A stretch of DNA of 64,000 nucleotides from contig JASAND010020851.1 in the NCBI GenBank assembly GCA_030248195.1, positions 35,797-99,796 of the forward strand, given 5' to 3'. A program made the position numbers and the translations under genes. This document shows, piece after piece, positions 1 through 64,000 of this stretch (position 1 is its first letter; each line of letters begins with the position of its first letter). This stretch comes from Trissonchulus latispiculum (Eukaryota > Nematoda > Enoplea > Enoplida > Ironidae). The notes under the pieces were generated by a model that saw nothing but the letters and a program-made list of their open reading frames with translations, made no database searches and had not been told where the DNA came from.

Positions 1-313
1 AGAAAACCCAGTCTCCCACCAATTGCAGGCTATCCCATTATCCCGGTTATCCCTAAAAATGTTGGTCCTTTTAAATTTTTTAAAGCTTATTCTCTCTTCG
101 TCTTTAAGCAAATTAGCGTGCCTGACGAACGTTTAGTGCTCCACTTAATGGCTCTATTAATGACTAAAACGGACTATATATACATGTATATGTATATATT
201 CATTCGTATACGGACCTACTTGTTTGTTCATCATAGTTTGGAATCTGTTCTGCCAGTTTTGTTCAGATTTTCGTGTGGTAGAAAAGGTTGAGATGGCATA
301 TACGTATATATAT
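1..313. other. AT-rich sequence upstream of the first repeat
   Basis: I see no gene, RNA or recognisable repeat here. It ends in a TA-rich run that serves as the target of the hAT-like insertion starting at 314. It may be the 5' flank or a 5' intron of the RhoGEF gene. Confidence 0.4.
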
Positions 314-708
314 TAGGGATCGGATCCGGCTCCGGCCTCGGCTCGGACTCCGGCCGGAATTACGACTTCCGTCTCCGGTTAACCGGAGCCGGAGGCAGAG
401 GTGCCGGAGCCGGAGTTTGTGCCCAGCACCTAACACTGTTGTTCGTATTTAATTTATATTGAACTATGTCGTCAAATTTTACTCCGTTTAAAATAAAAAT
501 GGCAATTTTTCAAAAAATTTCGCGCCATGGGCGCGGGTTTTTGTAATTTCGATTTTATTTCTGACTGCGAAAGTAAGTTAGACACCCAATCTGCGTTTAA
601 TTATGCGTTTATTTATACTTTATCAAGTTATTATTTATTTATACGTATCCTATTATAAGAATATCGTGAATTCATGTTTTCTTTTCTATTTTGAATATCA
701 TTGTTATA

Positions 709-744
709 TCATAGGGGTCGCGGCAGCGACCCCTATAATATGAG
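709..744 (+). other. H1 5' terminal hairpin and 5' iteron
   Basis: Stem ATAGGGGTCGC (711-721) pairs with GCGACCCCTAT (726-736) over 11 bp, closing a GGCA loop. AATATGAG follows immediately at 737-744. Confidence 0.85.
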
Positions 745-1442
745 TGAAAATGGTCGAATGACCGTGTAAAACAAGGCTGCGCAGAAGTTGCGCAGGTTCC
801 TGCGCAGATCCTGCGCAGATTATGTGCGCAAAAAATTGTACGTGTCGAGTTTAGTATATTTGCCAAGTTTCATCCCCGTACCACTTTCCGTTAAAAAGTT
901 GTCCCAAAAATCGCTTACGAAAATTGTGTTTTTTCTTTTTTCCGGTTTCTCGCTTTTGATGTCTCATAAGGGGGTTTTGTAGCTTGAATAACTACAGATA
1001 GAAAAATTTTTGCCTATGAAACCCATATATATTCTTGTAGTACAAATCAAAAATAAGAAAATAAGCTAGTTTTTATGCCTCCCAGAGCCGGAAAAAATTT
1101 TTGGCTGGGGGCCAAAGTCGGCCAAAACGCTAAAATGGCCAAAAAGTATGCTTCAAAGGCGCCTTAATAAGTCAGATTGGGCTATATATGGGGTAATACT
1201 GACTATATGGTTAAACAGTACACATATCGGGGTCGTTCAAATGCTATATGATTTGCCGTCTCTGTGCGTAATTTTTCGGTACTGGCCGGCCAAGGTTGGT
1301 GAATTTTGGGTCGAACTTTGAACTTAATTTTTTCGCTTATTTTGCTACATGGGTGGCTCAAATTTTGCATACAAAGGTTTTTTGGGACGGAGAATCGATT
1401 CCCGCTATCAGTTTTGCTGCCCGAGTAGCCCAAGTTGCTGGG

Positions 1443-1807
1443 CTGGTTCCACTTGACCGTCTGAGGGGTCAGTTCGGTAACCACTTCCTGGAGGTCCATA
1501 GTAGGCTTTATATACTTTGCCTCTCCAAACTTTGTCTATAGGGGTTTTCTGGTGCGCCCAGCTCATTCCCGGTGTCCGTTTTGCCGTCTGACCCACCCAT
1601 CTTGCTGTGCTGGTTCCACTTTGCCGTCTGGAGGGTCCGGTCGGTACCGACTTCCGGGAACACCATATAGGACTGTACATAGCCTCTCAAAACATTGTCT
1701 ATAGGGGTTTTCTGGTGCGCCCAGCTCATTCCTGGCATCCGTTTTGCCGTCTGACCCACCGATCTTGCTGTGCTGGTTCCACTTTGCCATCTGGAGGGTC
1801 AGGTCGG
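1443..1807 (+). repeat. 163-bp minisatellite array in H1
   Basis: The phrase CTGGTTCCACTT recurs at 1443, 1610 and 1773, giving spacings of 167 and 163 bp. Each unit also contains TTGCCGTCTGACCC and GTTTTCTGGTGCGCCCAGC. The same unit in reverse orientation forms the array at 62765-63150. Open frames across it are by-products of the repeat. Confidence 0.85.
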
Positions 1808-2520
1808 TGGGAGGTCATGGGGTCAAAAATGAAATTTTCCAAAAGTGGTCAAATTTGGTATCAAATGAAAGCCCTAAGCGAGCTGAGCAACTTTTGTCAT
1901 AGAACTGCATGCTCAAAGTGGCTGTAGAGTGCTGTGGTGGGGTGGGGTGGGGACTTTGGCGATTTTGGGTCAAAAATGAAATTTTCAAAAGTGGTCGAAT
2001 TTGGTACCAAATGAAAGCCGTAAGCGAGCTGAGCAACTTTTGTCATAGAACTGCATGCTCAAAGTGGCTGTAGAGTGCTGTGGTGGGGTGGGGTCTTAGG
2101 TGATTTTGGGTCAAAACTGAAATTTTCCAAAAGTGGTCAAATTTGGTACCAAATGAAAGCCCTAAGTGAGCTGAGCAACTTTTGTCATAGAATTGCATGC
2201 TCAAAGTGGCTGTAGAGTGCTGTGATGGGGTGGGGTGGGAACTAAGGCGATTTTCGGTCAAAAATGAAATTTTTCAAAAGTGGTCTAATTTGGTACCAAA
2301 TGAAAACCGTAAGCGAGCTGAGCAACTTTTGTCATAGAATTGCATGCTCAAAGTGGCTGTAGAGTGCTGTCATGGGGTGGGGTGGGAACTTAAACGATTT
2401 TCGGTCAAAAATGATATTTTTCAAAAGTGGTCTAATTTGGTACCAAATGAAAGCCCTGAGCGAGCTGAGCAACATTTGTCATAGAACTGCATCCTCAAAG
2501 TGGTTGTGGAGTGTTGTGGT
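1808..2520 (+). repeat. 146-bp minisatellite array in H1
   Basis: Five units; CAAATGAAAG begins at 1862, 2008, 2150, 2297 and 2444 (spacings 146, 142, 147, 147). Each unit contains the palindrome-like TTTGGTACCAAA, the core AGCGAGCTGAGCAAC, and a GGGGTGGGGTGGG stretch. The same unit forms the nine-copy array at 61500-62760 on the opposite strand. Confidence 0.9.
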
Positions 2521-2592
2521 TGACTTGCTTGCTACTGTTGAAAGATATCTATACATACCTTCAGGAGCATACATATATAAAATAATAGAAAA

Positions 2593-2790
2593 CAAGAACA
2601 AAAAGTGCTCCTTCGTCGCATGTAAAATACATATGAGTCTTCGTAGGCAGGTTGTACATAAGCAAAAACTAGCCTGTAAAATACATATGAGTTCCGTAGG
2701 GAGGTTGTAAATTAAGGAAAACAAGTTGCAACCGCTTAACATATGAGCCTGTCCTACAACGAGGCTCATATTGGCGTCACAGTGCATTCC
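2593..2790 (-). repeat. Inverted extra copy of the Helitron 3' tail inside H1
   Basis: The minus strand reads one AATATGAG, three CTCATATG copies, then GGAGCACTTTTTGTTCTTG ending at 2593, followed by T. It is a nearly exact inverted copy of 3175-3358, so the two form long arms around about 380 bp. The same tail in direct orientation ends the element at 35212-36060. Confidence 0.85.
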
Positions 2791-3178
2791 ACATTAAAGC
2801 CTCATTAAAGAGCCTCAGCTTCATCCACATTACGGAAAAATGAATAGACGTTGTATATAGCCCAGAAGAAATGGATTGAAGTGAACTACGACTGCTCAAG
2901 CTGAACTGTACATGCAACCTGATGTTTCCTGAAACACTATGGCACACCTCTAATGCATTCTCGAAACGCTTTCACATTATACACACGCAGAATGCGTTCC
3001 CACTTGGCTGTGAGTCAGAGCGCCTCATGGCGTACCGTATTGAGCATATGCACACTATAATGACTGATCAACAAGCTATGTGAAGGATAATTTGTAATGA
3101 AAAGCTTTATGCAGTAAGTATATATTTATATAAAAGTAAAATATATATCTGCAAATTATTCGTATTATGACATACGCC

Positions 3179-3358
3179 AATATGAGCCTCGTTGTAGGAC
3201 AGGCTCATATGTTAAGCGGTTGCAACTTGTTTTCCTTAATTTACAACCTCCCTACGGAACTCATATGTATTTTACAGGCTAGTTTTTGCTTATGTACAAC
3301 CTGCCTACGAAGACTCATATGTATTTTACATGCGACGAAGGAGCACTTTTTGTTCTTG
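3179..3358 (+). other. H1 3' tail: iterons and CTTG terminus
   Basis: AATATGAG lies at 3179-3186 (direct), then CTCATATG at 3204, 3260 and 3314 (inverted), then GGAGCACTTTTTGTTCTTG to 3358. The next host base is T. Confidence 0.8.
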
Positions 3359-3902
3359 TATAACATTTGAATTCATTCATAGGTCCTTGCTAACTGCATT
3401 ACAGTAATATATAAACATGGAATGTTTTAGTCATTGTTACGTACTGTCCATTAGAAGAGTGAGGTCTCCTCTCTTATGTATTAAAAGTGATTACAGGGAT
3501 TTTTTATATAGCAAATAAACAAAGCCATCTTAACAACGCATATATGAATATACAACAGCACTTAATCCTTAAATATTAACAATATTTTGATAACCATTTT
3601 TTTGTAATGGCCTAAAAATATTGGTCCTTGAAGACTTTCAGCCTAAAGATTGACAATGAAAAAATCCGGCTCCGGCCGGAGTCAACCTGCCTCCGGCTCC
3701 GGCCGGAGCGAAAATCCTTGCTGCGGCCGATCCCTAATATATATACTGGACCAAGTTCAGTTTGTTCAAAAATTGGAAATGTGTCCTTCACGTTGCTGTG
3801 CCTATTGCCCTCTCACATTTAGCTTCTGAAATCATACATGTATACCACTGAGTTTAACTTGAACCCTAAGTTTTGCAAAAATTGTAGGTTTAGACTTGAG
3901 GT

Positions 3903-4065
3903 ATGAATTTGCCGGTAGACGTGTCCGTGCTGTTGCCCAGCGCTGAGCGGCGGCTGACCCAGGAGGCCAGAACCGTCTTTCAGAGCAAGAGACTTCATCG
4001 ACAACTTTTCATCAACAATAATCCTCCACCTCCCCCTCTTCCCTCGTCAATCTTTGCCCCTATAG
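3903..4065 (+). CDS. ARHGEF11/12-like: RhoGEF gene, N-terminal coding exon
   Basis: An ATG at 3903 opens 54 codons plus one base. It is preceded in frame by TGA at 3897-3899, so translation cannot begin further upstream on a continuous exon. The peptide starts MNLPVDVSVLLPSAERRL and ends in an Asn- then Pro-rich stretch. The exon stops at a GTGGGT donor in phase 1 and joins exactly in phase with the exon at 4279. A possible splice acceptor (TTGTAG, ending at about 3887) could make this the second exon after a 5' UTR exon. I assign it to the RhoGEF gene from proximity and phase, not from a recognised domain. The ATG at 4281 is an alternative start. Confidence 0.55.
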
Positions 4066-4278
4066 GTGGGTTTTAGTCCTCATTCGTCTTGGTTGGTGTA
4101 TACACTTATCATGAAGGTTTATAAATACATAACATATGCATCCCCATATACATACGCTTTGTGAGCTCAGATTGTACAAAAACTCATATCTACAAACGTT
4201 AAAATCTGTAGAAATGTTTGTGTACGTATATGTTTATTTATGTACATACATGTGCATTTATATATTTGTTTTGTTTAG

Positions 4279-4593
4279 AGATGAGCGGTGCTGGACTAAC
4301 TGCAGAATCTAGTGGTGGAGCTGGCCTCTACGGACCCACTAGTCTAGTCGGTGGTACTGGTGCTACTACTGCTTCTGGCGGGATGATACCAATCCTAGTG
4401 AGCAGTCCTGGTTGTAGCCTCATGGAGTTGTCTGCAACTACTACTACCACTGCTACTACGACAGGAGTGACCAATGGCCCGTTTGCGGGACCCCAGCTGG
4501 TTCAGCGATGTGTGATTGTGACGAAGGATGAGCAGGGTTACGGTCTCACCGTCAGCGGGGATAATCCGGTCTTTGTACAGTCTGTCAAGGAAG
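4279..4593 (+). CDS. ARHGEF11/12-like: RhoGEF gene, exon with start of PDZ domain
   Basis: The acceptor TTGTTTAG precedes 4279 and the donor GTGAGT follows 4593; phase is 1 in, 1 out. The first about 70 residues are low-complexity Gly/Thr/Ser. They are followed by the beginning of a PDZ domain, LVQRCVIVTKDEQGYGLTV then SGDNPVFVQSVKE. GYGL is the carboxylate-binding loop. The stretch from LVQRCVI to VQSVKE is highly characteristic of the PDZ domain of PDZ-RhoGEF and LARG, which in those proteins binds C-termini of plexin-B and other receptors and links them to RhoA activation at the membrane (family knowledge). The domain continues in the next three exons. Confidence 0.92.
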
Positions 4594-4746
4594 GTGAGTC
4601 ACTTTAAATTAAAAAACTTTGCCTTTTCTGCTGTCCACTTGTTGCCGTCTGAAATTGGTGCTGATTCCTGAACCATCCTATAAAAGTGCCCCGGCCATCC
4701 TCTTCTAAAATCGCTAGAACCCAGTGGTTCAGGATTATGTATATAT

Positions 4747-5043
4747 GTCGTGGTCTTTTTGCGAAATTGGTATTTTCGCGAAGTTCCCGGTCACATTGAG
4801 AAATTAGTTTAAACTATGCTCATTTCTGCTACCAGCCCGGTCTTTTCGCGAAAAGACCAAGCGTGTTGGGCTTTTTGCGAAATAATTCAAATCATAACAC
4901 AATTTATGAAAACTGATTCATTTATGATGCAAAATTTATGGGGTCTGTTCTGTACTAGCAAACACTTTATTTTTAATTTTTAGTTATCGTGGTTTTAGTG
5001 ACAGACAGTCCGCTAATATTGTTGATATATACTGGCATATATA
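4747..5043 (+). repeat. Left terminal inverted repeat of the 4747-9352 element
   Basis: It pairs with 9000-9352. It contains the perfect palindrome GGTCTTTTCGCGAAAAGACC at about 4839 and a degenerate version nearer the tip. Confidence 0.85.
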
Positions 5044-5262
5044 TACCGAAGAACCGACATTGATATCAGTGAAAGTATATACTCGATTCAAAACAAGCGA
5101 TAAAGTTATTTTATTTCAAATTTCAAAATTGATCAAACTAATTATTGTTGCAATTTAGTTGACTTTTTGAACGTGTATATACACTTTAAACAATCTTTAT
5201 ACTTCTCAATACCAAAACAGTATAAATGACAGCATATCACAGTATTAACGAGTACATTTATA

Positions 5263-5299
5263 TCAGGTAGTGCGCGTTAGCGCACTACCTAGAATAAGG
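5263..5299 (+). other. H6 5' terminal hairpin and 5' iteron
   Basis: Stem AGGTAGTGCGC (5265-5275) pairs perfectly with GCGCACTACCT (5280-5290) around a GTTA loop. GAATAAGG follows at 5292-5299. Confidence 0.85.
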
Positions 5300-5689
5300 A
5301 AATTAAAGGCGTTTGCGGCTTATTGGACACTATTTTTTTAATAAGTCATGGAGTAGTGGACCGATCCGGCTCAAACTTGCTGTGTGAAGAGCCTGTGGGC
5401 AGGGGTACGTGCTGTGAAAATTTCAGTCGGATCGGCCGGGTGGATCTCGAGATATGCAAATTCGGTACTTTGGCCGCTTGACAGTTCTCTCCACTTTTTT
5501 CCCACCCACCCTAGAGGTCGGGGGACAAAAATTTCTATAAAGTTTTGCTATTTTTGTGGATAGTATCCCCCGCAATTCAGTGCGAATTTTTCTTTTCGAC
5601 ATAGGTCTGTGTACTCCTAGGATTTTGCGATTTTTGCCCCCCCCCCCCGGAAAAAAACTATGTCCGAAAATTTATTAGCCGATCCCCAG

Positions 5690-6310
5690 AGAGCAAGGCT
5701 CAAAGCCAGGTACTCATATTGGCTATATAGCATTACCCCAACGTGAAGATCTCCGGGAAGCGGGATGGTACTGCTCGGTGCTCTGTGGCGCCCTGGCCAG
5801 GGGTCACTAGATAACGTGTAAATGCGGGGGTCTGGGCCTACGGAGTAGGCAGCCCTATACATAAGAGTTGCTGTGCTGAGGTTTCGTATTCGAATAGGAA
5901 CCCCTATATGGTGAATCTAAATGGCCCATTAGTTTTGCTCTAGCACCTATCCGTGGGGCTGGGGGGTACCCTGATGGAAGTGGACCCCAACCGTGTTGCA
6001 AGTGCAACTTTTGCCTCTTCTGTAGAAAGATCCGCTGCAGGTAGAGCTTTCATATTTGGCGTGGGGGGTGGGCTGCGGGAGGACTACAACGTAGGCTATA
6101 GTAGGTACCGGCCGGACCCCTGTGGCGCCCCTGGCCAGGGGTCCGGACCAGGGTCCGGGCCCAAAATGGCCCAAAATCGATTTTTCCAAAAGTGGCCAAG
6201 TTTGGTATCAAATGAAAGCCCTTGGTGAGGCGAACATTTTTTGTTATTGGAGGACCCCTCCAAGGTGGTCCCAGCGGCCTGTGGCGCCCTGACCAGGGTC
6301 CGGACCTTGT
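5690..6310 (+). repeat. Degenerate minisatellite inside H6
   Basis: The phrase CTGTGGCGCCC followed by TGGCCAGGG recurs at about 5780, 6119 and 6279 (the last as TGACCAGGG). The segment at about 6185-6235 contains AAAAGTGGCCAAGTTTGGTA, closely matching the 146-bp units in H1 and H5. Confidence 0.65.
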
Positions 6311-6461
6311 TTGTAACGATTGTTTGATATTCATTGCATTCAGTCACGCCGGCGACCATATTATAAACATTGCACCGTCACATTGTTCAGTACAGCCCCT
6401 TTTGCGAAATTACTTCATCATCATCATATCTGGGACCAAGCGGTGAGACCATATAGCCGGG

Positions 6462-6962
6462 CTAAAGGCGCCCGGTACCCCGGAGGAAGTCCAACACCCC
6501 GGGAGGGTCATACCACAGGACGGCCAGGCCTTGGGAGCAGTCGAGGTGGGTACGCCGAATTATCGATTTCCTGGGGCAGCTCAAGATCAAATGCTCGAGC
6601 GTTTCTTCTTCCTGTAGGCAGTCAGGGCAAAGGGGGGAGGGACAGCCAGCTGGATCAATAGTATGCCTGTATTGGGCTAGGAGGAGGGATTTACCAGTTC
6701 GCAGCTGTGAAAGTAGAGTTCGGTGGGCCTTGGGGATGGCCATTTCGCGGTTAGCTGGGACCGGCCCGCGGTCCCCAAATAATATCCTGGATCTGTCGTG
6801 GCTCAGTCCAGTATGCCATGCCGACGTCGTTTCCCTCCTCAGAACCGCAGTGGCTGTTGGGAGATCGATTGGGACCAGGTCCTGCACCATTCTGCTACCA
6901 TTTCTGGCCAGCCTGCCGGCTTTCTCGTTACCTCTCATGCCGCAGTGGCTAGGGACCCACAT
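6462..6962 (-). pseudogene. LINE fragment: end of RNase H plus C-terminal zinc knuckle
   Basis: The frame begins with WVPSHCGMRGNEKAGRLAR, the conserved last motif of LINE-encoded RNase H (the catalytic His region). It is followed about 100 residues later by a Cys/His cluster C-X4-C-X2-C-X11-H-X5-C, starting at CPSPLCPDC and ending HLILSCP. The reading frame differs from the preceding fragment at 7146-7985, so at least one frameshift separates them. Confidence 0.8.
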
Positions 6963-7145
6963 TATCTGGACCTTTATCTCAGCCTGAGCGAACAGCTCCA
7001 GCTGCTGCCAAAGTCTCTGCTCCAGGTCAGTGGCCGGGAGGCGAAGTCCATTGGAGAGGCGTTCAACTAGGGACAGTGAGTCAGTGTAGATCCGGATCAG
7101 ACTGCAGTCAGCAGTGATGCAATTCCTTTGGAGCCATCTGAGCCC

Positions 7146-7985
7146 TTAGTAGCTGGAGCACACTTTTCCAGATGAAAAACCCAAATGGTTCTGTCTGCCT
7201 CTTCGGTTGTCGATGATGAGCACCCGGCTTCCGCCTTTGCTAGTTCCAGACTCCGCTGAACCGTCCGTCCAGATGTCCAGATCGGCTCTGGGCAGCCTTG
7301 AGATAGCTTCTGCGCACATGTTTCTTCTTGTATCCGGCGGCAATGATTTCTGGCAGTTCTTCGCTAACGTGGAGTCTGTCTCCACCACCGGTCTGAGTTC
7401 CCAAGGGGGAGTTGGCGGTAGCAGGCAGAGAGGCTGTCGCACGCACTGTTGGAGGCAGGTTTCATTGACGGTTTTACTGACTTCGGTTCTCCAGTTTGGT
7501 TGGCTTTTGAGGGTTCCAAGTCTGACCCCCGGCTGTTCAGCTGCAGCACAGCACCTCAGATTGCTGGGCGGCAGTCGTTGGCTTTTTTCGTAAGCCTTGG
7601 CGGATAGAAACTGGACACGGGATCTCAGCGGCATTACTCCAGCTTCCATCTGGAGTGCCTCCACAGGAGATGAGTTGTAGCAGCCAGTTATGATCCTGCA
7701 AGCCCGATTTTGGACTTTCTCTGCCGTGTACAGGTGGGTTGGAGCTGCGATGGGCCCCCAGACACCAGCACAGTATTCCAATGCAGATCTGATGAAAGTG
7801 ATGTAGACTGACCTGAGGTATTCCTTGGAAAGGCCCCAGTTCTTCCCAGCCAGAGCAGACAGGATCTTGGTTCTAGCCATTGATTTTGACTTCAGTTGCG
7901 CGACATGGGGTCCAAAGTTGAGCAGCCGATCGAATGTGACTCCCAGGAAGGTGACAGTTCTTGCAAGGGATAGGGTCATTGCCAT
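7146..7985 (-). pseudogene. LINE fragment: reverse transcriptase thumb region and start of RNase H
   Basis: It begins with the FLGVTFDRLLNFGPHV motif that follows the LINE RT palm, continues through the typical YIRSALEYCAGVWGP-like segment, and reaches DIWTDGSAESG, the first Asp motif of RNase H. It overlaps the RT fragment at 7873-8268 in another frame, so a frameshift lies near 7985. Confidence 0.85.
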
Positions 7986-8268
7986 ATCGCTGATTCAGCT
8001 TCCGGTTGGCTTCGGCGTTGTGGGTGGTGAAGATCATGCTCTCACACTTGCCTACGTTCACGTTGATGTGCCATTTCTGGGACCACTGGAGAAGTGAGTT
8101 GAGAGCTGACTGTAGATTGGACTCGGCAGTTGCTGTGCTGGTGTCCTGCGCCCACAGGGCCAAGTCATCAGCAAACAGGAAGGCTTGTATTCTATTGGGC
8201 ATGCCTTCCAGAATATCGTCGATGAAGATTAGGAAGAGCAGTGGGGACAGGCAGCTTCCTTGGGGCAC
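7873..8268 (-). pseudogene. LINE fragment: reverse transcriptase palm with FADD
   Basis: PQGSCLSPLLFLIFIDDI and then FLFADDLALWAQ are RT motifs around the catalytic Asp pair. The upstream part of RT, the endonuclease and ORF1 are missing because the element is truncated at about 8341. After about residue 85 the frame leaves the conserved sequence, which continues in the frame of 7146-7985. Confidence 0.85.
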
Positions 8269-8486
8269 GCCAAGCTGAAGCGGTTTCAGCTTGGTTTTGG
8301 AGGAGTTGATCTTAACACAAGCCCTCCGGTCTGCCAGGAACTGCGAAATTACTTTATCATCTCGACTGATAAGTTATCTCATAAGTCTTTTCATACCAAT
8401 GAATTATACCCACACAAGTTATCTCATAAGCCTTCCCATACCATTATACTCACGCCATAGCGATTGAGTATCTGAGCACTTCACGC

Positions 8487-8760
8487 GAATAGGGTGGATG
8501 GCGAGAGGCGCCTATTCTGCCCCAGACGCTGGTTTCAATCATTTTAGGCGCTGACTAGATTCCCTATTCTGTACCGAAAAGCTGGTTTCAATAATTTTAA
8601 GCGCTGACTAGATTCCCTATTCTGTATCAAAAGGCTGGTTTCAACCATTTTAAGCGCTGACTAAAAACCTGACTCCACACAGCTATTGGCATTTTTCCGC
8701 TTTAGCCATGTTCCCTATTCTCCCCTTTAACAATGACCGTTAGGGCATTTTCGCTACTAG
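8487..8760 (+). other. H6 3' tail: five iterons and CTAG terminus
   Basis: GAATAGGG lies at 8487-8494 (direct), then inverted CCTATTCT or CCCTATTCT at about 8511, 8562, 8615 and 8713. The 8562 and 8615 copies sit in a 53-bp repeat (CTGGTTTCA...GCGCTGACTAGATT). A weak hairpin (CCC...TAAC / GTTAGGG) precedes CATTTTCGCTACTAG. Confidence 0.75.
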
Positions 8761-8999
8761 TAACTGAACTGAATCTACATACGTAAGTTAAGTGAATACG
8801 ATAAATGGTAAAGCCATATGCAAATGTACAAATTCACCAAGTTTACAAAATTGCATCAACAAATTATTTTTACCCGTTATGGAATTTGAAACTAAGATCA
8901 CTTTATCCATTGTTTTGGATCCACTTTATCCATCAAAATTTTATCAAAGCCCCTTAGAACCCATAGTTCAGTACTTATTAGACCTTTTGTCGGGCCTTC

Positions 9000-9352
9000 A
9001 GTATATGCTAGTATAAATCAACAATATTAGCGGACTGTTAGTCAGGAATACTCTGTCTGTCAGTGTCACTAAAACCACGGAAATTAAAAATTAAAAGTAT
9101 AGTGTTTGCTAGTACAGAACAGACCCCATAAATTTTGCATCATAAATGAATCAGCTTTCATAAATATTATTATGATCATTTGACTTATTTCGCAAAAAGC
9201 CCAACACGCTTGGTCTCTTCGCGAAAAGACCGGGCTGGTAGCAGAAATGAGCATAGTTTAAACTAATTTCTCAATGTGACCGGGCACTTCGCGAAAAGAC
9301 CGAAATTGTTGGTCTTTTCGCGAAAAGACCAATGTCGCAAAAAGACCACGAC
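9000..9352 (-). repeat. Right terminal inverted repeat of the 4747-9352 element
   Basis: Inverted copy of 4747-5043 with small indels. It carries an extra intact GGTCTTTTCGCGAAAAGACC near 9311 and a one-base variant near 9214. Confidence 0.85.
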
Positions 9353-9629
9353 ATATATATATGCACCCTAGTTTTCTCTCGTCAACTGCACTGTCGTGCA
9401 AGTAATCAGCAATCCCACGCGCTGCATTTGCTCGAAAAGTATAAACTTACTTAGGGATCTAAACAAATATGATCTGTGTGTGTCCATTTTCGTACAATCA
9501 ATGAATTTATCATCTGGTCAAAACAGTTTTTACTGGCATCGTTAGATTACAGTGATTCTGTGCTTGAGCAGACCAGACGCTAGTGATTGATTTTTATTAC
9601 TGGCGAGTGTTTAAATTTTTGTATTTCAG

Positions 9630-9679
9630 ATGGTGCGGCTGCCAGGGCTGGTGTCCAAGTGGGTGATCGTATCATAAAG
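9630..9679 (+). CDS. ARHGEF11/12-like: RhoGEF gene, second PDZ exon
   Basis: A 50-nt exon between acceptor GTATTTCAG and donor GTACGG; phase 1 in, phase 0 out. Joined to the previous exon it encodes DGAAARAGVQVGDRIIK, the canonical PDZ segment containing the GDRI turn. The join restores VKE-DGAA, as in PDZ-RhoGEF/LARG. Confidence 0.92.
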
Positions 9680-9787
9680 GTACGGTTGTTTGTTGGTTTA
9701 TGATGTTAGTTTTTGAGATTGAACCAAAATTGCTTCTGAATGCTAGAAAAGTATGGGGAAATGTGGAAGTTGGATGTCATGTGTAGA

Positions 9788-10054
9788 CAGGCCCGCACCC
9801 AGGATTTTGAAAAGGGGGGTCCAAGGTAAAAGCCAACCAGCGGAGCCTCCCAGAAGTTAAACAATTTTTGCATTTTTGCCCAGAAACAGTACATTGGACG
9901 TTTATATCTTGCAAAAAGTGATTTATCGCGCCGAAGGCGCGAAAATTTTTTAAAAATAGCTGTTTTTACCATAAAAACAGCAAAAATTTTCCATTTTATC
10001 ATCCCAAAGGGGGGGGGTCTAGACCCCTTGAACCCCCCGCTGGGTGCGGCCTTG
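9788..10054 (+). mobile_element. hAT-type MITE, copy 1
   Basis: Ends are CAGGCCCGCACCCAG and its near-inverse CTGGGTGCGGCCTTG. The 8-bp duplication TGTGTAGA flanks it at 9780-9787 and 10055-10062. A central hairpin TCGCGCC-GAA-GGCGCGA lies at 9926-9942. Related copies are at 42417 and 44116. Confidence 0.85.
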
Positions 10055-10149
10055 TGTGTAGACTCTATCATAGAATGCCCTTTTGTGGTGCGGTTCGGGT
10101 ATTTGCTGCAAATGTTGTGGCACCGTGAATTATATACCCAATTCTTTTG

Positions 10150-11345
10150 AGTTTAACGGTCAAAACTTAGGGTCTGGCCTTGTGTAGGAGAAACATTTGG
10201 GGAACCCAAAAATACGGTAAAAATAGCCTGTGATCTATACGTCATACTGCCTGGGTTTACTTTACTGGGGAGGGCGGGGGGGGAGTCCCCCACTTTTCGC
10301 CCCCCCCCCCACTCCGCGCCACCCCCACTTTTTTGGGCTTCCCCCCCACTCACTATAAGGTGCCGAGAAAATGTAAAATTTTAAGGATTTTTGGTAAAAA
10401 TTTCCAAATATTTTCCGGCTTCGCCGGAATTTTTTGGTCAAAAGTAGCCTATTATGGTACTCAAACTCAATTTTTGAGCACTTTTTAGCATAGCTATAGC
10501 CAGTGTTTTCTGCTCGGACACTTTTGCGCTCTTTTGCGCACTACCCCAAAATTTTTTGCGCAATTTGCTAAAAAAGTGCGCATAGCAGGAAAAATGCTTA
10601 AATTTAGCATAAAATTTCTGTTTTTCATTTATTAGTAGTTGCATGACCTTTCTACAATGTTCAGAGCTTTTGATTATAAGATGCCAGAACTTAAAGGCTG
10701 AATAAATTTGCAGACTCACCTGACTTTGTAACGACGGGTCTGGGGCGCAGAAGCAAAAGACTTTAAAAAATAGCAACCATTTAACTACGTATTGTAATCT
10801 TCAAGTTTTATTGATATAAAAGTAAATTTGTATCAAGTTTTATTGATATAAAAGTAAATTTTTATTCTGTAAATTTAGCAAAATTATTAAATCTTTTGGC
10901 AATTTTGAAGTTGTTTGCAAGCTAAGAATCCTCACTGCTTTTTATAAAAACAAAAATACATGCTAGTTTGAAATTTCATCAAAAACTACGCAGTTTTCAG
11001 TAAATGATTCCGACATCTGACTCAGTAATTTTCAGGGCTCAGCCAAGAGCATCTCTATTTTTAAATGCTTTTTGAACTGTCGGTGGGTAGAGAAAACATG
11101 GATAATAACTGCCAAGAAATAATTATTCCCACCCCACTTTTTTCGCCAAAAATAAACCCAGACTGCTATATTATATAACTGCAAAACGTGCTCAAAAACC
11201 AAGTTTTGGTGCCAAAATAGACGATTTTAGACCAAGCAATTTGCGGCGACGCCGGCAAAATGTTGGAAATTTCTACCAAAAATCCTTGAAATTTGACACT
11301 TACTGGTCACTTTATGGTGAGTAGAGGAGAAGGCCAAAAACGTGG
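10150..11345. repeat. G-tract repeat cluster related to the CTGGGCTT MITEs
   Basis: Blocks of AAAGTGGGGG/CCCCCACTTT and the hairpin TTCCGGC-TTC-GCCGGAA (10413-10429) match internal parts of the MITEs at 13845, 46613 and 50597. A degenerate inverted version lies at 11190-11310. Ends are not clear. No gene. Confidence 0.55.
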
Positions 11346-11540
11346 GATGTGGCCGAGAGAGGAACCCAAAAAGTGGAGAGGGGACGCCCCCACCCCCAGT
11401 AGAAAGCCAACAGAATGTGCTGTCTACAACTTGCGCTTGGCTGAGTTCTGAATTTGCTGAGTTTCTGAATTTCTTTAATCATATTATAATAGCAAAGATT
11501 GCTGCCGCAATCTACATTTCTATTCGCTCCTTACCTTGCC

Positions 11541-11770
11541 ACAGGGGCGGATCCCCCCCTCCCGTCGGGATTCGAAGGAAGGAAAAATAATAGAGAAAAC
11601 AGGGAAGCAGAAAAATACGCAGGGAAAAGAGCAAAAAACTAAAAATGATTCTTATTCTTAACGGCATACTTATTGCATTTATGAAGAAAAAGCTTGAAAT
11701 GCGTCCGAAATTCCCCGGTGAAAAATTTTACCGCCACCTCTCCGTCACCAAATCCTGGATTTCCCATCTG
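11541..11770. repeat. Fragment of a CAGGGGCGGATCC repeat
   Basis: ACAGGGGCGGATCC followed by a C-run and GGGATTCGAAGG matches the left part of the element at 58937-59303; the rest is diverged. Confidence 0.45.
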
Positions 11771-11919
11771 CCTTTTGAGTTTCGGCTAGTTATCTAAACA
11801 TGGTTCTGCAGTTTTCCCAGCCAAACTTTTTCAAATCAAATCAGATTATGTTATACAGTATGTGTAAGTTTTGACGTTTAGGCTTGAACTATGTTTATTG
11901 AGTTCTTATTTGTTTTTAG

Positions 11920-11977
11920 GTGAATGGAACAGTGGTGACTGGCGCTAATCACATGGAGGTTGTCAAGCTCATTACAG
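11920..11977 (+). CDS. ARHGEF11/12-like: RhoGEF gene, third PDZ exon
   Basis: A 58-nt exon between acceptor TGTTTTTAG and donor GTGAGT; phase 0 in, phase 1 out. It encodes VNGTVVTGANHMEVVKLIT, the PDZ helix B region; the first residue of that helix is His in class I PDZ domains. The segment NHMEVVKLI matches the PDZ-RhoGEF/LARG family closely. Confidence 0.92.
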
Positions 11978-12314
11978 GTGAGTATAGTTCTCAGGCTTCA
12001 GTTTTTATCGGAAAAAGTTATGTCTTCCGAAATCCAGATTTACATTGAGCGGCCTTTGGAGGGCTGGTAATAGCTAGTTTTGCGCTATAAATAAGGAATT
12101 TTCAAATAATATCAGAAGCACATACATGTATTTTGTAAATTTTTTCTTTTACCGGTAAATTTTTCTGCAATCTTTTATTTTTGAAAAACTCGACATTTTT
12201 CCGACTTGGCTGATTGCTATGCTGCGAAAACGTCAAAAATTTTGATTAAAACTAATCAAATTCATAGGTAACAAACAATTTAATGTAATTGCGCTATTCG
12301 TATGTTTTTTGCAG

Positions 12315-12733
12315 CGGGTTCCTATGTTGCCTTAACCCTACTGGGCAAAGCACCGGAGGGCTACTTTGGTGGCTACTGTGGTCCCGGCGGCGTCACGACC
12401 AGTGGTGCTGGCCCTCAGCCGAACAACTGTCATCAACTGCCCATGGTTCCACCACCCGTCAGTCTTCCACGACGCTGCTCACCCACCCCCCTAGCCCCGG
12501 ATCTCAGCACCAGCCTTCTAGGGGGTGGTACTCCACCAGGTGGCCCCTCGATTTGGGGTGGCTCCCTGCCGCCCGGCCCTCCGTCCCCCTCTCTCTCGGA
12601 GGCCCCCACCCATCATTCCGCTTCCTGGTTCCATTCCCTTGGGGTTCCCTCCTCAGCCTCTGTCAGTCAACCGTCCGCGACGTCACCCAGTCTGATACCG
12701 CATGATCTGATTTCGGGACCGATGCCTGTCAAT
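12315..12733 (+). CDS. ARHGEF11/12-like: RhoGEF gene, last PDZ exon and Pro/Ser-rich linker
   Basis: Acceptor TTTTTTGCAG, donor GTAAGT; phase 1 in, phase 0 out. It begins AGSYVALTLLGKA, the last PDZ strand, and then about 125 residues rich in Pro, Ser and Gly without a recognisable domain, ending SGPMPVN. Linkers of this type separate the PDZ and RGS-like domains in the family. The phase 0 exit does not match the next exon I can recognise (33441, phase 1), so another exon must lie between. Confidence 0.88.
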
Positions 12734-13844
12734 GTAAGTCTGAGAGAGAGAATTGGCTTTGTGTTAAACTATGGTTCTGTTTTATCTTACTGGTTCGAAG
12801 CTGGCCTGTGTGTCTGGTGTATTTTCTTGGGGGGGGGGGGGGGGTGACTCCGGCTCCGGCTACCCCCCATGCGAGGAGCCTCCCCTCTCATAAAATGCCT
12901 TCGTGAATTCAACCGCTTTTTATAATCCATAAATTCTGCAATTTTTACCCTAAATTTTTAATAGGTGTTCCTGCTTTGATAGATCGATAGCGCTGGCCAA
13001 TTTGAACCCCACTTCTAGGTTTCATTGAAACATCTTCTTCGGCTTTGATAGATTGTTTCTAATGGCATTTATTTATTTTAGCTTAAAACACCTAAAATTA
13101 GTCATTTTACCAAGTTTTGACAGTTTTTACGCAGAAAAATGGAAAAATAGCAGACAGTGTTTCAAAAATATGCCCTAACCATCATTTTGGATGCCCCCAA
13201 CCGATAGCGGGGGCAAATTCGAGCGCAAACCCACTTCGATGATTTCAGGTAAAAACACAAAAAAATCGCTGTTTTTAAGCTTAAAATTAGCTTATAAGTC
13301 TATGTATTAGCTAAAAATTGAGAAAATTTTTGAAAATTTGACCTCAAAAACCTAATTTTTCGACACTTTTGGGCGACCCCCAAAAAAGTGGGGGTTGGGG
13401 CTTTCGAAAAGTGGGCCCCCCCCCCCCACTAAAAAATGCCAGAATTAATGGGCATATGACAAGCAGTCAGTCAAGCAGCTGTGGTGTAATTCATGATATA
13501 TGTGGAAAAATCCATGCAAACACACCTGTTACATGATTTTTAGCTTTTTGTTTGATTGCATGCGATGCGTTATTGTTGGCGGGTTTTGTATTACTCTGTT
13601 CTCTGCGCATCTTGGTTTTTTCTGAAGGCAGTGGAGTGATCGATAATTTCAGAAATCGATTCCCATGAACGTGGGTTACCAGCCGTCCACTCAGTCGGAG
13701 AAGCGTCCAGCATGCAGCAATACGGATTTGAGCATAAAATTTGCAAAAAAGTCTGTGCTTTGTTGCCTGTTTATTTTCTGAAATCTTGGATCAATTTAAG
13801 GCTTAAAATTTAGCTTTCTATTATTTTTTCAAAACTCCAGCCTT
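12734..13844 (+). other. Intron with G-rich repeat remnants
   Basis: A G run at 12830-12843 is followed by CCGGCTCCGGC; a CCCCCAAAAAAGTGGGGG block lies near 13378-13430. An acceptor-like TTTCAG at about 13652 is followed by about 120 open bases, but no matching donor in the required phase is evident. Confidence 0.4.
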
Positions 13845-14257
13845 CTGGCTTATTTTTAGGCCAAAATTTATGGGGGGGGGCGAAATGGGTGGGCTCAAAG
13901 TTGCCCCCCCCCCCATCGAAGGGGGGGGGGGCTCACCAAAAGTGGGGGCTCACCAAAAGTGGGGGGGCATATTTTTGGAAAAAATTTTGCAAATTTTTAC
14001 GTTTTTTTGTGTAAAAATTGCCAAAAATCGCCAAAAAATAACTAATTTTAGGTGTTTTTTACGCTAAAATAGCGAAAATTTCGTTAAAATTCCGGCGAAG
14101 CCGGAAAAATTTTTGAAAATTTAGGGTAAAAATGGTGAAATCTGGCAATTTTTTGGGTTATGAGGGGGAGGTCAAAATTTATGGGGGGAACCTCGAATGG
14201 GGGGGGGAGGTTTCCGAGTGGGGGGACCCCCACCCCCCCCCAGTAAAAATAAGCCAG
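13845..14257. mobile_element. CTGGCTT G-tract MITE, copy 1
   Basis: Ends CTGGCTTATTTTTAGG and AGTAAAAATAAGCCAG are inverted. The 5-bp repeat GCCTT flanks it (13840-13844 and 14258-14262). It contains long G runs and the hairpin TTCCGGC-GAA-GCCGGAA (14090-14106). Confidence 0.75.
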
Positions 14258-14435
14258 GCCTTCTTTCACCGAAATCTTTCCCCTCCACCTGACAACATTT
14301 ATGGTCCCCAGAAACTGTGTGTTTAGAAAAAACCAGCCAGCCTGCGTCCCAGCCAGGCGTAAGTAAATATACACAGAATATACGTACCTGGATGGAACTT
14401 GTATACGTATATACGCAGCTACATGGCATCATACA

Positions 14436-14864
14436 TTAACGTAGGATCGGATCCTGGTGGTAACGTAGGGTCAGATCCGGGGGGGGGGCTTGTCCCAAGA
14501 AAATTCTGAGGGGCTTGTACCTTGAACCAAAATTTTCGAGGGGGGCTTGTACCATAAGTACCATAATTAACGCTAATAGTAATATAAACTGAAAATTTTT
14601 AAAGAACTTGAATAAAATTGCCAATTTTGGACAAAATTTCAAAATTTGATCTATTATTTGGAAAAAATAGGAAATTTTAGTAAAAAATTCCGTCGAAGCA
14701 GGAAATTAATTGGAATTTTGGTGCGAATACCTATTTTTTCCGGCCATTTCTGCTTACCCCTTGCCCAATTTTTCCTTGCCCCTTACCCCTTGATGCGATA
14801 GGGCTTGTACCTAGTCCGGGTTGGGGGGGTGGGGGCTTGGACCCCCATACCCCCCCCGTGTTAA
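14436..14864. mobile_element. TTAAC-ended MITE, copy 1
   Basis: It starts TTAACGTAGG and ends CCGTGTTAA. Interior G-rich blocks and the phrase GGGCTTGTACC are shared, in reverse, with 48648-49066. The TTAA at each end could be a piggyBac-type target duplication, but the inverted repeats are weak. Confidence 0.5.
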
Positions 14865-14865
14865 C

Positions 14866-17800
14866 CTATGAGTGGCATGTATGTTGTCCATGAATGATAT
14901 ATAATTTTTTAACCTTTGAGCTAAAGTACGGAAACTAAGAATTATTACGTACGTGACTTGAATCCTGGACTGTAAGACTCCTGAAATGCCGTCCACGTAA
15001 AATTAGATTAGGTTTTCCGTCCCTTCTCTTCGGGTTCTTTCTCTGTTGATCTTTATCTCGTCCAGACTAACTATATAGTTTCTCAGTTTTATGATCTGTT
15101 TTGGTATTGATAACTTTTGTACGCTGTTGAATTTGTTTTTTATGGATTTATGATCATGAAACCAACAGAAGAATGTAGTCTCAGCTTGTACGCTGTTGTG
15201 GGACCCCCAAAAGTTCGAGAAGGAAGAAATTTTGGGTCATTTTGCTAGAAATATATATATACTGAAACTAGCACAGTTTTTAAGCTGTGACATTTTAGTT
15301 ATGTACTCTATCCAGTCTAGGTTGAATTTAAGACTTAGATCTTGTAAATTTCAGGGATTCAGGGATGTCGACTTATGTACTTTTAAGTCAAACATATTTA
15401 GGACAGGATCCTTTAATTACCCTCACATCGTGGTCAAAATTGGAGAAATTTGCGCAGTCCCCCTACGTGCCTTCTATACTTTAGGGAACGATATGGCTTT
15501 AGCTAAATTGTCCAATAACTGGTTAAATTGTTTAGGGTAATTGGCTTTAGGATTGCTAAGCGGGATTTAATTATATATAATAGGAATTAATTCCCTTGGT
15601 GCGCATCTTGCAGTGTAGTGGTCCGTGCTGGTCTGGGTGTCGCTTATTGCTTAACTTTTGATAGGAATCTTAATGTAGGCACTGCCGTTTCTGTTTCGTG
15701 TATAACAGTCATTTACTTCTGCAACTTTAATTGGGTTTGTGTATTAAGCAATGCGTTATAAGAAATGTTACAGTTTTGCAAAGCTGTGGTACCTAACGCT
15801 AACGGTTGCTTTCATTTTTCTTTAGTATTGTATATATTGTATATAGAAATGGTAATATTTGAATTCGCGTAGTCTTTTTGAACATTTTTGGTCGGATCCC
15901 AGATATACGTATATATACTAGAACTAACGTTCCGCCCCAGGTGTGTACTGACCTGCAAGTAAACGACACTTCTATGTGCAGCATTATATACACTCTAGTG
16001 CAGACCACAGAAGACCCCACGTTACGTTAGGTATATTTCTATTACGTGGTCCTGTGCTGTACGTATCTATAAGCGAACATAGAATATTTCTATACTTATA
16101 TATATAACTGAAATCAGTATAAATGCTATACACAAATCCTGTCCTGTCTCTATATTCATGTGTGTACATACGTTACTTATCCTTAAAAATTTGGTATACT
16201 AAGACAGATATTTCATCTGGGATTTGCGGATATAGCTTTTATAGTTATTGGGGTGGTGGGGTGTACATATTTTATTCGTGCTGTTATTGGGTTAGGGTGA
16301 CTGAAGTGCACCTGAGCAGGTATATACAGTTGATTTTGTTTCTTTTCTTTTTGGAATGAGCCTAAGACATACGTTCCTAGTTACATACCTATGTCTCTCT
16401 CTCCCGTTTTTCTTTTTTCTCTATTTCATCTTGTTTTGTATTTAGACTCATACGTATCCAGATGTTTTTATCTCCAACAGCATTTGTGGATTTTTTACGC
16501 TCACTTTGGACACTTTTTACTGACCGGTCATTGTTGTATACGTATAATGTAGTTGTACGTATATATATAGGTGTAAGTCCACGAAGTCCAAAGTCCAACA
16601 ATGCGATTTCATGTTTGAGTTTCCTCACCGATGCTTGACAACAGTAAACAGTAGGGGGGGGCAAATTGAGGTGTCAAACAAGCATATATATATATAGTAT
16701 ATATATATATATATATAGTATATTCATATATATAAATTAAAACTTAATGAAAGCAGAGCTACCTTTATATATTTATTTAGCTACAAACGTGCACCTGTGT
16801 AAAATATATCGGCTACACGATGCTTATATACACATTAATCGTTGCATAATGTCTGTGTTTTCCTTCTGTTTGTTACAGTTTTAGCTGAGAAACATCAGTG
16901 TGCTTGGTGAATTGTTGAATTTCTGTTTAATTTTATGCCTTTTAGATGAACTCCTTGTTTGTGAATCGTTTAATAAGGATATATATACATTACATTAGTA
17001 TATAATATATATAATTCCAGTCGTTTTTTCTGCTACCTGTACTGGGAGTGCTCTCCTATTCACTGAAAGTATTACTATATTTACTATATATTTGAAGCTA
17101 TATAGTCTGTGTAAGAGCTTACGTGATTTGTGATTGGCCACCTAGTGTCTAGTTTTTGCCTTGCCATATCTTGTCATAAAAGGAGGGCCTGATCTGTGAT
17201 GGCAATGAATTGGTTGAAAAAGCGATCTCGTAAATGGTATCGTAATCGCCAGTCCTTCGTTTGGACTCAGCTTGGTACGTATATATGTTCTATCATTTGT
17301 CGATGACAAAAGTATATAGATATGTAATATATACATGGAGTATGACAAGCTTCAGAACTATATATATATATATATATATACACTCAGTGCTGCGTTCGTG
17401 AAACGCATCCTGTGCACGCCAACAACCGATCCTATCCTCTCGTCTTCGAAAACAACTGCTTTCAGCTGCAAATACGTATATATATACTTTAAAAGCAGGA
17501 GTTGCTTGCACACGTTTATTGTCAACATATGTACAAACAATTTGAAACCTTTTTCATAATATGGCCACTTCACGGTAACCTGAAATTCGAGGGATCGAAA
17601 AATGTAAAAATTCAATTTTCAGCGATTCAGAGGAAACTCTGTAGAAATTGGTGAGAAGGGTGCCAAAACTAGAATGTTATCATTTTTTCTTCCTAATTTG
17701 CACCATCATATTCATGTCTAGAAATTTAGTGCTACGAGTTACTAATTTCAGTGATTGATTGCCTTCACGACATTTATATAACTGTTTCTATTCGGTATTC

Positions 17801-18067
17801 GGTATTTGCGCTTCCATTTTCCCCGACTTGAGAACCTTTTGATAAGTTCGTCTAAAGCGAAGTCTAAGGTGTTCTTTAAGTCGGCTTCTCTGTTCTGCTT
17901 TGTGCACCAACACCAGGTGTTTCACCTAACTTGCCCTCCAGACGGCATATGCGTTGCGGTCTGTTTTTGTGAAAACGTAGAATAATTGAAAGAAACAGCA
18001 TAGTTTAATTAGCAGCTGCCAAATTTACATGTACGTACCTATTCGTTTGCACTTGTTTCCTTATATA
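14866..18067 (+). other. Intron, AT-rich, no gene recognised
   Basis: It has TA microsatellites (16683-16735, 17360-17382) and many TACGTA hexamers. A possible alternative first exon at 17199-17274 is discussed under findings. Otherwise I see nothing to annotate. Confidence 0.5.
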
Positions 18068-18978
18068 TGTAAAGATTTGGCCCCAGTGACTGGATAAATG
18101 GCGACCAAAACCCTTTACAGGGGCGCTGTGCGCTAAAGGCTGGATACGCAACCTGGACAGGGAGATAGTTCCAGGTCAGCCTCGACAAGCCTCGCCAATA
18201 GGACACGCCAGATAATACGTAAAACCTAAAGCTCACTCCCACTACGTTACCCCTGACCTAAGCCCTATGTACCCTACTTACCGAACTAAATAAATCTAGA
18301 ACTTAGCTAAAATACAATAGGCCAAGTGGCCGTTGATTAAATTTACTGTATATAAAGGAGGGGGGTGTACCAGATAATAAATAAAAAAATCCACTCGATA
18401 CTTACAGAGTTATAGTCCAGGAATAGAGAGAAAAATAGGCATACATAGTATATAATAATAAATCCAGAATAATACTGAGCCCCGATACTTAATAGCTTTG
18501 GGGTCCCCCCTGTCCAGCCTATCACCAGACTGGGAGGCCTTTACTTTTCTAACCCGAGTTCAAAGGCGCTAAGGGACCCCCCAAAGAAATTGCAGTAAAT
18601 AAAATGCGACCGTAATTTTAGTAGTGAAAGGAAACACTCGAACCGACTAGACAAGGCGAAAGAATCAACGTAAGACTGACTAACTGGGCGGAAAGTCATC
18701 AAACGAAACGCGCAATCATGCGATCACACGTGACTTCCGCCCAGCCAATGAGAAGCGAACGAAGTTTCGAAACAGAAATTTCCAGACAAACTAGAATATG
18801 CATGCTCTATCTTTGCAGACAGTAATAGAATTAACATGATATAAGTGAGATCAGAAATTATAGGGGCAAGTTTTTAGAAAAACTGGAGCGTACAAAACGT
18901 TTACTAATATTGAAATGGAGAATCTTTTAAAATAATAAAATAACTATGCACAGTAGGGCATCCCCGCCCTACTGTACA
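18068..18978 (-). repeat. 3' LTR of the Gypsy element
   Basis: 911 bp; on the minus strand it starts TGTACAGTAGGG and ends CTTTACA (TG...CA). The tip holds an inverted repeat CAGTAGGGC/GCCCTACTG. It aligns along its length with 31069-31958. Confidence 0.92.
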
Positions 18979-21902
18979 TGTCCCCAGGGCTTACCGCCCG
19001 AGCTCCTGCGAGGGAACTGACGGAAAACCCTAAATTTAGATCAGAAAGGGAATTTAGGTAAAATAGAAAATAGGATACGGCCATACATAAGTAAAAACCC
19101 AGTAGAAAAAATGCTAAGAAAAATGCTAATCAAAACTATAATAGTAGAAACTTGAACAGTAAAGAAAATTTTAGCGAGGCCATATAGGTATGGAACCATC
19201 CCCGGATCCAACTAGAAGGCGCATGGACTAAAGGTCAACCACGGGTGGAGCGCCGGGGGACCGTCAGCTATGTAATCAGCTGGAATTTGAGCGAAAAGTT
19301 TTATGAGTAAAAGGAACCGGATAGGGTGTCATTGCGCGGCATAGCGAGATCACCCTGAAACAGGGGAGCGCTCGCCTCACGACATCGAATCACCTCGATG
19401 GTGGGCGCAGACTCACGAAGAGACTACGATGCCGTTACAGTGCTCATGACGACGCAACTATCAGATGGCAGGGAGGCATATGCCGCCGACCCCTCCAGTT
19501 TGGTAAGCGTAATTTTAGGGGCAGGGTTCGTTGGGACAACTACCATTTGCGCCCGCAAAAGTAGAATTTTAAGCGAAGGTGTGGTGACCATGCTAAAGGG
19601 AATTAATAGGGACCTTTTTGTCCATCCCCGGACGCCTCACTATACTAGTAACAAGAAAAAGTTTTTAGCCACTAAGAAAATTTTGGTTAATTTTTGGTTA
19701 GACTTTTGGTTAGCTTTTTAAGAATTTTGGCAAATACTCAAGATACAAAACAACATTCAAGCACTGAACAAGATACATATTATATGCGTATACATAAGAC
19801 ACATGAAATTATTAAATATATTAGGGCTAGAATTTAGTTAGAAAACCAGTAGTTATAGAAATAAGAAATTTGATCTGTTTAAGAAGGTTAGATATTAAAA
19901 TAAGAAATCAGAGTTTTTGGTAATAAATTATTAAAACAATTATTTTATGACTAAAATGTTGACTAAAACTGCACAATAATTAAAGTTTCATACATAATAT
20001 AGACATCTAGCGTCTCTACCGCACACAACTTATTCTTCGATGTCTTCTTTCTTCTGGGGTAGGTAAAAAGTCACTACTCAGGAGATAAATATCAGTCATA
20101 TAATGGCAGTCATAATAGGAATGGCAGGATGGAGGGATAGTCATAATTGAGGTATATAAGTCCAAGTTGAGGATCATAATTGAGAATCAGGTAAAGTATA
20201 GTCAAAATATGGCAAGTCATAGTAGAGTAAGAATGGATCATAAATGTAGTCATAGAAGTAGAATAGTCATGGATCATAAGATCAGGAGGGAAGGATAATA
20301 GTATGTTGGGGACCGGTAGGTACCAACCAATGATTTGGGACAACGTCCGCCGTTGTTTCTTCATTGAGACACCGTTTGGGTTGTAGTCACCGCCGATGTT
20401 GAGGCTATGAGGTTCATCCGTCGAAGATTTTTACCATAGGAAGGAGCCAGCTGGTCAACAAAACATCGCCGTTTCGGACCTTATCCTACCCTTCACCGGG
20501 CAGGCCCAACCCATCACCGGGTGGGAGGGGAAAGTACTAGGCTTCGCCATACGTAGTACTTATTGAAGGTAAGCCTGGTCTTATCCAGGCATAGCCGGGA
20601 TTTAGACTTCTCTGAATACGCCGAATTATAGTGATGACACACCGGCACATGGATGGTAAATTCTGCCTGGTTATTCTATTCCGGCAATATAATTGCCATT
20701 TCTATTGGTGTCGAGGCTAAACTCCGCCCGCACTTACGCATTTCGCAGCGCCGACTATAGTAAATAGAGAACATGGGCCGTCCATCTACTGCGACCACTA
20801 TTTATTGCCGGATCCCGCAATAAATCCACATGCTCTGTGGGCCGTGGCTATTGCAGTCTCTATAGGCAGACTGACTTAGTTAAAGCAGAGGACTAACTCC
20901 GTCCACAGGTACTAGCTACCAATGGTACCTTAAGGGTAAAGTCAAGTATGTCTCCGGAACCTCGACTAATCCATCTAGTCCCTACTTGTACTAGTCAGTA
21001 TAGGTGCAACGTACCGCACCACTTTCTGTTGATAGCCTCAACAGTGCTAGGATACATGTTCTTATAAGCTCTATCCAGGGAGTTCATACGAGAGCTATAC
21101 ATAGATGAAAATACATTACAGTGCTCCAACAGATGCAGAGCAGCCTTGGTCATCGGCAGGCGCTCCCCGCAATTACTGCCGAACAGGGAGGGTCAGCATA
21201 AACCGCCTCCTCAGGTGAAATAGGGTGTATCCCCACACCCACTTGAGTACCAATGATATGTGTGAGAAAAGAGAAAAAAAACAAGGACTGCCAAACGGCA
21301 TAATAGCTGTAAGCATGGTTGATGTGTGATAGGTACGAATAAAACTACTACGTGTGGTACGAAGACCGGTGCAGGAACTTGGAGGTGCATGTGTAGAACC
21401 TAACTAAGGGTAAAAAACCTAACTAAGAAACCTAGCTAAGAGTGCATGAGAGCGGTAGGAGGAGGAGAGAGTAACTTACATCCCTCCTGTAATAAGAAGA
21501 AACCCAAGGTAGGATCCTTTTGTAAAGAAAGGTAAATTAAGTCTAAAGGTTTACAACCAAACGAGATAGGAAACCCCCATAGGTAAATTTTAGAAGTAAG
21601 TTTAAATAAGATAATGGTCTATTATGAGGAAAGAAAATTATAATAAGGGAAAGAGTAAAATTTGAAATGGATTTACAACGAAACACCCCTTAAAAAGTAA
21701 TTAAAAGTCTAAAAGGATCCTAGAAAATTTAACCCACCCAAGGAGAAAAAACCAAAGGGAACCATGCTTACAGCCGACAGAAAAAAAACCTAGCTAAAGG
21801 GCCCAAGAAAAGTTAGACACGCGTGGCCACGCGATTAATATGAATACAAGTACAAGCAAGTAGTGGTACTTGAGCAGAATATTCACCCGGAGGCATAACA
21901 GA
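18979..21902 (-). other. 3' non-coding region of the Gypsy element
   Basis: About 2.9 kb between the pol stop and the 3' LTR. I find no long conserved frame and no envelope signature. A classical purine-rich tract directly before the LTR is not obvious; the minus strand reads CCCTGGGGACA there. Tandem ATCATGA-like motifs occur near 20100-20290. Confidence 0.6.
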
Positions 21903-24900
21903 CTAGATTTCGATGACAGGCAACTTCACCGGCTTGTCAACAAAAGGTTTCAGGCGGTTTATATTCACGATGGTAAGCTCTCCCTGACCTTTCACCAGGC
22001 GGATCTTGTATGTAGAAGCTGAGAGCTTTTCCACGACACGATAAGGGCCTTCATACTTGGGCCTCAGCTTCTTACATAAGCCAGAAGGGACGTTCTTATT
22101 CTCAACGTTGAGCATAACCAGAACCCCTGGTTTGTACTCGACTGGGCTGGCTTTCAGGTCATAGCGCTCCTTATTTACCAGAGCCGCTTCTGCCAGATGT
22201 TCATGTGCAATTCGCCATGCCTCGTCTAACCGAGACACCAAGTGGCTACTAACGTCGCCATAATCTCTGGTCAAGTCCCCACTCCGGGACTTGAAAAAGT
22301 TATCCTCAGGAAACCGGTAATCCCTACCAGTCATGAGGAAATAAGGTGTCTCCTTGGTAGAGCTATGCACCGTAGCTCGATAGATACACAGACCCCAAGG
22401 CAGGTAATCGTCCCAATCATCCTGGAACCGATTAACATATTTTATGATAAGTCCACGTATTGTCCGGTTGAACCGCTCAACTACTCCGTTGGTTTGCGGG
22501 TGGTACGCCGTGGTTCGGTGGCGTTCCGAACCGCTGGCGTCAACCAGGGCAGTCATGAACTTAGACATGAAATTAGGGCCTTGGTCTGTCAGAATGCATG
22601 CCGGTGCGCCCCACCGGGCCACGAAGCCATTAAAATACCAGTAGGCCGTGGTCTCGGCCCGTTCGTTAGGCATAGCAAAGGCTTCTGCGTACCTCGTGAG
22701 ATAGTCCACGATGGTAAGAACGCAGGTATTATGGCGCTTCGTGCCATTATTGCCGAAGTGCATGACGTCCATGGCCACCATATCCAGTGGCCGTCTGACA
22801 GTAACTATATTTCGTAGGGTGGCCTGATGCCGACGAGGGCCATCATTGAACTGGGCACAGGCCTTGCACTGACGGATAAAGTTGGTCAAATCCTGTGACA
22901 TGGTAGGCCAATAGTAACGAGAGGCCAGACTAGCATGGGCCTGGGTATAGGCCCTGTGTCCACCGGAAGTAAAGTCTGAATGAGCCTCGGCCAGGATGCG
23001 GTCCCGCTGACTCCGCGGTACCACAACCGTTTTAAACGAGGCTCCTCGTTTCTGGCCTCGCTCATTCAGTAGGGACCGGTAGAGGACACCGTCTTCGATG
23101 GAAAAATCGGCCCTAAATTTCAGTAGGTTAGAGGCCTCGTCAGCATCAGACGGCAGCTTCTTATGCTCCATATAATCCAATAGAGCTGCGAATTCTGGCT
23201 CTTCGCGAAGCTGACGTTTCCAGCCCACTAAGGTGTTGGGAGGTGGCGGCTCCACCACCGTGACTGGACACACCTCTGGTGGATACATCTGCTCCGTGCC
23301 ATCCACCGCTGCCGAGGCTGGGTCGTCAAGGGGGTCGTACCGTGACAACGTATCCGCCACGTTGTTAGTACGGCCTTCTTTGTATTCGACTACGAAATCA
23401 AAACCCTGGATTTCGAGTGCATACTTGGCAAGCTTGCTCTCAGCTAACCGCTGAGGGTTATTCAGCAGGTCCCGTACCGCCATATGGTCGGTCCGGACAA
23501 TAAACTGTCGACACGACAGGTAATGCCGGAACTTCCGACAGCCCCATATGGCTGCCATGCCTTCCATTTCCGTGGGCGACATGACCTTCTCGGAGGGTAT
23601 TAAGGCTCGGCTGGCATAGGCCACCGGCCGTTCCTTAAGTACCCGCGGTCCTGTTGGGTTGTGCATGCTTCTAGGCACCGAAGCTTGCTGTTCCAGAACC
23701 GCTCCAAGCCCGCGCTTGCTAGCGTCCACGGTAACATAGAAGGTCTTGTCAAAGTCGGGGAAGGCCAGTACGGGAGCCTCTGTCAAGCAAGCTTTCAAGG
23801 CCTCGAAAGATTGCTGGCATTCGTCTGACCAGACGAATGGTACGTCCTTCTTGAGTAGGGCCGTCATCGGGGCCGCCACTTTGGCATAATTAAGGACGAA
23901 CCGGCGGTAATAGCCACACATGCCCAGGAAGGACTTAATACCCTTAACGTCCTTGGGCGGGGGCATTGTAGACACCGCCTCTACCTTGGCAGGGTCCACA
24001 CTTATGCCGTGGCTGCCCACATAGTGTCCGAGGAACGGCACCTGTTCCCGGGCAAAACAGCACTTCTTGAGTTTGATTCGAAGGCCGTTCTCCCTCAGGC
24101 GCTGTAGGGTAGACCGGAGGACGTCTAGATGGGTCGCCATATCCGGCGTTGGTATCAAGACGTCATCAATGTACACCGGCAAGTCAGTCAGGACCTTCTC
24201 CATAATGCGCTGGAAGGTCGCCGGCGCATTACAGAGACCGAACGGCATTACGTTCATATGGAAAAGCCCCATATGCGAGACGAATGCCGTCTTTTCCCGG
24301 TGTTCCGGGTAGACTTCGACCTGCCAATACCCGGCGGCCAAGTCAATGGTGGAGAAGACAGCCGCCCCTTTTAGTTGGTCCATGATCTCATCGATCTTGG
24401 GCAAGGGGTAGCTGTCCTTCTTGGTTATCCGGTTAAGCCGACGATAGTCGATAACAAGGCGCGTGGTCCCGTCCTTCTTACCCACCAATATACAGGGGGA
24501 GGACCAGGGACTAGTCGAGGGAGAACACACTCCCTCGTCCAGCATTGCCTTGATATGCTTCTCTATCTCGGCCTTATCCTTTGGGTTGGTCCTGTAATAC
24601 CGACTTTTGATAGGACCTTCCTTGCCGGTGTCAATGATGTGTTGGTCTACCTTGGTTCGACCCGGGTTCCCAGGTCGAGCCACCACATCATAGTATTCCA
24701 CCAGAAGGTCCTTCAACCGGGCCTGGCCATCCTCATCCAGGATAGTAGCCTCAAAGTCAACATTCTCTTCAATGAACTGCAACCTCTCCTCGAGTGGAGG
24801 CAGTGGTTGCTGCACCATCTCATCGGCCGAGTAGTGCATGTCATTGAAGGCATTGAGGCCTTTTTCGTTCAAGGCGGGCGGCTCCTCGTCCGGAGCCGGG

Positions 24901-27761
24901 TCCTTGAGCTGGGCAGGGCAGACTATAGGGTCCACCCAACACCACCATTTCTGGTTGTCGGTGGACGTTTGCGGAGCCATATTACCTGGGTCCACTTGTT
25001 GATACTGTTTGAGTGCCTGCCTCAGCTCAACGGACGACACCTTCGCTGCCGGGTGTTCAGTCCACGCGTCGATTTGGCGGTGTAGCTGAACCGAGTGAGC
25101 GCCCCACTCAGCTGCAAATCGGTACCCCTGCGCCGAGGTAACCGGAATAATGGGCTCCGCTTCACCCAGTGGCAGCCCTTTGGGTAGCTCGACAGCTACA
25201 TCCAGTGGATTATAGATCTGAAGGTAATCCACTTTCTCGGAGGCTTGGATCACACCCGGTATCGGGTATACTTCATACTCCTCCATGATAGCCTCAGAAG
25301 GTTCGAAGTATACCGCGCGGTTGAAATGACCCGGCGCCCGCCGAGCGCCCTGGATAAGGCAGCGAACACCCACGAAGGTTTCCGCTCGTGGTGGTATTTG
25401 CCGCGTCTCTCGGACACAATATAGGATATTCAGGGACGTAGCAATACTAAACCGATTTGCAAGCACCTGCAAATCGTATGGGGTAAGGAGGGGGATCTTG
25501 AGGCTACCCGCTCTCACCGAGTGGTCACTGGGATTTACCATCCAGTGGTTCTCGGCCTGAAAGTCGTAGCCCAAGATAAGGTCTTGGTGGAGGCCATAGG
25601 CTACATGAAAGGTGTGTACATACGACACCCCTTGTAACTTGAACTCGACTTGGCACTCGCCAATAAGCTCAAGTTGCGACTCCTCCGAGGCTGTAGCCGC
25701 CTTAGAGGCTTTGGTTAAATCCACCAAAAGCTTGCCAGTCTGATTGATTTGGTCAAACAATTGTCGGGACATCAGTGAAATATTAGCTCCCGTATCCAGG
25801 AGAGCCAGAGTTTTGACCCCTTGTACCTCAATGATAAGGTACGGGCTCTTTCTCATGGCTATCTTCGTACACTCGGACACGAAGAACCGAGACCGTCCTT
25901 GCACAACCGAGCGGACAGCTCGGCTCAGGTTGCGGTCATCACCGACAGCTGTAGAGGCATCGGAATCACCTTCCGATTCGCCGGCCTCTGGTTCGAGGCT
26001 GGTGGACGGTGTAGCCTCTGGTGGAACACCAACCCGGTGTTCATCAGCCGGCAGCTCTTCCCGAGCAACCGGTTCAGAGCTCAGTACCTCAATTTCCTCC
26101 TCGGGTACTGAGAATTGCACTCGCCGGGGTTGGGGTGGGTCTTCACTCCAGATAGGTTGGTTAGGATAGCGCGCGGCGCGCGATTCCTCAACCTGTTTCA
26201 GCCTATCTTGGTCTTTCTGGGCGAATTCGGCCAAAAGCCGGTCGAATTCCAGTGCTTGGCGCTTTACATAGTCGACTGAATTCTCGAAGTGGGACGCCAT
26301 AGCACGGATCTTGTAGGCTACCTGGTCTTTCTGTGTATCCAGGGTGGTCAAGGCCGCTTGGAGTTCAATCCAGCCCTGCTCTAGCAGCTCCATCTCCGTA
26401 TCCTGGAGTGCTGCGAACCGGTTCTGGGTGGGGACAGGGCTGTCTGGGACCGGGTCACTACACCGTGACCGATCCGTAACCTGTTCCCACTGGCCCTCGT
26501 CGTCCCGACGTAGGCGTACAGGTGGAATTTTGCGTGATGGAGACGCTCGTGAAGCCGCAACTGGGAGTGGGCCACCATCGGAATCCTCCTCCTCCGAGGT
26601 GGATGGGAGACGGCGCGGTGGTGGCGTTATCTGCGCTCTGGTTTGAGTACAGGAGCCACCAGGACCCTCATCGTCCGAGGTGTCCTCTGGTTGGGTAAGC
26701 TCCCTAAAGGTACGGTAGTTGCTAGGATCCCGCAACTTCCGTTGGTGGAGCTCTTGAGGTGGTGTCGGCTTAGTAACCACCACTGAAGGCGGGCCCCGCC
26801 TTCGGGGTGGAGTAGGGGGTACCACCTGAGAATCTGGTACCACCTCGTCTGTAGCTGGGCCTGTACTAGTCGAGTTCCGACCAGCAGGAGTCTTATCCCC
26901 AGGGCTTAAGACAGAAACCCCTGTATCCGGAGTCTGTCGGTCCCCAGGGCTTAAGTCAGAAGCCCCGCTGGATACTGGAGGCGGCTCCCCAGGGCTTGAA
27001 CCTGAGGCCGCAGGCCGCTTTGATGGCTGTTGGGGCTGCCTCTTGAAAGGCAGAAGGGGCGGTGCAGAATTTATGAGGTCGACTTGTACCTCCTTAGAGG
27101 CTACTGAGGGCTTAGCCGCCGGTCCGGCGGCTGAAGTGGCCCGTTTCTGGCGTTTCTGCACCGCGCATGCCTCGGCATCTTCCATGTCACTCAACGTCTG
27201 AGTGACCGCTGCAATCTGGTTCCACTGGGTACCAGACACTCCAAAGCGTCGGTACGTACTGGGGTTTTTCCACCCGAGCCTAGGGGGTTTCGCATCATCG
27301 CGAACCGGCCCTTGACCTGGGTTCCAGCCCCCAAAACCGAAAGGCTTCACCGTCTTTCGCCAGCGGTTCCAGAATTTATGGGGCCGAGGTATGCCATTGC
27401 CATCAAAGAAGAGGCCTCCGCCCCCTGGGAAGCCTCCATTATCTAGTACCACCTGCCGAGGTGGGATCCAGTTCTCCTTATTTTTCCGTTTCTGGAGTTT
27501 CTTCTTGCACTTCTTGCAAGTACAAACGTACGTATCCCGTACGAATGTCAAGGGCTGGGTTCCGGGTCTAGTGTATGCCTCAGGCTGCAGGACACACCCG
27601 TCCTTTGCAGCCACTTCCGGGTTACCAGACATCGCTGGCCACCCGTCCGAGTCATCACTGTCCCAGAATCGGGGTTCTGGGAATTCGGGAGGGTTAAAAG
27701 GGGAGGGACCCATCGACCCGATAGGTGGGGTGGGGGCGACAATCATGTTAACTACGGCCAT
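21903..27761 (-). CDS. pol: Gypsy pol: protease, RT, RNase H, integrase
   Basis: 1952 codons from the first ATG, without interruption. The frame is open up to 27833, so it is probably made as a gag-pol fusion by -1 frameshifting. The first about 600 residues are Pro/Ser-rich and unusual for a Gypsy pol. Then come a retropepsin-like protease with LLDTGANISLMS (about residue 654); RT with YPLPKIDE and the catalytic YIDD (about 1197); RNase H with VTVDASKRGLGAV (about 1342); an integrase zinc finger HSDFTSGGH...CKAC (about 1592-1630); and the integrase D, D35E triad (AMD, LTD, VVE; about 1660-1760). A GPY/F-type module (KYEGPYRVVEKL) lies near residue 1905. All catalytic motifs are present. Confidence 0.96.
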   Translation of the reverse strand: MAVVNMIVAPTPPIGSMGPSPFNPPEFPEPRFWDSDDSDGWPAMSGNPEVAAKDGCVLQPEAYTRPGTQPLTFVRDTYVCTCKKCKKKLQKRKNKENWIPPRQVVLDNGGFPGGGGLFFDGNGIPRPHKFWNRWRKTVKPFGFGGWNPGQGPVRDDAKPPRLGWKNPSTYRRFGVSGTQWNQIAAVTQTLSDMEDAEACAVQKRQKRATSAAGPAAKPSVASKEVQVDLINSAPPLLPFKRQPQQPSKRPAASGSSPGEPPPVSSGASDLSPGDRQTPDTGVSVLSPGDKTPAGRNSTSTGPATDEVVPDSQVVPPTPPRRRGPPSVVVTKPTPPQELHQRKLRDPSNYRTFRELTQPEDTSDDEGPGGSCTQTRAQITPPPRRLPSTSEEEDSDGGPLPVAASRASPSRKIPPVRLRRDDEGQWEQVTDRSRCSDPVPDSPVPTQNRFAALQDTEMELLEQGWIELQAALTTLDTQKDQVAYKIRAMASHFENSVDYVKRQALEFDRLLAEFAQKDQDRLKQVEESRAARYPNQPIWSEDPPQPRRVQFSVPEEEIEVLSSEPVAREELPADEHRVGVPPEATPSTSLEPEAGESEGDSDASTAVGDDRNLSRAVRSVVQGRSRFFVSECTKIAMRKSPYLIIEVQGVKTLALLDTGANISLMSRQLFDQINQTGKLLVDLTKASKAATASEESQLELIGECQVEFKLQGVSYVHTFHVAYGLHQDLILGYDFQAENHWMVNPSDHSVRAGSLKIPLLTPYDLQVLANRFSIATSLNILYCVRETRQIPPRAETFVGVRCLIQGARRAPGHFNRAVYFEPSEAIMEEYEVYPIPGVIQASEKVDYLQIYNPLDVAVELPKGLPLGEAEPIIPVTSAQGYRFAAEWGAHSVQLHRQIDAWTEHPAAKVSSVELRQALKQYQQVDPGNMAPQTSTDNQKWWCWVDPIVCPAQLKDPAPDEEPPALNEKGLNAFNDMHYSADEMVQQPLPPLEERLQFIEENVDFEATILDEDGQARLKDLLVEYYDVVARPGNPGRTKVDQHIIDTGKEGPIKSRYYRTNPKDKAEIEKHIKAMLDEGVCSPSTSPWSSPCILVGKKDGTTRLVIDYRRLNRITKKDSYPLPKIDEIMDQLKGAAVFSTIDLAAGYWQVEVYPEHREKTAFVSHMGLFHMNVMPFGLCNAPATFQRIMEKVLTDLPVYIDDVLIPTPDMATHLDVLRSTLQRLRENGLRIKLKKCCFAREQVPFLGHYVGSHGISVDPAKVEAVSTMPPPKDVKGIKSFLGMCGYYRRFVLNYAKVAAPMTALLKKDVPFVWSDECQQSFEALKACLTEAPVLAFPDFDKTFYVTVDASKRGLGAVLEQQASVPRSMHNPTGPRVLKERPVAYASRALIPSEKVMSPTEMEGMAAIWGCRKFRHYLSCRQFIVRTDHMAVRDLLNNPQRLAESKLAKYALEIQGFDFVVEYKEGRTNNVADTLSRYDPLDDPASAAVDGTEQMYPPEVCPVTVVEPPPPNTLVGWKRQLREEPEFAALLDYMEHKKLPSDADEASNLLKFRADFSIEDGVLYRSLLNERGQKRGASFKTVVVPRSQRDRILAEAHSDFTSGGHRAYTQAHASLASRYYWPTMSQDLTNFIRQCKACAQFNDGPRRHQATLRNIVTVRRPLDMVAMDVMHFGNNGTKRHNTCVLTIVDYLTRYAEAFAMPNERAETTAYWYFNGFVARWGAPACILTDQGPNFMSKFMTALVDASGSERHRTTAYHPQTNGVVERFNRTIRGLIIKYVNRFQDDWDDYLPWGLCIYRATVHSSTKETPYFLMTGRDYRFPEDNFFKSRSGDLTRDYGDVSSHLVSRLDEAWRIAHEHLAEAALVNKERYDLKASPVEYKPGVLVMLNVENKNVPSGLCKKLRPKYEGPYRVVEKLSASTYKIRLVKGQGELTIVNINRLKPFVDKPVKLPVIEI

Positions 27762-27787
27762 GGGTTGGGAGGGACACGAGTCAGGCT

Positions 27788-27833
27788 CTACTGCCCGTGC
27801 CCCTGCTGGGCGTTTCCCTGGTCCGGGAAACCC
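27788..27833 (-). promoter_or_regulatory. gag-pol overlap with -1 frameshift heptamer
   Basis: Within the overlap the minus strand has GGGAAAC (27818 to 27812), read in the gag frame as G GGA AAC; slipping back one base gives the pol frame. A second candidate, G GGT TTC, occurs at 27833 to 27827. Downstream, GCCC...GGGC segments could form a stem. X XXY YYZ heptamers of this type are known retroviral slippery sites. Confidence 0.75.
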
Positions 27834-30355
27834 TCATAACGCAGTGGGCCTATGATACCGCGGCCCCACCGCCGGCCTCGTCCAGCTGGCTGGTTATTAT
27901 TATTATAACGGTTATTCCCACCGTTATTCGCTGCTGGAGCGGCCGGGTTAGGCCTATTGGCATTGCCCCCTAAACGAGCAAAGATCCTTTGCCGTTGTGG
28001 GTGGTCAGCGCCAAATATCTGCACGCCGGCCAAATACGTAGGGCATTGACGCAACCGATGACCGGGTTGCGTACACAGGAAGCACAATTCCTGTCCTTGG
28101 TGTTGGGCCCCTTGATTAGGTGAGGCCTGAGCTTGGCCCCCTGCAGGCTGGTGCACACCCGCACGCTGCTGCTGTAGCGGCTGCTGTACCGCAAAAGCTT
28201 GGACTGGGGCTTCCTCAGTCATCTCAGTTTCTACCGTCTCTGCTATATGCAGGGCACGGTTGACCAGCTCATTCTCCCGAGCATGAGGCCAAAACTGGAG
28301 ATCGGCTAGAGCTCCGCCAATCCGCTTTCTGAGGTCCTGCCGTAAACCCCGGCAGAACTGGGCACAGAGCTTCTTTTCCCTCTCGAGAGGCATCTCGAGT
28401 GGAAAAGCTTTAGCAGCGAGCAGTCGCAATGCCGCGACAAAATCGTGTGCTCGCTCGTTAGGCTGTTGCTGCTTCCTGTAGAACTGTTCTGCATACTGTT
28501 CTACGGTAGTCGGAAGCGGTTCATACAATTGGCGGAGCACCACGATAAAGTCTTCATAGGTGGAGGGCGGGTGTGGACTCAGTGCCTCCTTCACGTTATC
28601 GTCCACCATGGTCCACAGTAACCGGTGCCAGAGCTCGCTTGGCACTTGATGCATGTTGGCCGTTGCCACGAAGTTATTTAGCCAACTCGTGAATTTAATT
28701 GGGCTTTGAGATCCCTGAAAGAGCTTCATGCCCTTGAAGCCTTTCAAATACTCACCCAATTGCCGGGTGAGATCAAACTGGGTAGGCTTGGCCAGTGCCA
28801 CAGCATTGTGGGAACTAGCCGTTTGGGGGGCATGAACCTCTGTCCGAGGTTCCTGCCGGCGAGCCACAGGCCAACGTCGACCCATGGGCGGAGAGGCTGA
28901 TTTCTCCGACGGGGCTTGTTCAATTTTGAGGGGAGACCGACCGCCCGGTCGTCTAAGTTCAGCCTCAGCCTCAGCCCTAGTTGGCACCGACCTAGCCCTA
29001 GGTCGTGACGGCCAATACACAGGCTGCTGAGGGAAAGGCAGATTAGCCAACCCGGCTTCATCTGCATGAGGCTGCTCTGGCTGAGCCTCATATTGCTGGA
29101 ATGGCGGAGGTCCAGCATCCGGGTCCTCCCTTTCAGAGGGCCATAGGCTGAGCAAGTCGGCGCACAATTCCGGGTAGTACTGATCCAGTGCTCCCCAAGT
29201 GACGTCCGGCAAGTCAGCCAGCCACTGAGTAATGAGGGACCGGCATACCTGATATTCCGCCGGTGACATGGTCCTGGTTTGTGGGACTCTGACTAGGCGG
29301 GCCAGTGGGTTGACCCAAGGTACCACCTTATTATCCGGTGGTGGCATGGGGTCAGTGCCCGCATCCACCATTTCCTTAGCCGGAAGAGATTCCTTCGGCT
29401 CTGATTTAGACGGTGGTCTGACAGGGCCACCAGGTGGGGGAGTCAGCTGTAAATGAGCTGAGCTCCGGTAACTGCGAGCAGGAGACGGCTTAGGCTCCTG
29501 CTGTGGGGGTGGGTCCCTGCTAGCTCCTAGCTGGGTACCTTCTTCGTCGTCCCACACGTAAGGCTCGTCAGAGCCCGGCCTATCAGGCTGATTCTGGTCC
29601 CGAATCAGCTGGGCCGGGTCCGGCTCTGAATTACGCCGGCGGGGTTCGGGCCCCGCAGGAGGTCCAGCCTGGCCAGACCTACCAGGCAGGCCGTATGCAC
29701 ACAACCGCAAGGCCGACACCAGATCCGGTGTGAGGCCAGGAATTGAGCCCTGTGCCGACTCCGGCACAGGAGGGGGCACATACGGCCTAGGTGGAGGGTA
29801 AGAACCCCTCTGGCGGAAGTAGGCCTGTTCTTCCAGATGCCGGCGCGCCGCCAGCAAAACTCCAGCATCCTCACCGGGTGCTGCAGGTTGTAGGGTGGGT
29901 AGGCCCAACCATTTCTGTTGGGCCGGCGTCAGTAGGGGGTACCGCCGGTATTGGCGGTAAAAGTCAAGAATCCTTGACTTTTCTGCCTGGCTGACCGAAG
30001 CGCCCGCTTCGTCAGGTGTGGGCTCACGTGGCGGTAAATACCCATACCGCTCAACGTGGGTCCGATTTCCGTCCATAAGCTGGCCCAACTCATCAGCCCG
30101 ATGAGTAAAATCGGTCCGCCAGGCTCCGTCGGACGACTGGGCGGAAGACCGCCCCGGGTTTTCAGAGCCAGGCGGGTTGGCCACTGCCCCCGCTTGAGGT
30201 GTAGATTCCTCTATAACCGAGGAATCCGCCGGATCAGCTCCCAGATCCGGGTTTGGAGGCTGCTCGCCCCCGTCTGCGGGGACATTTGCCTGGGCGGAGG
30301 ACTCAGAGGTTCCTGGGTCCTCCCTTTGAGCAGCCGCCTGGTTTCTAGTTAGCAT
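27788..30355 (-). CDS. gag: Gypsy gag polyprotein
   Basis: 855 codons. The first about 500 residues are rich in Pro, Gln, Glu and Arg and look disordered. A retrotransposon gag (capsid-like) domain follows at about 525-700, with WHRLLWTMVDDNVKEAL and QLYEPLPTTVEQYAEQFY. One CCHC zinc knuckle, CFLCTQPGHRLRQC (C-X2-C-X4-H-X4-C, about residue 756), would bind RNA. The C-terminus is Asn/Gly/Arg-rich. The stop codon lies inside the open part of the pol frame, giving a 46-nt overlap. Gag of this class normally ranges from 300 to 600 residues, so this one is long. Confidence 0.94.
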   Translation of the reverse strand: MLTRNQAAAQREDPGTSESSAQANVPADGGEQPPNPDLGADPADSSVIEESTPQAGAVANPPGSENPGRSSAQSSDGAWRTDFTHRADELGQLMDGNRTHVERYGYLPPREPTPDEAGASVSQAEKSRILDFYRQYRRYPLLTPAQQKWLGLPTLQPAAPGEDAGVLLAARRHLEEQAYFRQRGSYPPPRPYVPPPVPESAQGSIPGLTPDLVSALRLCAYGLPGRSGQAGPPAGPEPRRRNSEPDPAQLIRDQNQPDRPGSDEPYVWDDEEGTQLGASRDPPPQQEPKPSPARSYRSSAHLQLTPPPGGPVRPPSKSEPKESLPAKEMVDAGTDPMPPPDNKVVPWVNPLARLVRVPQTRTMSPAEYQVCRSLITQWLADLPDVTWGALDQYYPELCADLLSLWPSEREDPDAGPPPFQQYEAQPEQPHADEAGLANLPFPQQPVYWPSRPRARSVPTRAEAEAELRRPGGRSPLKIEQAPSEKSASPPMGRRWPVARRQEPRTEVHAPQTASSHNAVALAKPTQFDLTRQLGEYLKGFKGMKLFQGSQSPIKFTSWLNNFVATANMHQVPSELWHRLLWTMVDDNVKEALSPHPPSTYEDFIVVLRQLYEPLPTTVEQYAEQFYRKQQQPNERAHDFVAALRLLAAKAFPLEMPLEREKKLCAQFCRGLRQDLRKRIGGALADLQFWPHARENELVNRALHIAETVETEMTEEAPVQAFAVQQPLQQQRAGVHQPAGGQAQASPNQGAQHQGQELCFLCTQPGHRLRQCPTYLAGVQIFGADHPQRQRIFARLGGNANRPNPAAPAANNGGNNRYNNNNQPAGRGRRWGRGIIGPLRYEGFPDQGNAQQGHGQ

Positions 30356-31068
30356 TTTTGGCCTAATCTAAATACGTATGAAACTGGTCTAAAGTTAAAA
30401 TTAGTACGTACGTGAGATCTAGTATGAGAAAAATTACTTAAAAGACCGAAATTAAGTAGAAAAGGTACGTAAAAAGACTGGTTTTGGTTAAAAACTAGTT
30501 TACAAAAATACACAATAATACGCAGTAATCTGGTTAATATTGGCCGCAAAATGTACGTATCGACAAGAAAATTAGAAAATACGCACAAAAATGGCCTAAA
30601 GTGTGACAAAAACACGTAAAAATTACCGACAATAAGTCCTAGTTTACGCCCAAAAATACGTACGTATCCCTCAAAAATGACAGGGACACGCCGCAAACAG
30701 GCCGGAATTTTTGACAAAATTACAACAGTAACACAACAATAACCCAGCAAGTACCAGAGAAAACCCTGAATTATGACCAGAAATTGTAACAAGAATGAAT
30801 TAGGACCCCCGAGAAAAATTGGAACTTTTACCCCCAAATTTGGCAAAATTGGCACAATATGACGAGACAAATACGATATAATCCCCAAATAATACGTACA
30901 GGATTTTTCCTAGCCCGGAAAAATACCTAGTGGGCCTGGATTTTTCTAGTTCCAGAAAAATCGAAAATATTTTCCCTGGCTCCGGAAAATATTTTCCCCA
31001 CAAAATACACAAAACGTACGTAAAATTTTACAAAATTGGCGAGGTGGAGGCCGAAACTGGCAGCCTAT
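30356..31068 (-). other. 5' leader of the Gypsy element
   Basis: About 710 bp between the 5' LTR and the gag ATG, with many TACGTA motifs. Just inside the LTR the minus strand reads ATAGGCTGCCAG, without the TGG expected of a standard tRNA primer-binding site. Confidence 0.6.
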
Positions 31069-31958
31069 TGTAAAGATTTGGCCCCAGAGACTGGATAAAT
31101 GGCGACCAAAACCCTTTACTGGGGTGCTGTGCGCTATAGACTGGATACGCAACCTGGACTGGAGATGATTTCCAGGCCGACCTCGACAAGCCTCGCCAAT
31201 TAACACCAATAGATCGTGAAACTTAAACTCACTCCCACTACGCTACCCCAACCTAAGCCTTATGTACCCCTACTTACCGAACTAAATAAATCTAGAACTT
31301 AGCTAAAATACAATAGGCCAAGTGGCCGTTGATTAAATTTACTGTATATAAAGGAGGGGGGTGTACCAGATAATAAATAAAAAAATCCACTCGATACTTA
31401 CAGAGTTATAGTCCAGGAATAGAGAGAAAAATAGGCATACATAGTATATAATAATAAATCCAGAATAATACTGACCCCACTTACTAGCTTTGAGGGTCCC
31501 TGTCCAGTCTATCACCAGACTGGAGGCCTTTTACTTTTCTAACCCGAAGTTCAAAGGCGCTCAGGGCCCCCCAAAGAAATTGCAGTAAATATGCGACCGT
31601 AATTTTAGTAGTGAAAGGAAACACTCGAACCGACTAGACAAGGCGAAAGATCAACGTAGACTGACTAACTGGGCGGAAAGTCATCAAACGAAACATGCAA
31701 TCATGCGATCACACGTGACTTCCGCCCAGCCAATGAAAAGCGAACGAAGTTTCGAAACAGAAATTTCCAGACAAACTAGAATATGCATGCTTTATCTTTG
31801 CAGACAGTAATAGAATTAACATGATATAAGTGAGATCAGAAATTATAGGGGAAGTTTTATAGGAAACTGGAGCGTACAAAACTCTTTACATAGTGAAAGG
31901 AACCTTTTAAAATAATAAAATAACTATGCACAGTAGGGCATCCCCGCCCTACTGTACA
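31069..31958 (-). repeat. 5' LTR of the Gypsy element
   Basis: 890 bp, TG...CA ends. It includes on the minus strand the reverse of TGTATATAAAGGAG, so no TATA box is claimed. It is identical to the other LTR over a central block of about 200 bp but diverged on both sides of it. Confidence 0.92.
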
Positions 31959-33440
31959 TATATACATATGTTTCAAACCCGAAAATTGTTTTGTCATAAA
32001 AGATAATGAGCAATTTTTAAAAGTTGTAAACTATCTTGTTTAATTGTTTTGAAAGAGTTGAAATCGGTGGAAGAGGTTAACGTTTAACCGCTTCTTAACT
32101 AAAAACTTTTGTCCCCGATTACTTGCATACAGGAGAAATGTGTTCTGGAATTCTGAGCACGGATCTGACATTTGTTTGTCGGTTCAGCATTTCGTTAGCT
32201 TAATATTGTTTAAAACTGTGAGCTGAGCTGAACGACAAGCTGGATTGCAGATTCGTGCTCAGCGCCCCAGAGAGCCCCACTGTGCAGGTTTTCACAAAAA
32301 TCGGTGACAAAGATATTTTTGATCCCCTTGGTTCTTATAACCAACTTAAAATTTAAAATTTTTTAGAAATTTTAAAAATAAATTTTTTGAATTCCTTAGC
32401 CCCCGTATGCATGCACCCATATACAGAATTTTCAAGAGTTGGCACTGGGAAGCGCAAGAGATCCCTGTCTTCTGGCGGGACTCGAACCCGCGGTCTTCTG
32501 CTTAACCAACCAACTTAATCACGTGGAGTTTTCGGTTCAACCGGCTGCGATCCTAACTTTTATCCTAAATCGTTGAGCATGGTTGAGAATTTTTCAGTTT
32601 TTGTAGTCTTTCTCGGGACCACATTGAAGGTTTTAGCATATTGTTTAATTTCAAGCCTCAAATTCAAGGATTCTGTTATTCCTCTTTTTCGGTGTCTGTC
32701 TCTGTGAGAGGAGAAGCCTTAATTTGTTGGTCTCTTGACTTTGTTTGTGCTAATGAATTAAGCATACCAGATCTAAGTACTAGAAACAAACTGTATACTT
32801 ATATGCCACATATATATACGTATAGAGCTGATGTTGAGATAGATTTATGTAACTAACATGAGTTTGGAATGTTTCGTTTCTGAGACAGGAGATATATAAT
32901 TATGTTCAACTGAAGAAGAAGAAGAACTAAACAAGCAAGGAGAGCCTACACACAATCCATTTGGGGAAATTTGTGTTCTATTTTGATAGATGGATAAACT
33001 TCACTCGAGATGGGGGAGAGCGGAATTTCAGGAGAGGGTTTTTGGTTGATTTTTGAGTCTGATAAAAATTGTTTAAGTAGTTTTTTCCCCTTTGACATCC
33101 TTCTTGAAGAACAGCAAATGCCATTATTTATATGTAAGATTTTATTGGTGTCATCTGTGATTTGGAGACCCTTCAAGGGGGAAAGGCTTCTTGCTTACAT
33201 AAAACATTTAGATTTATTTTATAAATATATATTTTAAAAGTTGTATCAGACGTGAGATTAGAAAGTGAAAGCAGTTGTTGCTTTTGCCGGGTCACTTTCA
33301 CGCCGGATATGTCAGTGTAATAGATATCGTACCATTTTACTCCAGTGGAATTTAATTGGCCCCTATTATCGTGCTAACATATAGTCTTGTATCTTCTTTA
33401 AATTTTATTTGCTAACATTCTATTGTTTCCATTTTCGCAG
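31959..33440 (+). other. Intron between the Gypsy element and the next RhoGEF exon
   Basis: No gene recognised apart from a short tRNA-like segment (32462-32530). The polypyrimidine tract and CGCAG acceptor at 33436-33440 close the intron. Confidence 0.5.
32462..32530 (-). other. tRNA-like fragment, possibly SINE-derived
   Basis: The minus strand has CGCGGGTTCGAGTCCCGCC, a convincing T-arm/B-box, about 10 nt after an AAGTTGGTTGGTTAAGC D-arm-like stretch. There is no room for an anticodon arm, so it is not a functional tRNA; a SINE head or decayed tRNA pseudogene is possible. Confidence 0.4.
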
Positions 33441-34190
33441 AACTAGATGTTGATGTTGATTCGGATGGCGGTTTCGGTCAACATCAGCGTCAGTGTCAGC
33501 GTCATCGTTTCTCTGACGACTCTTCTCGTCTGACGCCGTCCTGGTCCTGTGAGGGCTCGGGCGGCTCGGCCAGCCGGACTGTTTCCTCACCCTGTTCCCT
33601 GCCCACCCCAGCCGCCCACCATCTGATGGATTCCACTCCCTCTAGCTCCTCTGGGAGGCCACTCCCACTCCCACCCGCTTGCCGTCCACCGCCCGCAGTA
33701 CCGCGGCGAGTTCGAAAGTCGCATACTCAGTCCCTGATTTCTGCGGGCGCCAGGAATCCCATGGTTGGTGGTTCAGGTTCCTCGCCTCTCCTGAGTTCCC
33801 GATCGGACAGTGTGGCCGTCATGTTTACAGCGCCTCAGTCTGTTCCGACTCCTGGCACTGTTCCACATTCTTTTCAGACGCCGCGTCGTCTGCCCTGTCA
33901 AACGTCGTCTGCAGCCGAGGATTCGATGACAGGTGGCGGTGAGGAGGCGGCTGACACCTGTGACTGCCAGACGACCAGCTGGACTTCCTCGCTGGATCAG
34001 CCCCCAGATCCGTCCATATCGATGCTGATGCTGAGCTCTAGATCCAGATCCCTGGTCAGTTCCGCCTCTCGCTGGGAGAGTGTCCAGGAGGAGTTGCACT
34101 TTGTGGATGACAGTGATTGCTCCGAGGAGGGTCTCCTGGTTGGCTCGGGCGTTCTGACCGGAAGGACGCCTCCCTCACCGGCCAATGATG
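33441..34190 (+). CDS. ARHGEF11/12-like: RhoGEF gene, Ser-rich linker exon
   Basis: A 750-nt exon between a strong acceptor (TTTTCGCAG) and donor GTGTGT; phase 1 in, phase 1 out. Only this frame is open from the acceptor. It encodes ELDVDVDSDGGFGQHQRQ then about 230 Ser/Pro/Arg-rich residues with an acidic patch (FVDDSDCSEEG). No known domain is seen. Assigned to the gene by strand, GC-rich coding character and phase-compatible join to 37712. Such disordered segments lie between PDZ and RGS-like domains in the family. Confidence 0.75.
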
Positions 34191-35211
34191 GTGTGTACCT
34201 TTTACCTATATCTCTAGCGGAAATTCGATGTTTTTTAACTGGTCTAAAATTTGTGTTGCAGTACAAGTTTTTGCCGCCTTGAATTAGACTAATGTAGGTA
34301 GTTAACAGAGTTTTCAGCTGTGCCAATTTTGAGTGTTTGTGCAAAACTGCAGCAAGACAGCAAGAAGCATTTTAAAATTTCATTTTTTACGAAATAAATT
34401 TGTTCAACAGTTAGTTAGGTACAATATATATATGTATACGGATATATATATTATATATATATATAAATTTTATATATATATATATATATTTCTTTCTGTC
34501 GACAACTGACAAAGCCGAATCGATTTTCGATAGTCTTTCTAGAGCAGTAAATAGTGGACGTCACTTCACGGACACGTCACTTTGACATAGAATTAAAGTT
34601 CTTGCTCATAGCATCACTTCACTTTGCTGTTTTATTTTAGCAATTTCTAGATGAATATATACGTATGTTTCCAAAAATTGCTGTGAAGATCAAATTTCAT
34701 ATATAAGCGGGTACTCGCGGGTCACGAAATAGCGACCCAGTTCCAGCTCTGGCTTGCTCCCTCTCCTTTGTTCGAAGCCCAAAACTTCAGGGTTTTTTTC
34801 AAAACTTCCAATGGGCATTTTAGTGGGCAAACTTAGGATTGAGTGGGCAAATTTAGAGATCGGTGGGCAAAATTACAAAATTTTGCTAAGCGATTTTTAA
34901 CCTTAAGTTTAACTTTGCTTTAGTTAATAACGTGTTTTATTCCATGCCATCGAATTTCCTGTCGTTTTCGTTAGTTGTGCCTTAAGCAATCTTAGTTTTT
35001 ATATAATACAGGGTTCTTATACATATTAAAACTTATTAAAACAACAGCAGGGGGTCTGGGGGGCGGGGGGCCGCTGATCGAATTTTTCAAATTTTGATAT
35101 TTTTGCACATGTTTTGAGTCATAGTTTTGATTTTCTGCAGTTGCATTTTTCTATAAATACATTCTATCTTTTTTATAAATACAAATTTTGCAACATTTCG
35201 AGGAGACATTA
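34191..35211 (+). other. Intron with remnant of a GTGGGCAAA repeat
   Basis: TA-rich DNA (34425-34490), then from about 34780 the left part of a repeat with several GTGGGCAAA motifs. Its right part reappears at 36120-36345 beyond the Helitron insertion, with matching ends GAAGC...TTTTTTT. No gene. Confidence 0.45.
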
Positions 35212-36060
35212 TCATAGGGGTCGCGGTAGCGACCCCTATAATATGAGTGAAAATGGTCGAATGACCGTGTAAAACAAGGCTGCGCAGAAGCTGCGCAGAT
35301 CCTGCGCAGATTATGTGCGCAAAAAATTGTACGTGTCGAGTTTAGTATATTGGCCAAGTTTCATCCCCGTACCACTTTCCGTTAAAAAGTTGTCCTAAAA
35401 ATCGCTTACGAGAGTGATGTTTTTTTCCGGTTTCTCGCTTTTCATGTCTCATAAGGGGGTTTTGTAGCTTGAATAACTACAGATAGAAAAATTTTTGCCT
35501 ATGAAACCCATATATATTCTTGTAGTACAAATCAAAAATAAGAAAATAAGCTAGTTTTTATGCCTCCCAGGGCCGGAAAAAATTTTTGGCTGGGGGTCAA
35601 AGTCGGCCAAAACGCTAAAATGGCCAAAAAGTATGCTTCAAAGGCGCCTTAATAAGTCAGATTGGGCTATATATGGGGCAGTACTGACTATATGGTTAAA
35701 CAGTACACATATCGGGGTCGTTCAAATGCTATATGATTTTCCGTCTTCGTGCGTAATTTTTCGGTACTGGCCGGCCAAAGTTGGTGAATTTTGGGTCGAA
35801 CTTTGAACTTAATTTTTCACTTATTTTGCTACATGGGTGGTTCTTTAATGAGGCTTTAATGTGGAATGCACTGTGACGCCAATATGAGCCTCGTTGTAGG
35901 ACAGGCTCATATGTTAAGCGGTTGCAACTTGTTTTCCTTAATTTACAACCTCCCTACGGAACTCATATGTATTTTACAGGCTAGTTTTTGCTTATGTACA
36001 ACCTGCCTACGAAGACTCATATGTATTTTACATGCGACGAAGGAGCACTTTTTGTTCTTG
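35212..36060 (+). mobile_element. Helitron-like element H2 (AATATGAG type), short form
   Basis: 849 bp, host A at 35211 and host T at 36061. The 5' hairpin (35214-35239, loop GGTA) is followed by AATATGAG (35240). The tail has AATATGAG at 35881, then CTCATATG at 35906, 35962 and 36016, then GGAGCACTTTTTGTTCTTG. The first about 625 bp match H1 closely, but no tandem arrays are present, so this is a natural deletion form containing only the ends. Confidence 0.85.
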
Positions 36061-37711
36061 TTTAGAAATAGACAATAAATGGAGTGAAGTAAAGCTAATC
36101 AAGTCACAATTTAGCAGTGACACAGGAACCCCAGCGGGGGGTCTGGGGGGCGCGCCCCCCCAGAAAAAAATTGAAGATTTTTTGAAAATTAGCAATAAAA
36201 CCGTAATAGAAATGTTCACTTCTTTTACCTCTGTGGTCCAATTTTTCAGTGGGCAAACTGCTGGGCAAATTTAAACTTGAGTGGGCAAACTTTTGGCCGA
36301 GTGGGCAAATGCCCTCAATTTTGCCCAAAAAAACCGTGCTTCAAAGTCTTGCAAACTGTCAATTTGTTGTGTTCTTTAAAATGTGTTAATCCGCAGTTTG
36401 TTTCCATGTGCTTAGAAACTTGTTAATCTCCAATTGTTATGCTTTAAATTTTCTTAGTTTGGCGGTAGCTACTAGGAGGACCTGCTCTTGTTTATGAGTT
36501 GACCTCTGGGAAGCAACAGGAGTGAACTGAATGTCATTTTTTTATCATATTTTATGGTTAAAATATAAATTTGAAAACTGGGTGCTGCCTGCCCTGCGCT
36601 TTGCTTATGAAATGTAGACATTAGTCATAAAGTTCTGGTCCATTTCATTCGTTTGAAAACTTTGACCAAGTTTATGTTGACTGTGCCTTCCTATGTGTCG
36701 TCTGCATTTTTCGACTCCAATTTTTTAAATTTTATCATAGTGCTCAGAAATTTGTTGATGCTTCCTCCTGCTGTTAATTTTCCTTCTGTCTGTTTTAAAA
36801 GTATTTCTGTTTTTAGAAAACGTAGAATTATAAATCTGATACTTAAAGTTAGGATAGTTTATTTAACTGTAGCCACACAATACTCGGGTTTCTGAGGCAA
36901 GCTTAAACCTAAAATGTCTTGTCAACTGAGGCCCAACTTTGTGCAACTTTTAAAGGCTCATCATTCCGTGGTAATAGACTGACTTCTGATAAGGAGAGTT
37001 GAAATTTTCAATGGGGAAATCTGTTTTCGTATATTTCGTACAGAAAATGTCTACACTAAATTTGATCACTGGATGCTTCCAGTGCGTATATGTGTATATA
37101 ATATACGCATTATGCGGTGTTTTGTCAGTATATAGACTTTCTTCTTGAGAAAACTAAACATAGTTAGAAAGATTTCATTCATTGTTGGTTTTTTAGAAAA
37201 TTCAAAGTGAACACTTTTTACTTTTATCTTCCGGACGTGGACTGAGGACTTACGTACATGCTTGCCTGAATCTCCTGAAATTGTGAAAGTTAAATAATCA
37301 CTCCATAGTCCGTATATGGTTTCAGTTTAGTTCAGTTCTAGATTTCGGATCAGTTGGTGTATGTAATGTCTAGGAGAAATTTCGATAAGCTGCATGAGCT
37401 TTTTATGTACCGTTTTTAAAGTTTGAGAACTATTGCGTTCAACAGTTTTTATGCTTTATGCGATAATGTTAATCAATTGGCTCTGAAACTGCTATATATA
37501 CCTACCTGATGTGTTGTAGTTTTCTACCTACAAGTCCGAACTCCGAATTAACATACATATGATTTGGAAAACAAAATACAGAAAGCTCAAGCTGTGTATC
37601 AAAAAGCCAGTACACAAGTACATATATAAGATCTACAAAACAAATGTCTCATATCAATATAGTGTGTCAATAATACTGTGTGTTTAATATTATTCTTGTT
37701 TTCTGGACCAG
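36061..37711 (+). other. Intron, no gene recognised
   Basis: 36120-36345 holds the right part of the GTGGGCAAA repeat, including a G/C-run block. The remainder is AT-rich unique-looking sequence. Confidence 0.45.
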
Positions 37712-38205
37712 GTAGCCTGAGGGAAGCGTTAGCCACCTGCTCAAGTCGTCAGTCCGCTACTACGCCTGGGATTGTCTCTGAGTCCCAGGCGCTCCCTTGT
37801 TCGCATCCGCGTCCGCGGTCCATCTATGAACGGGCGGCCACCCTCTCTGAGAGTGACATCAATCGTCTCCTCTGGGAACTGTGTCTCACTCTTTCCCCGG
37901 GCAAAGTCCTCCCCCCACCGAAGTCCCCTCCAACGAATGGTCTGTCCACGACTCACACTAAACCGCCTCGACAGGGTCGTAGACCAAAGTCGGAGCTAAT
38001 TCTTCCTCTACCACAACAACAGCATAATGCTAAGGTGACTGGCCGTGAGAGTGTGCCACTCCTGCCGCGTTCACCCATGGACGAGCGACTTCGAGACCGT
38101 CTGGATCTGGACGCTCTGATTGTTAAGCATTACTTTGTTCGTCCCATGAGACGCTCAGGCTCCGCAGAGCCGGGTATTTTTAGATCTGGTGAAGGTAATC
38201 AAAAG
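37712..38205 (+). CDS. ARHGEF11/12-like: RhoGEF gene, linker exon
   Basis: Acceptor TTTCTGGACCAG, donor GTACGT; phase 1 in, phase 0 out. An alternative donor after 38194 (GTAATC) would exit in phase 1. It encodes GSLREALATCSSRQ, a Ser/Pro-rich part, a likely helix SESDINRLLWELCLTL, and MDERLRDRLDLDALIVKHYF near the end. No named domain is recognised. It joins 33441-34190 in phase. The phase 0 exit fits the coiled-coil exon at 45000. Confidence 0.75.
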
Positions 38206-39333
38206 GTACGTATATATATACAGTTTTATTGTGTACGTAAGTATGGCATCTGTGTGTCTCATTAGTTTTCGTTTTTTTCAGTCTTGAATTGATAGGAGCT
38301 AAAGTTTTAGTGGGAGGGAACTTTTAAATGTCAAATTGTCACATTGTCGCAGTTTGACTGGTGTCCTTATTTGAACCGTTGTAATTATAGAAACAACTAT
38401 TCATTTATTATTACCACTAGAGCACGTTGTATTGTATTTCTTTTATATACGTACTTCATATATGGTAAGTTAGGCGTTTGGTTTTAAGCTTATTAACTAA
38501 CACAAATTATGGAATCTTTCTGCGTCGACAGGGTTCAAGTATTCAGCCGTTCCCAAATGCTACACATATTAAGGTTCACCTCAAAAGAGTTCTGCGGTGT
38601 TTTCTAAGTGAAAGGATTTATTCCGTCTACAGTTTGTGATAAGGTATTGACAATTAGCCGGTCAAATTTACTTTTTTGGATGACATTATGGAATGAACTT
38701 TCGTGGAATGTAGACATGTTGGTAGGTTGAGGTTAAGCTTTGAAGTTTGACATGTCTAAGCGCTGGATCCGACTTTTGGGCGAAGGAAAATTGTCGGTTT
38801 TTAGCCTGTCTCGTTGTGTGATCATTAGACTCTAATCAGTCAGTTATTTAATAGTAGAAATTGTTTCCCTCCGCTTTTGTCACGCTTCGCGTAAGAAGTA
38901 GGATTATTTTAGATTGAAACGGATGAATTTCTGCAACTGGATAACGGATAAAGGTGCCTTACCTTTTACATATGTGTGTGTACGTATTACTTAAAGTTGA
39001 AGGGGTCGGGGGGGGGGGGGGGGGTTGGGTTACATTGGGTATAAAGGACGTGTGTTCGTAATTGAAGTGGATGTTTTGATGAGAATCTTGGTTAGGTTAG
39101 TCCTTTCCTTGAACTATCACCCAACAACAAGACTACAGATCTAGAGTTACCAGTTTGACATCAGATATCCCCCTGCCCCTTATGCCACCACCTCTCTTTT
39201 CTGGCTATTAGATGACCTACTTTCTTTTTAAGTGAGTGTCAGTGTGTGGTGTGAGCTGAGTTGAGTGTGAAGGGTTGTTTTCCTTTCTTTCTCTCCTATG
39301 AAAGTATGAATGCTAAAAGCTCATAGTATATAT
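38206..39333 (+). other. Intron, no gene recognised
   Basis: A run of about 15 G at 39009-39023 is the only notable feature. Confidence 0.45.
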
Positions 39334-40432
39334 GTCGTAGTAATTTCTGTATTCAGTAAATACTGTATTTACTGGCCCATTTCAGTAAATACGGTATTTA
39401 CTAGTAAGAATTGTATTTTCTTTAAACGTCCTATCTTTACACGTAAATGCCATTTTTACTGAAACTCGTCCAGTAAATACTGTATTTTCTAGTAAATTCT
39501 GTATTTTATCTTAAACGCCTTTGTCTTTGTGTGTGGCTAGGAAAAGAAAGGACATGCCGACGTCATATTTAAAGTCAAAAGATAGGTCATGCATAGTAAC
39601 AATATGTACAAAGGGGGTGCATGAAGATAAACTTCAAAAGTTTAAAACAGTTTACAAAAGTTTTTTTTTCAAATTTCAAGAAAAAATGGCAATTTTCCCC
39701 AATTTATCAACATTTGTAGACCTAAGCTTGAGCATATTTTGCAACTAAGCCCATTAACCAACTCGTTCGCGAATGAACGAGTTGGTTAATGGGCTTAGAA
39801 TTTTTCGAATTCTCACAGAATTTTTCGCCAACATTTTTCCACTTTGAGGCAATTTTGGAATTTTTATCAATTTTCAGGGCAATTTTCGCGAACGAGTTGG
39901 TTTATGAGCTTGCTTAAATTTAGTTGCAAAACATGATCCAGCTTAATATCCACAAATGTAGCCAAATTTGCCAAAATCGCCATTTTTTCGTGAAATTTCG
40001 CCACTTTGTCAATTTCGACAACGGTCATTCTTTCCGTGAAATGTACCGTATATATCTGTTTTGATTTTAAAAGCTGTGTTTTAAAAGCTAAAATATTTTT
40101 TAATTTTGTAAACTAATGTTTTAAGCTTCTGAACTATATCTTCATGCACCCCCTTTGTACATATTGTTACTATGCATGACCTATCTTTTGACTTTAAATA
40201 TGACGTCGGCATGTCCTTTGTTTTCCTAGCCACACACAAAGACAAAGGCATTTAAGATGAAATACAGAATTTACTAGAAAATGCAGTATTTACTGGACGA
40301 GTTTCAGTAAAAATGGTATTTACGTGTAAAGATAGGACGTTTAAAGAAAATACCATTCTTACTAGTAAATACCGTATTTACTGAAATCGGCCAGTAAATA
40401 CAGTATTTACTGAATACAGAAATTACTGCGAC
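39334..40432. mobile_element. Foldback DNA element with central palindrome
   Basis: Ends GTCGTAGTAATTTCTGTATT and its inverse (with one difference) lie at 39334 and 40432, flanked by ATAT. The arms contain many AGTAAATACTGTATTTACT-like motifs and run to about 39720 and from about 40045. The centre holds a near-perfect inverted repeat with 24-bp arms (39745-39768 and 39775-39798) around GCGAAT. No coding capacity. Confidence 0.8.
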
Positions 40433-42416
40433 ATATACACATCTGGCTGGAATAAAAGAACGCATACAGATGATTCCTTTCTTATGATCTACCATTTCTG
40501 TTGGTTGATATATACTTTTCCACTTGTTTTTCATCCTGGGTCGTGGTTTTTCATTGTTAGCCTCATTAAAAAATTATGATACTAATACCTTGGCTCATTT
40601 TTAGCTTGTTGGTTATATTACGTATATCAATTTTTAAAATTTTGGCGTCGCGGAAAGTTTGTTTACAGTTTTGTTGTAAATTCATATTTTTTCAAATTCC
40701 GATCATTTTTGTGATCTCTTGCCCAATTTTCCTTAATCTTTGTTGTCCTTGGAAGGATTCGTAGAGCTTGTTTCTTAGCCTACTGTTTCAATATATATTT
40801 CTTTTCTGTTTTATTTCGCTGGTTGCTTTAATTTGGCTGTACTTGTTGTGTACCTTTGTTTGAGTGCTCCATATCCCTTGGTTTAGTTCATATCCATAAG
40901 AGTGAATGACTTTGGTTGGACTTTGGTCCTTTCATTCTTTCTTTCGTTCTTTCTTTCCTGGTCTCCAGGGAGGCACTTTCTCAGGATCTTCATTTCTTCT
41001 CCGAAACTTTTCTCTCTCGCTCCCACCACCAAAGCCCAAGTCCGGGAAGGGAACCCACTGACTGGCCGGACAGAATGATTTACGGTCGACTGCCTGAAAC
41101 TTTGGAAAAAAGGGGAAAGCATACCATGGACGGTTAAGGTTAAGGTTAAGAGCTAAACCTAAAGGGGCGCCCTAAATGTCCCATTGTTGGATCTGTTGCT
41201 TTTGCTACCCACCCTCTGTGTGCTGTAATAGCTTACGTGCTGTCTAGTATGTGTATATATGTAGATAGACTTTGGAGGTCCTCTTTGTGTTAAACTCTTC
41301 TCTTGACGTTTGAGACTGAAATTGAGGGGGCAAAAGTTGTTTGTTCGGAACAGAGCGGATATGTAGTCTCCGTTTCCGTTTATTATTATGTACAACATAA
41401 ATTTCCTCAAAAATGTCTGTCGTATTTATCGCCACATATATATTGTTGTATTAAATTGCATTAAATCACTACTGAACCAGGACAATTTACGCATTTATTG
41501 CCCAACGCTTGATGTTTCTACTTTCTAGTTAGGTTTGACTTTTCTGAAAGATTTTTGAAGTGGGCTTCCTGTTCTCTATCTTTTCTTCTTCTTCTTCTTA
41601 ATAAGGACAGAAGTTTATATGCTAACTTGCTTCAGGTTTAACGTCACAAGTTGGCTGCTATGTATACCGGTCTTTGCTTGTGTACTCAGTGTTTTTCTTG
41701 CACTTGCTGGACTTACATTTCGCAACTTGCTTTTTTGCTGGATAAATTTTCGGTTTTTCTGAGCGGGCTCAGCAAGATTTTCGCTACATATGTGACTGGC
41801 TACATACGTAACAGCTTCACCTTAAATTAGTCTTTATCCGTCTAATTGTATTACAGAATCTTTATATTATCTGTGTGTTAATAAATAATTCTAATTAATT
41901 AATTAATGCATATGTAGTGTACTTACAGTGTATCCTATTGTTTTTCGTCTGCTAATGTCTCCGTCCCTTCCGTATATAATGTAGGTATATACCGGTCATC
42001 TCATAGTACATTTTCGCATAATGCAACCGGAGCTCAAGATATCTTTACAAGCTTACAATTTACGTGATTGACTAGGCGTCTTTTCAAAGGTTTTATATAC
42101 TTGATTTTGAATAATTTTGTGATTTTAAAAAGTAGAAAGATATTTGAAAGTCTTGTCTTTTTGATGGTTGCTAAATATTTTTGGACATTTTTAGTAATCG
42201 TTTCCCCGTCCCTAAAGGAAAAGTAAAGGTCAACCCCAGGAGATATCTCCGTCCTGCCACAGGACATGGGGTGCCGGTGCTCATCCCCGGATATACAGCC
42301 GTAGAGCCAGGAGTGTCACCTCAAATGATGACTGCATCCGTGTTTAAGGGGGGGCCGGCCCTTCTGCACAGACTCCTTCCCCGTCCCTCCCCAATCTTTA
42401 GCATTATATTAAGTGC
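40433..42416 (+). other. Intron, no gene recognised
   Basis: Mostly AT-rich with pyrimidine stretches. 42200-42350 is GC-richer and briefly open but lacks convincing splice sites in a usable phase. Confidence 0.4.
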
Positions 42417-42695
42417 CAGGCCCGCACCCAGGATTTTGACAAGGGGGGTCCAAGGTAAGACGCAACGGGGGGTCTGGGGGGCGGAGCTCCCCCTTAGAAG
42501 TTGAAGAATTTTTGCATTTTCGCCAAAAAACAGTACATTGGACGTTTATTTCTAGCAAAAAGTGAATTTTCGCGCCGCAGGCGCGAAATTTTTTAAAACT
42601 AGCTGTTTTTGCCATAAAAATAGCAAAAATTTTCCATTTTGTCATCCCAAAAGGGGGTTTCTAGACCCCTTGAACCCCCCCTGGGTGCGGCCTTG
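42417..42695 (+). mobile_element. hAT-type MITE, copy 2
   Basis: Same ends as 9788-10054. Flanks TTAAGTGC and TTAAGTCC match at 7 of 8 positions. Central hairpin TTTCGCGCC-GCA-GGCGCGAAA at 42568-42588. Confidence 0.85.
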
Positions 42696-43971
42696 GTTAA
42701 GTCCGATGAGTATTTCATAGGGCTAATTTAGAGAGTCGAGCCAACCTGTTGAAAAAAAGTTTCTTGTCTGCTTCCACCCATTCTTTAAGATGGATATATA
42801 CTTTTCTCTGTTTATGTAGGACCTTTAGAGGGACTGTTGACTGCCGGCCGGGACGTCTTACCTAAATCCCCTCCCTTTTCGGCTAAACTTGCTCTTGTAG
42901 TTGACGTTTAAATGACTTTAGATTGAGTTGAATGCTGAGACACGCAGGACTTTTGAACTAAAAAGATATATATGTACGTACATATGTATAAAACAATGCG
43001 TTTCTGTGTACTAATGCTAGCTTCTGAGGACTATGTATTAAGTTAAATGCTGCGTGTGTGTCCTCCCTTACTTTTAGGAAGGTCTCAACTTTTCTGGGTG
43101 AGACTTTTTCTGTCTTTTAGGGCTTTACCCTCCAGCATTCATTATGTAAGCAACCATCAGTTGCAGTTTATCGTACTTCCGCTCTTGTATAGGATTGAAA
43201 TTCTAGAATCTGAAAATTTCACTCATAATAACGTCTATGTTCCCTAGCTTCTTGATCTTAGATCACAGTATTCAAATGTACTTATTATGTTTTTATATTT
43301 GCAATTTCTAATTTTAGTTTCTTTGAAAGTATATATTATGTATGTATACACGTATATTATTTTTGCAACTCTTCATTTTATTTTCTTTGAAAGTTCTCAG
43401 AACTTTGTGGTGCTACTTTTTCAACTTTGAAACTTTTGGGACGTTTACTTAATTCTGTCTTTTTGTTTTCTTTACTTTCACTTTCACCATAATGAAGGCC
43501 CTGTAACTTTTCTTTTGCGCTGATTACTGTATGTTATTTCCAGCCTGTTATTTTCAGCCGAATTTTCTCTAGAATGTATGCTTAAATTTTTTCCGTTTTT
43601 ACACGTTTTGTGATCTAAGAATTTTGTGATTCGACAAAAATCATATGCATGCTTATACACTCTTGGACAGTCAAATTGATCGATATAGACTTATATACAT
43701 TAGTGCAAAAAATCTTCAATATGTGATAATAACAGACTTCTCTTACATATTTCGCTTCGCTTAATTTGAGCAATGTCGCAGAAAGTATCCAATTCGATTA
43801 TAACCAAGTCTAAGGTAAGGTAATTTAATAATTTAATATTAGACCATCTGTGTTATATGTTTATTTACGTAGTTACCTATAGTTTAATATCCAAGCTTAT
43901 CTTCTAGTCTATGTCTATTTTCTAATGTGTACACGCAATTTAGTTTAAGTTAATCTTATGTTTATATATAT

Positions 43972-44039
<68 letters not shown>

Positions 44040-44115
44040 TCGTCTGAGTTGAGCTATTATGTATGTGAGGTCGTTCTCAGAGACAACACATAATATATTT
44101 TATAAGATATATATT
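42696..44115 (+). other. Intron with a TA microsatellite
   Basis: An uninterrupted TA run lies at about 43980-44038. No gene seen. Confidence 0.5.
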
Positions 44116-44394
44116 CAGGTCCGCACCCAGGGGGGGGGGTTCAAGGGGTCCAGACCCCCCTTTCGGGATGACAAAATAGAAAATTTTTGCCATTTTTATA
44201 GCAAAAACAGCTATATATTTTTAAAAAATTTTCGCGCCTTCGGCGCGATAATATACTTTTTTCAAGAAATAAACATCCAATGTGCGATTTTTGGGCAAAA
44301 TGCAAAATTCAACTTCTAGGGTACTCCGCCCCCCAGACCCCCCGATGTATTTAACCTTGGACCTCCCCTTTTCAAAATCCTGGGTGCGGGCCTG
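44116..44394 (-). mobile_element. hAT-type MITE, copy 3
   Basis: Opposite orientation to copies 1 and 2. A perfect 8-bp duplication TATATATT lies at 44108-44115 and 44395-44402. Central hairpin with loop TTC on + (GAA on the element's own strand) at 44232-44248. Confidence 0.88.
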
Positions 44395-44999
44395 TATATA
44401 TTATAGGTACTATCACCTTAATGTTCATCGGCTGCAGGTATAAATGAGTAGTACGTATGTAGGCAGAGGAGTTAAATTTCGGGAGATGGGGAGGCAGGCC
44501 CTAATGTTTGGAAGCAGTTTTCGATCGTGTTGGAAGGAGTAAAGGATAAGAAGTTGTTGCAAAGTTTTCCTGTACTAGTTTGGTGCTGCTGTAAAATGTT
44601 TTCGCTTTGGATGGACCAAAGAAGAAGTCATTTGTATTTGCTATTCTTTCTTAGACACCAGGGTCGGGTTGCAAAGGATTCTCCTAAGTACCCTCGTAGG
44701 ATGATGTCTATGAGGGAGTTAGGAGAACTATTTCTCCTAAGTTGGTGGCTGGTGTTGCCTCTGACTTAGGAGAAAGTTTAGGAGTGGTGGAGATTGCACT
44801 CAAAATCCTTTGCTATGCGGCCCAGATTTGTGCGGACAAGTGATCCTAATGAACCTAATTGTTTATATGCATGCGTTGCGTAATAAAGGTTTGCAGTTGG
44901 CTTCATTTTTGTCATTACTTATATGGCATTCTTGTACGTATACGTATATCTGTGCCTGTATTTATATGTGTTCATTATTGTTCATATTTTTATTTTTAG
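44395..44999 (+). other. Intron, no gene recognised
   Basis: Ends in acceptor TTTATTTTTAG. No gene or repeat recognised. Confidence 0.45.
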
Positions 45000-45080
45000 G
45001 AGGAGAAGCAAGTGGAGTGGCGCAAAAAACGACTGCAGATCATTCACCAGATGTTGGATCAGGAAAGAAACCATCTGGAG
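45000..45080 (+). CDS. ARHGEF11/12-like: RhoGEF gene, coiled-coil exon
   Basis: An 81-nt exon, phase 0 in and out, donor GTACGT. It encodes EEKQVEWRKKRLQI followed by IHQMLDQERNHLE. This heptad-like, charged helix resembles the coiled-coil segment that follows the PDZ linker in LARG/PDZ-RhoGEF. Another frame is open across the exon and would give phase 1 joins, but its sequence is Gly/Ser/Lys-rich and unlike the family. In relatives the coiled coil continues for another about 30 residues, so the next exon is probably one I have not identified. Confidence 0.72.
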
Positions 45081-46612
45081 GTACGTATATACTGAAAAGT
45101 TTAGAATACAAGGCCTCATTGTTAGTACAATTCATTCATTTATATACTTTTAGGTAAGTTTCTGCCTTAAATGTCACTGCACAATGGATACAGTATTGTA
45201 TTTATACACTTTTTATCCTATGGCGTTTTTATATCGGTAAATTATGCCTAAATTTAGAGCAGTCTTTAGACTTTTTTCCTGTCCTGAAGTGTCAGCAGAC
45301 TACTTAGTGGAAAGTGGGCTAAGAAGGATAGGTATTTAGTGAACTGCTACATTCTGTTCTGGGTAGGTTGCCTTATACCCTTAACCCGAGGGGAAATTAG
45401 GTCTTAAATGGTTCTCCCAGCTACCTATGTACCTATATTCGTACCTGTGCCGAGGAATGATTAATTGACACAGTCTTATTCAAGTCACCCCTTCCCCCTC
45501 CCTTCAATCCCCGCATTCCCTCCTCATTTTCTTTCTGTCCTCCTAAATTTTAATCTTGGAACAGTTTGTCATGCTCGTTTGCTGACATTTGATGCCGGTG
45601 GGGGAGGTATGGTGAGCTGGATATATTTTAGACGAAAAAGTGGGTTGGGTGGGATAAAATGGGCTACAAATTCTCAAAAAATGTGTATATGCTGCGCTAA
45701 GCTAAACTTAAAACGGCCCAAAAATTAAGTTTAGTACATTTCAAGAGGATACGAGTTTTTGTCCAAAAATTCAGGCGAAGATGGAAAATTTTTGTAAATT
45801 TTGACCAATTCTCCTGAAAGTTTTAGCAATTTTTGGCACTTCAGGTAAGTGGGGAGAAGCCCAAAAACAATGGGTTGGGCTGCACAACCAGCAGTAGTTC
45901 GTTGAATTGTAAGAAGCTCCCTACCTGTTTGCAGCGGATAGAATTCCTGTTTCAATCTGTCTTTAGCTTTCTTATTCATTTCCTGCTTCTCCGATTTTTG
46001 AATTTCCGTAATTTTTCATCATTTGATTATCTTTCGATCATGTGCTTTCATCATAGCAGTGCTCGGACTGTTCCTGCTTTTCCTACTTTTTTCCTACTTT
46101 TTCGCATGTTCCTACTTTTTTCCTACTTTGGGTCAAGAATTCCTACTTTTTCCTACTTTTTTTCTCTGAAAGACGAAATCGGCCTGATTTGACTGTAAAT
46201 TGTCCAAAAATCGGTTAGCAGTTTCTGCACAAAACCTAAAACTTTGGAACGTTTTTCTAAAAGATCCCCCCATTTTGGGTCAGCCATGAAATCAATTTCG
46301 AGCCCTCCATAAATTTTGGCCTAGAAATAAGCCAGGTCATTAAAACAAAAATAGCTTTCACAAGGGTCAGGGTTATTTGACCACTCACTCAGGTGTTGAG
46401 GCTACTCTCATAGAAAGTATCAAGTTGCTGAATGCTATGGAAACGTATTTACAAGCCTTCAAAAAGAATTTTTGAATTAGGAAAGGAGGGTTCAAAATGC
46501 CAAAACTGCACAAATGTTGCTTGATTTAGCTCAAATTTTGTATGGTGAGCAAGTTAGGCCAGAGTTGGACATGGACACATTTTTATTGACCGCGACCGCC
46601 CCGCGACCGGCC

Positions 46613-47034
46613 CTGGGCTTTTTCTAGGCGAAAAAAAGTGGGGGTGGGGAGAGTGGGGGGGAGCCCCCCCCCACTAGTGGGGGGGGGGGAACCCAAAAGT
46701 GGGGGGGGGAATCTAAAGTGGTCTAAAATCGCTAAAAATGCGGTAAAAATAGCCTGTTTTCTACATATACTGCTATAACTATGCTTAAAAGTGCTCAAAA
46801 ATTGAGTTTGAGTACCAAAATAGACGATTTTTGACCAAAAAATTCCGGCGAAGCCGGAAAATTTTTGAAAATTTTGACCAAAAATCCTTAAAATTTGGCA
46901 TTTTCTGGGCACCTTATTTTGAGTGGGGGGGGGAAGCCCAAAAAAGTGGGGGTGGGGCCGAGTGGGGGGGGGGAAGGGGTCGAGTGGGGGGGGAACCCAA
47001 AAAGTGGGCCCCCCCCCCCACTAAAAAAAGCCCA
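46613..47034. mobile_element. CTGGGCTT G-tract MITE, copy 2 (left foldback arm)
   Basis: Ends CTGGGCTTTTTCTAG and TAAAAAAAGCCCAG; long G and C runs; hairpin TTCCGGC-GAA-GCCGGAA at 46843-46859. GACCG occurs next to both ends. Confidence 0.7.
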
Positions 47035-47606
47035 GGACCGCACACTTCGTGACCGCGACCGCCCGCGTCCGCGACCGCAACACTCAGGCTTTCATGACCG
47101 CAAAAGTTTAAGTTATTAACCTTCAATTCTATGCAAAAAATCCATTTTTCGCATATTTTTAAGGTATTTACAATGTTTTTACAGATATATTACCGCAGTC
47201 CGTATACATATATACCGTTTAGGGGCAGCTTAGATATATATTTTTTCAACAGCGCAATTGAAAATTACACACTTTGGTTTCGTTGCTGTATTTGGAGTGT
47301 TCGGTAGTTGAATTCTGTGGGCAGGGTGTCTTTTCTTTCACGTTTGGGTTGATCTATCAGCCGAACCGCAGCGGCAGTATACTACCTAAATTAACACTGC
47401 TTAATGCTTTGGTTTCCCTCCCTTCGAGTATATTTAACCTTTAATACTCATCAAATCTTATGGCATTGATTGAAACTTTCGGAACTTAATGATTGAATTG
47501 AATTGAACTGAATTGATTGAACGTTAGTTAGCTAGCTCAAAAACCTTCCATTCTGGCATCTATGTAATGTACGGATATTGAAATTCCTACTTTTTGATTA
47601 TCACGA

Positions 47607-50035
47607 AGAGCTACTAATTTACGATCCTGTCAATTGTCACTTGAAACAAAAGGTGCAAATTTCAGCAAAGATGCGAAAGTGGTCGCGGAGTCCGTAAACT
47701 TGATAATTTAAAATCTGTTTTTGCTGATAGCTCATAGAAACGAACAGAAACCGGCATAAAATCAAGACATTTACAGAATTGAAATTTGACAAAAAGGTGT
47801 TAAATGCAAATTAAAAACTCGTAACTAGAGTAAGTACTGACAGTCCTGTCCAACCACCCAAAATGTTCTACTAAAATAACAAAATAAACAACAAATTTGT
47901 TGCTGATAAAAGAAGTAAAATTTTGAAAAAAATATGAAATTTTTATTACAAATTGGATCAAATTACCACGATTTGATAGAAATTTGCGGTCATTGCGGTC
48001 ATAAAAATTTGACCATGACCGCAACCGCCCGCGGGTACCCGCGGGTACCCGCGACCGCGTCCAACTCTGAGTTAGGCTCTGCCGGCTCGCGTGCAGAATT
48101 TCAGCCCGCGTGCTATTTTCTATTGCCCAAACTGGGAAGGGTTTTTACAACTTCAAAAATACTTTTGAACGGTTACATGATCTTCTTGAAATGCTTGAGA
48201 TGTATATATGAGGAATTGGGGTTAGTTTGCTCCTAAAAAAGTAGAGCGGAAAACGTAGATTTTTCCGGTTTTTTCGGCTTTTTCTCCGAAGTTCTATACC
48301 TGTCAGAACCATACATGTGCTTGGGGGGGCCCCCAGAGGGGTCCCTCACCCCCTCAGAATCTGGATTTTTCCGGTTTTTTTGGCAACTTTTGGGCTTTTT
48401 CCGGCTCACCCCCCCCCCGCGAACTTCCCCTCCTGCACATGTCTGGTCAGAACGTCTCAACATTTGTTTCTATAACATTTGTAGCCTGTCTTAACGAATA
48501 TATCTGTATGTAAACGCCATATGAAAACTTTTATTTATCTTTTCGACATATCCAATCTTTTGAAAACTTTTGCCCAAACGAAGTTTCAACAGTCTGTGGG
48601 CGCAATCCCAGTTACCTTAGTTTCTGGGAGCAGTGAGGAGCATAGGTTAACGGGGGAGGGGGAACGGGGGGATCTTGAGGGGGTCCAAGCCCCTCTCCCA
48701 AACCCGAACAAGGTACAAGCCCTATCGCCGCCGGGGACAAGAAGAGGAATAAAAATGGCCAATGGGTAACTAAAATAGCCTAAATTAGTTTTTACACTAA
48801 AATTTCATAAAATGTTTGCTAAATTAATGTCATATTTAATTAGTTTTTTCGGGAAAATTGGGCTAAATTTTGAAATTTTTTCTAAAAATTGAAGATTTTT
48901 GCAAATTTTGATACAAAATCGCAAATTTTATTAAATTTAACGTTAATTTTTGGAAAACATTTACAAATTAATTCTTGAGGTACAAATTTTCGTTGAAGAT
49001 ACATACAAGCCCGCCCCCACAAAATTTTTTGGGGACAAGACCCCCAGGTCCCGACCCTCCTATGTTAATGTATGGTGAGGAGGACTTTCAAATAATTTTC
49101 TGTATGTATAATTTTTTGTCTGTCACAACTTTGGATTTTGGATGTAAGTATAAAGTTCGCTTGCTACAGTTTCCATTTACAAAAGATCTGCCACAAGGCA
49201 AGTTTTGTCCTTGCGGGCAAAAGCAGGCTGGGGGCTTCAGTGTTGAAGCAACAAAGAACAGTGGTCTGTTGTAACTAATAGCAAAGCTGTTGGCTGAAGT
49301 GTTTAAATTGACCAGTTAATTGCAAAAATATTGAGTTTCCTCGAACTGACAATAATACTTCATAAAGCTGAGCTGTTTGTGAAAAATTAAGAAAAGTTCG
49401 GGCTTCAAAATAAGAGCAATTTCAAAGCAAAGCTAATGATTTGGAAAACATGAACAAATTTTAAGAAAAACCACAAAAATTTAATTTGAACACTTCTAAA
49501 ACTTAACAGAATGATTGCATTTTTCCGACTTCTTTCCGTGTTTCTGACCCTTCGGAACAAAGGAAAAACGGAGAAAACATTTTTTCTGGGACTTTTTTCC
49601 GATGCCAGCCCTGTGAGGAATTGATTGGGCCATACAAAAAAAGCTGCTTAATGCTGTTTTGTTGAAGGCAAGATTAGATAACTTGCTCGGCAAAATCTGT
49701 TATGAAGTCTGAGAATTCCTACTTTTTTGTCAAAATTCCTACTTTTTGTTCCTACTTTTTCCTACTTTTTTGAAAAATTGTTCCTACTTTTTTCCTACTT
49801 TTCCAAAATTGCGATGTCCGATGCCTGTCATAGCTTATTTGCCCGGTTTGTGCTTTGTGGTAGCACACCATATCTGTCCTCATGACGATTTTAGGATTGT
49901 GGCTGGACTTGAGTTGTTATCGCTGACTAGTTCGAAGCTCCGTATACTACCTAAAGTACTATTACAATTGATAGATTCCACAGATTATGGTATACCATGG
50001 TTGTACTTTTAGTAAAAGTTTTCTCTTCGTAAAAA
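47607..50035. other. Central spacer of the foldback
   Basis: It holds another GACCGC/CCCGCGGGTACC-rich block (47990-48060) and the TTAAC MITE copy at 48648-49066; the rest is AT-rich. No gene recognised. Confidence 0.5.
48648..49066. mobile_element. TTAAC-ended MITE, copy 2
   Basis: Reverse orientation relative to 14436-14864: TTAACGGGGG at one end, CCTATGTTAA at the other, with shared GGTACAAGCCCTATCG. Confidence 0.5.
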
Positions 50036-50596
50036 TCAAAAAGTAGGAATTTCAATATTCGTACATTAGATGCCAGAATGGAAGGTTTTGAGCTAGCTAA
50101 CTAACGTTCAATCAATTCAGTTCAATTAAATTCGATCATTAACTTCCGAAAGTTTCAATCAATGCCATAATATTTGATGAGTATTAAAGGTTAAATATAC
50201 TCGAAGGGAGGGAAACCAAAGCATTAAGCAGGTATATGTATAGGTAGTATGTATACTGCCGCTGCGGTTCGGTTGGTATATCAACCCAAACGTAAAGAAA
50301 AGACACTCTGCACACAGAATTCTACTACCGAACACTCCAAATACAGCAACGAAACCAAATTGTGTAATTTTCAATTGCGCTGTTGAAAAAAATATATATC
50401 TAAGCTGACCGTAAACGGTATATATGTATACAGACTGCTTTAATATAGCTGTAAAAACATTGTAAATACCCTAAAAATATGCTAAAAATGGATTTTTTGC
50501 ATATAATTGAAGGTAACTTAAACTTTTGCGGTCATGAAATGGGCCTGCGGGCTGCTGTCGCGGACGCGGGCGGTCGCGGTCACGACGTCTGCGGTC

Positions 50597-51020
50597 CTGG
50601 GCTTTTTTTGGTGGGGGGGGGGGGGGGGGGGGGGGGATCCGCCCCACGCCCCCACTCGACCCCTTCCCCCCCCCACTCGGCCCCACCCCCACATGCATGG
50701 GCTTCCCCCCCCCCACTCAAAATAAGGTGCCCACAAAAAGCCAAATTTTAAGGATTTTTTGGTCAAAATTTTCAAAAATTTTCCGGCTTCGCCGAATTTT
50801 TGGTCAAAAATCGTCTATTTTGGTACTCAAACTCAATTTTTGAGCACTTTTAAGCATAGTTATAGCAGTATATGTAGAAAACAGGCTATTTTTACCGCAT
50901 TTTTAGCGATTTTAGACCACTTTAGATTCCCCCCCGCACACGGGTTCCCCCCCCCCCACTAGTGGGGGGGCTCACCCCACTCTCCCCACCCCCACTTTTT
51001 TTCGCCTAGAAAAAGCCCAG
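50597..51020. mobile_element. CTGGGCTT G-tract MITE, copy 3 (right foldback arm)
   Basis: Inverted counterpart of 46613-47034, with a G run of about 23 nt at 50612-50636 and the hairpin TTCCGGC-TTC-GCCG at 50781. Confidence 0.7.
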
Positions 51021-52310
51021 GGCCGGTCGCGGGGCGGTCGCGGTCAATAAAAATGTGTCCATGTCCAACTCTGGCCTAACTTGCTCACCATACAAAATTT
51101 GAGCTAAATCAAGCAACATTTGTGCAGTTTTGGCATTTTGAACCCTTTCTAATTCAAAAATTCTTTTTGAAGGCTTGTAAATACGTTTCCATAGCATTCA
51201 GCAACTTGATACTTTCTATGAGGAAGTAGCCTCAACACCTGAGTGAGTGGTCAAATAACCCTGACCCTTGTGAAAGCTATTTTTGTTTTAATATTCTGGC
51301 TTATTTCTAGGCCAAAATTTATGGAGGGCTCGAAATTGATTTCATGGCTGACCCAAAATGGGGGATCTTTTAGAAAAACGTTCCAAAGTTTTAGGTTTTG
51401 TGCAGAAACTGCTAACCGATTTTTGGACAATTTACAGTCAAATCAGGCCGATTTCTCTTTCAGAGAAAAAAAGTAGGAAAAGTAGGAATTCTTGACCCAA
51501 AGTAGGAAAAAAGTAGGAATTGCGAAAGAAGTAGGAAAAAGTAGGAAAAGCAGGAGCAGTCCGAGCACTGCTATGATGAAAGCACATGATCGAAAGATAA
51601 TCAAATGATGAAAAATTACGGAAATTCAAAAATCGGAGAAGCAGGAAATGAATAAAGCTAAAGACAGATTGAAACAGGAATTCTATCCGCTGCAAACAGG
51701 TAAGGGAGCTGCCGATTCAACGAACTACTGCTGGTTGTGCAGCCCAACCCATTGTTTTTGGGCTTCTCCCCCTTACCTGAAGTGCCAAAAATTGCTAAAA
51801 CTTTCAGGAGAATTGGTCAAAATTTACAAAAATTTTCCATCTTCGCCTGAATTTTTGGACAAAAACTCGTATCCTCTTGAAATGTACTAAACTTAATTTT
51901 TGGGCCGTTTTAAGTTTAGCTTAGCGCAGCATATACACATTTTTTTGAGAATTTGTAGCCCATTTTATCCCACCCAACATAGGTGGTGAATCTCAAGATA
52001 ACCGGTTTTATCTTGATTTCTATCTCGATTTTGTTGTTGAAAATGTGAGCAGCAGAATGAAGATATAGGTATGGGGGAAATGCGTAGCGTACGGACGTAG
52101 GAAAATTTAGATTCTTGGCCGCATAATATATATGAATGACATGAAAGAAGGAAACAGGAGGGGGGGTTATAGTAACGCAGTCCTTCCTATTGTTTTGTGT
52201 ACTGAAATATCTGGATTTTTAAGCTGTTCTGCGTACCTAGATATGTCTGCATATTGTAAATTAAACTAAATTAATTGTCTTTTTACAGTAAAAATTTTTG
52301 TTTATTTCAG

Positions 52311-52387
52311 GGGATTCTGATGCGGAAGAAGGGGCTCTGTTCCTGGGTGCTGATTCCAAGTATGGGAATATGGCCCTTTATGAAGAG
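52311..52387 (+). CDS. ARHGEF11/12-like: RhoGEF gene, acidic exon
   Basis: A 77-nt exon between acceptor GTTTATTTCAG and donor GTACGT. In phase 1 it encodes GDSDAEEGALFLGADSKYG then NMALYEE, exiting in phase 0. Phase 0 is also open but gives an unlikely basic/hydrophobic peptide. The phase 1 entry does not match the phase 0 exit of 45000-45080, consistent with a missed exon between them. Assignment rests on splice signals and position; no domain is seen. Confidence 0.6.
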
Positions 52388-52750
52388 GTACGTTTATATA
52401 TATATATTTATATATATACGTATATATATATTTTTTTATATATAAATTCTACGCACATACTTATGTATTTGTTAAGGGTGTATTTACATGGAGTTGGGGG
52501 GGGCGAAGTTAACCCGAGATTTTTGGGTACCAAAATTTTTGCCAAAAGTAGGCAAATTTTCAAGGTTCGCTAAAGTTGGCTGTCTTTAGCCTAAATCCAG
52601 GCCGGGGCCACCCGATTTTTTTTGAAAACAAATTCACAAAAACCCAGTTCGAACTTGTACGTTTTCGCTACAGCCACCGTAATTGTGTTTCTGGTGATAT
52701 TAACGTTGTTTTAGAGCTTTTAACCCCAAAAACTATAATAACTTGTACAC

Positions 52751-53880
52751 TAGCGTAGATACGGGGGGGCGGGGGGGGCGGCTGCCCTCCCCGAAAAAAT
52801 GGCTTTGCCCCCCTGAAAAATTGGGCAAAAGAAAAATTTTACGCCCGCGCGGAGCGCGGGCGTTTGACTTTATTAGAAACATGCACAACTTGTACATTAA
52901 TGCTTCAAATTAGTTCAACGTTGACGCATTTTGTATACCACTAAAAGGTTTCGCGCCTCCGGCGCGAATTTTGTCTATATATTTAGATTATTTTTCATTA
53001 AGCATGCTAGCTGTATAAATAGTTGCTTTGCAGTTTTGTTATATATCTGCGTTATTCCCAACATCATCAGCCTTGGCATAATTGGTTGATATGATCAGAA
53101 TACGCAGTTCTTAATGGGAGCACAGTAAATGTAGAAAATAGCAAATAATGATACAAAATGTTGTTAGACAATTGATAAATCATTGTAAAGAATTAAATGT
53201 TCCAATAGCGTTTAATGGCGAAATTTAAAAAGTTTCTCAACTTCAGGGGGGCTCCTGGCTTTTTCCTAGGCAAAAATTTCTGGGGATGGGAAGTCTGGGG
53301 GGCGGTCCCCCCCCAGGTCTGGGCGGGCACAGATTTCTGGGGGGGGAAGAAAATTTTTTCAAAAATGCTTAAAAAATAGCTATTTTTTGCTGCTGAGCTA
53401 AAATATTAACTATTTTTAACCTCAACTTCAGCTCAAAATAGCTAAAAAATGCTTGAAAATAGGTAAAAATCCGGCGAAGCCGGAAAAATTTTTCAAATTT
53501 TCCTATTTTTCCGGGCACTTTAGAGTTCTGGGGGGGGAAGGCCCGAATCCTGGGGGGCGGCGATTCTGGGGGGGCGACCCAAGTCTGGGGGGGGGGACGA
53601 AATTCTGGGGGGGGCCGCCCGACCACCCCCCCCCCCCCTGTAGGAAAAAGCCAGGGGCTCCGCCCCCCAGACCCCCCGTTTTGTGTTTAGGATTTCGTTT
53701 TCAGTTGTAACAAGTCAAAAACATGAACCAAGGAAGACTTGAATGAATATGACAACTTGCAGTATAATATGTACGCAGTGTGCATGCAGTTATTACGCAA
53801 AATAAAAAATTTTACCCCCCCCCCCTCAAAAGTCGTCGGTCAAAACCGCCCCCCCCTGAAATTTTTTTGTACCTACGCTA
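52751..53880. mobile_element. TAGCGTAG-ended MITE with nested G-tract MITE
   Basis: Ends TAGCGTAGATAC and GTACCTACGCTA are inverted; inside lie G/C runs. Two stable hairpins: ACGCCCGCGC-GGA-GCGCGGGCGT (52841-52863) and TTCGCGCC-TCC-GGCGCGAA (52950-52968). The MITE at 53255-53655 is inserted in it. Confidence 0.6.
53255..53655. mobile_element. CTGGCTT G-tract MITE, copy 4
   Basis: Inverted ends CTGGCTTTTTCCTA and TAGGAAAAAGCCAG; 5-bp repeat GGCTC on both sides (53250-53254, 53656-53660); hairpin TCCGGC-GAA-GCCGGA at 53470-53484. Confidence 0.75.
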
Positions 53881-53891
53881 CTGAACTTGTA

Positions 53892-54968
53892 TATTATGTA
53901 GGGGCGCGATAGCGCCCCTACATAATATGGGTATAAGGGCGTCTGCGCGGCCCTCTGGAGACCGTGTTGGCCTGGTGCCAGCTAATTAGAGGTCCGGCGG
54001 TGGTAAGAAGGTTACCATCGTAAACAACTCGAGTAGTACTACAAGTACCACCATACTTTTGGTTCGAATTCGAAACTTCGAAGTTTTGCACTAGGCGATA
54101 GTTACCGTGCGTTTGTTTTTTCTCGGTGAATAACGCTTATTGGAAATGCATTTTACGGCTAAGTGTTGGATATATTATATTACGGCATATATAGTAAATC
54201 GACTACGCTCGTTTCAATGGCCATATCGCCGAAACCGACGGAAGTGACCACTGGTCACTACAGCCTACGGGGCCTCTTGACCACTGGTCAAACGGCCTAA
54301 AACTGCGTTTTTCGGCGTTTTGGTCGGGGGCATATATAGTAAATCGACTACGCTCGTTTCAATGGGCATATCGCCGAGACCGACGGAAGTGACCACTGGT
54401 CACTTCATCCTATGGGGCCTATTGACCACTGGTCAAACGGCCTAAAACTGCGTTTTTCGGCGGGCGCATATATAGTAAATCGACTACGCTCGTTTCAATG
54501 GGCATATCGCCAAAACCGGCTGAATTGACCACTGGTCAAACGGCCTAAAACTGCGTTTTTCGGCGTTTTGATCGGGGTCATATATAGTAAATCGACTACG
54601 CTCGTTTCAATGGGCATATTGCGAAATTGAGGGAAGTGACCTGTGGTCACTGCGGTCTATGGGGCCTATTGACCAGTGGTCAAACCCCTTAAAACAGCGT
54701 TTTGCGGCGTTTTGGTTGGTGACATATATAGTAAATCCACTACGCTCGTTTCAATGGGCATATTGCCGAAATCGATGGAGTGACCAGTGGTCACTACGGT
54801 CTATGGGGCCTATTGACCAGTGGTCAAACCCCTTAAAACAGCGTTTTTCGGCGTTTTGTTGGGGGCATATATTGTAAATCGACTACGCTCGTTTAGCATG
54901 GCACTGTTCAAGCTCCTTGTATCCATTACCGCATTGCTGGAAAGGGATCCTTTAAAATGACAGAAGGA
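53892..54968 (+). mobile_element. Helitron-like 5' part H3 (AATATGGG type) with minisatellite
   Basis: It opens with the longest 5' hairpin of the set: 16-bp arms (53892-53907 and 53912-53927) around GATA, overlapping AATATGGG at 53924-53931. The start is TT instead of TC, so the exact terminus is uncertain. An array follows at 54186-54895. The next segment is a 3' tail of matching type but in the opposite orientation (54969-55145), so a complete element is not present as one unit. Confidence 0.7.
54186..54895 (+). repeat. Minisatellite array of about 144 bp in H3
   Basis: CATATATAGTAAAT (or close variant) begins at 54186, 54331, 54467, 54579, 54723 and 54866. Most units hold two palindromes, GTGACCACTGGTCAC and TTGACCASTGGTCAA. 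The same unit occurs in H4. Confidence 0.88.
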
Positions 54969-55145
54969 CAAGAAATAAAAATGCTCCTCTGGAGCATGAA
55001 AAAGTAATATGGGTGATGGTGAGATTGCAAAATCAAGAGAGGACTAGTCTTTAAAATGCTTAATATGGGGCTAGGTTAAAAAATAGAAGAGGACTAGGTT
55101 GTTAGCGAATTAATATGGGCACAGCTTCGCCGAACAACCCATATT
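54969..55145 (-). other. Helitron 3' tail of AATATGGG type, inverted relative to H3
   Basis: The minus strand reads AATATGGG (55145 to 55138), then CCCATATT at 55112, 55062 and 55006, a hairpin ATGCTCC-AGA-GGAGCAT (54997 to 54981), and TTTTATTTCTTG ending at 54969, next to T. The hairpin about 12 nt from the terminus is the classical Helitron 3' feature. Confidence 0.8.
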
Positions 55146-55295
55146 CGCGGGATTTCACGTTTCGTCTTAGCTTAGAGCTATCAATGTCAGTCAATAAAAA
55201 ATTTAAGTAGTTGAATACTCATCGAATATAGCTGTTTGCATGTACTGTTAGGCTAGCTGCTAGGAATATATACGTAAATTATCATTTTGTTGTGT

Positions 55296-56640
55296 TGAAT
55301 ACAAGAATACAAGAATACAAGAATTTTATTTCCAAAGTTATAAGCAACGGAAAAGACAACGCAGATTCACAATTTATTCAAGTATATAATATATATGTAC
55401 CAGAGATGCAGACAGAAATACAAATGCATACATATATTTTACTTATAAACACGTAGATACTTGCACAGTATGCTTTTACAGCTTTTCAATCCTTCTTTAA
55501 AATCAAGGACATTTTTGCTAAGAATAATGCGTTCAGGTAATGCATTCCAGGGACCTATTACTCGACAGGCAAAGGAAAATTTTAATAAATCAGTAGAAAA
55601 CTTTGGGCATTTTAGTTTAAGCAAATGACCCCGACTTTCGTAAGGTATGGAAGCAAAGACAAAAAGCTCAGAAGGAGCGATAACAGTATATCCGAAAATT
55701 ATCTTATATAATAATACCAAATCCACAAACATGCGTTCGAGCTCTAAAGTGGTGAGACCAAGCAGTTCACACTGAGTTTTATAATTGTACTGGTTTAAAT
55801 AAATAAAAGAAGAACAGAAAGTAATTTGCACTTTTTCGATTTCCTTTATATCTTTTATAAGCCATGGATTCCAAATTTCAGAAGCGTAAAACAATATCGG
55901 TAGAACGTAGGCTTTGTACAATTTAACTCTCACCGCAGTATCATCAGATACAAAATTGCGAAAAATTAGAGATAAAACCGATCTTGCTTTGTTACACATT
56001 TTAGCGATATGGGTTGAGAATTTTAGATTATTTACCATCCAAACTCCAAGATCCGTGTACCCTTCAACGCCCACGAGCACTTCACTTGCATAACTGTAAT
56101 TAAATTTCGGATTATTACGACCGACATGCAAAATAACAGTTTTTGGGATCGATACGGTTAACTGCCAATCAGACACCCATTTCTCGAAACTATTTAGCAA
56201 ATTCTGTAGAACGTTTTGTCGATCAATACCAGAGACAAACATTTTTATATCATCCGCATAAGCACAACAACAATCATTATTGTTAAGGAAAAGAAACTCA
56301 TTAATAAAAACCAAAAATAATGTCGGACCACATACTGAACCTTGAGGGACACCGCTAACTACAGTACTCCAGTTTGAAAAAGATTCATTTAAACGAACTC
56401 TTTGTCGCCTTCCAGAGACAAAAGCAGATATAAGGTTTAAAAATTTCCCAGAAAACCCATAAGACTCAAGTCTATGTAGTAGTTTTGGAATTGAGAGAGA
56501 GTTGAAAGCTTTTTTCAGATCAATGTATACAATATCTAGAAGCAATTTAGAATCCATAGAGAGCTTGGCTTGAACCCGGTTCCTTGAAGTTAGTCGATCG
56601 AAGTTTTTTCTCCAAAACCCTGGAATTATCATTGGGCAAT
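55296..56640 (-). mobile_element. 5'-truncated LINE of CR1/L2-group type
   Basis: One 397-codon RT frame is followed by a short 3' UTR ending in three copies of the 8-mer ATTCTTGT (55301-55324 on +, ACAAGAAT), as in CR1/L2-group elements, which end in short repeats. The 5' part is lost. Confidence 0.8.
55439..56632 (-). CDS. Reverse transcriptase C-terminal part of a LINE
   Basis: 397 codons without a stop. Motifs are IVYIDLKKAFNSL, SGVPQGSVCGPTLFLVFINE, the catalytic CAYADDIKMF, and the C-terminal FACRVIGPWNALPERII motif typical of CR1/L2/Rex-like elements. The endonuclease and the first RT motifs are missing, and the first ATG is unlikely to be the original start. A recent but dead-on-arrival copy is likely. 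RNase H is absent. Confidence 0.85.
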   Translation of the reverse strand: MIIPGFWRKNFDRLTSRNRVQAKLSMDSKLLLDIVYIDLKKAFNSLSIPKLLHRLESYGFSGKFLNLISAFVSGRRQRVRLNESFSNWSTVVSGVPQGSVCGPTLFLVFINEFLFLNNNDCCCAYADDIKMFVSGIDRQNVLQNLLNSFEKWVSDWQLTVSIPKTVILHVGRNNPKFNYSYASEVLVGVEGYTDLGVWMVNNLKFSTHIAKMCNKARSVLSLIFRNFVSDDTAVRVKLYKAYVLPILFYASEIWNPWLIKDIKEIEKVQITFCSSFIYLNQYNYKTQCELLGLTTLELERMFVDLVLLYKIIFGYTVIAPSELFVFASIPYESRGHLLKLKCPKFSTDLLKFSFACRVIGPWNALPERIILSKNVLDFKEGLKSCKSILCKYLRVYK

Positions 56641-56707
56641 GGGCATCATTTATATATCATTTGAAAACTCTTGAAGAGTTGAACAGCTTTTGTAATAGAA
56701 TCGATAT

Positions 56708-57076
56708 CTGGGCTTATTCTAGGGAATTTTTCATGGGGGGCACTCGGGCGGCGAGTCATTCTTGGGGGCGAAAGTGTTTCAAAATTTTTCTAAAAACATG
56801 CTAAAGATAGCGCTACTTGTATAGTAATCGCCCAAAAGTTCGTTTTTAGTGCAAAAATAGCACTTAAATAGGCAAAACTCGACTAAAAATCTCCGGCGAA
56901 GCCGCAAAAGTTTGAAAATTTGGCCTTCTGAACGATTTTTTCAGGGCAAAAGTTGGTACCAAAAGGGGCACCCACCTTTTTGAGGGGGGGGTTATTTTTC
57001 GGGGGGGGGGCGATTTTTTGGGAGGGGAAGGATGTTTCTGGGGGCCCCCACCCACCCCCCATTAGAATAAGCCCAG
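56708..57076. mobile_element. CTGGGCTT G-tract MITE, copy 5
   Basis: Ends CTGGGCTTATTCTAG and TTAGAATAAGCCCAG; exact 5-bp duplication GATAT at 56703-56707 and 57077-57081; a GCGAAGC hairpin near 56893. Confidence 0.8.
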
Positions 57077-59315
57077 GATATCTGAAAATGCACCAAATTT
57101 CCGGAATTCGCGAAACCCGTATCGAACACTAGATACGAGCGGTTTTCCTCAATTCCGCGAAGTGGGCGTTCTGTGAGTTGGCTCTAAGACAAAAGTTGTT
57201 CAGCTCATCAAGAGCTTTCCAGTGATACCCATAGTGGAGAATATTTTTAAACTCCGGTTTTCGGGAATTCCGGGAATTCTGTGCATTTTCAAGAGTTCGT
57301 TCTATTACAAAAATTGTTCAGCTCGTTAATAGGTTTCGAATGATACATATCTTGTTGGTATTGGAGAACAAAATCCGGGAATTTTAAAACCCCGGAATTC
57401 CGGAAGTTGAATGCATTTTCGTGAAAACGTAAGATTAATTTGTAATAATAAATATATAATATACGTATATATATTTTATATATATATATTATTTTATATG
57501 ACTGTGTATATAAGGCACAATTATATAACGCATATGGACAGCGCATGCACTACCTGGGGCTGGTTTTTCTTAGGCTGGTGCGAGGCTGCGGCTGGTTTTT
57601 ACCCGCACCCAAAAATTTTAAAAAATTTTCAAGTCCCTCCAAATTGTATGGGACAAGTTCGCTTGGGCCTGATCCTGTAATAATGTATATATGGTTACAT
57701 TTATGTATATAACACTATTCCCAATTTGTCGAAGATTGGAACCTGATTTATATATCAGTCATTTATGCTTTAATCTGAATCAAGATTCCAAAAATAGGGG
57801 CTTACCCAGGACTTGGATTCGAAAAGGGAGGGGAGGGGTCGAGCCAGAAAAATTTTGCTTCCCCCAGTAGTTGAACAGTTTTTACAATTATGAAAAAGGG
57901 CCAATTTCAAAAGTGCACGGCAGTTTTCGTGCTATTTCAAAAGTGCATGGAAGGAAACCTTTGTGCAGTTTCAAAATTGCACGCTTTTCGATATTGCACG
58001 TAACATTATAAGCCTAGGGGGGGAACCCAAATTTTCGGATTTTGGCTGGACCATTTTTTATTCTAGCTAGCTGAGAAACTGTTATCTTACCTTTCCCCCT
58101 GCCTATTAGAGGCTAGGTTAGAATTATATACTTATTTTGTGGAACAGATCGGTTTGCACTTTGTAGATTGTAATTGTCGTAAAAGCCTTGTTTTCCGTTT
58201 GGATTAGAGATATTCTGTTAAGATGTAATATGCAAGTCAAGTCAGGTTAGATACTTATCTAAACCTTTATATCTACTTTCTTCTGCGAATGCATGTATAT
58301 TCGTGCATATATACGTTTTATATACATGCGTGTTAGGTTTTATGTACGTACGTATTCGCATGTCATGTGTCTTTCGACATATATATATATATAGTGCGAC
58401 ACTTGGTTTTAAGTTAGGTAGGGATTTTCTGTCCAACTTTCTAACTTTTTTTCTGTTTCAATTTTCTACTTACCACATGGGTAAGAGTATCATATAATGC
58501 TTACCTATGATCATATATATATATATATATAATTCTCATGCATATACGTATGTATGTGCGTACGAATGGTTCTGGTTCTGGTTTAGACTAGAATGTTCTG
58601 GCCCTGACCGTCCGGTTTGAAATTCACTTTTGATATATATATACCTAAGTTAACCGTCTGTCCATAATTTCTGTGTACTTTGTTGTGTATATAAGCACAC
58701 ATATATATATATAGGTAGGTATATATGTAGAAACAACGACGAGAGTATCACGTTACCTCCAATCAAGGTTAGGACGTTTTTTGTTTGTTCAATCAAATGT
58801 TGAATGCTGTGTTTGATTTTACTTACGTTTAGCTGGAAAAAACAAGACAAGCAAGGAAAGTAATCCTTACTATTGCCAAAAGCGAGTGTGTCAAAGGCAA
58901 GTAGTGTCAAAAACTCATATATAATGCCCTGTACCGACAGGGGAGGGGCGGGGGGCCGCCCCCCCGTCGCGATTCGAAGGTGAAAGAATTAAGAAGATAA
59001 ATATGAAAAACCAAAAATTTTCTCTCCTTCAGCGCAAATTCTCTACTTTGTAAAGGCATATTTATTGCTTTTATGAAGAAAAAGTTTGAAAAAGAAATGC
59101 ATCATCTGAGTTTTCAGAGAAAATTACTATTTTTGCCTAAAAATGTGTAGTATTTTTAAAAATTTTCTCAGTTCTTCAAAATGAAAAGATTTAAAGATCC
59201 GAAGACCAATTTTATTGCAAAAACAAAAAATTTCTGCTACTTCTGCGAGGCTCCGCCCCCCAGACCCCCCGATGGGAGCACCAATTTCTGGATCCGCCAG
59301 TGCCGTCAGATAAAG

Positions 59316-59384
<69 letters not shown>

Positions 59385-59534
59385 CTTTATATATAAAGTA
59401 AATATATATAATATATACGTATATATAATAATATATATTTACCTATACATATATATATATATAAATTGGTTCGGCCAGCATATATATACGTGTGTAGTGA
59501 TGATGAATATATACTATGAACAGTGATTAATGTA
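57077..59534 (+). other. Intron with copies of the GAGCTGAACAA core and a GC-rich MITE
   Basis: 57195-57232 and 57300-57350 contain inverted copies of the core found in the Helitron minisatellites. 58937-59303 is a CAGGGG...GGATCCGCC repeat, and a TA run lies at about 59320-59381. No gene recognised. Confidence 0.45.
58937..59303. repeat. CAGGGG...GGATCCGCC repeat
   Basis: A GC-rich head (ACAGGGGAGGGGCGGGG...) and tail (GACCCCCCGATGGG...GGATCCGCC) surround an AT-rich body. Related to the fragment at 11541. Ends and type uncertain. Confidence 0.4.
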
Positions 59535-61336
59535 TCACGAGGGTGCGCGGAGCGCCCCTCATAATATGAGCTATAAAGGCACTTTGCGGATTAGGGAAAC
59601 TGTTAATTAGCCATAACTAATTAACGGTAGGGAGTTGAGAGCTAAAGTTTACATTTTTGAAATCTCCAGGCCAAGAGCTTTCGAATGATACCAAACTTGT
59701 CCGGAAAAAATGAACTTTGAAAAAATCGACTTTTTGATACAAGTTTAAAAGTGGGGTTTTTTTTCTCTGTATCGACCACTTTTATAGGGCGATTTTTGCG
59801 CACACCGATTTTTCAAACGGCCCATAGGAAAAATTTTTCTATACTAATTTCTGATTATCTAGGTTATGGTCCAGATCAAGTTTATGTTTGATTTCCGAAT
59901 TTCGCTATGGGTCGATTTTTACAGATGGTCAAAAATGGAAAAATCGACGTTTGGACTATTTTTTGGCCATTTGGTGGTGCGCATATATAGCAAATCGGGG
60001 TCGCTGAACACGATGAGCATACTGCCGACACCGCCCGAAGTGACCACTGGTCGGCATGGGCCCGTGGCACCTCGCCCAGGGTCAAAGTTAGGGTCAAAGT
60101 TTGGAAAAGTCACTAAAACAACGTTTTTCGGGGTTTTGGTTGGGGGCATATATAGTAAATCGACTACGCTCCTTTCAATGAGCATATTTTTAGAACCGAC
60201 GGAAGTGACCACTGGTCACTATGGCCTAGGTGGCCTATTGACCAGTGGTCAAACCCCCTGCGTTTTTCGGGATTTTGGTTGGGGGCATATATAGTAAATC
60301 GTCTACGCTCGTTTCAATGAGCATATTTTCAGAACCGACGGAAGTGACCACTGGTCACTATGGTCTAGGTGGCCTATTGACCAGTGGTCAAACCCCATAA
60401 AACAGCGTTTTTTTGGGTTTTGGTTGGGGCTTATATAGTAAATTGTCTACGCTCGTTTCAATGAGCATATTTTCATAACCGACGGAAGTGACCACTGGTC
60501 ACTATGGTCTAGGTGGCCTATTGACCAGTGGTCAAACCCCCTAAAACAGTGTTTTTCGGGGTTTTGGTTGGGGCATATAGTAAATTGTCTACGCTCGTTT
60601 CAATGAGCATATTTTCAGACCCGACAGAAGTAACCACTGGTCACTATGGTCTAGGTGGCCTATTGACCAGTGGTCAAACCCCCGAAGACAGTGGTCATTG
60701 TTTGGAATAGAGAATCTTCTGGGAGTAATTAATTGCAGCTAATAAACATCAGCTGTGTATTTTATTGTATAAGTGCTGTGTACAGTAAGCCGGTACTGAA
60801 GACTTGAAGAATACCGGTTTACTGGAGCTTTATGCATTTGTATCTAGTTTGCAGTGTTTGTCTATGATTTAGAAAACTGGTATATACCAAATGTATATGC
60901 CACTTAATTCAACTTTAAAGGGGAGAACTTTAGCTACTTAAAGTGTTCACATATATACCTTAAATACGGTGTTTGAGCTAGTGAAATTAGATTCAGACAG
61001 GATACCTATAACCAAACATTATATGAAGCTAATGACATTACGCAAGACGGTGAGGATTTTTCAGACTTGGGATTGGGAATAAAAGTAAAGAGTCTGTAGG
61101 CAAGATGGTAAGAGGTCGTCGTGATGTCAAGCCGTTGAAACCACGGCAGCGAGCGTCAATATGAGCCCAAGAGAAACGTGGCGGCTCATATTAGCCAGTT
61201 ACAGCTTGTCCTTTACCGATTTAGATGCTGGCTCATATTAGACGTTTTAAATCTTGTCCTTGACATATTTAAATGTTGACCATCATAGCTCATATTGCAT
61301 TTTACATGCGACTGCAAGGAGCATTTTTCCTACTTG
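59535..61336 (+). mobile_element. Helitron-like element H4 (AATATGAG type) with 144-bp array
   Basis: 1802 bp, host A at 59534 and T at 61337. The 5' hairpin GAGGGTGCGC-GGA-GCGCCCCTC (one bulged T) is followed by AATATGAG at 59563. The tail has AATATGAG at 61158, CTCATATT at 61185, 61232 and 61289, then GGAGCATTTTTCCTACTTG. The array is the H3 type, although the iterons are the H1 type. No coding frame. Confidence 0.85.
59992..60690 (+). repeat. Minisatellite array of about 144 bp in H4
   Basis: CATATATAG-type starts at 59992, 60147, 60286, 60430 and 60574. Units contain GTGACCACTGGTCAC and TTGACCAGTGGTCAA, as in H3. Confidence 0.88.
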
Positions 61337-61499
61337 TATATGTGTATGTATATATATATACAAGTAACAAAAATGCTCCGCACAAAAGGGGATAATATGT
61401 GTGTTGGGCCTATGTCTGTCGTTTAAATTCCGGTTGAGAAGGCAAGTATATAAATCCGACACAGCAAGTTTGGGTGGGTGGTTCTATGGCGAAAGTTGT

Positions 61500-62760
61500 T
61501 CAGTTCGATGCGGGCCTTCATTTGACTCGAAATTTGACCAGTTTTGAAAATTTGAAAATTTTAATTTTTGACCCAAAATCGCCTAAGTCCCCACCCCACC
61601 TTACCACAGGCCTCTACAGCCACTTTAGGTACGCACTTCTATGACAAAAGTTGCTCAGTTCGATGCGGGCTTTCATTTGGTACCAAATTTGACCACTTTT
61701 GAAAATTTTAATTTTTGACCCAAAATCGCCTAAGTCCCCACCCCACCCCACCGCAGCACTCTACAGCCACTTTGAGCATGCAATTCTATGACAAAAGTTG
61801 CTCAGCTCACTTAGGGCTTTCATTTGGTACCAAATTTTACCACTTTTGAAATATTTCATTTTTGACCGAAAATCGCCAAAGACCCCACCCCACCCCACCA
61901 CAGGCCTCTACAGCCACTTTAGGTACGCACTTCTATGACAAAAGTTGCTCAGTTCGATGCGGGCTTTCATTTGGTACCAAATTTGACCACTTTTGGAAAA
62001 TTTTAGTTTTGACCCAAAATCACCTAAGACCCCACCCCACCCCACCACAGCACTCTACAACCACTTTGAGCATGCAGTTCTATGACAAAAGTTGCTCAGT
62101 TCGATGCGGGCTTTCATTTGGTACCAAATTTGACCACTTTTGGAAAATTTTAGTTTTGACCCAAAATCACCTAAGTCCCCACCCCACCCCACCACAGCAC
62201 TCTACAACCACTTTGAGCATGCAGTTCTATGACAAAAGTTGCTCAGTTCGATGCGGGCTTTCATTTGGTACCAAATTTGACCACTTTTGAAAATTTTTAT
62301 TTTTGACCCAAAATCGCCTAAGTCCCCAACCCACCCCACCACAGCCCTCTACAGCCACTTTAGGTACGCACTTCTATGACAAAAGTTGCTCAGTTCGATG
62401 CGGGCTTTCATTTGGTACCAAATTTGACCACTTTTGCAAATTTTTATTTTTGACCCAAAATCGCCTAAGTCCCCACCCCACCCCACCACAGCACTCTACA
62501 GCCACTTTGGGTACGCAGTTCTATGACAAAAGTTGCTCAGCTCACTTAGAGCTTTCATTTGATACCAAATTTGACCACTTTTGAAAAATTTTATTTTTGA
62601 CCCAAAATAGCCTAAGTCCCCACCCCACCCCATCACAGCACTCTACAGCCACTTTGAGCATGCAGTTCTATGACAAAAGTTGCTCAGCTCACTTAGAGCT
62701 TTCGTTTGATACCAAATTTGACCACTTTTGAAAGATTTTAATTTCGACTACTTGACCCCC
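61500..62760 (-). repeat. 147-bp minisatellite array in H5
   Basis: TTTCATTTGG-type starts at 61671, 61818, 61965, 62112, 62259, 62406, 62553 and 62700, each exactly 147 bp apart; one more diverged unit starts near 61516. At least two unit variants differ around CGATGCGGGC versus CACTTAGAGC. Confidence 0.93.
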
Positions 62761-62764
62761 TCCA

Positions 62765-63150
62765 CCCGACTGACCCTCCCGACGGCAAAGTGGAACCAGC
62801 CCAGCAAAATAGGTGCGTCGGACGGCAAAACGGATACCGGGAATGAGCTGGGCGCACCAGAAAACCCCTATGGACAAAGTTTTGAGACGCCAAGTAGAGC
62901 CTAGTATGGACCTCCAGGAAGCGGTTGCCGACATGACCCTCCAGACGGCAAAGTGGAACCAGTACAGCAAGATAGATGAGTCCCACGGCAAAAAGGACAC
63001 CGGGAATGAGCTGGGCGCACCAGAAAACCCGTATAGACAAAGTTTTGAGAGGCCAGGTAAAGCCTACTATGGACCTCCAGGAAGCGGTTTCCGACTTGAC
63101 CCTCCCGACGGCAAAGTGGAACCAGCCCAGCAAGATGGGTGGGTCTGACG
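62765..63150 (-). repeat. 163-bp minisatellite array in H5
   Basis: TGGAACCAG starts at 62791, 62954 and 63117 (exactly 163 bp). Same unit as 1443-1807 in H1. Confidence 0.88.
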
Positions 63151-63976
63151 GTAAAACTGACTGCGGGAATCGATTCTCCGTGCCAGAAAACCATTGTATG
63201 GAAGATTTGAGCTTTCAAAGTTAAATAGATAGCGAGAAATTTCGATTTTTCATTTTTAGAATTTTCGCCATTTTTGACGGACCACTGTGGTCGCTAGGGA
63301 AGTGATAGAGAAACGCAACCTGGACCGTTAGTTAGTTCAATATATGTAATTTCTGAATATAAGAAGAAATCAGCTCCAGCTCGTAACGTTCGACCTGAGC
63401 GACGACCACAAAAATGGTCACTTTTCGCTATGAGCCGACTTTGCGGCGCCACTGCGGCGCTGTGGCGCAGCTGCGGCGCAAAAAAAGTTGTGATTCTTAA
63501 ATTCTTTAGAGGGTACTACTAGACCCCATAGCCCTTTAGGTTGGCCCACCGCTGCAGATCACGTGAAAGCGGCGAACATTATGTACAATACAACCATCAA
63601 ATAGGAGAAACCGGAAAAAAAAACATCGCCGCCATAACCGGTCCGGGGCGCAACTTTTTAACGGTAAGTGATACGGGGCTGAAACTTCACAGACATACTA
63701 AACTCGATGTGCTCTACAATTTGCGCATGAAATCTGCGCAGGATCTGCGCAGGATTTTGCGCAGCTTCTGCGCAGCTTATTTTACACTGTCTCCAGCCAC
63801 TTTTCACACATATTATAGGGGTCGCTGCCGCGACCCCTATGATATATATATATATATCCTACGTATACATGGAATTTAGTCTTAAATTACGTCTATATAT
63901 ATGTTTTTTACCGAATCGGTTTCCGTTTGTTGTTGGGCTCGCTTTCCTCTCTCTCTCTCTCTCTCTCTCCCTGCAG

Positions 63977-64000
63977 CAATACGTAACTGAACGAAGTACA
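63977..64000 (+). CDS. Possible next RhoGEF exon, cut by the window edge
   Basis: A strong CT-rich tract ending CCCTGCAG at 63976 is followed by CAATACGTAACTGAACG. In phase 0, the phase left by exon 52311-52387, it reads QYVTERST. There is too little sequence to judge further. Confidence 0.3.

What the first reader, a model, noticed from the sequence alone, without database searches (positions are those of the whole stretch)
709..63842. Helitron-like elements carry an 8-nt motif that differs between elements but matches at the two ends of each one
Seen: right after the 5' hairpin there is AATATGAG (737, 35240, 59563), AATATGTG (minus, 63814), AATATGGG (53924) or GAATAAGG (5292). Near the 3' end the matching motif recurs: AATATGAG in H1, H2 and H4; AATATGTG in H5; AATATGGG in the 54969-55145 tail; GAATAGGG in H6. 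The usual order is one direct then three or four inverted copies. Known: Helitrons have a TC start, A|T insertion, a 3' hairpin and CTRR; matched iterons at both ends are not part of the usual description as I know it. Inference: an element-specific protein reads these sites to pair the two ends, as Rep proteins do with iterons, and the code diverged with its protein.
Basis: partly seen in the sequence, partly recalled or inferred. Interest (0 to 1): 0.9.

Follow-up and report, generated by a model that had tools for sequence, protein, structure and literature searches.

The report
Jumping genes with matching end tags

Summary
Six non-autonomous Helitron-like elements in the window begin with a hairpin followed within two bases by an 8-nt motif that recurs, mainly inverted, near the 3' end. 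Genome-wide patterns show three large tail types that differ at one letter, AATATG[A/T/G]G; in the first 100 listed places of each, the letter was A in 100, G in 100 and T in 99 (3,811, 2,635 and 2,875 tails in all). Of the listed 5' ends that could be paired by coordinates with a same-strand tail, 53 of 55 agree (53 of 57 with G tails counted). Ancestry alone does not explain it: H1's left end is 84% identical to the T-coded H5 left end, its right end is related to the A-coded H4 right end, and it carries A at both. Matched subterminal repeats are already known in Helentrons/HINE and Helitron2. New here are the one-letter code, the extra 3' copies, the place just inside the 5' hairpin, and a second, inverted 3' tail inside many A and G elements. 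No autonomous partner with these ends was found, so reading by an element-specific protein is untested.

The parts
709..3358 (+). Element H1 (A code): TC start, central tandem repeats, internal inverted tail, terminal tail ending CTTG|T
711..736 (+). H1 5' terminal hairpin (11-bp stem, 4-nt loop)
737..744 (+). H1 5' motif AATATGAG
2593..2772 (-). H1 internal inverted copy of the 3' tail (100% complementary over 186 nt to the terminal tail)
   Evidence: pair I14
3179..3358 (+). H1 terminal 3' tail: AATATGAG direct 3179-3186; CTCATATG inverted at 3204, 3260, 3314; end TTCTTG at 3358
35212..36060 (+). Element H2 (A code): hairpin 35214-35239, motif 35240-35247, tail 35881-36060 (direct 35881; inverted 35906, 35962, 36016)
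59535..61336 (+). Element H4 (A code): imperfect hairpin 59539-59560, motif 59563-59570, tail 61158-61336 (direct 61158; inverted CTCATATT 61185, 61232, 61289)
61361..63842 (-). Element H5 (T code): hairpin 63815-63840, motif 63807-63814, single 3' copy 61394-61401, 3' end at 61361
5263..8760 (+). Element H6: hairpin 5265-5290, 5' motif GAATAAGG 5292-5299, tail GAATAGGG direct 8487, inverted 8510 (one letter changed), 8562, 8615, 8713; end CTAG at 8760; holds open frames that look like a retroelement
53896..53931 (+). 5' end of a G-coded element: hairpin 53896-53923, motif AATATGGG 53924-53931
54969..55145 (-). G-coded 3' tail, inverted relative to the 53896 hairpin: end 54969; motif copies 55006, 55062, 55112 and 55138
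1346..2572 (+). Central tandem repeats of H1 (spacings 163-167 and 142-147 bp)
   Evidence: families D6, D11
61551..63192 (-). Central tandem repeats of H5 (147 and 163 bp)
   Evidence: families D1, D16

Best explanation
These are non-autonomous Helitron-like rolling-circle elements. [quoted passage not shown] Most likely a Rep/helicase made elsewhere in the genome binds the motif at both ends, nicks at the start and stops at the 3' end that carries the same code, as iterons set the specificity of rolling-circle Rep proteins (recalled). The single variable letter (A, T or G at position 7 in an AATATG-G frame) would then keep families from using each other's ends. Shown: the motif, its layout, its near-fixation per tail type in the listings and its match between ends. 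Inferred: binding by a protein, its role in pairing or termination, and the separation of families.
For: Same letter at both ends in 53 of 55 coordinate pairs among the 98 listed 5' ends with a clear letter (19 A-A, 34 T-T, 1 A-T, 1 T-A). Same letter in 15 of the 17 pairs read as DNA (10 T, 5 A; the others are H6 and the interrupted L065); nine of the T pairs and L069 lie in the same contigs as the list, so they are not independent of it. Letter constant in 299 of 300 listed tails; 5 T-type tails in the genome carry A. The four tail copies of H4 (A) and of the G tail at 54969 differ at position 7 in 4 of 4 and agree at the other seven positions in 28 of 28 when read off in order (sequences), while the spacers agree in 70 of 143 aligned positions. 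Left ends of H1 and H5 are 84% identical over 197 nt but carry A and T; H1's right end matches H4's (83% over 52 nt) and gave no match to H5's. A shared core with one variable letter fits a protein contact better than pure pairing of strands (inference).
Against: Copies of a family share ancestry, so 53 of 55 is not 55 independent events; the independent switches that I can point to are few (H1 against H5; H4 against the G tail). If the G tails are counted, two more listed 5' ends (C129 with A, C260 with T) have a G tail as nearest same-strand tail, giving 53 of 57; with tails of either orientation within 6 kb it is 58 of 63. C76 (A, T tail) and C312 (T, A tail) were not read. The tail patterns fix the other seven letters, so they test position 7 only. 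No autonomous element with these ends was found. H6 does not match exactly. The T family does with a single 3' copy.
Confidence: 0.55

Rival explanations
1. The ends find each other by base pairing of single strands, not through a protein that reads the motif: the 5' copy can pair with any inverted 3' copy on the same strand, which helps to end the rolling circle, as Bao and Jurka proposed for the asymmetric terminal inverted repeats of Helitron2.
For: In the pairs read, an inverted copy is present at the 3' end each time, and the T family has only that one. The direct and first inverted copy in the tail can fold into a stem in H1 (z -4.1) and H4 (z -2.5), less clearly in H6 (z -1.1). The pairing model and compensatory changes are in print for Helitron2 (PMC3627910, passages).
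Against: Pairing would let all eight positions drift together, yet the AATATG-G frame is shared by families with about half of their spacer changed. In Helitron2 the 5' repeat is part of the 5' hairpin; here it lies beside it.
Confidence: 0.28
2. The motif is a fossil of family ancestry: each family inherited both ends from one founder and the match has no function of its own.
For: Each tail type is nearly uniform in the listed rows (299 of 300), and the association is mostly between families.
Against: H1 shares its left end with the T family and its right end with an A family, but the letter agrees within H1. Four to five copies per element stay alike while the DNA between them diverges.
Confidence: 0.12
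3. A question of kinship that does not exclude the mechanisms above: these are HINEs (non-autonomous Helentrons) and the motif is their subterminal inverted repeat.
For: The genome holds many Rep copies, several with a T-run plus palindrome upstream, as in Helentrons; two protein relatives of one Rep frame carry an endonuclease domain (PF03372); central tandem repeats of about 150 bp and a last 3' copy that ends 33-40 nt before the 3' end are HINE-like (PMC4067079 passages).
Against: The 5' motif lies about 28 nt from the 5' end, not 2-4; it is not palindromic; starts are TC in five of six and ends CTTG or CTAG followed by T.
Confidence: 0.3

Closest known systems
Helentron / HINE / DINE-1
   Same: Non-coding, central tandem repeats, family-defining subterminal repeats at both ends, the 3' one 38-60 nt from the end (PMC4067079, PMC7492417; passages)
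   Different: There one 11-15 nt repeat per end, 2-4 nt from the 5' terminus, and TT insertion; here 8 nt, beside a 5' terminal hairpin, up to five 3' copies, T before the start and T after the end
Helitron2 with asymmetric terminal inverted repeats (ATIR)
   Same: [quoted passage not shown] passages)
   Different: In Helitron2 the 5' repeat is an arm of the 5' hairpin; here I saw no copy of the hairpin arms in the tails (by eye) and the motif is separate
Canonical Helitron (Helraiser, Helibat; lepidopteran Hel-2)
   Same: TC start in five of six, CTAG end in H6, 3' hairpin in the G tail; Hel-2 has a 5' inverted repeat and subterminal inverted repeats (PMC4344730, passages)
   Different: Helitrons are described as not holding similar sequences in inverted configuration at their ends (PMC5876387, passages); here A, T and G tails end in CTTG, and H1 and H4 show no clear hairpin near the end
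Iterons of rolling-circle replicons such as geminiviruses (recalled, not looked up)
   Same: Short repeats next to an origin hairpin, specific to the replicon, in direct and inverted copies
   Different: There one origin; here the same motif marks two ends of a transposon, and no Rep is known for it

Membership tests
Canonical Helitron (Helitron1) | 5' TC | tested here: met
   H1, H2, H4, H5, H6 start TC; the G element at 53896 starts ATG, an exception
Canonical Helitron (Helitron1) | 3' CTRR | tested here: not met
   A, T and G tails read end CTTG; H6 ends CTAG
Canonical Helitron (Helitron1) | Insertion between A and T without target duplication | tested here: inconclusive
   T before the starting AT in 36 of 36 and T after the 3' end in 43 of 43 junctions (L009 repeats the window's H1; internal tails included). 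L018 fits TA|T, L013 fits it against L084 but not L082, L014 by eye; L027 reads T|T, L036 fits neither. The output was cut, so further matches were not seen
Canonical Helitron (Helitron1) | Hairpin 10-12 nt from the 3' end | tested here: inconclusive
   Present in the G tail by eye; no better than shuffles for H1 and H4
Helitron2 | 5' terminal hairpin | tested here: met
   imperfect in H4
Helitron2 | 5' repeat is part of the hairpin and recurs upstream of the 3' hairpin (ATIR) | tested here: not met
   The motif lies outside the stem; hairpin arms not seen in the tails, by eye
Helentron / HINE | 11-15 nt subterminal inverted repeats 2-4 nt from the 5' end | tested here: not met
   8-nt motif about 28 nt from the TC start
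Helentron / HINE | Insertion in TT | tested here: inconclusive
   L027 alone reads T|T
Any Helitron-like superfamily | Mobilised by a Rep/helicase with the same ends | tested here: inconclusive
   147 Helitron_like_N matches listed in the genome; 23 neighbourhoods read in part, none with these ends in place

The most novel reading that the evidence does not exclude
One genome holds several Helitron-like families whose ends are kept apart by a one-letter address code, A, T or G in a fixed frame, written once at the start and up to four times at the stop. Start and stop must agree for the rolling circle to end properly, and new families arise when ends are exchanged and the code is brought into line.
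Probability: 0.4. Interest if true: 0.8.

Novelty: new variant of a known kind. Interest (0 to 1): 0.58.

Why it matters
How a rolling-circle transposase recognises its own 3' end, and so how Helitrons avoid or allow capture of flanking DNA, is not well understood. A natural series of high-copy families that differ at one letter, in one genome, would let end recognition and cross-mobilisation be tested directly with small swaps.

Tried and rejected
Autonomous partner: of 147 listed Rep matches (150 of 157 candidates scored), 23 neighbourhoods were read in part: 8 loci with 1.5 kb flanks, two 7-10 kb stretches, DNA upstream of 16 matches, six of them among the 8, pieces of 3 more, and further upstream of 3. 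None carried the hairpin and motif in place before a Rep gene. Only two were read on the 3' side, and none from end to end. A hairpin followed by AATATGAA in L052 looked promising but lies inside a longer conserved repeat region and was dropped. The shared sequence of two Rep copies ended just after a frame that looks by eye like a ubiquitin hydrolase, with no tail seen. A degraded H4-type 5' end beside one Rep (L043) lies in the opposite orientation.

C448, a T-type tail with an A code 67 bp after an A-type tail, looked like a code switch; 5 such tails exist in the genome by exact pattern, so it is more likely a stray mutation next to an insertion.

A second candidate code in L037 (GAATATTA) turned out to be a local inverted repeat.

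I first took the elements for T|T insertions because of L027; other flanks do not agree, so the insertion site is left open.

Protein side: one homology search with a Rep frame gave two hits at 28-33% identity among 7,989 scored candidates. Comparison with solved structures gave Helraiser for one frame and nothing for another.

Paper searches. The only paper holding both 'helitron' and 'iteron' concerns yam geminiviral sequences (listing only). I make no wider claim about print.
Full report
What was checked. The motif positions in the finding are in the sequence. The 5' end of H1, H2, H5 and H6 is a perfect hairpin of 11 bp with a loop of 4, that of the G element one of 12 bp, and that of H4 an imperfect one. 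The motif starts 0 to 2 bases after the stem. Four of the five 5' ends folded as DNA give z-scores from -4.9 to -6.1; the fifth (H4) was cut short by my coordinates.

Layout of the tails. In H1, H2 and H4 the last 180 nt hold one direct copy, an inverted copy 17 to 19 nt on, and two more inverted copies 47 to 57 nt apart; the last copy ends 37 to 40 nt before the 3' end. The G tail at 54969-55145 has the same layout. In H1 and H2 the inverted copies differ from the direct one by one letter. H6 has one direct and four inverted copies, one with a changed letter. H5 has a single inverted copy that starts 22 nt before the GGAGCA block. The tails of A and G elements are related to each other (83% over 52 nt for H1-H4, 75% over 59 nt for H4-G); the H5 tail gave no match to them and shares by eye only the terminal block.

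Genome-wide counts. The window lies in an unnamed 734-Mb genome. Exact patterns count 4,358 copies of the H1/H5 hairpin, 5,007 with a looser pattern that spans the motif, 347 H4-type 5' ends, 2,875 T-type tails, 3,811 H1-type A tails and 2,635 G tails; each reversed control pattern gave 0. Tails are not elements: many A and G elements have two. The H4-type A tail was not counted. Only the first 100 places of a search are listed. In these, the letter at position 7 was A in 100 of 100 A tails, G in 100 of 100 G tails and T in 99 of 100 T tails; the patterns fix the other seven letters, so only position 7 is tested. By an exact pattern 5 T-type tails in the genome carry A. In the 100 listed H1/H5-type 5' ends, where all eight letters were free, 96 read AATATGAG or AATATGTG (my count); by letter at position 7 there are 59 T, 39 A and 2 unclear. 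In the 100 listed H4-type 5' ends, 99 have A at position 7; the other, C4607, looks like a chance match.

Pairing. I matched the 100 listed 5' ends with the listed A and T tails up to contig 405 (74 and 67) by coordinates: same strand, downstream within 6 kb, no other listed 5' end between. Of 98 5' ends with a clear letter, 55 have such a tail: 19 A-A, 34 T-T, 1 A-T (C76), 1 T-A (C312); 43 have none listed. Within 3.5 kb it is 50 of 52; with tails of either orientation within 6 kb it is 58 of 63. Fisher's exact test on the 55 gives 1.4e-12, but the copies are related, so this measures linkage and not independent events. Against the G tails, 7 of the 98 have a same-strand G tail within 6 kb; five of these have their own T tail nearer, while C129 (A) and C260 (T) do not, so with G tails counted the match is 53 of 57. 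In DNA read directly, 17 of 62 matches to the 5' end patterns have a tail in reach (some of the 62 are the second strand of a palindrome; many loci end too soon): 10 T-T, 5 A-A (H1, H2, L069, H4, L076), H6 with GAATAAGG against GAATAGGG, and L065, whose 5' motif is interrupted after the hairpin. Most of these T pairs and L069 are also in the list.

Beyond ancestry. Compared end by end, H1's left end is 84% identical to H5's over 197 nt and gave no match to H4's at E 0.01, while H1's right end is 83% identical to H4's over 52 nt and gave no match to H5's. H1 carries A at both ends and H5 carries T at both. So ends have been exchanged between families, and the code agrees within the element all the same. 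The A and G tails point the same way: spacers agree in 70 of 143 aligned positions, yet when the four motif copies are read in order all four differ at position 7 and agree at the other seven. The program aligned a copy out of register, so its own count for the constant positions is 23 of 28.

An unexpected feature. Many A and G elements carry a second copy of the tail in inverted orientation inside the terminal one. In the listings, 26 of 38 minus-strand A tails and 33 of 52 minus-strand G tails have a plus-strand partner within 2.5 kb to the right, 24 of the 26 at 508-707 bp and 30 of the 33 at 613-793 bp; the opposite order was not seen in either list, and T tails show no such pair. In H1 the two copies are identical over 186 nt. 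The 54969 tail is such an inverted copy or the end of a minus-strand element.

Ends and insertion site. In 36 of 36 5' junctions the base before the starting AT is T, and in 43 of 43 3' junctions the next base is T (the AT is fixed by my pattern, L009 repeats the window's H1, and the 3' set includes internal tails). Comparison with related unoccupied DNA fits TA|T for L018, for L013 against one of two relatives, and for L014 by eye; L027 reads T|T and L036 fits neither. The output was cut, so this is not a full tally. I call the elements Helitron-like and do not file them as canonical Helitrons, Helitron2 or Helentrons, since each has at least one defining feature that is not met here.

Autonomous partner. 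The genome search listed 147 matches to Helitron_like_N. The 23 neighbourhoods read in part do not carry the hairpin and motif in the expected place. Several have a run of T and a palindrome, as in Helentrons, and two large Rep families have upstream tandem repeats of 155 to 161 bp, one of them 82% similar to the H5 repeats over 66 nt. This hints at a partner but does not name one.

What is known. I saw passages found by term search, not whole papers. HINE and DINE-1 have subterminal inverted repeats that define families, and central tandem repeats (PMC4067079, PMC7492417). Helitron2 has a 5' hairpin and asymmetric terminal inverted repeats, with a pairing model (PMC3627910, PMC5148889). Lepidopteran Hel-2 has subterminal inverted repeats with TC and CTAG ends (PMC4344730). 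Helitrons are described elsewhere as lacking similar sequences in inverted configuration at their ends (PMC5876387). The present case differs by the single-letter code in three large tail types, the multiple 3' copies and the place of the motif next to the hairpin.

Verdict.

Noticed in passing
window 2593-2772 and 3179-3358; listings: Many A- and G-coded elements carry a second, inverted 3' tail mostly 500-800 bp inside the terminal one; in the listings not in the opposite order and not in the T family.
   Followed up: partly
window 18068-31866: Two open frames of 859 and 1976 aa on the minus strand, flanked by near-identical repeats 13 kb apart: by eye an LTR retrotransposon. Described only.
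   Followed up: no
window 6462-7994 (minus) and 55439-56656 (minus): Open frames that look by eye like reverse transcriptase and RNase H parts of non-LTR elements; the first pair lies inside element H6.
   Followed up: no
window 39326-39649 and 40117-40440: Inverted repeat of 324 nt, 96% complementary, 467 nt apart.
   Followed up: no
L041, L047, L048, L049, L056: Rep genes with a T-rich stretch and a GC-rich palindrome upstream, much like the 5' end described for Helentrons.
   Followed up: partly
L072 2208-2390, L073 2627-2800, and C364: T-coded elements lie next to or between G-coded tails, as if inserted in G elements.
   Followed up: partly
L089 (C448:3640-3920): T-type tail with the A code 67 bp downstream of an A-type tail.
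   Followed up: yes
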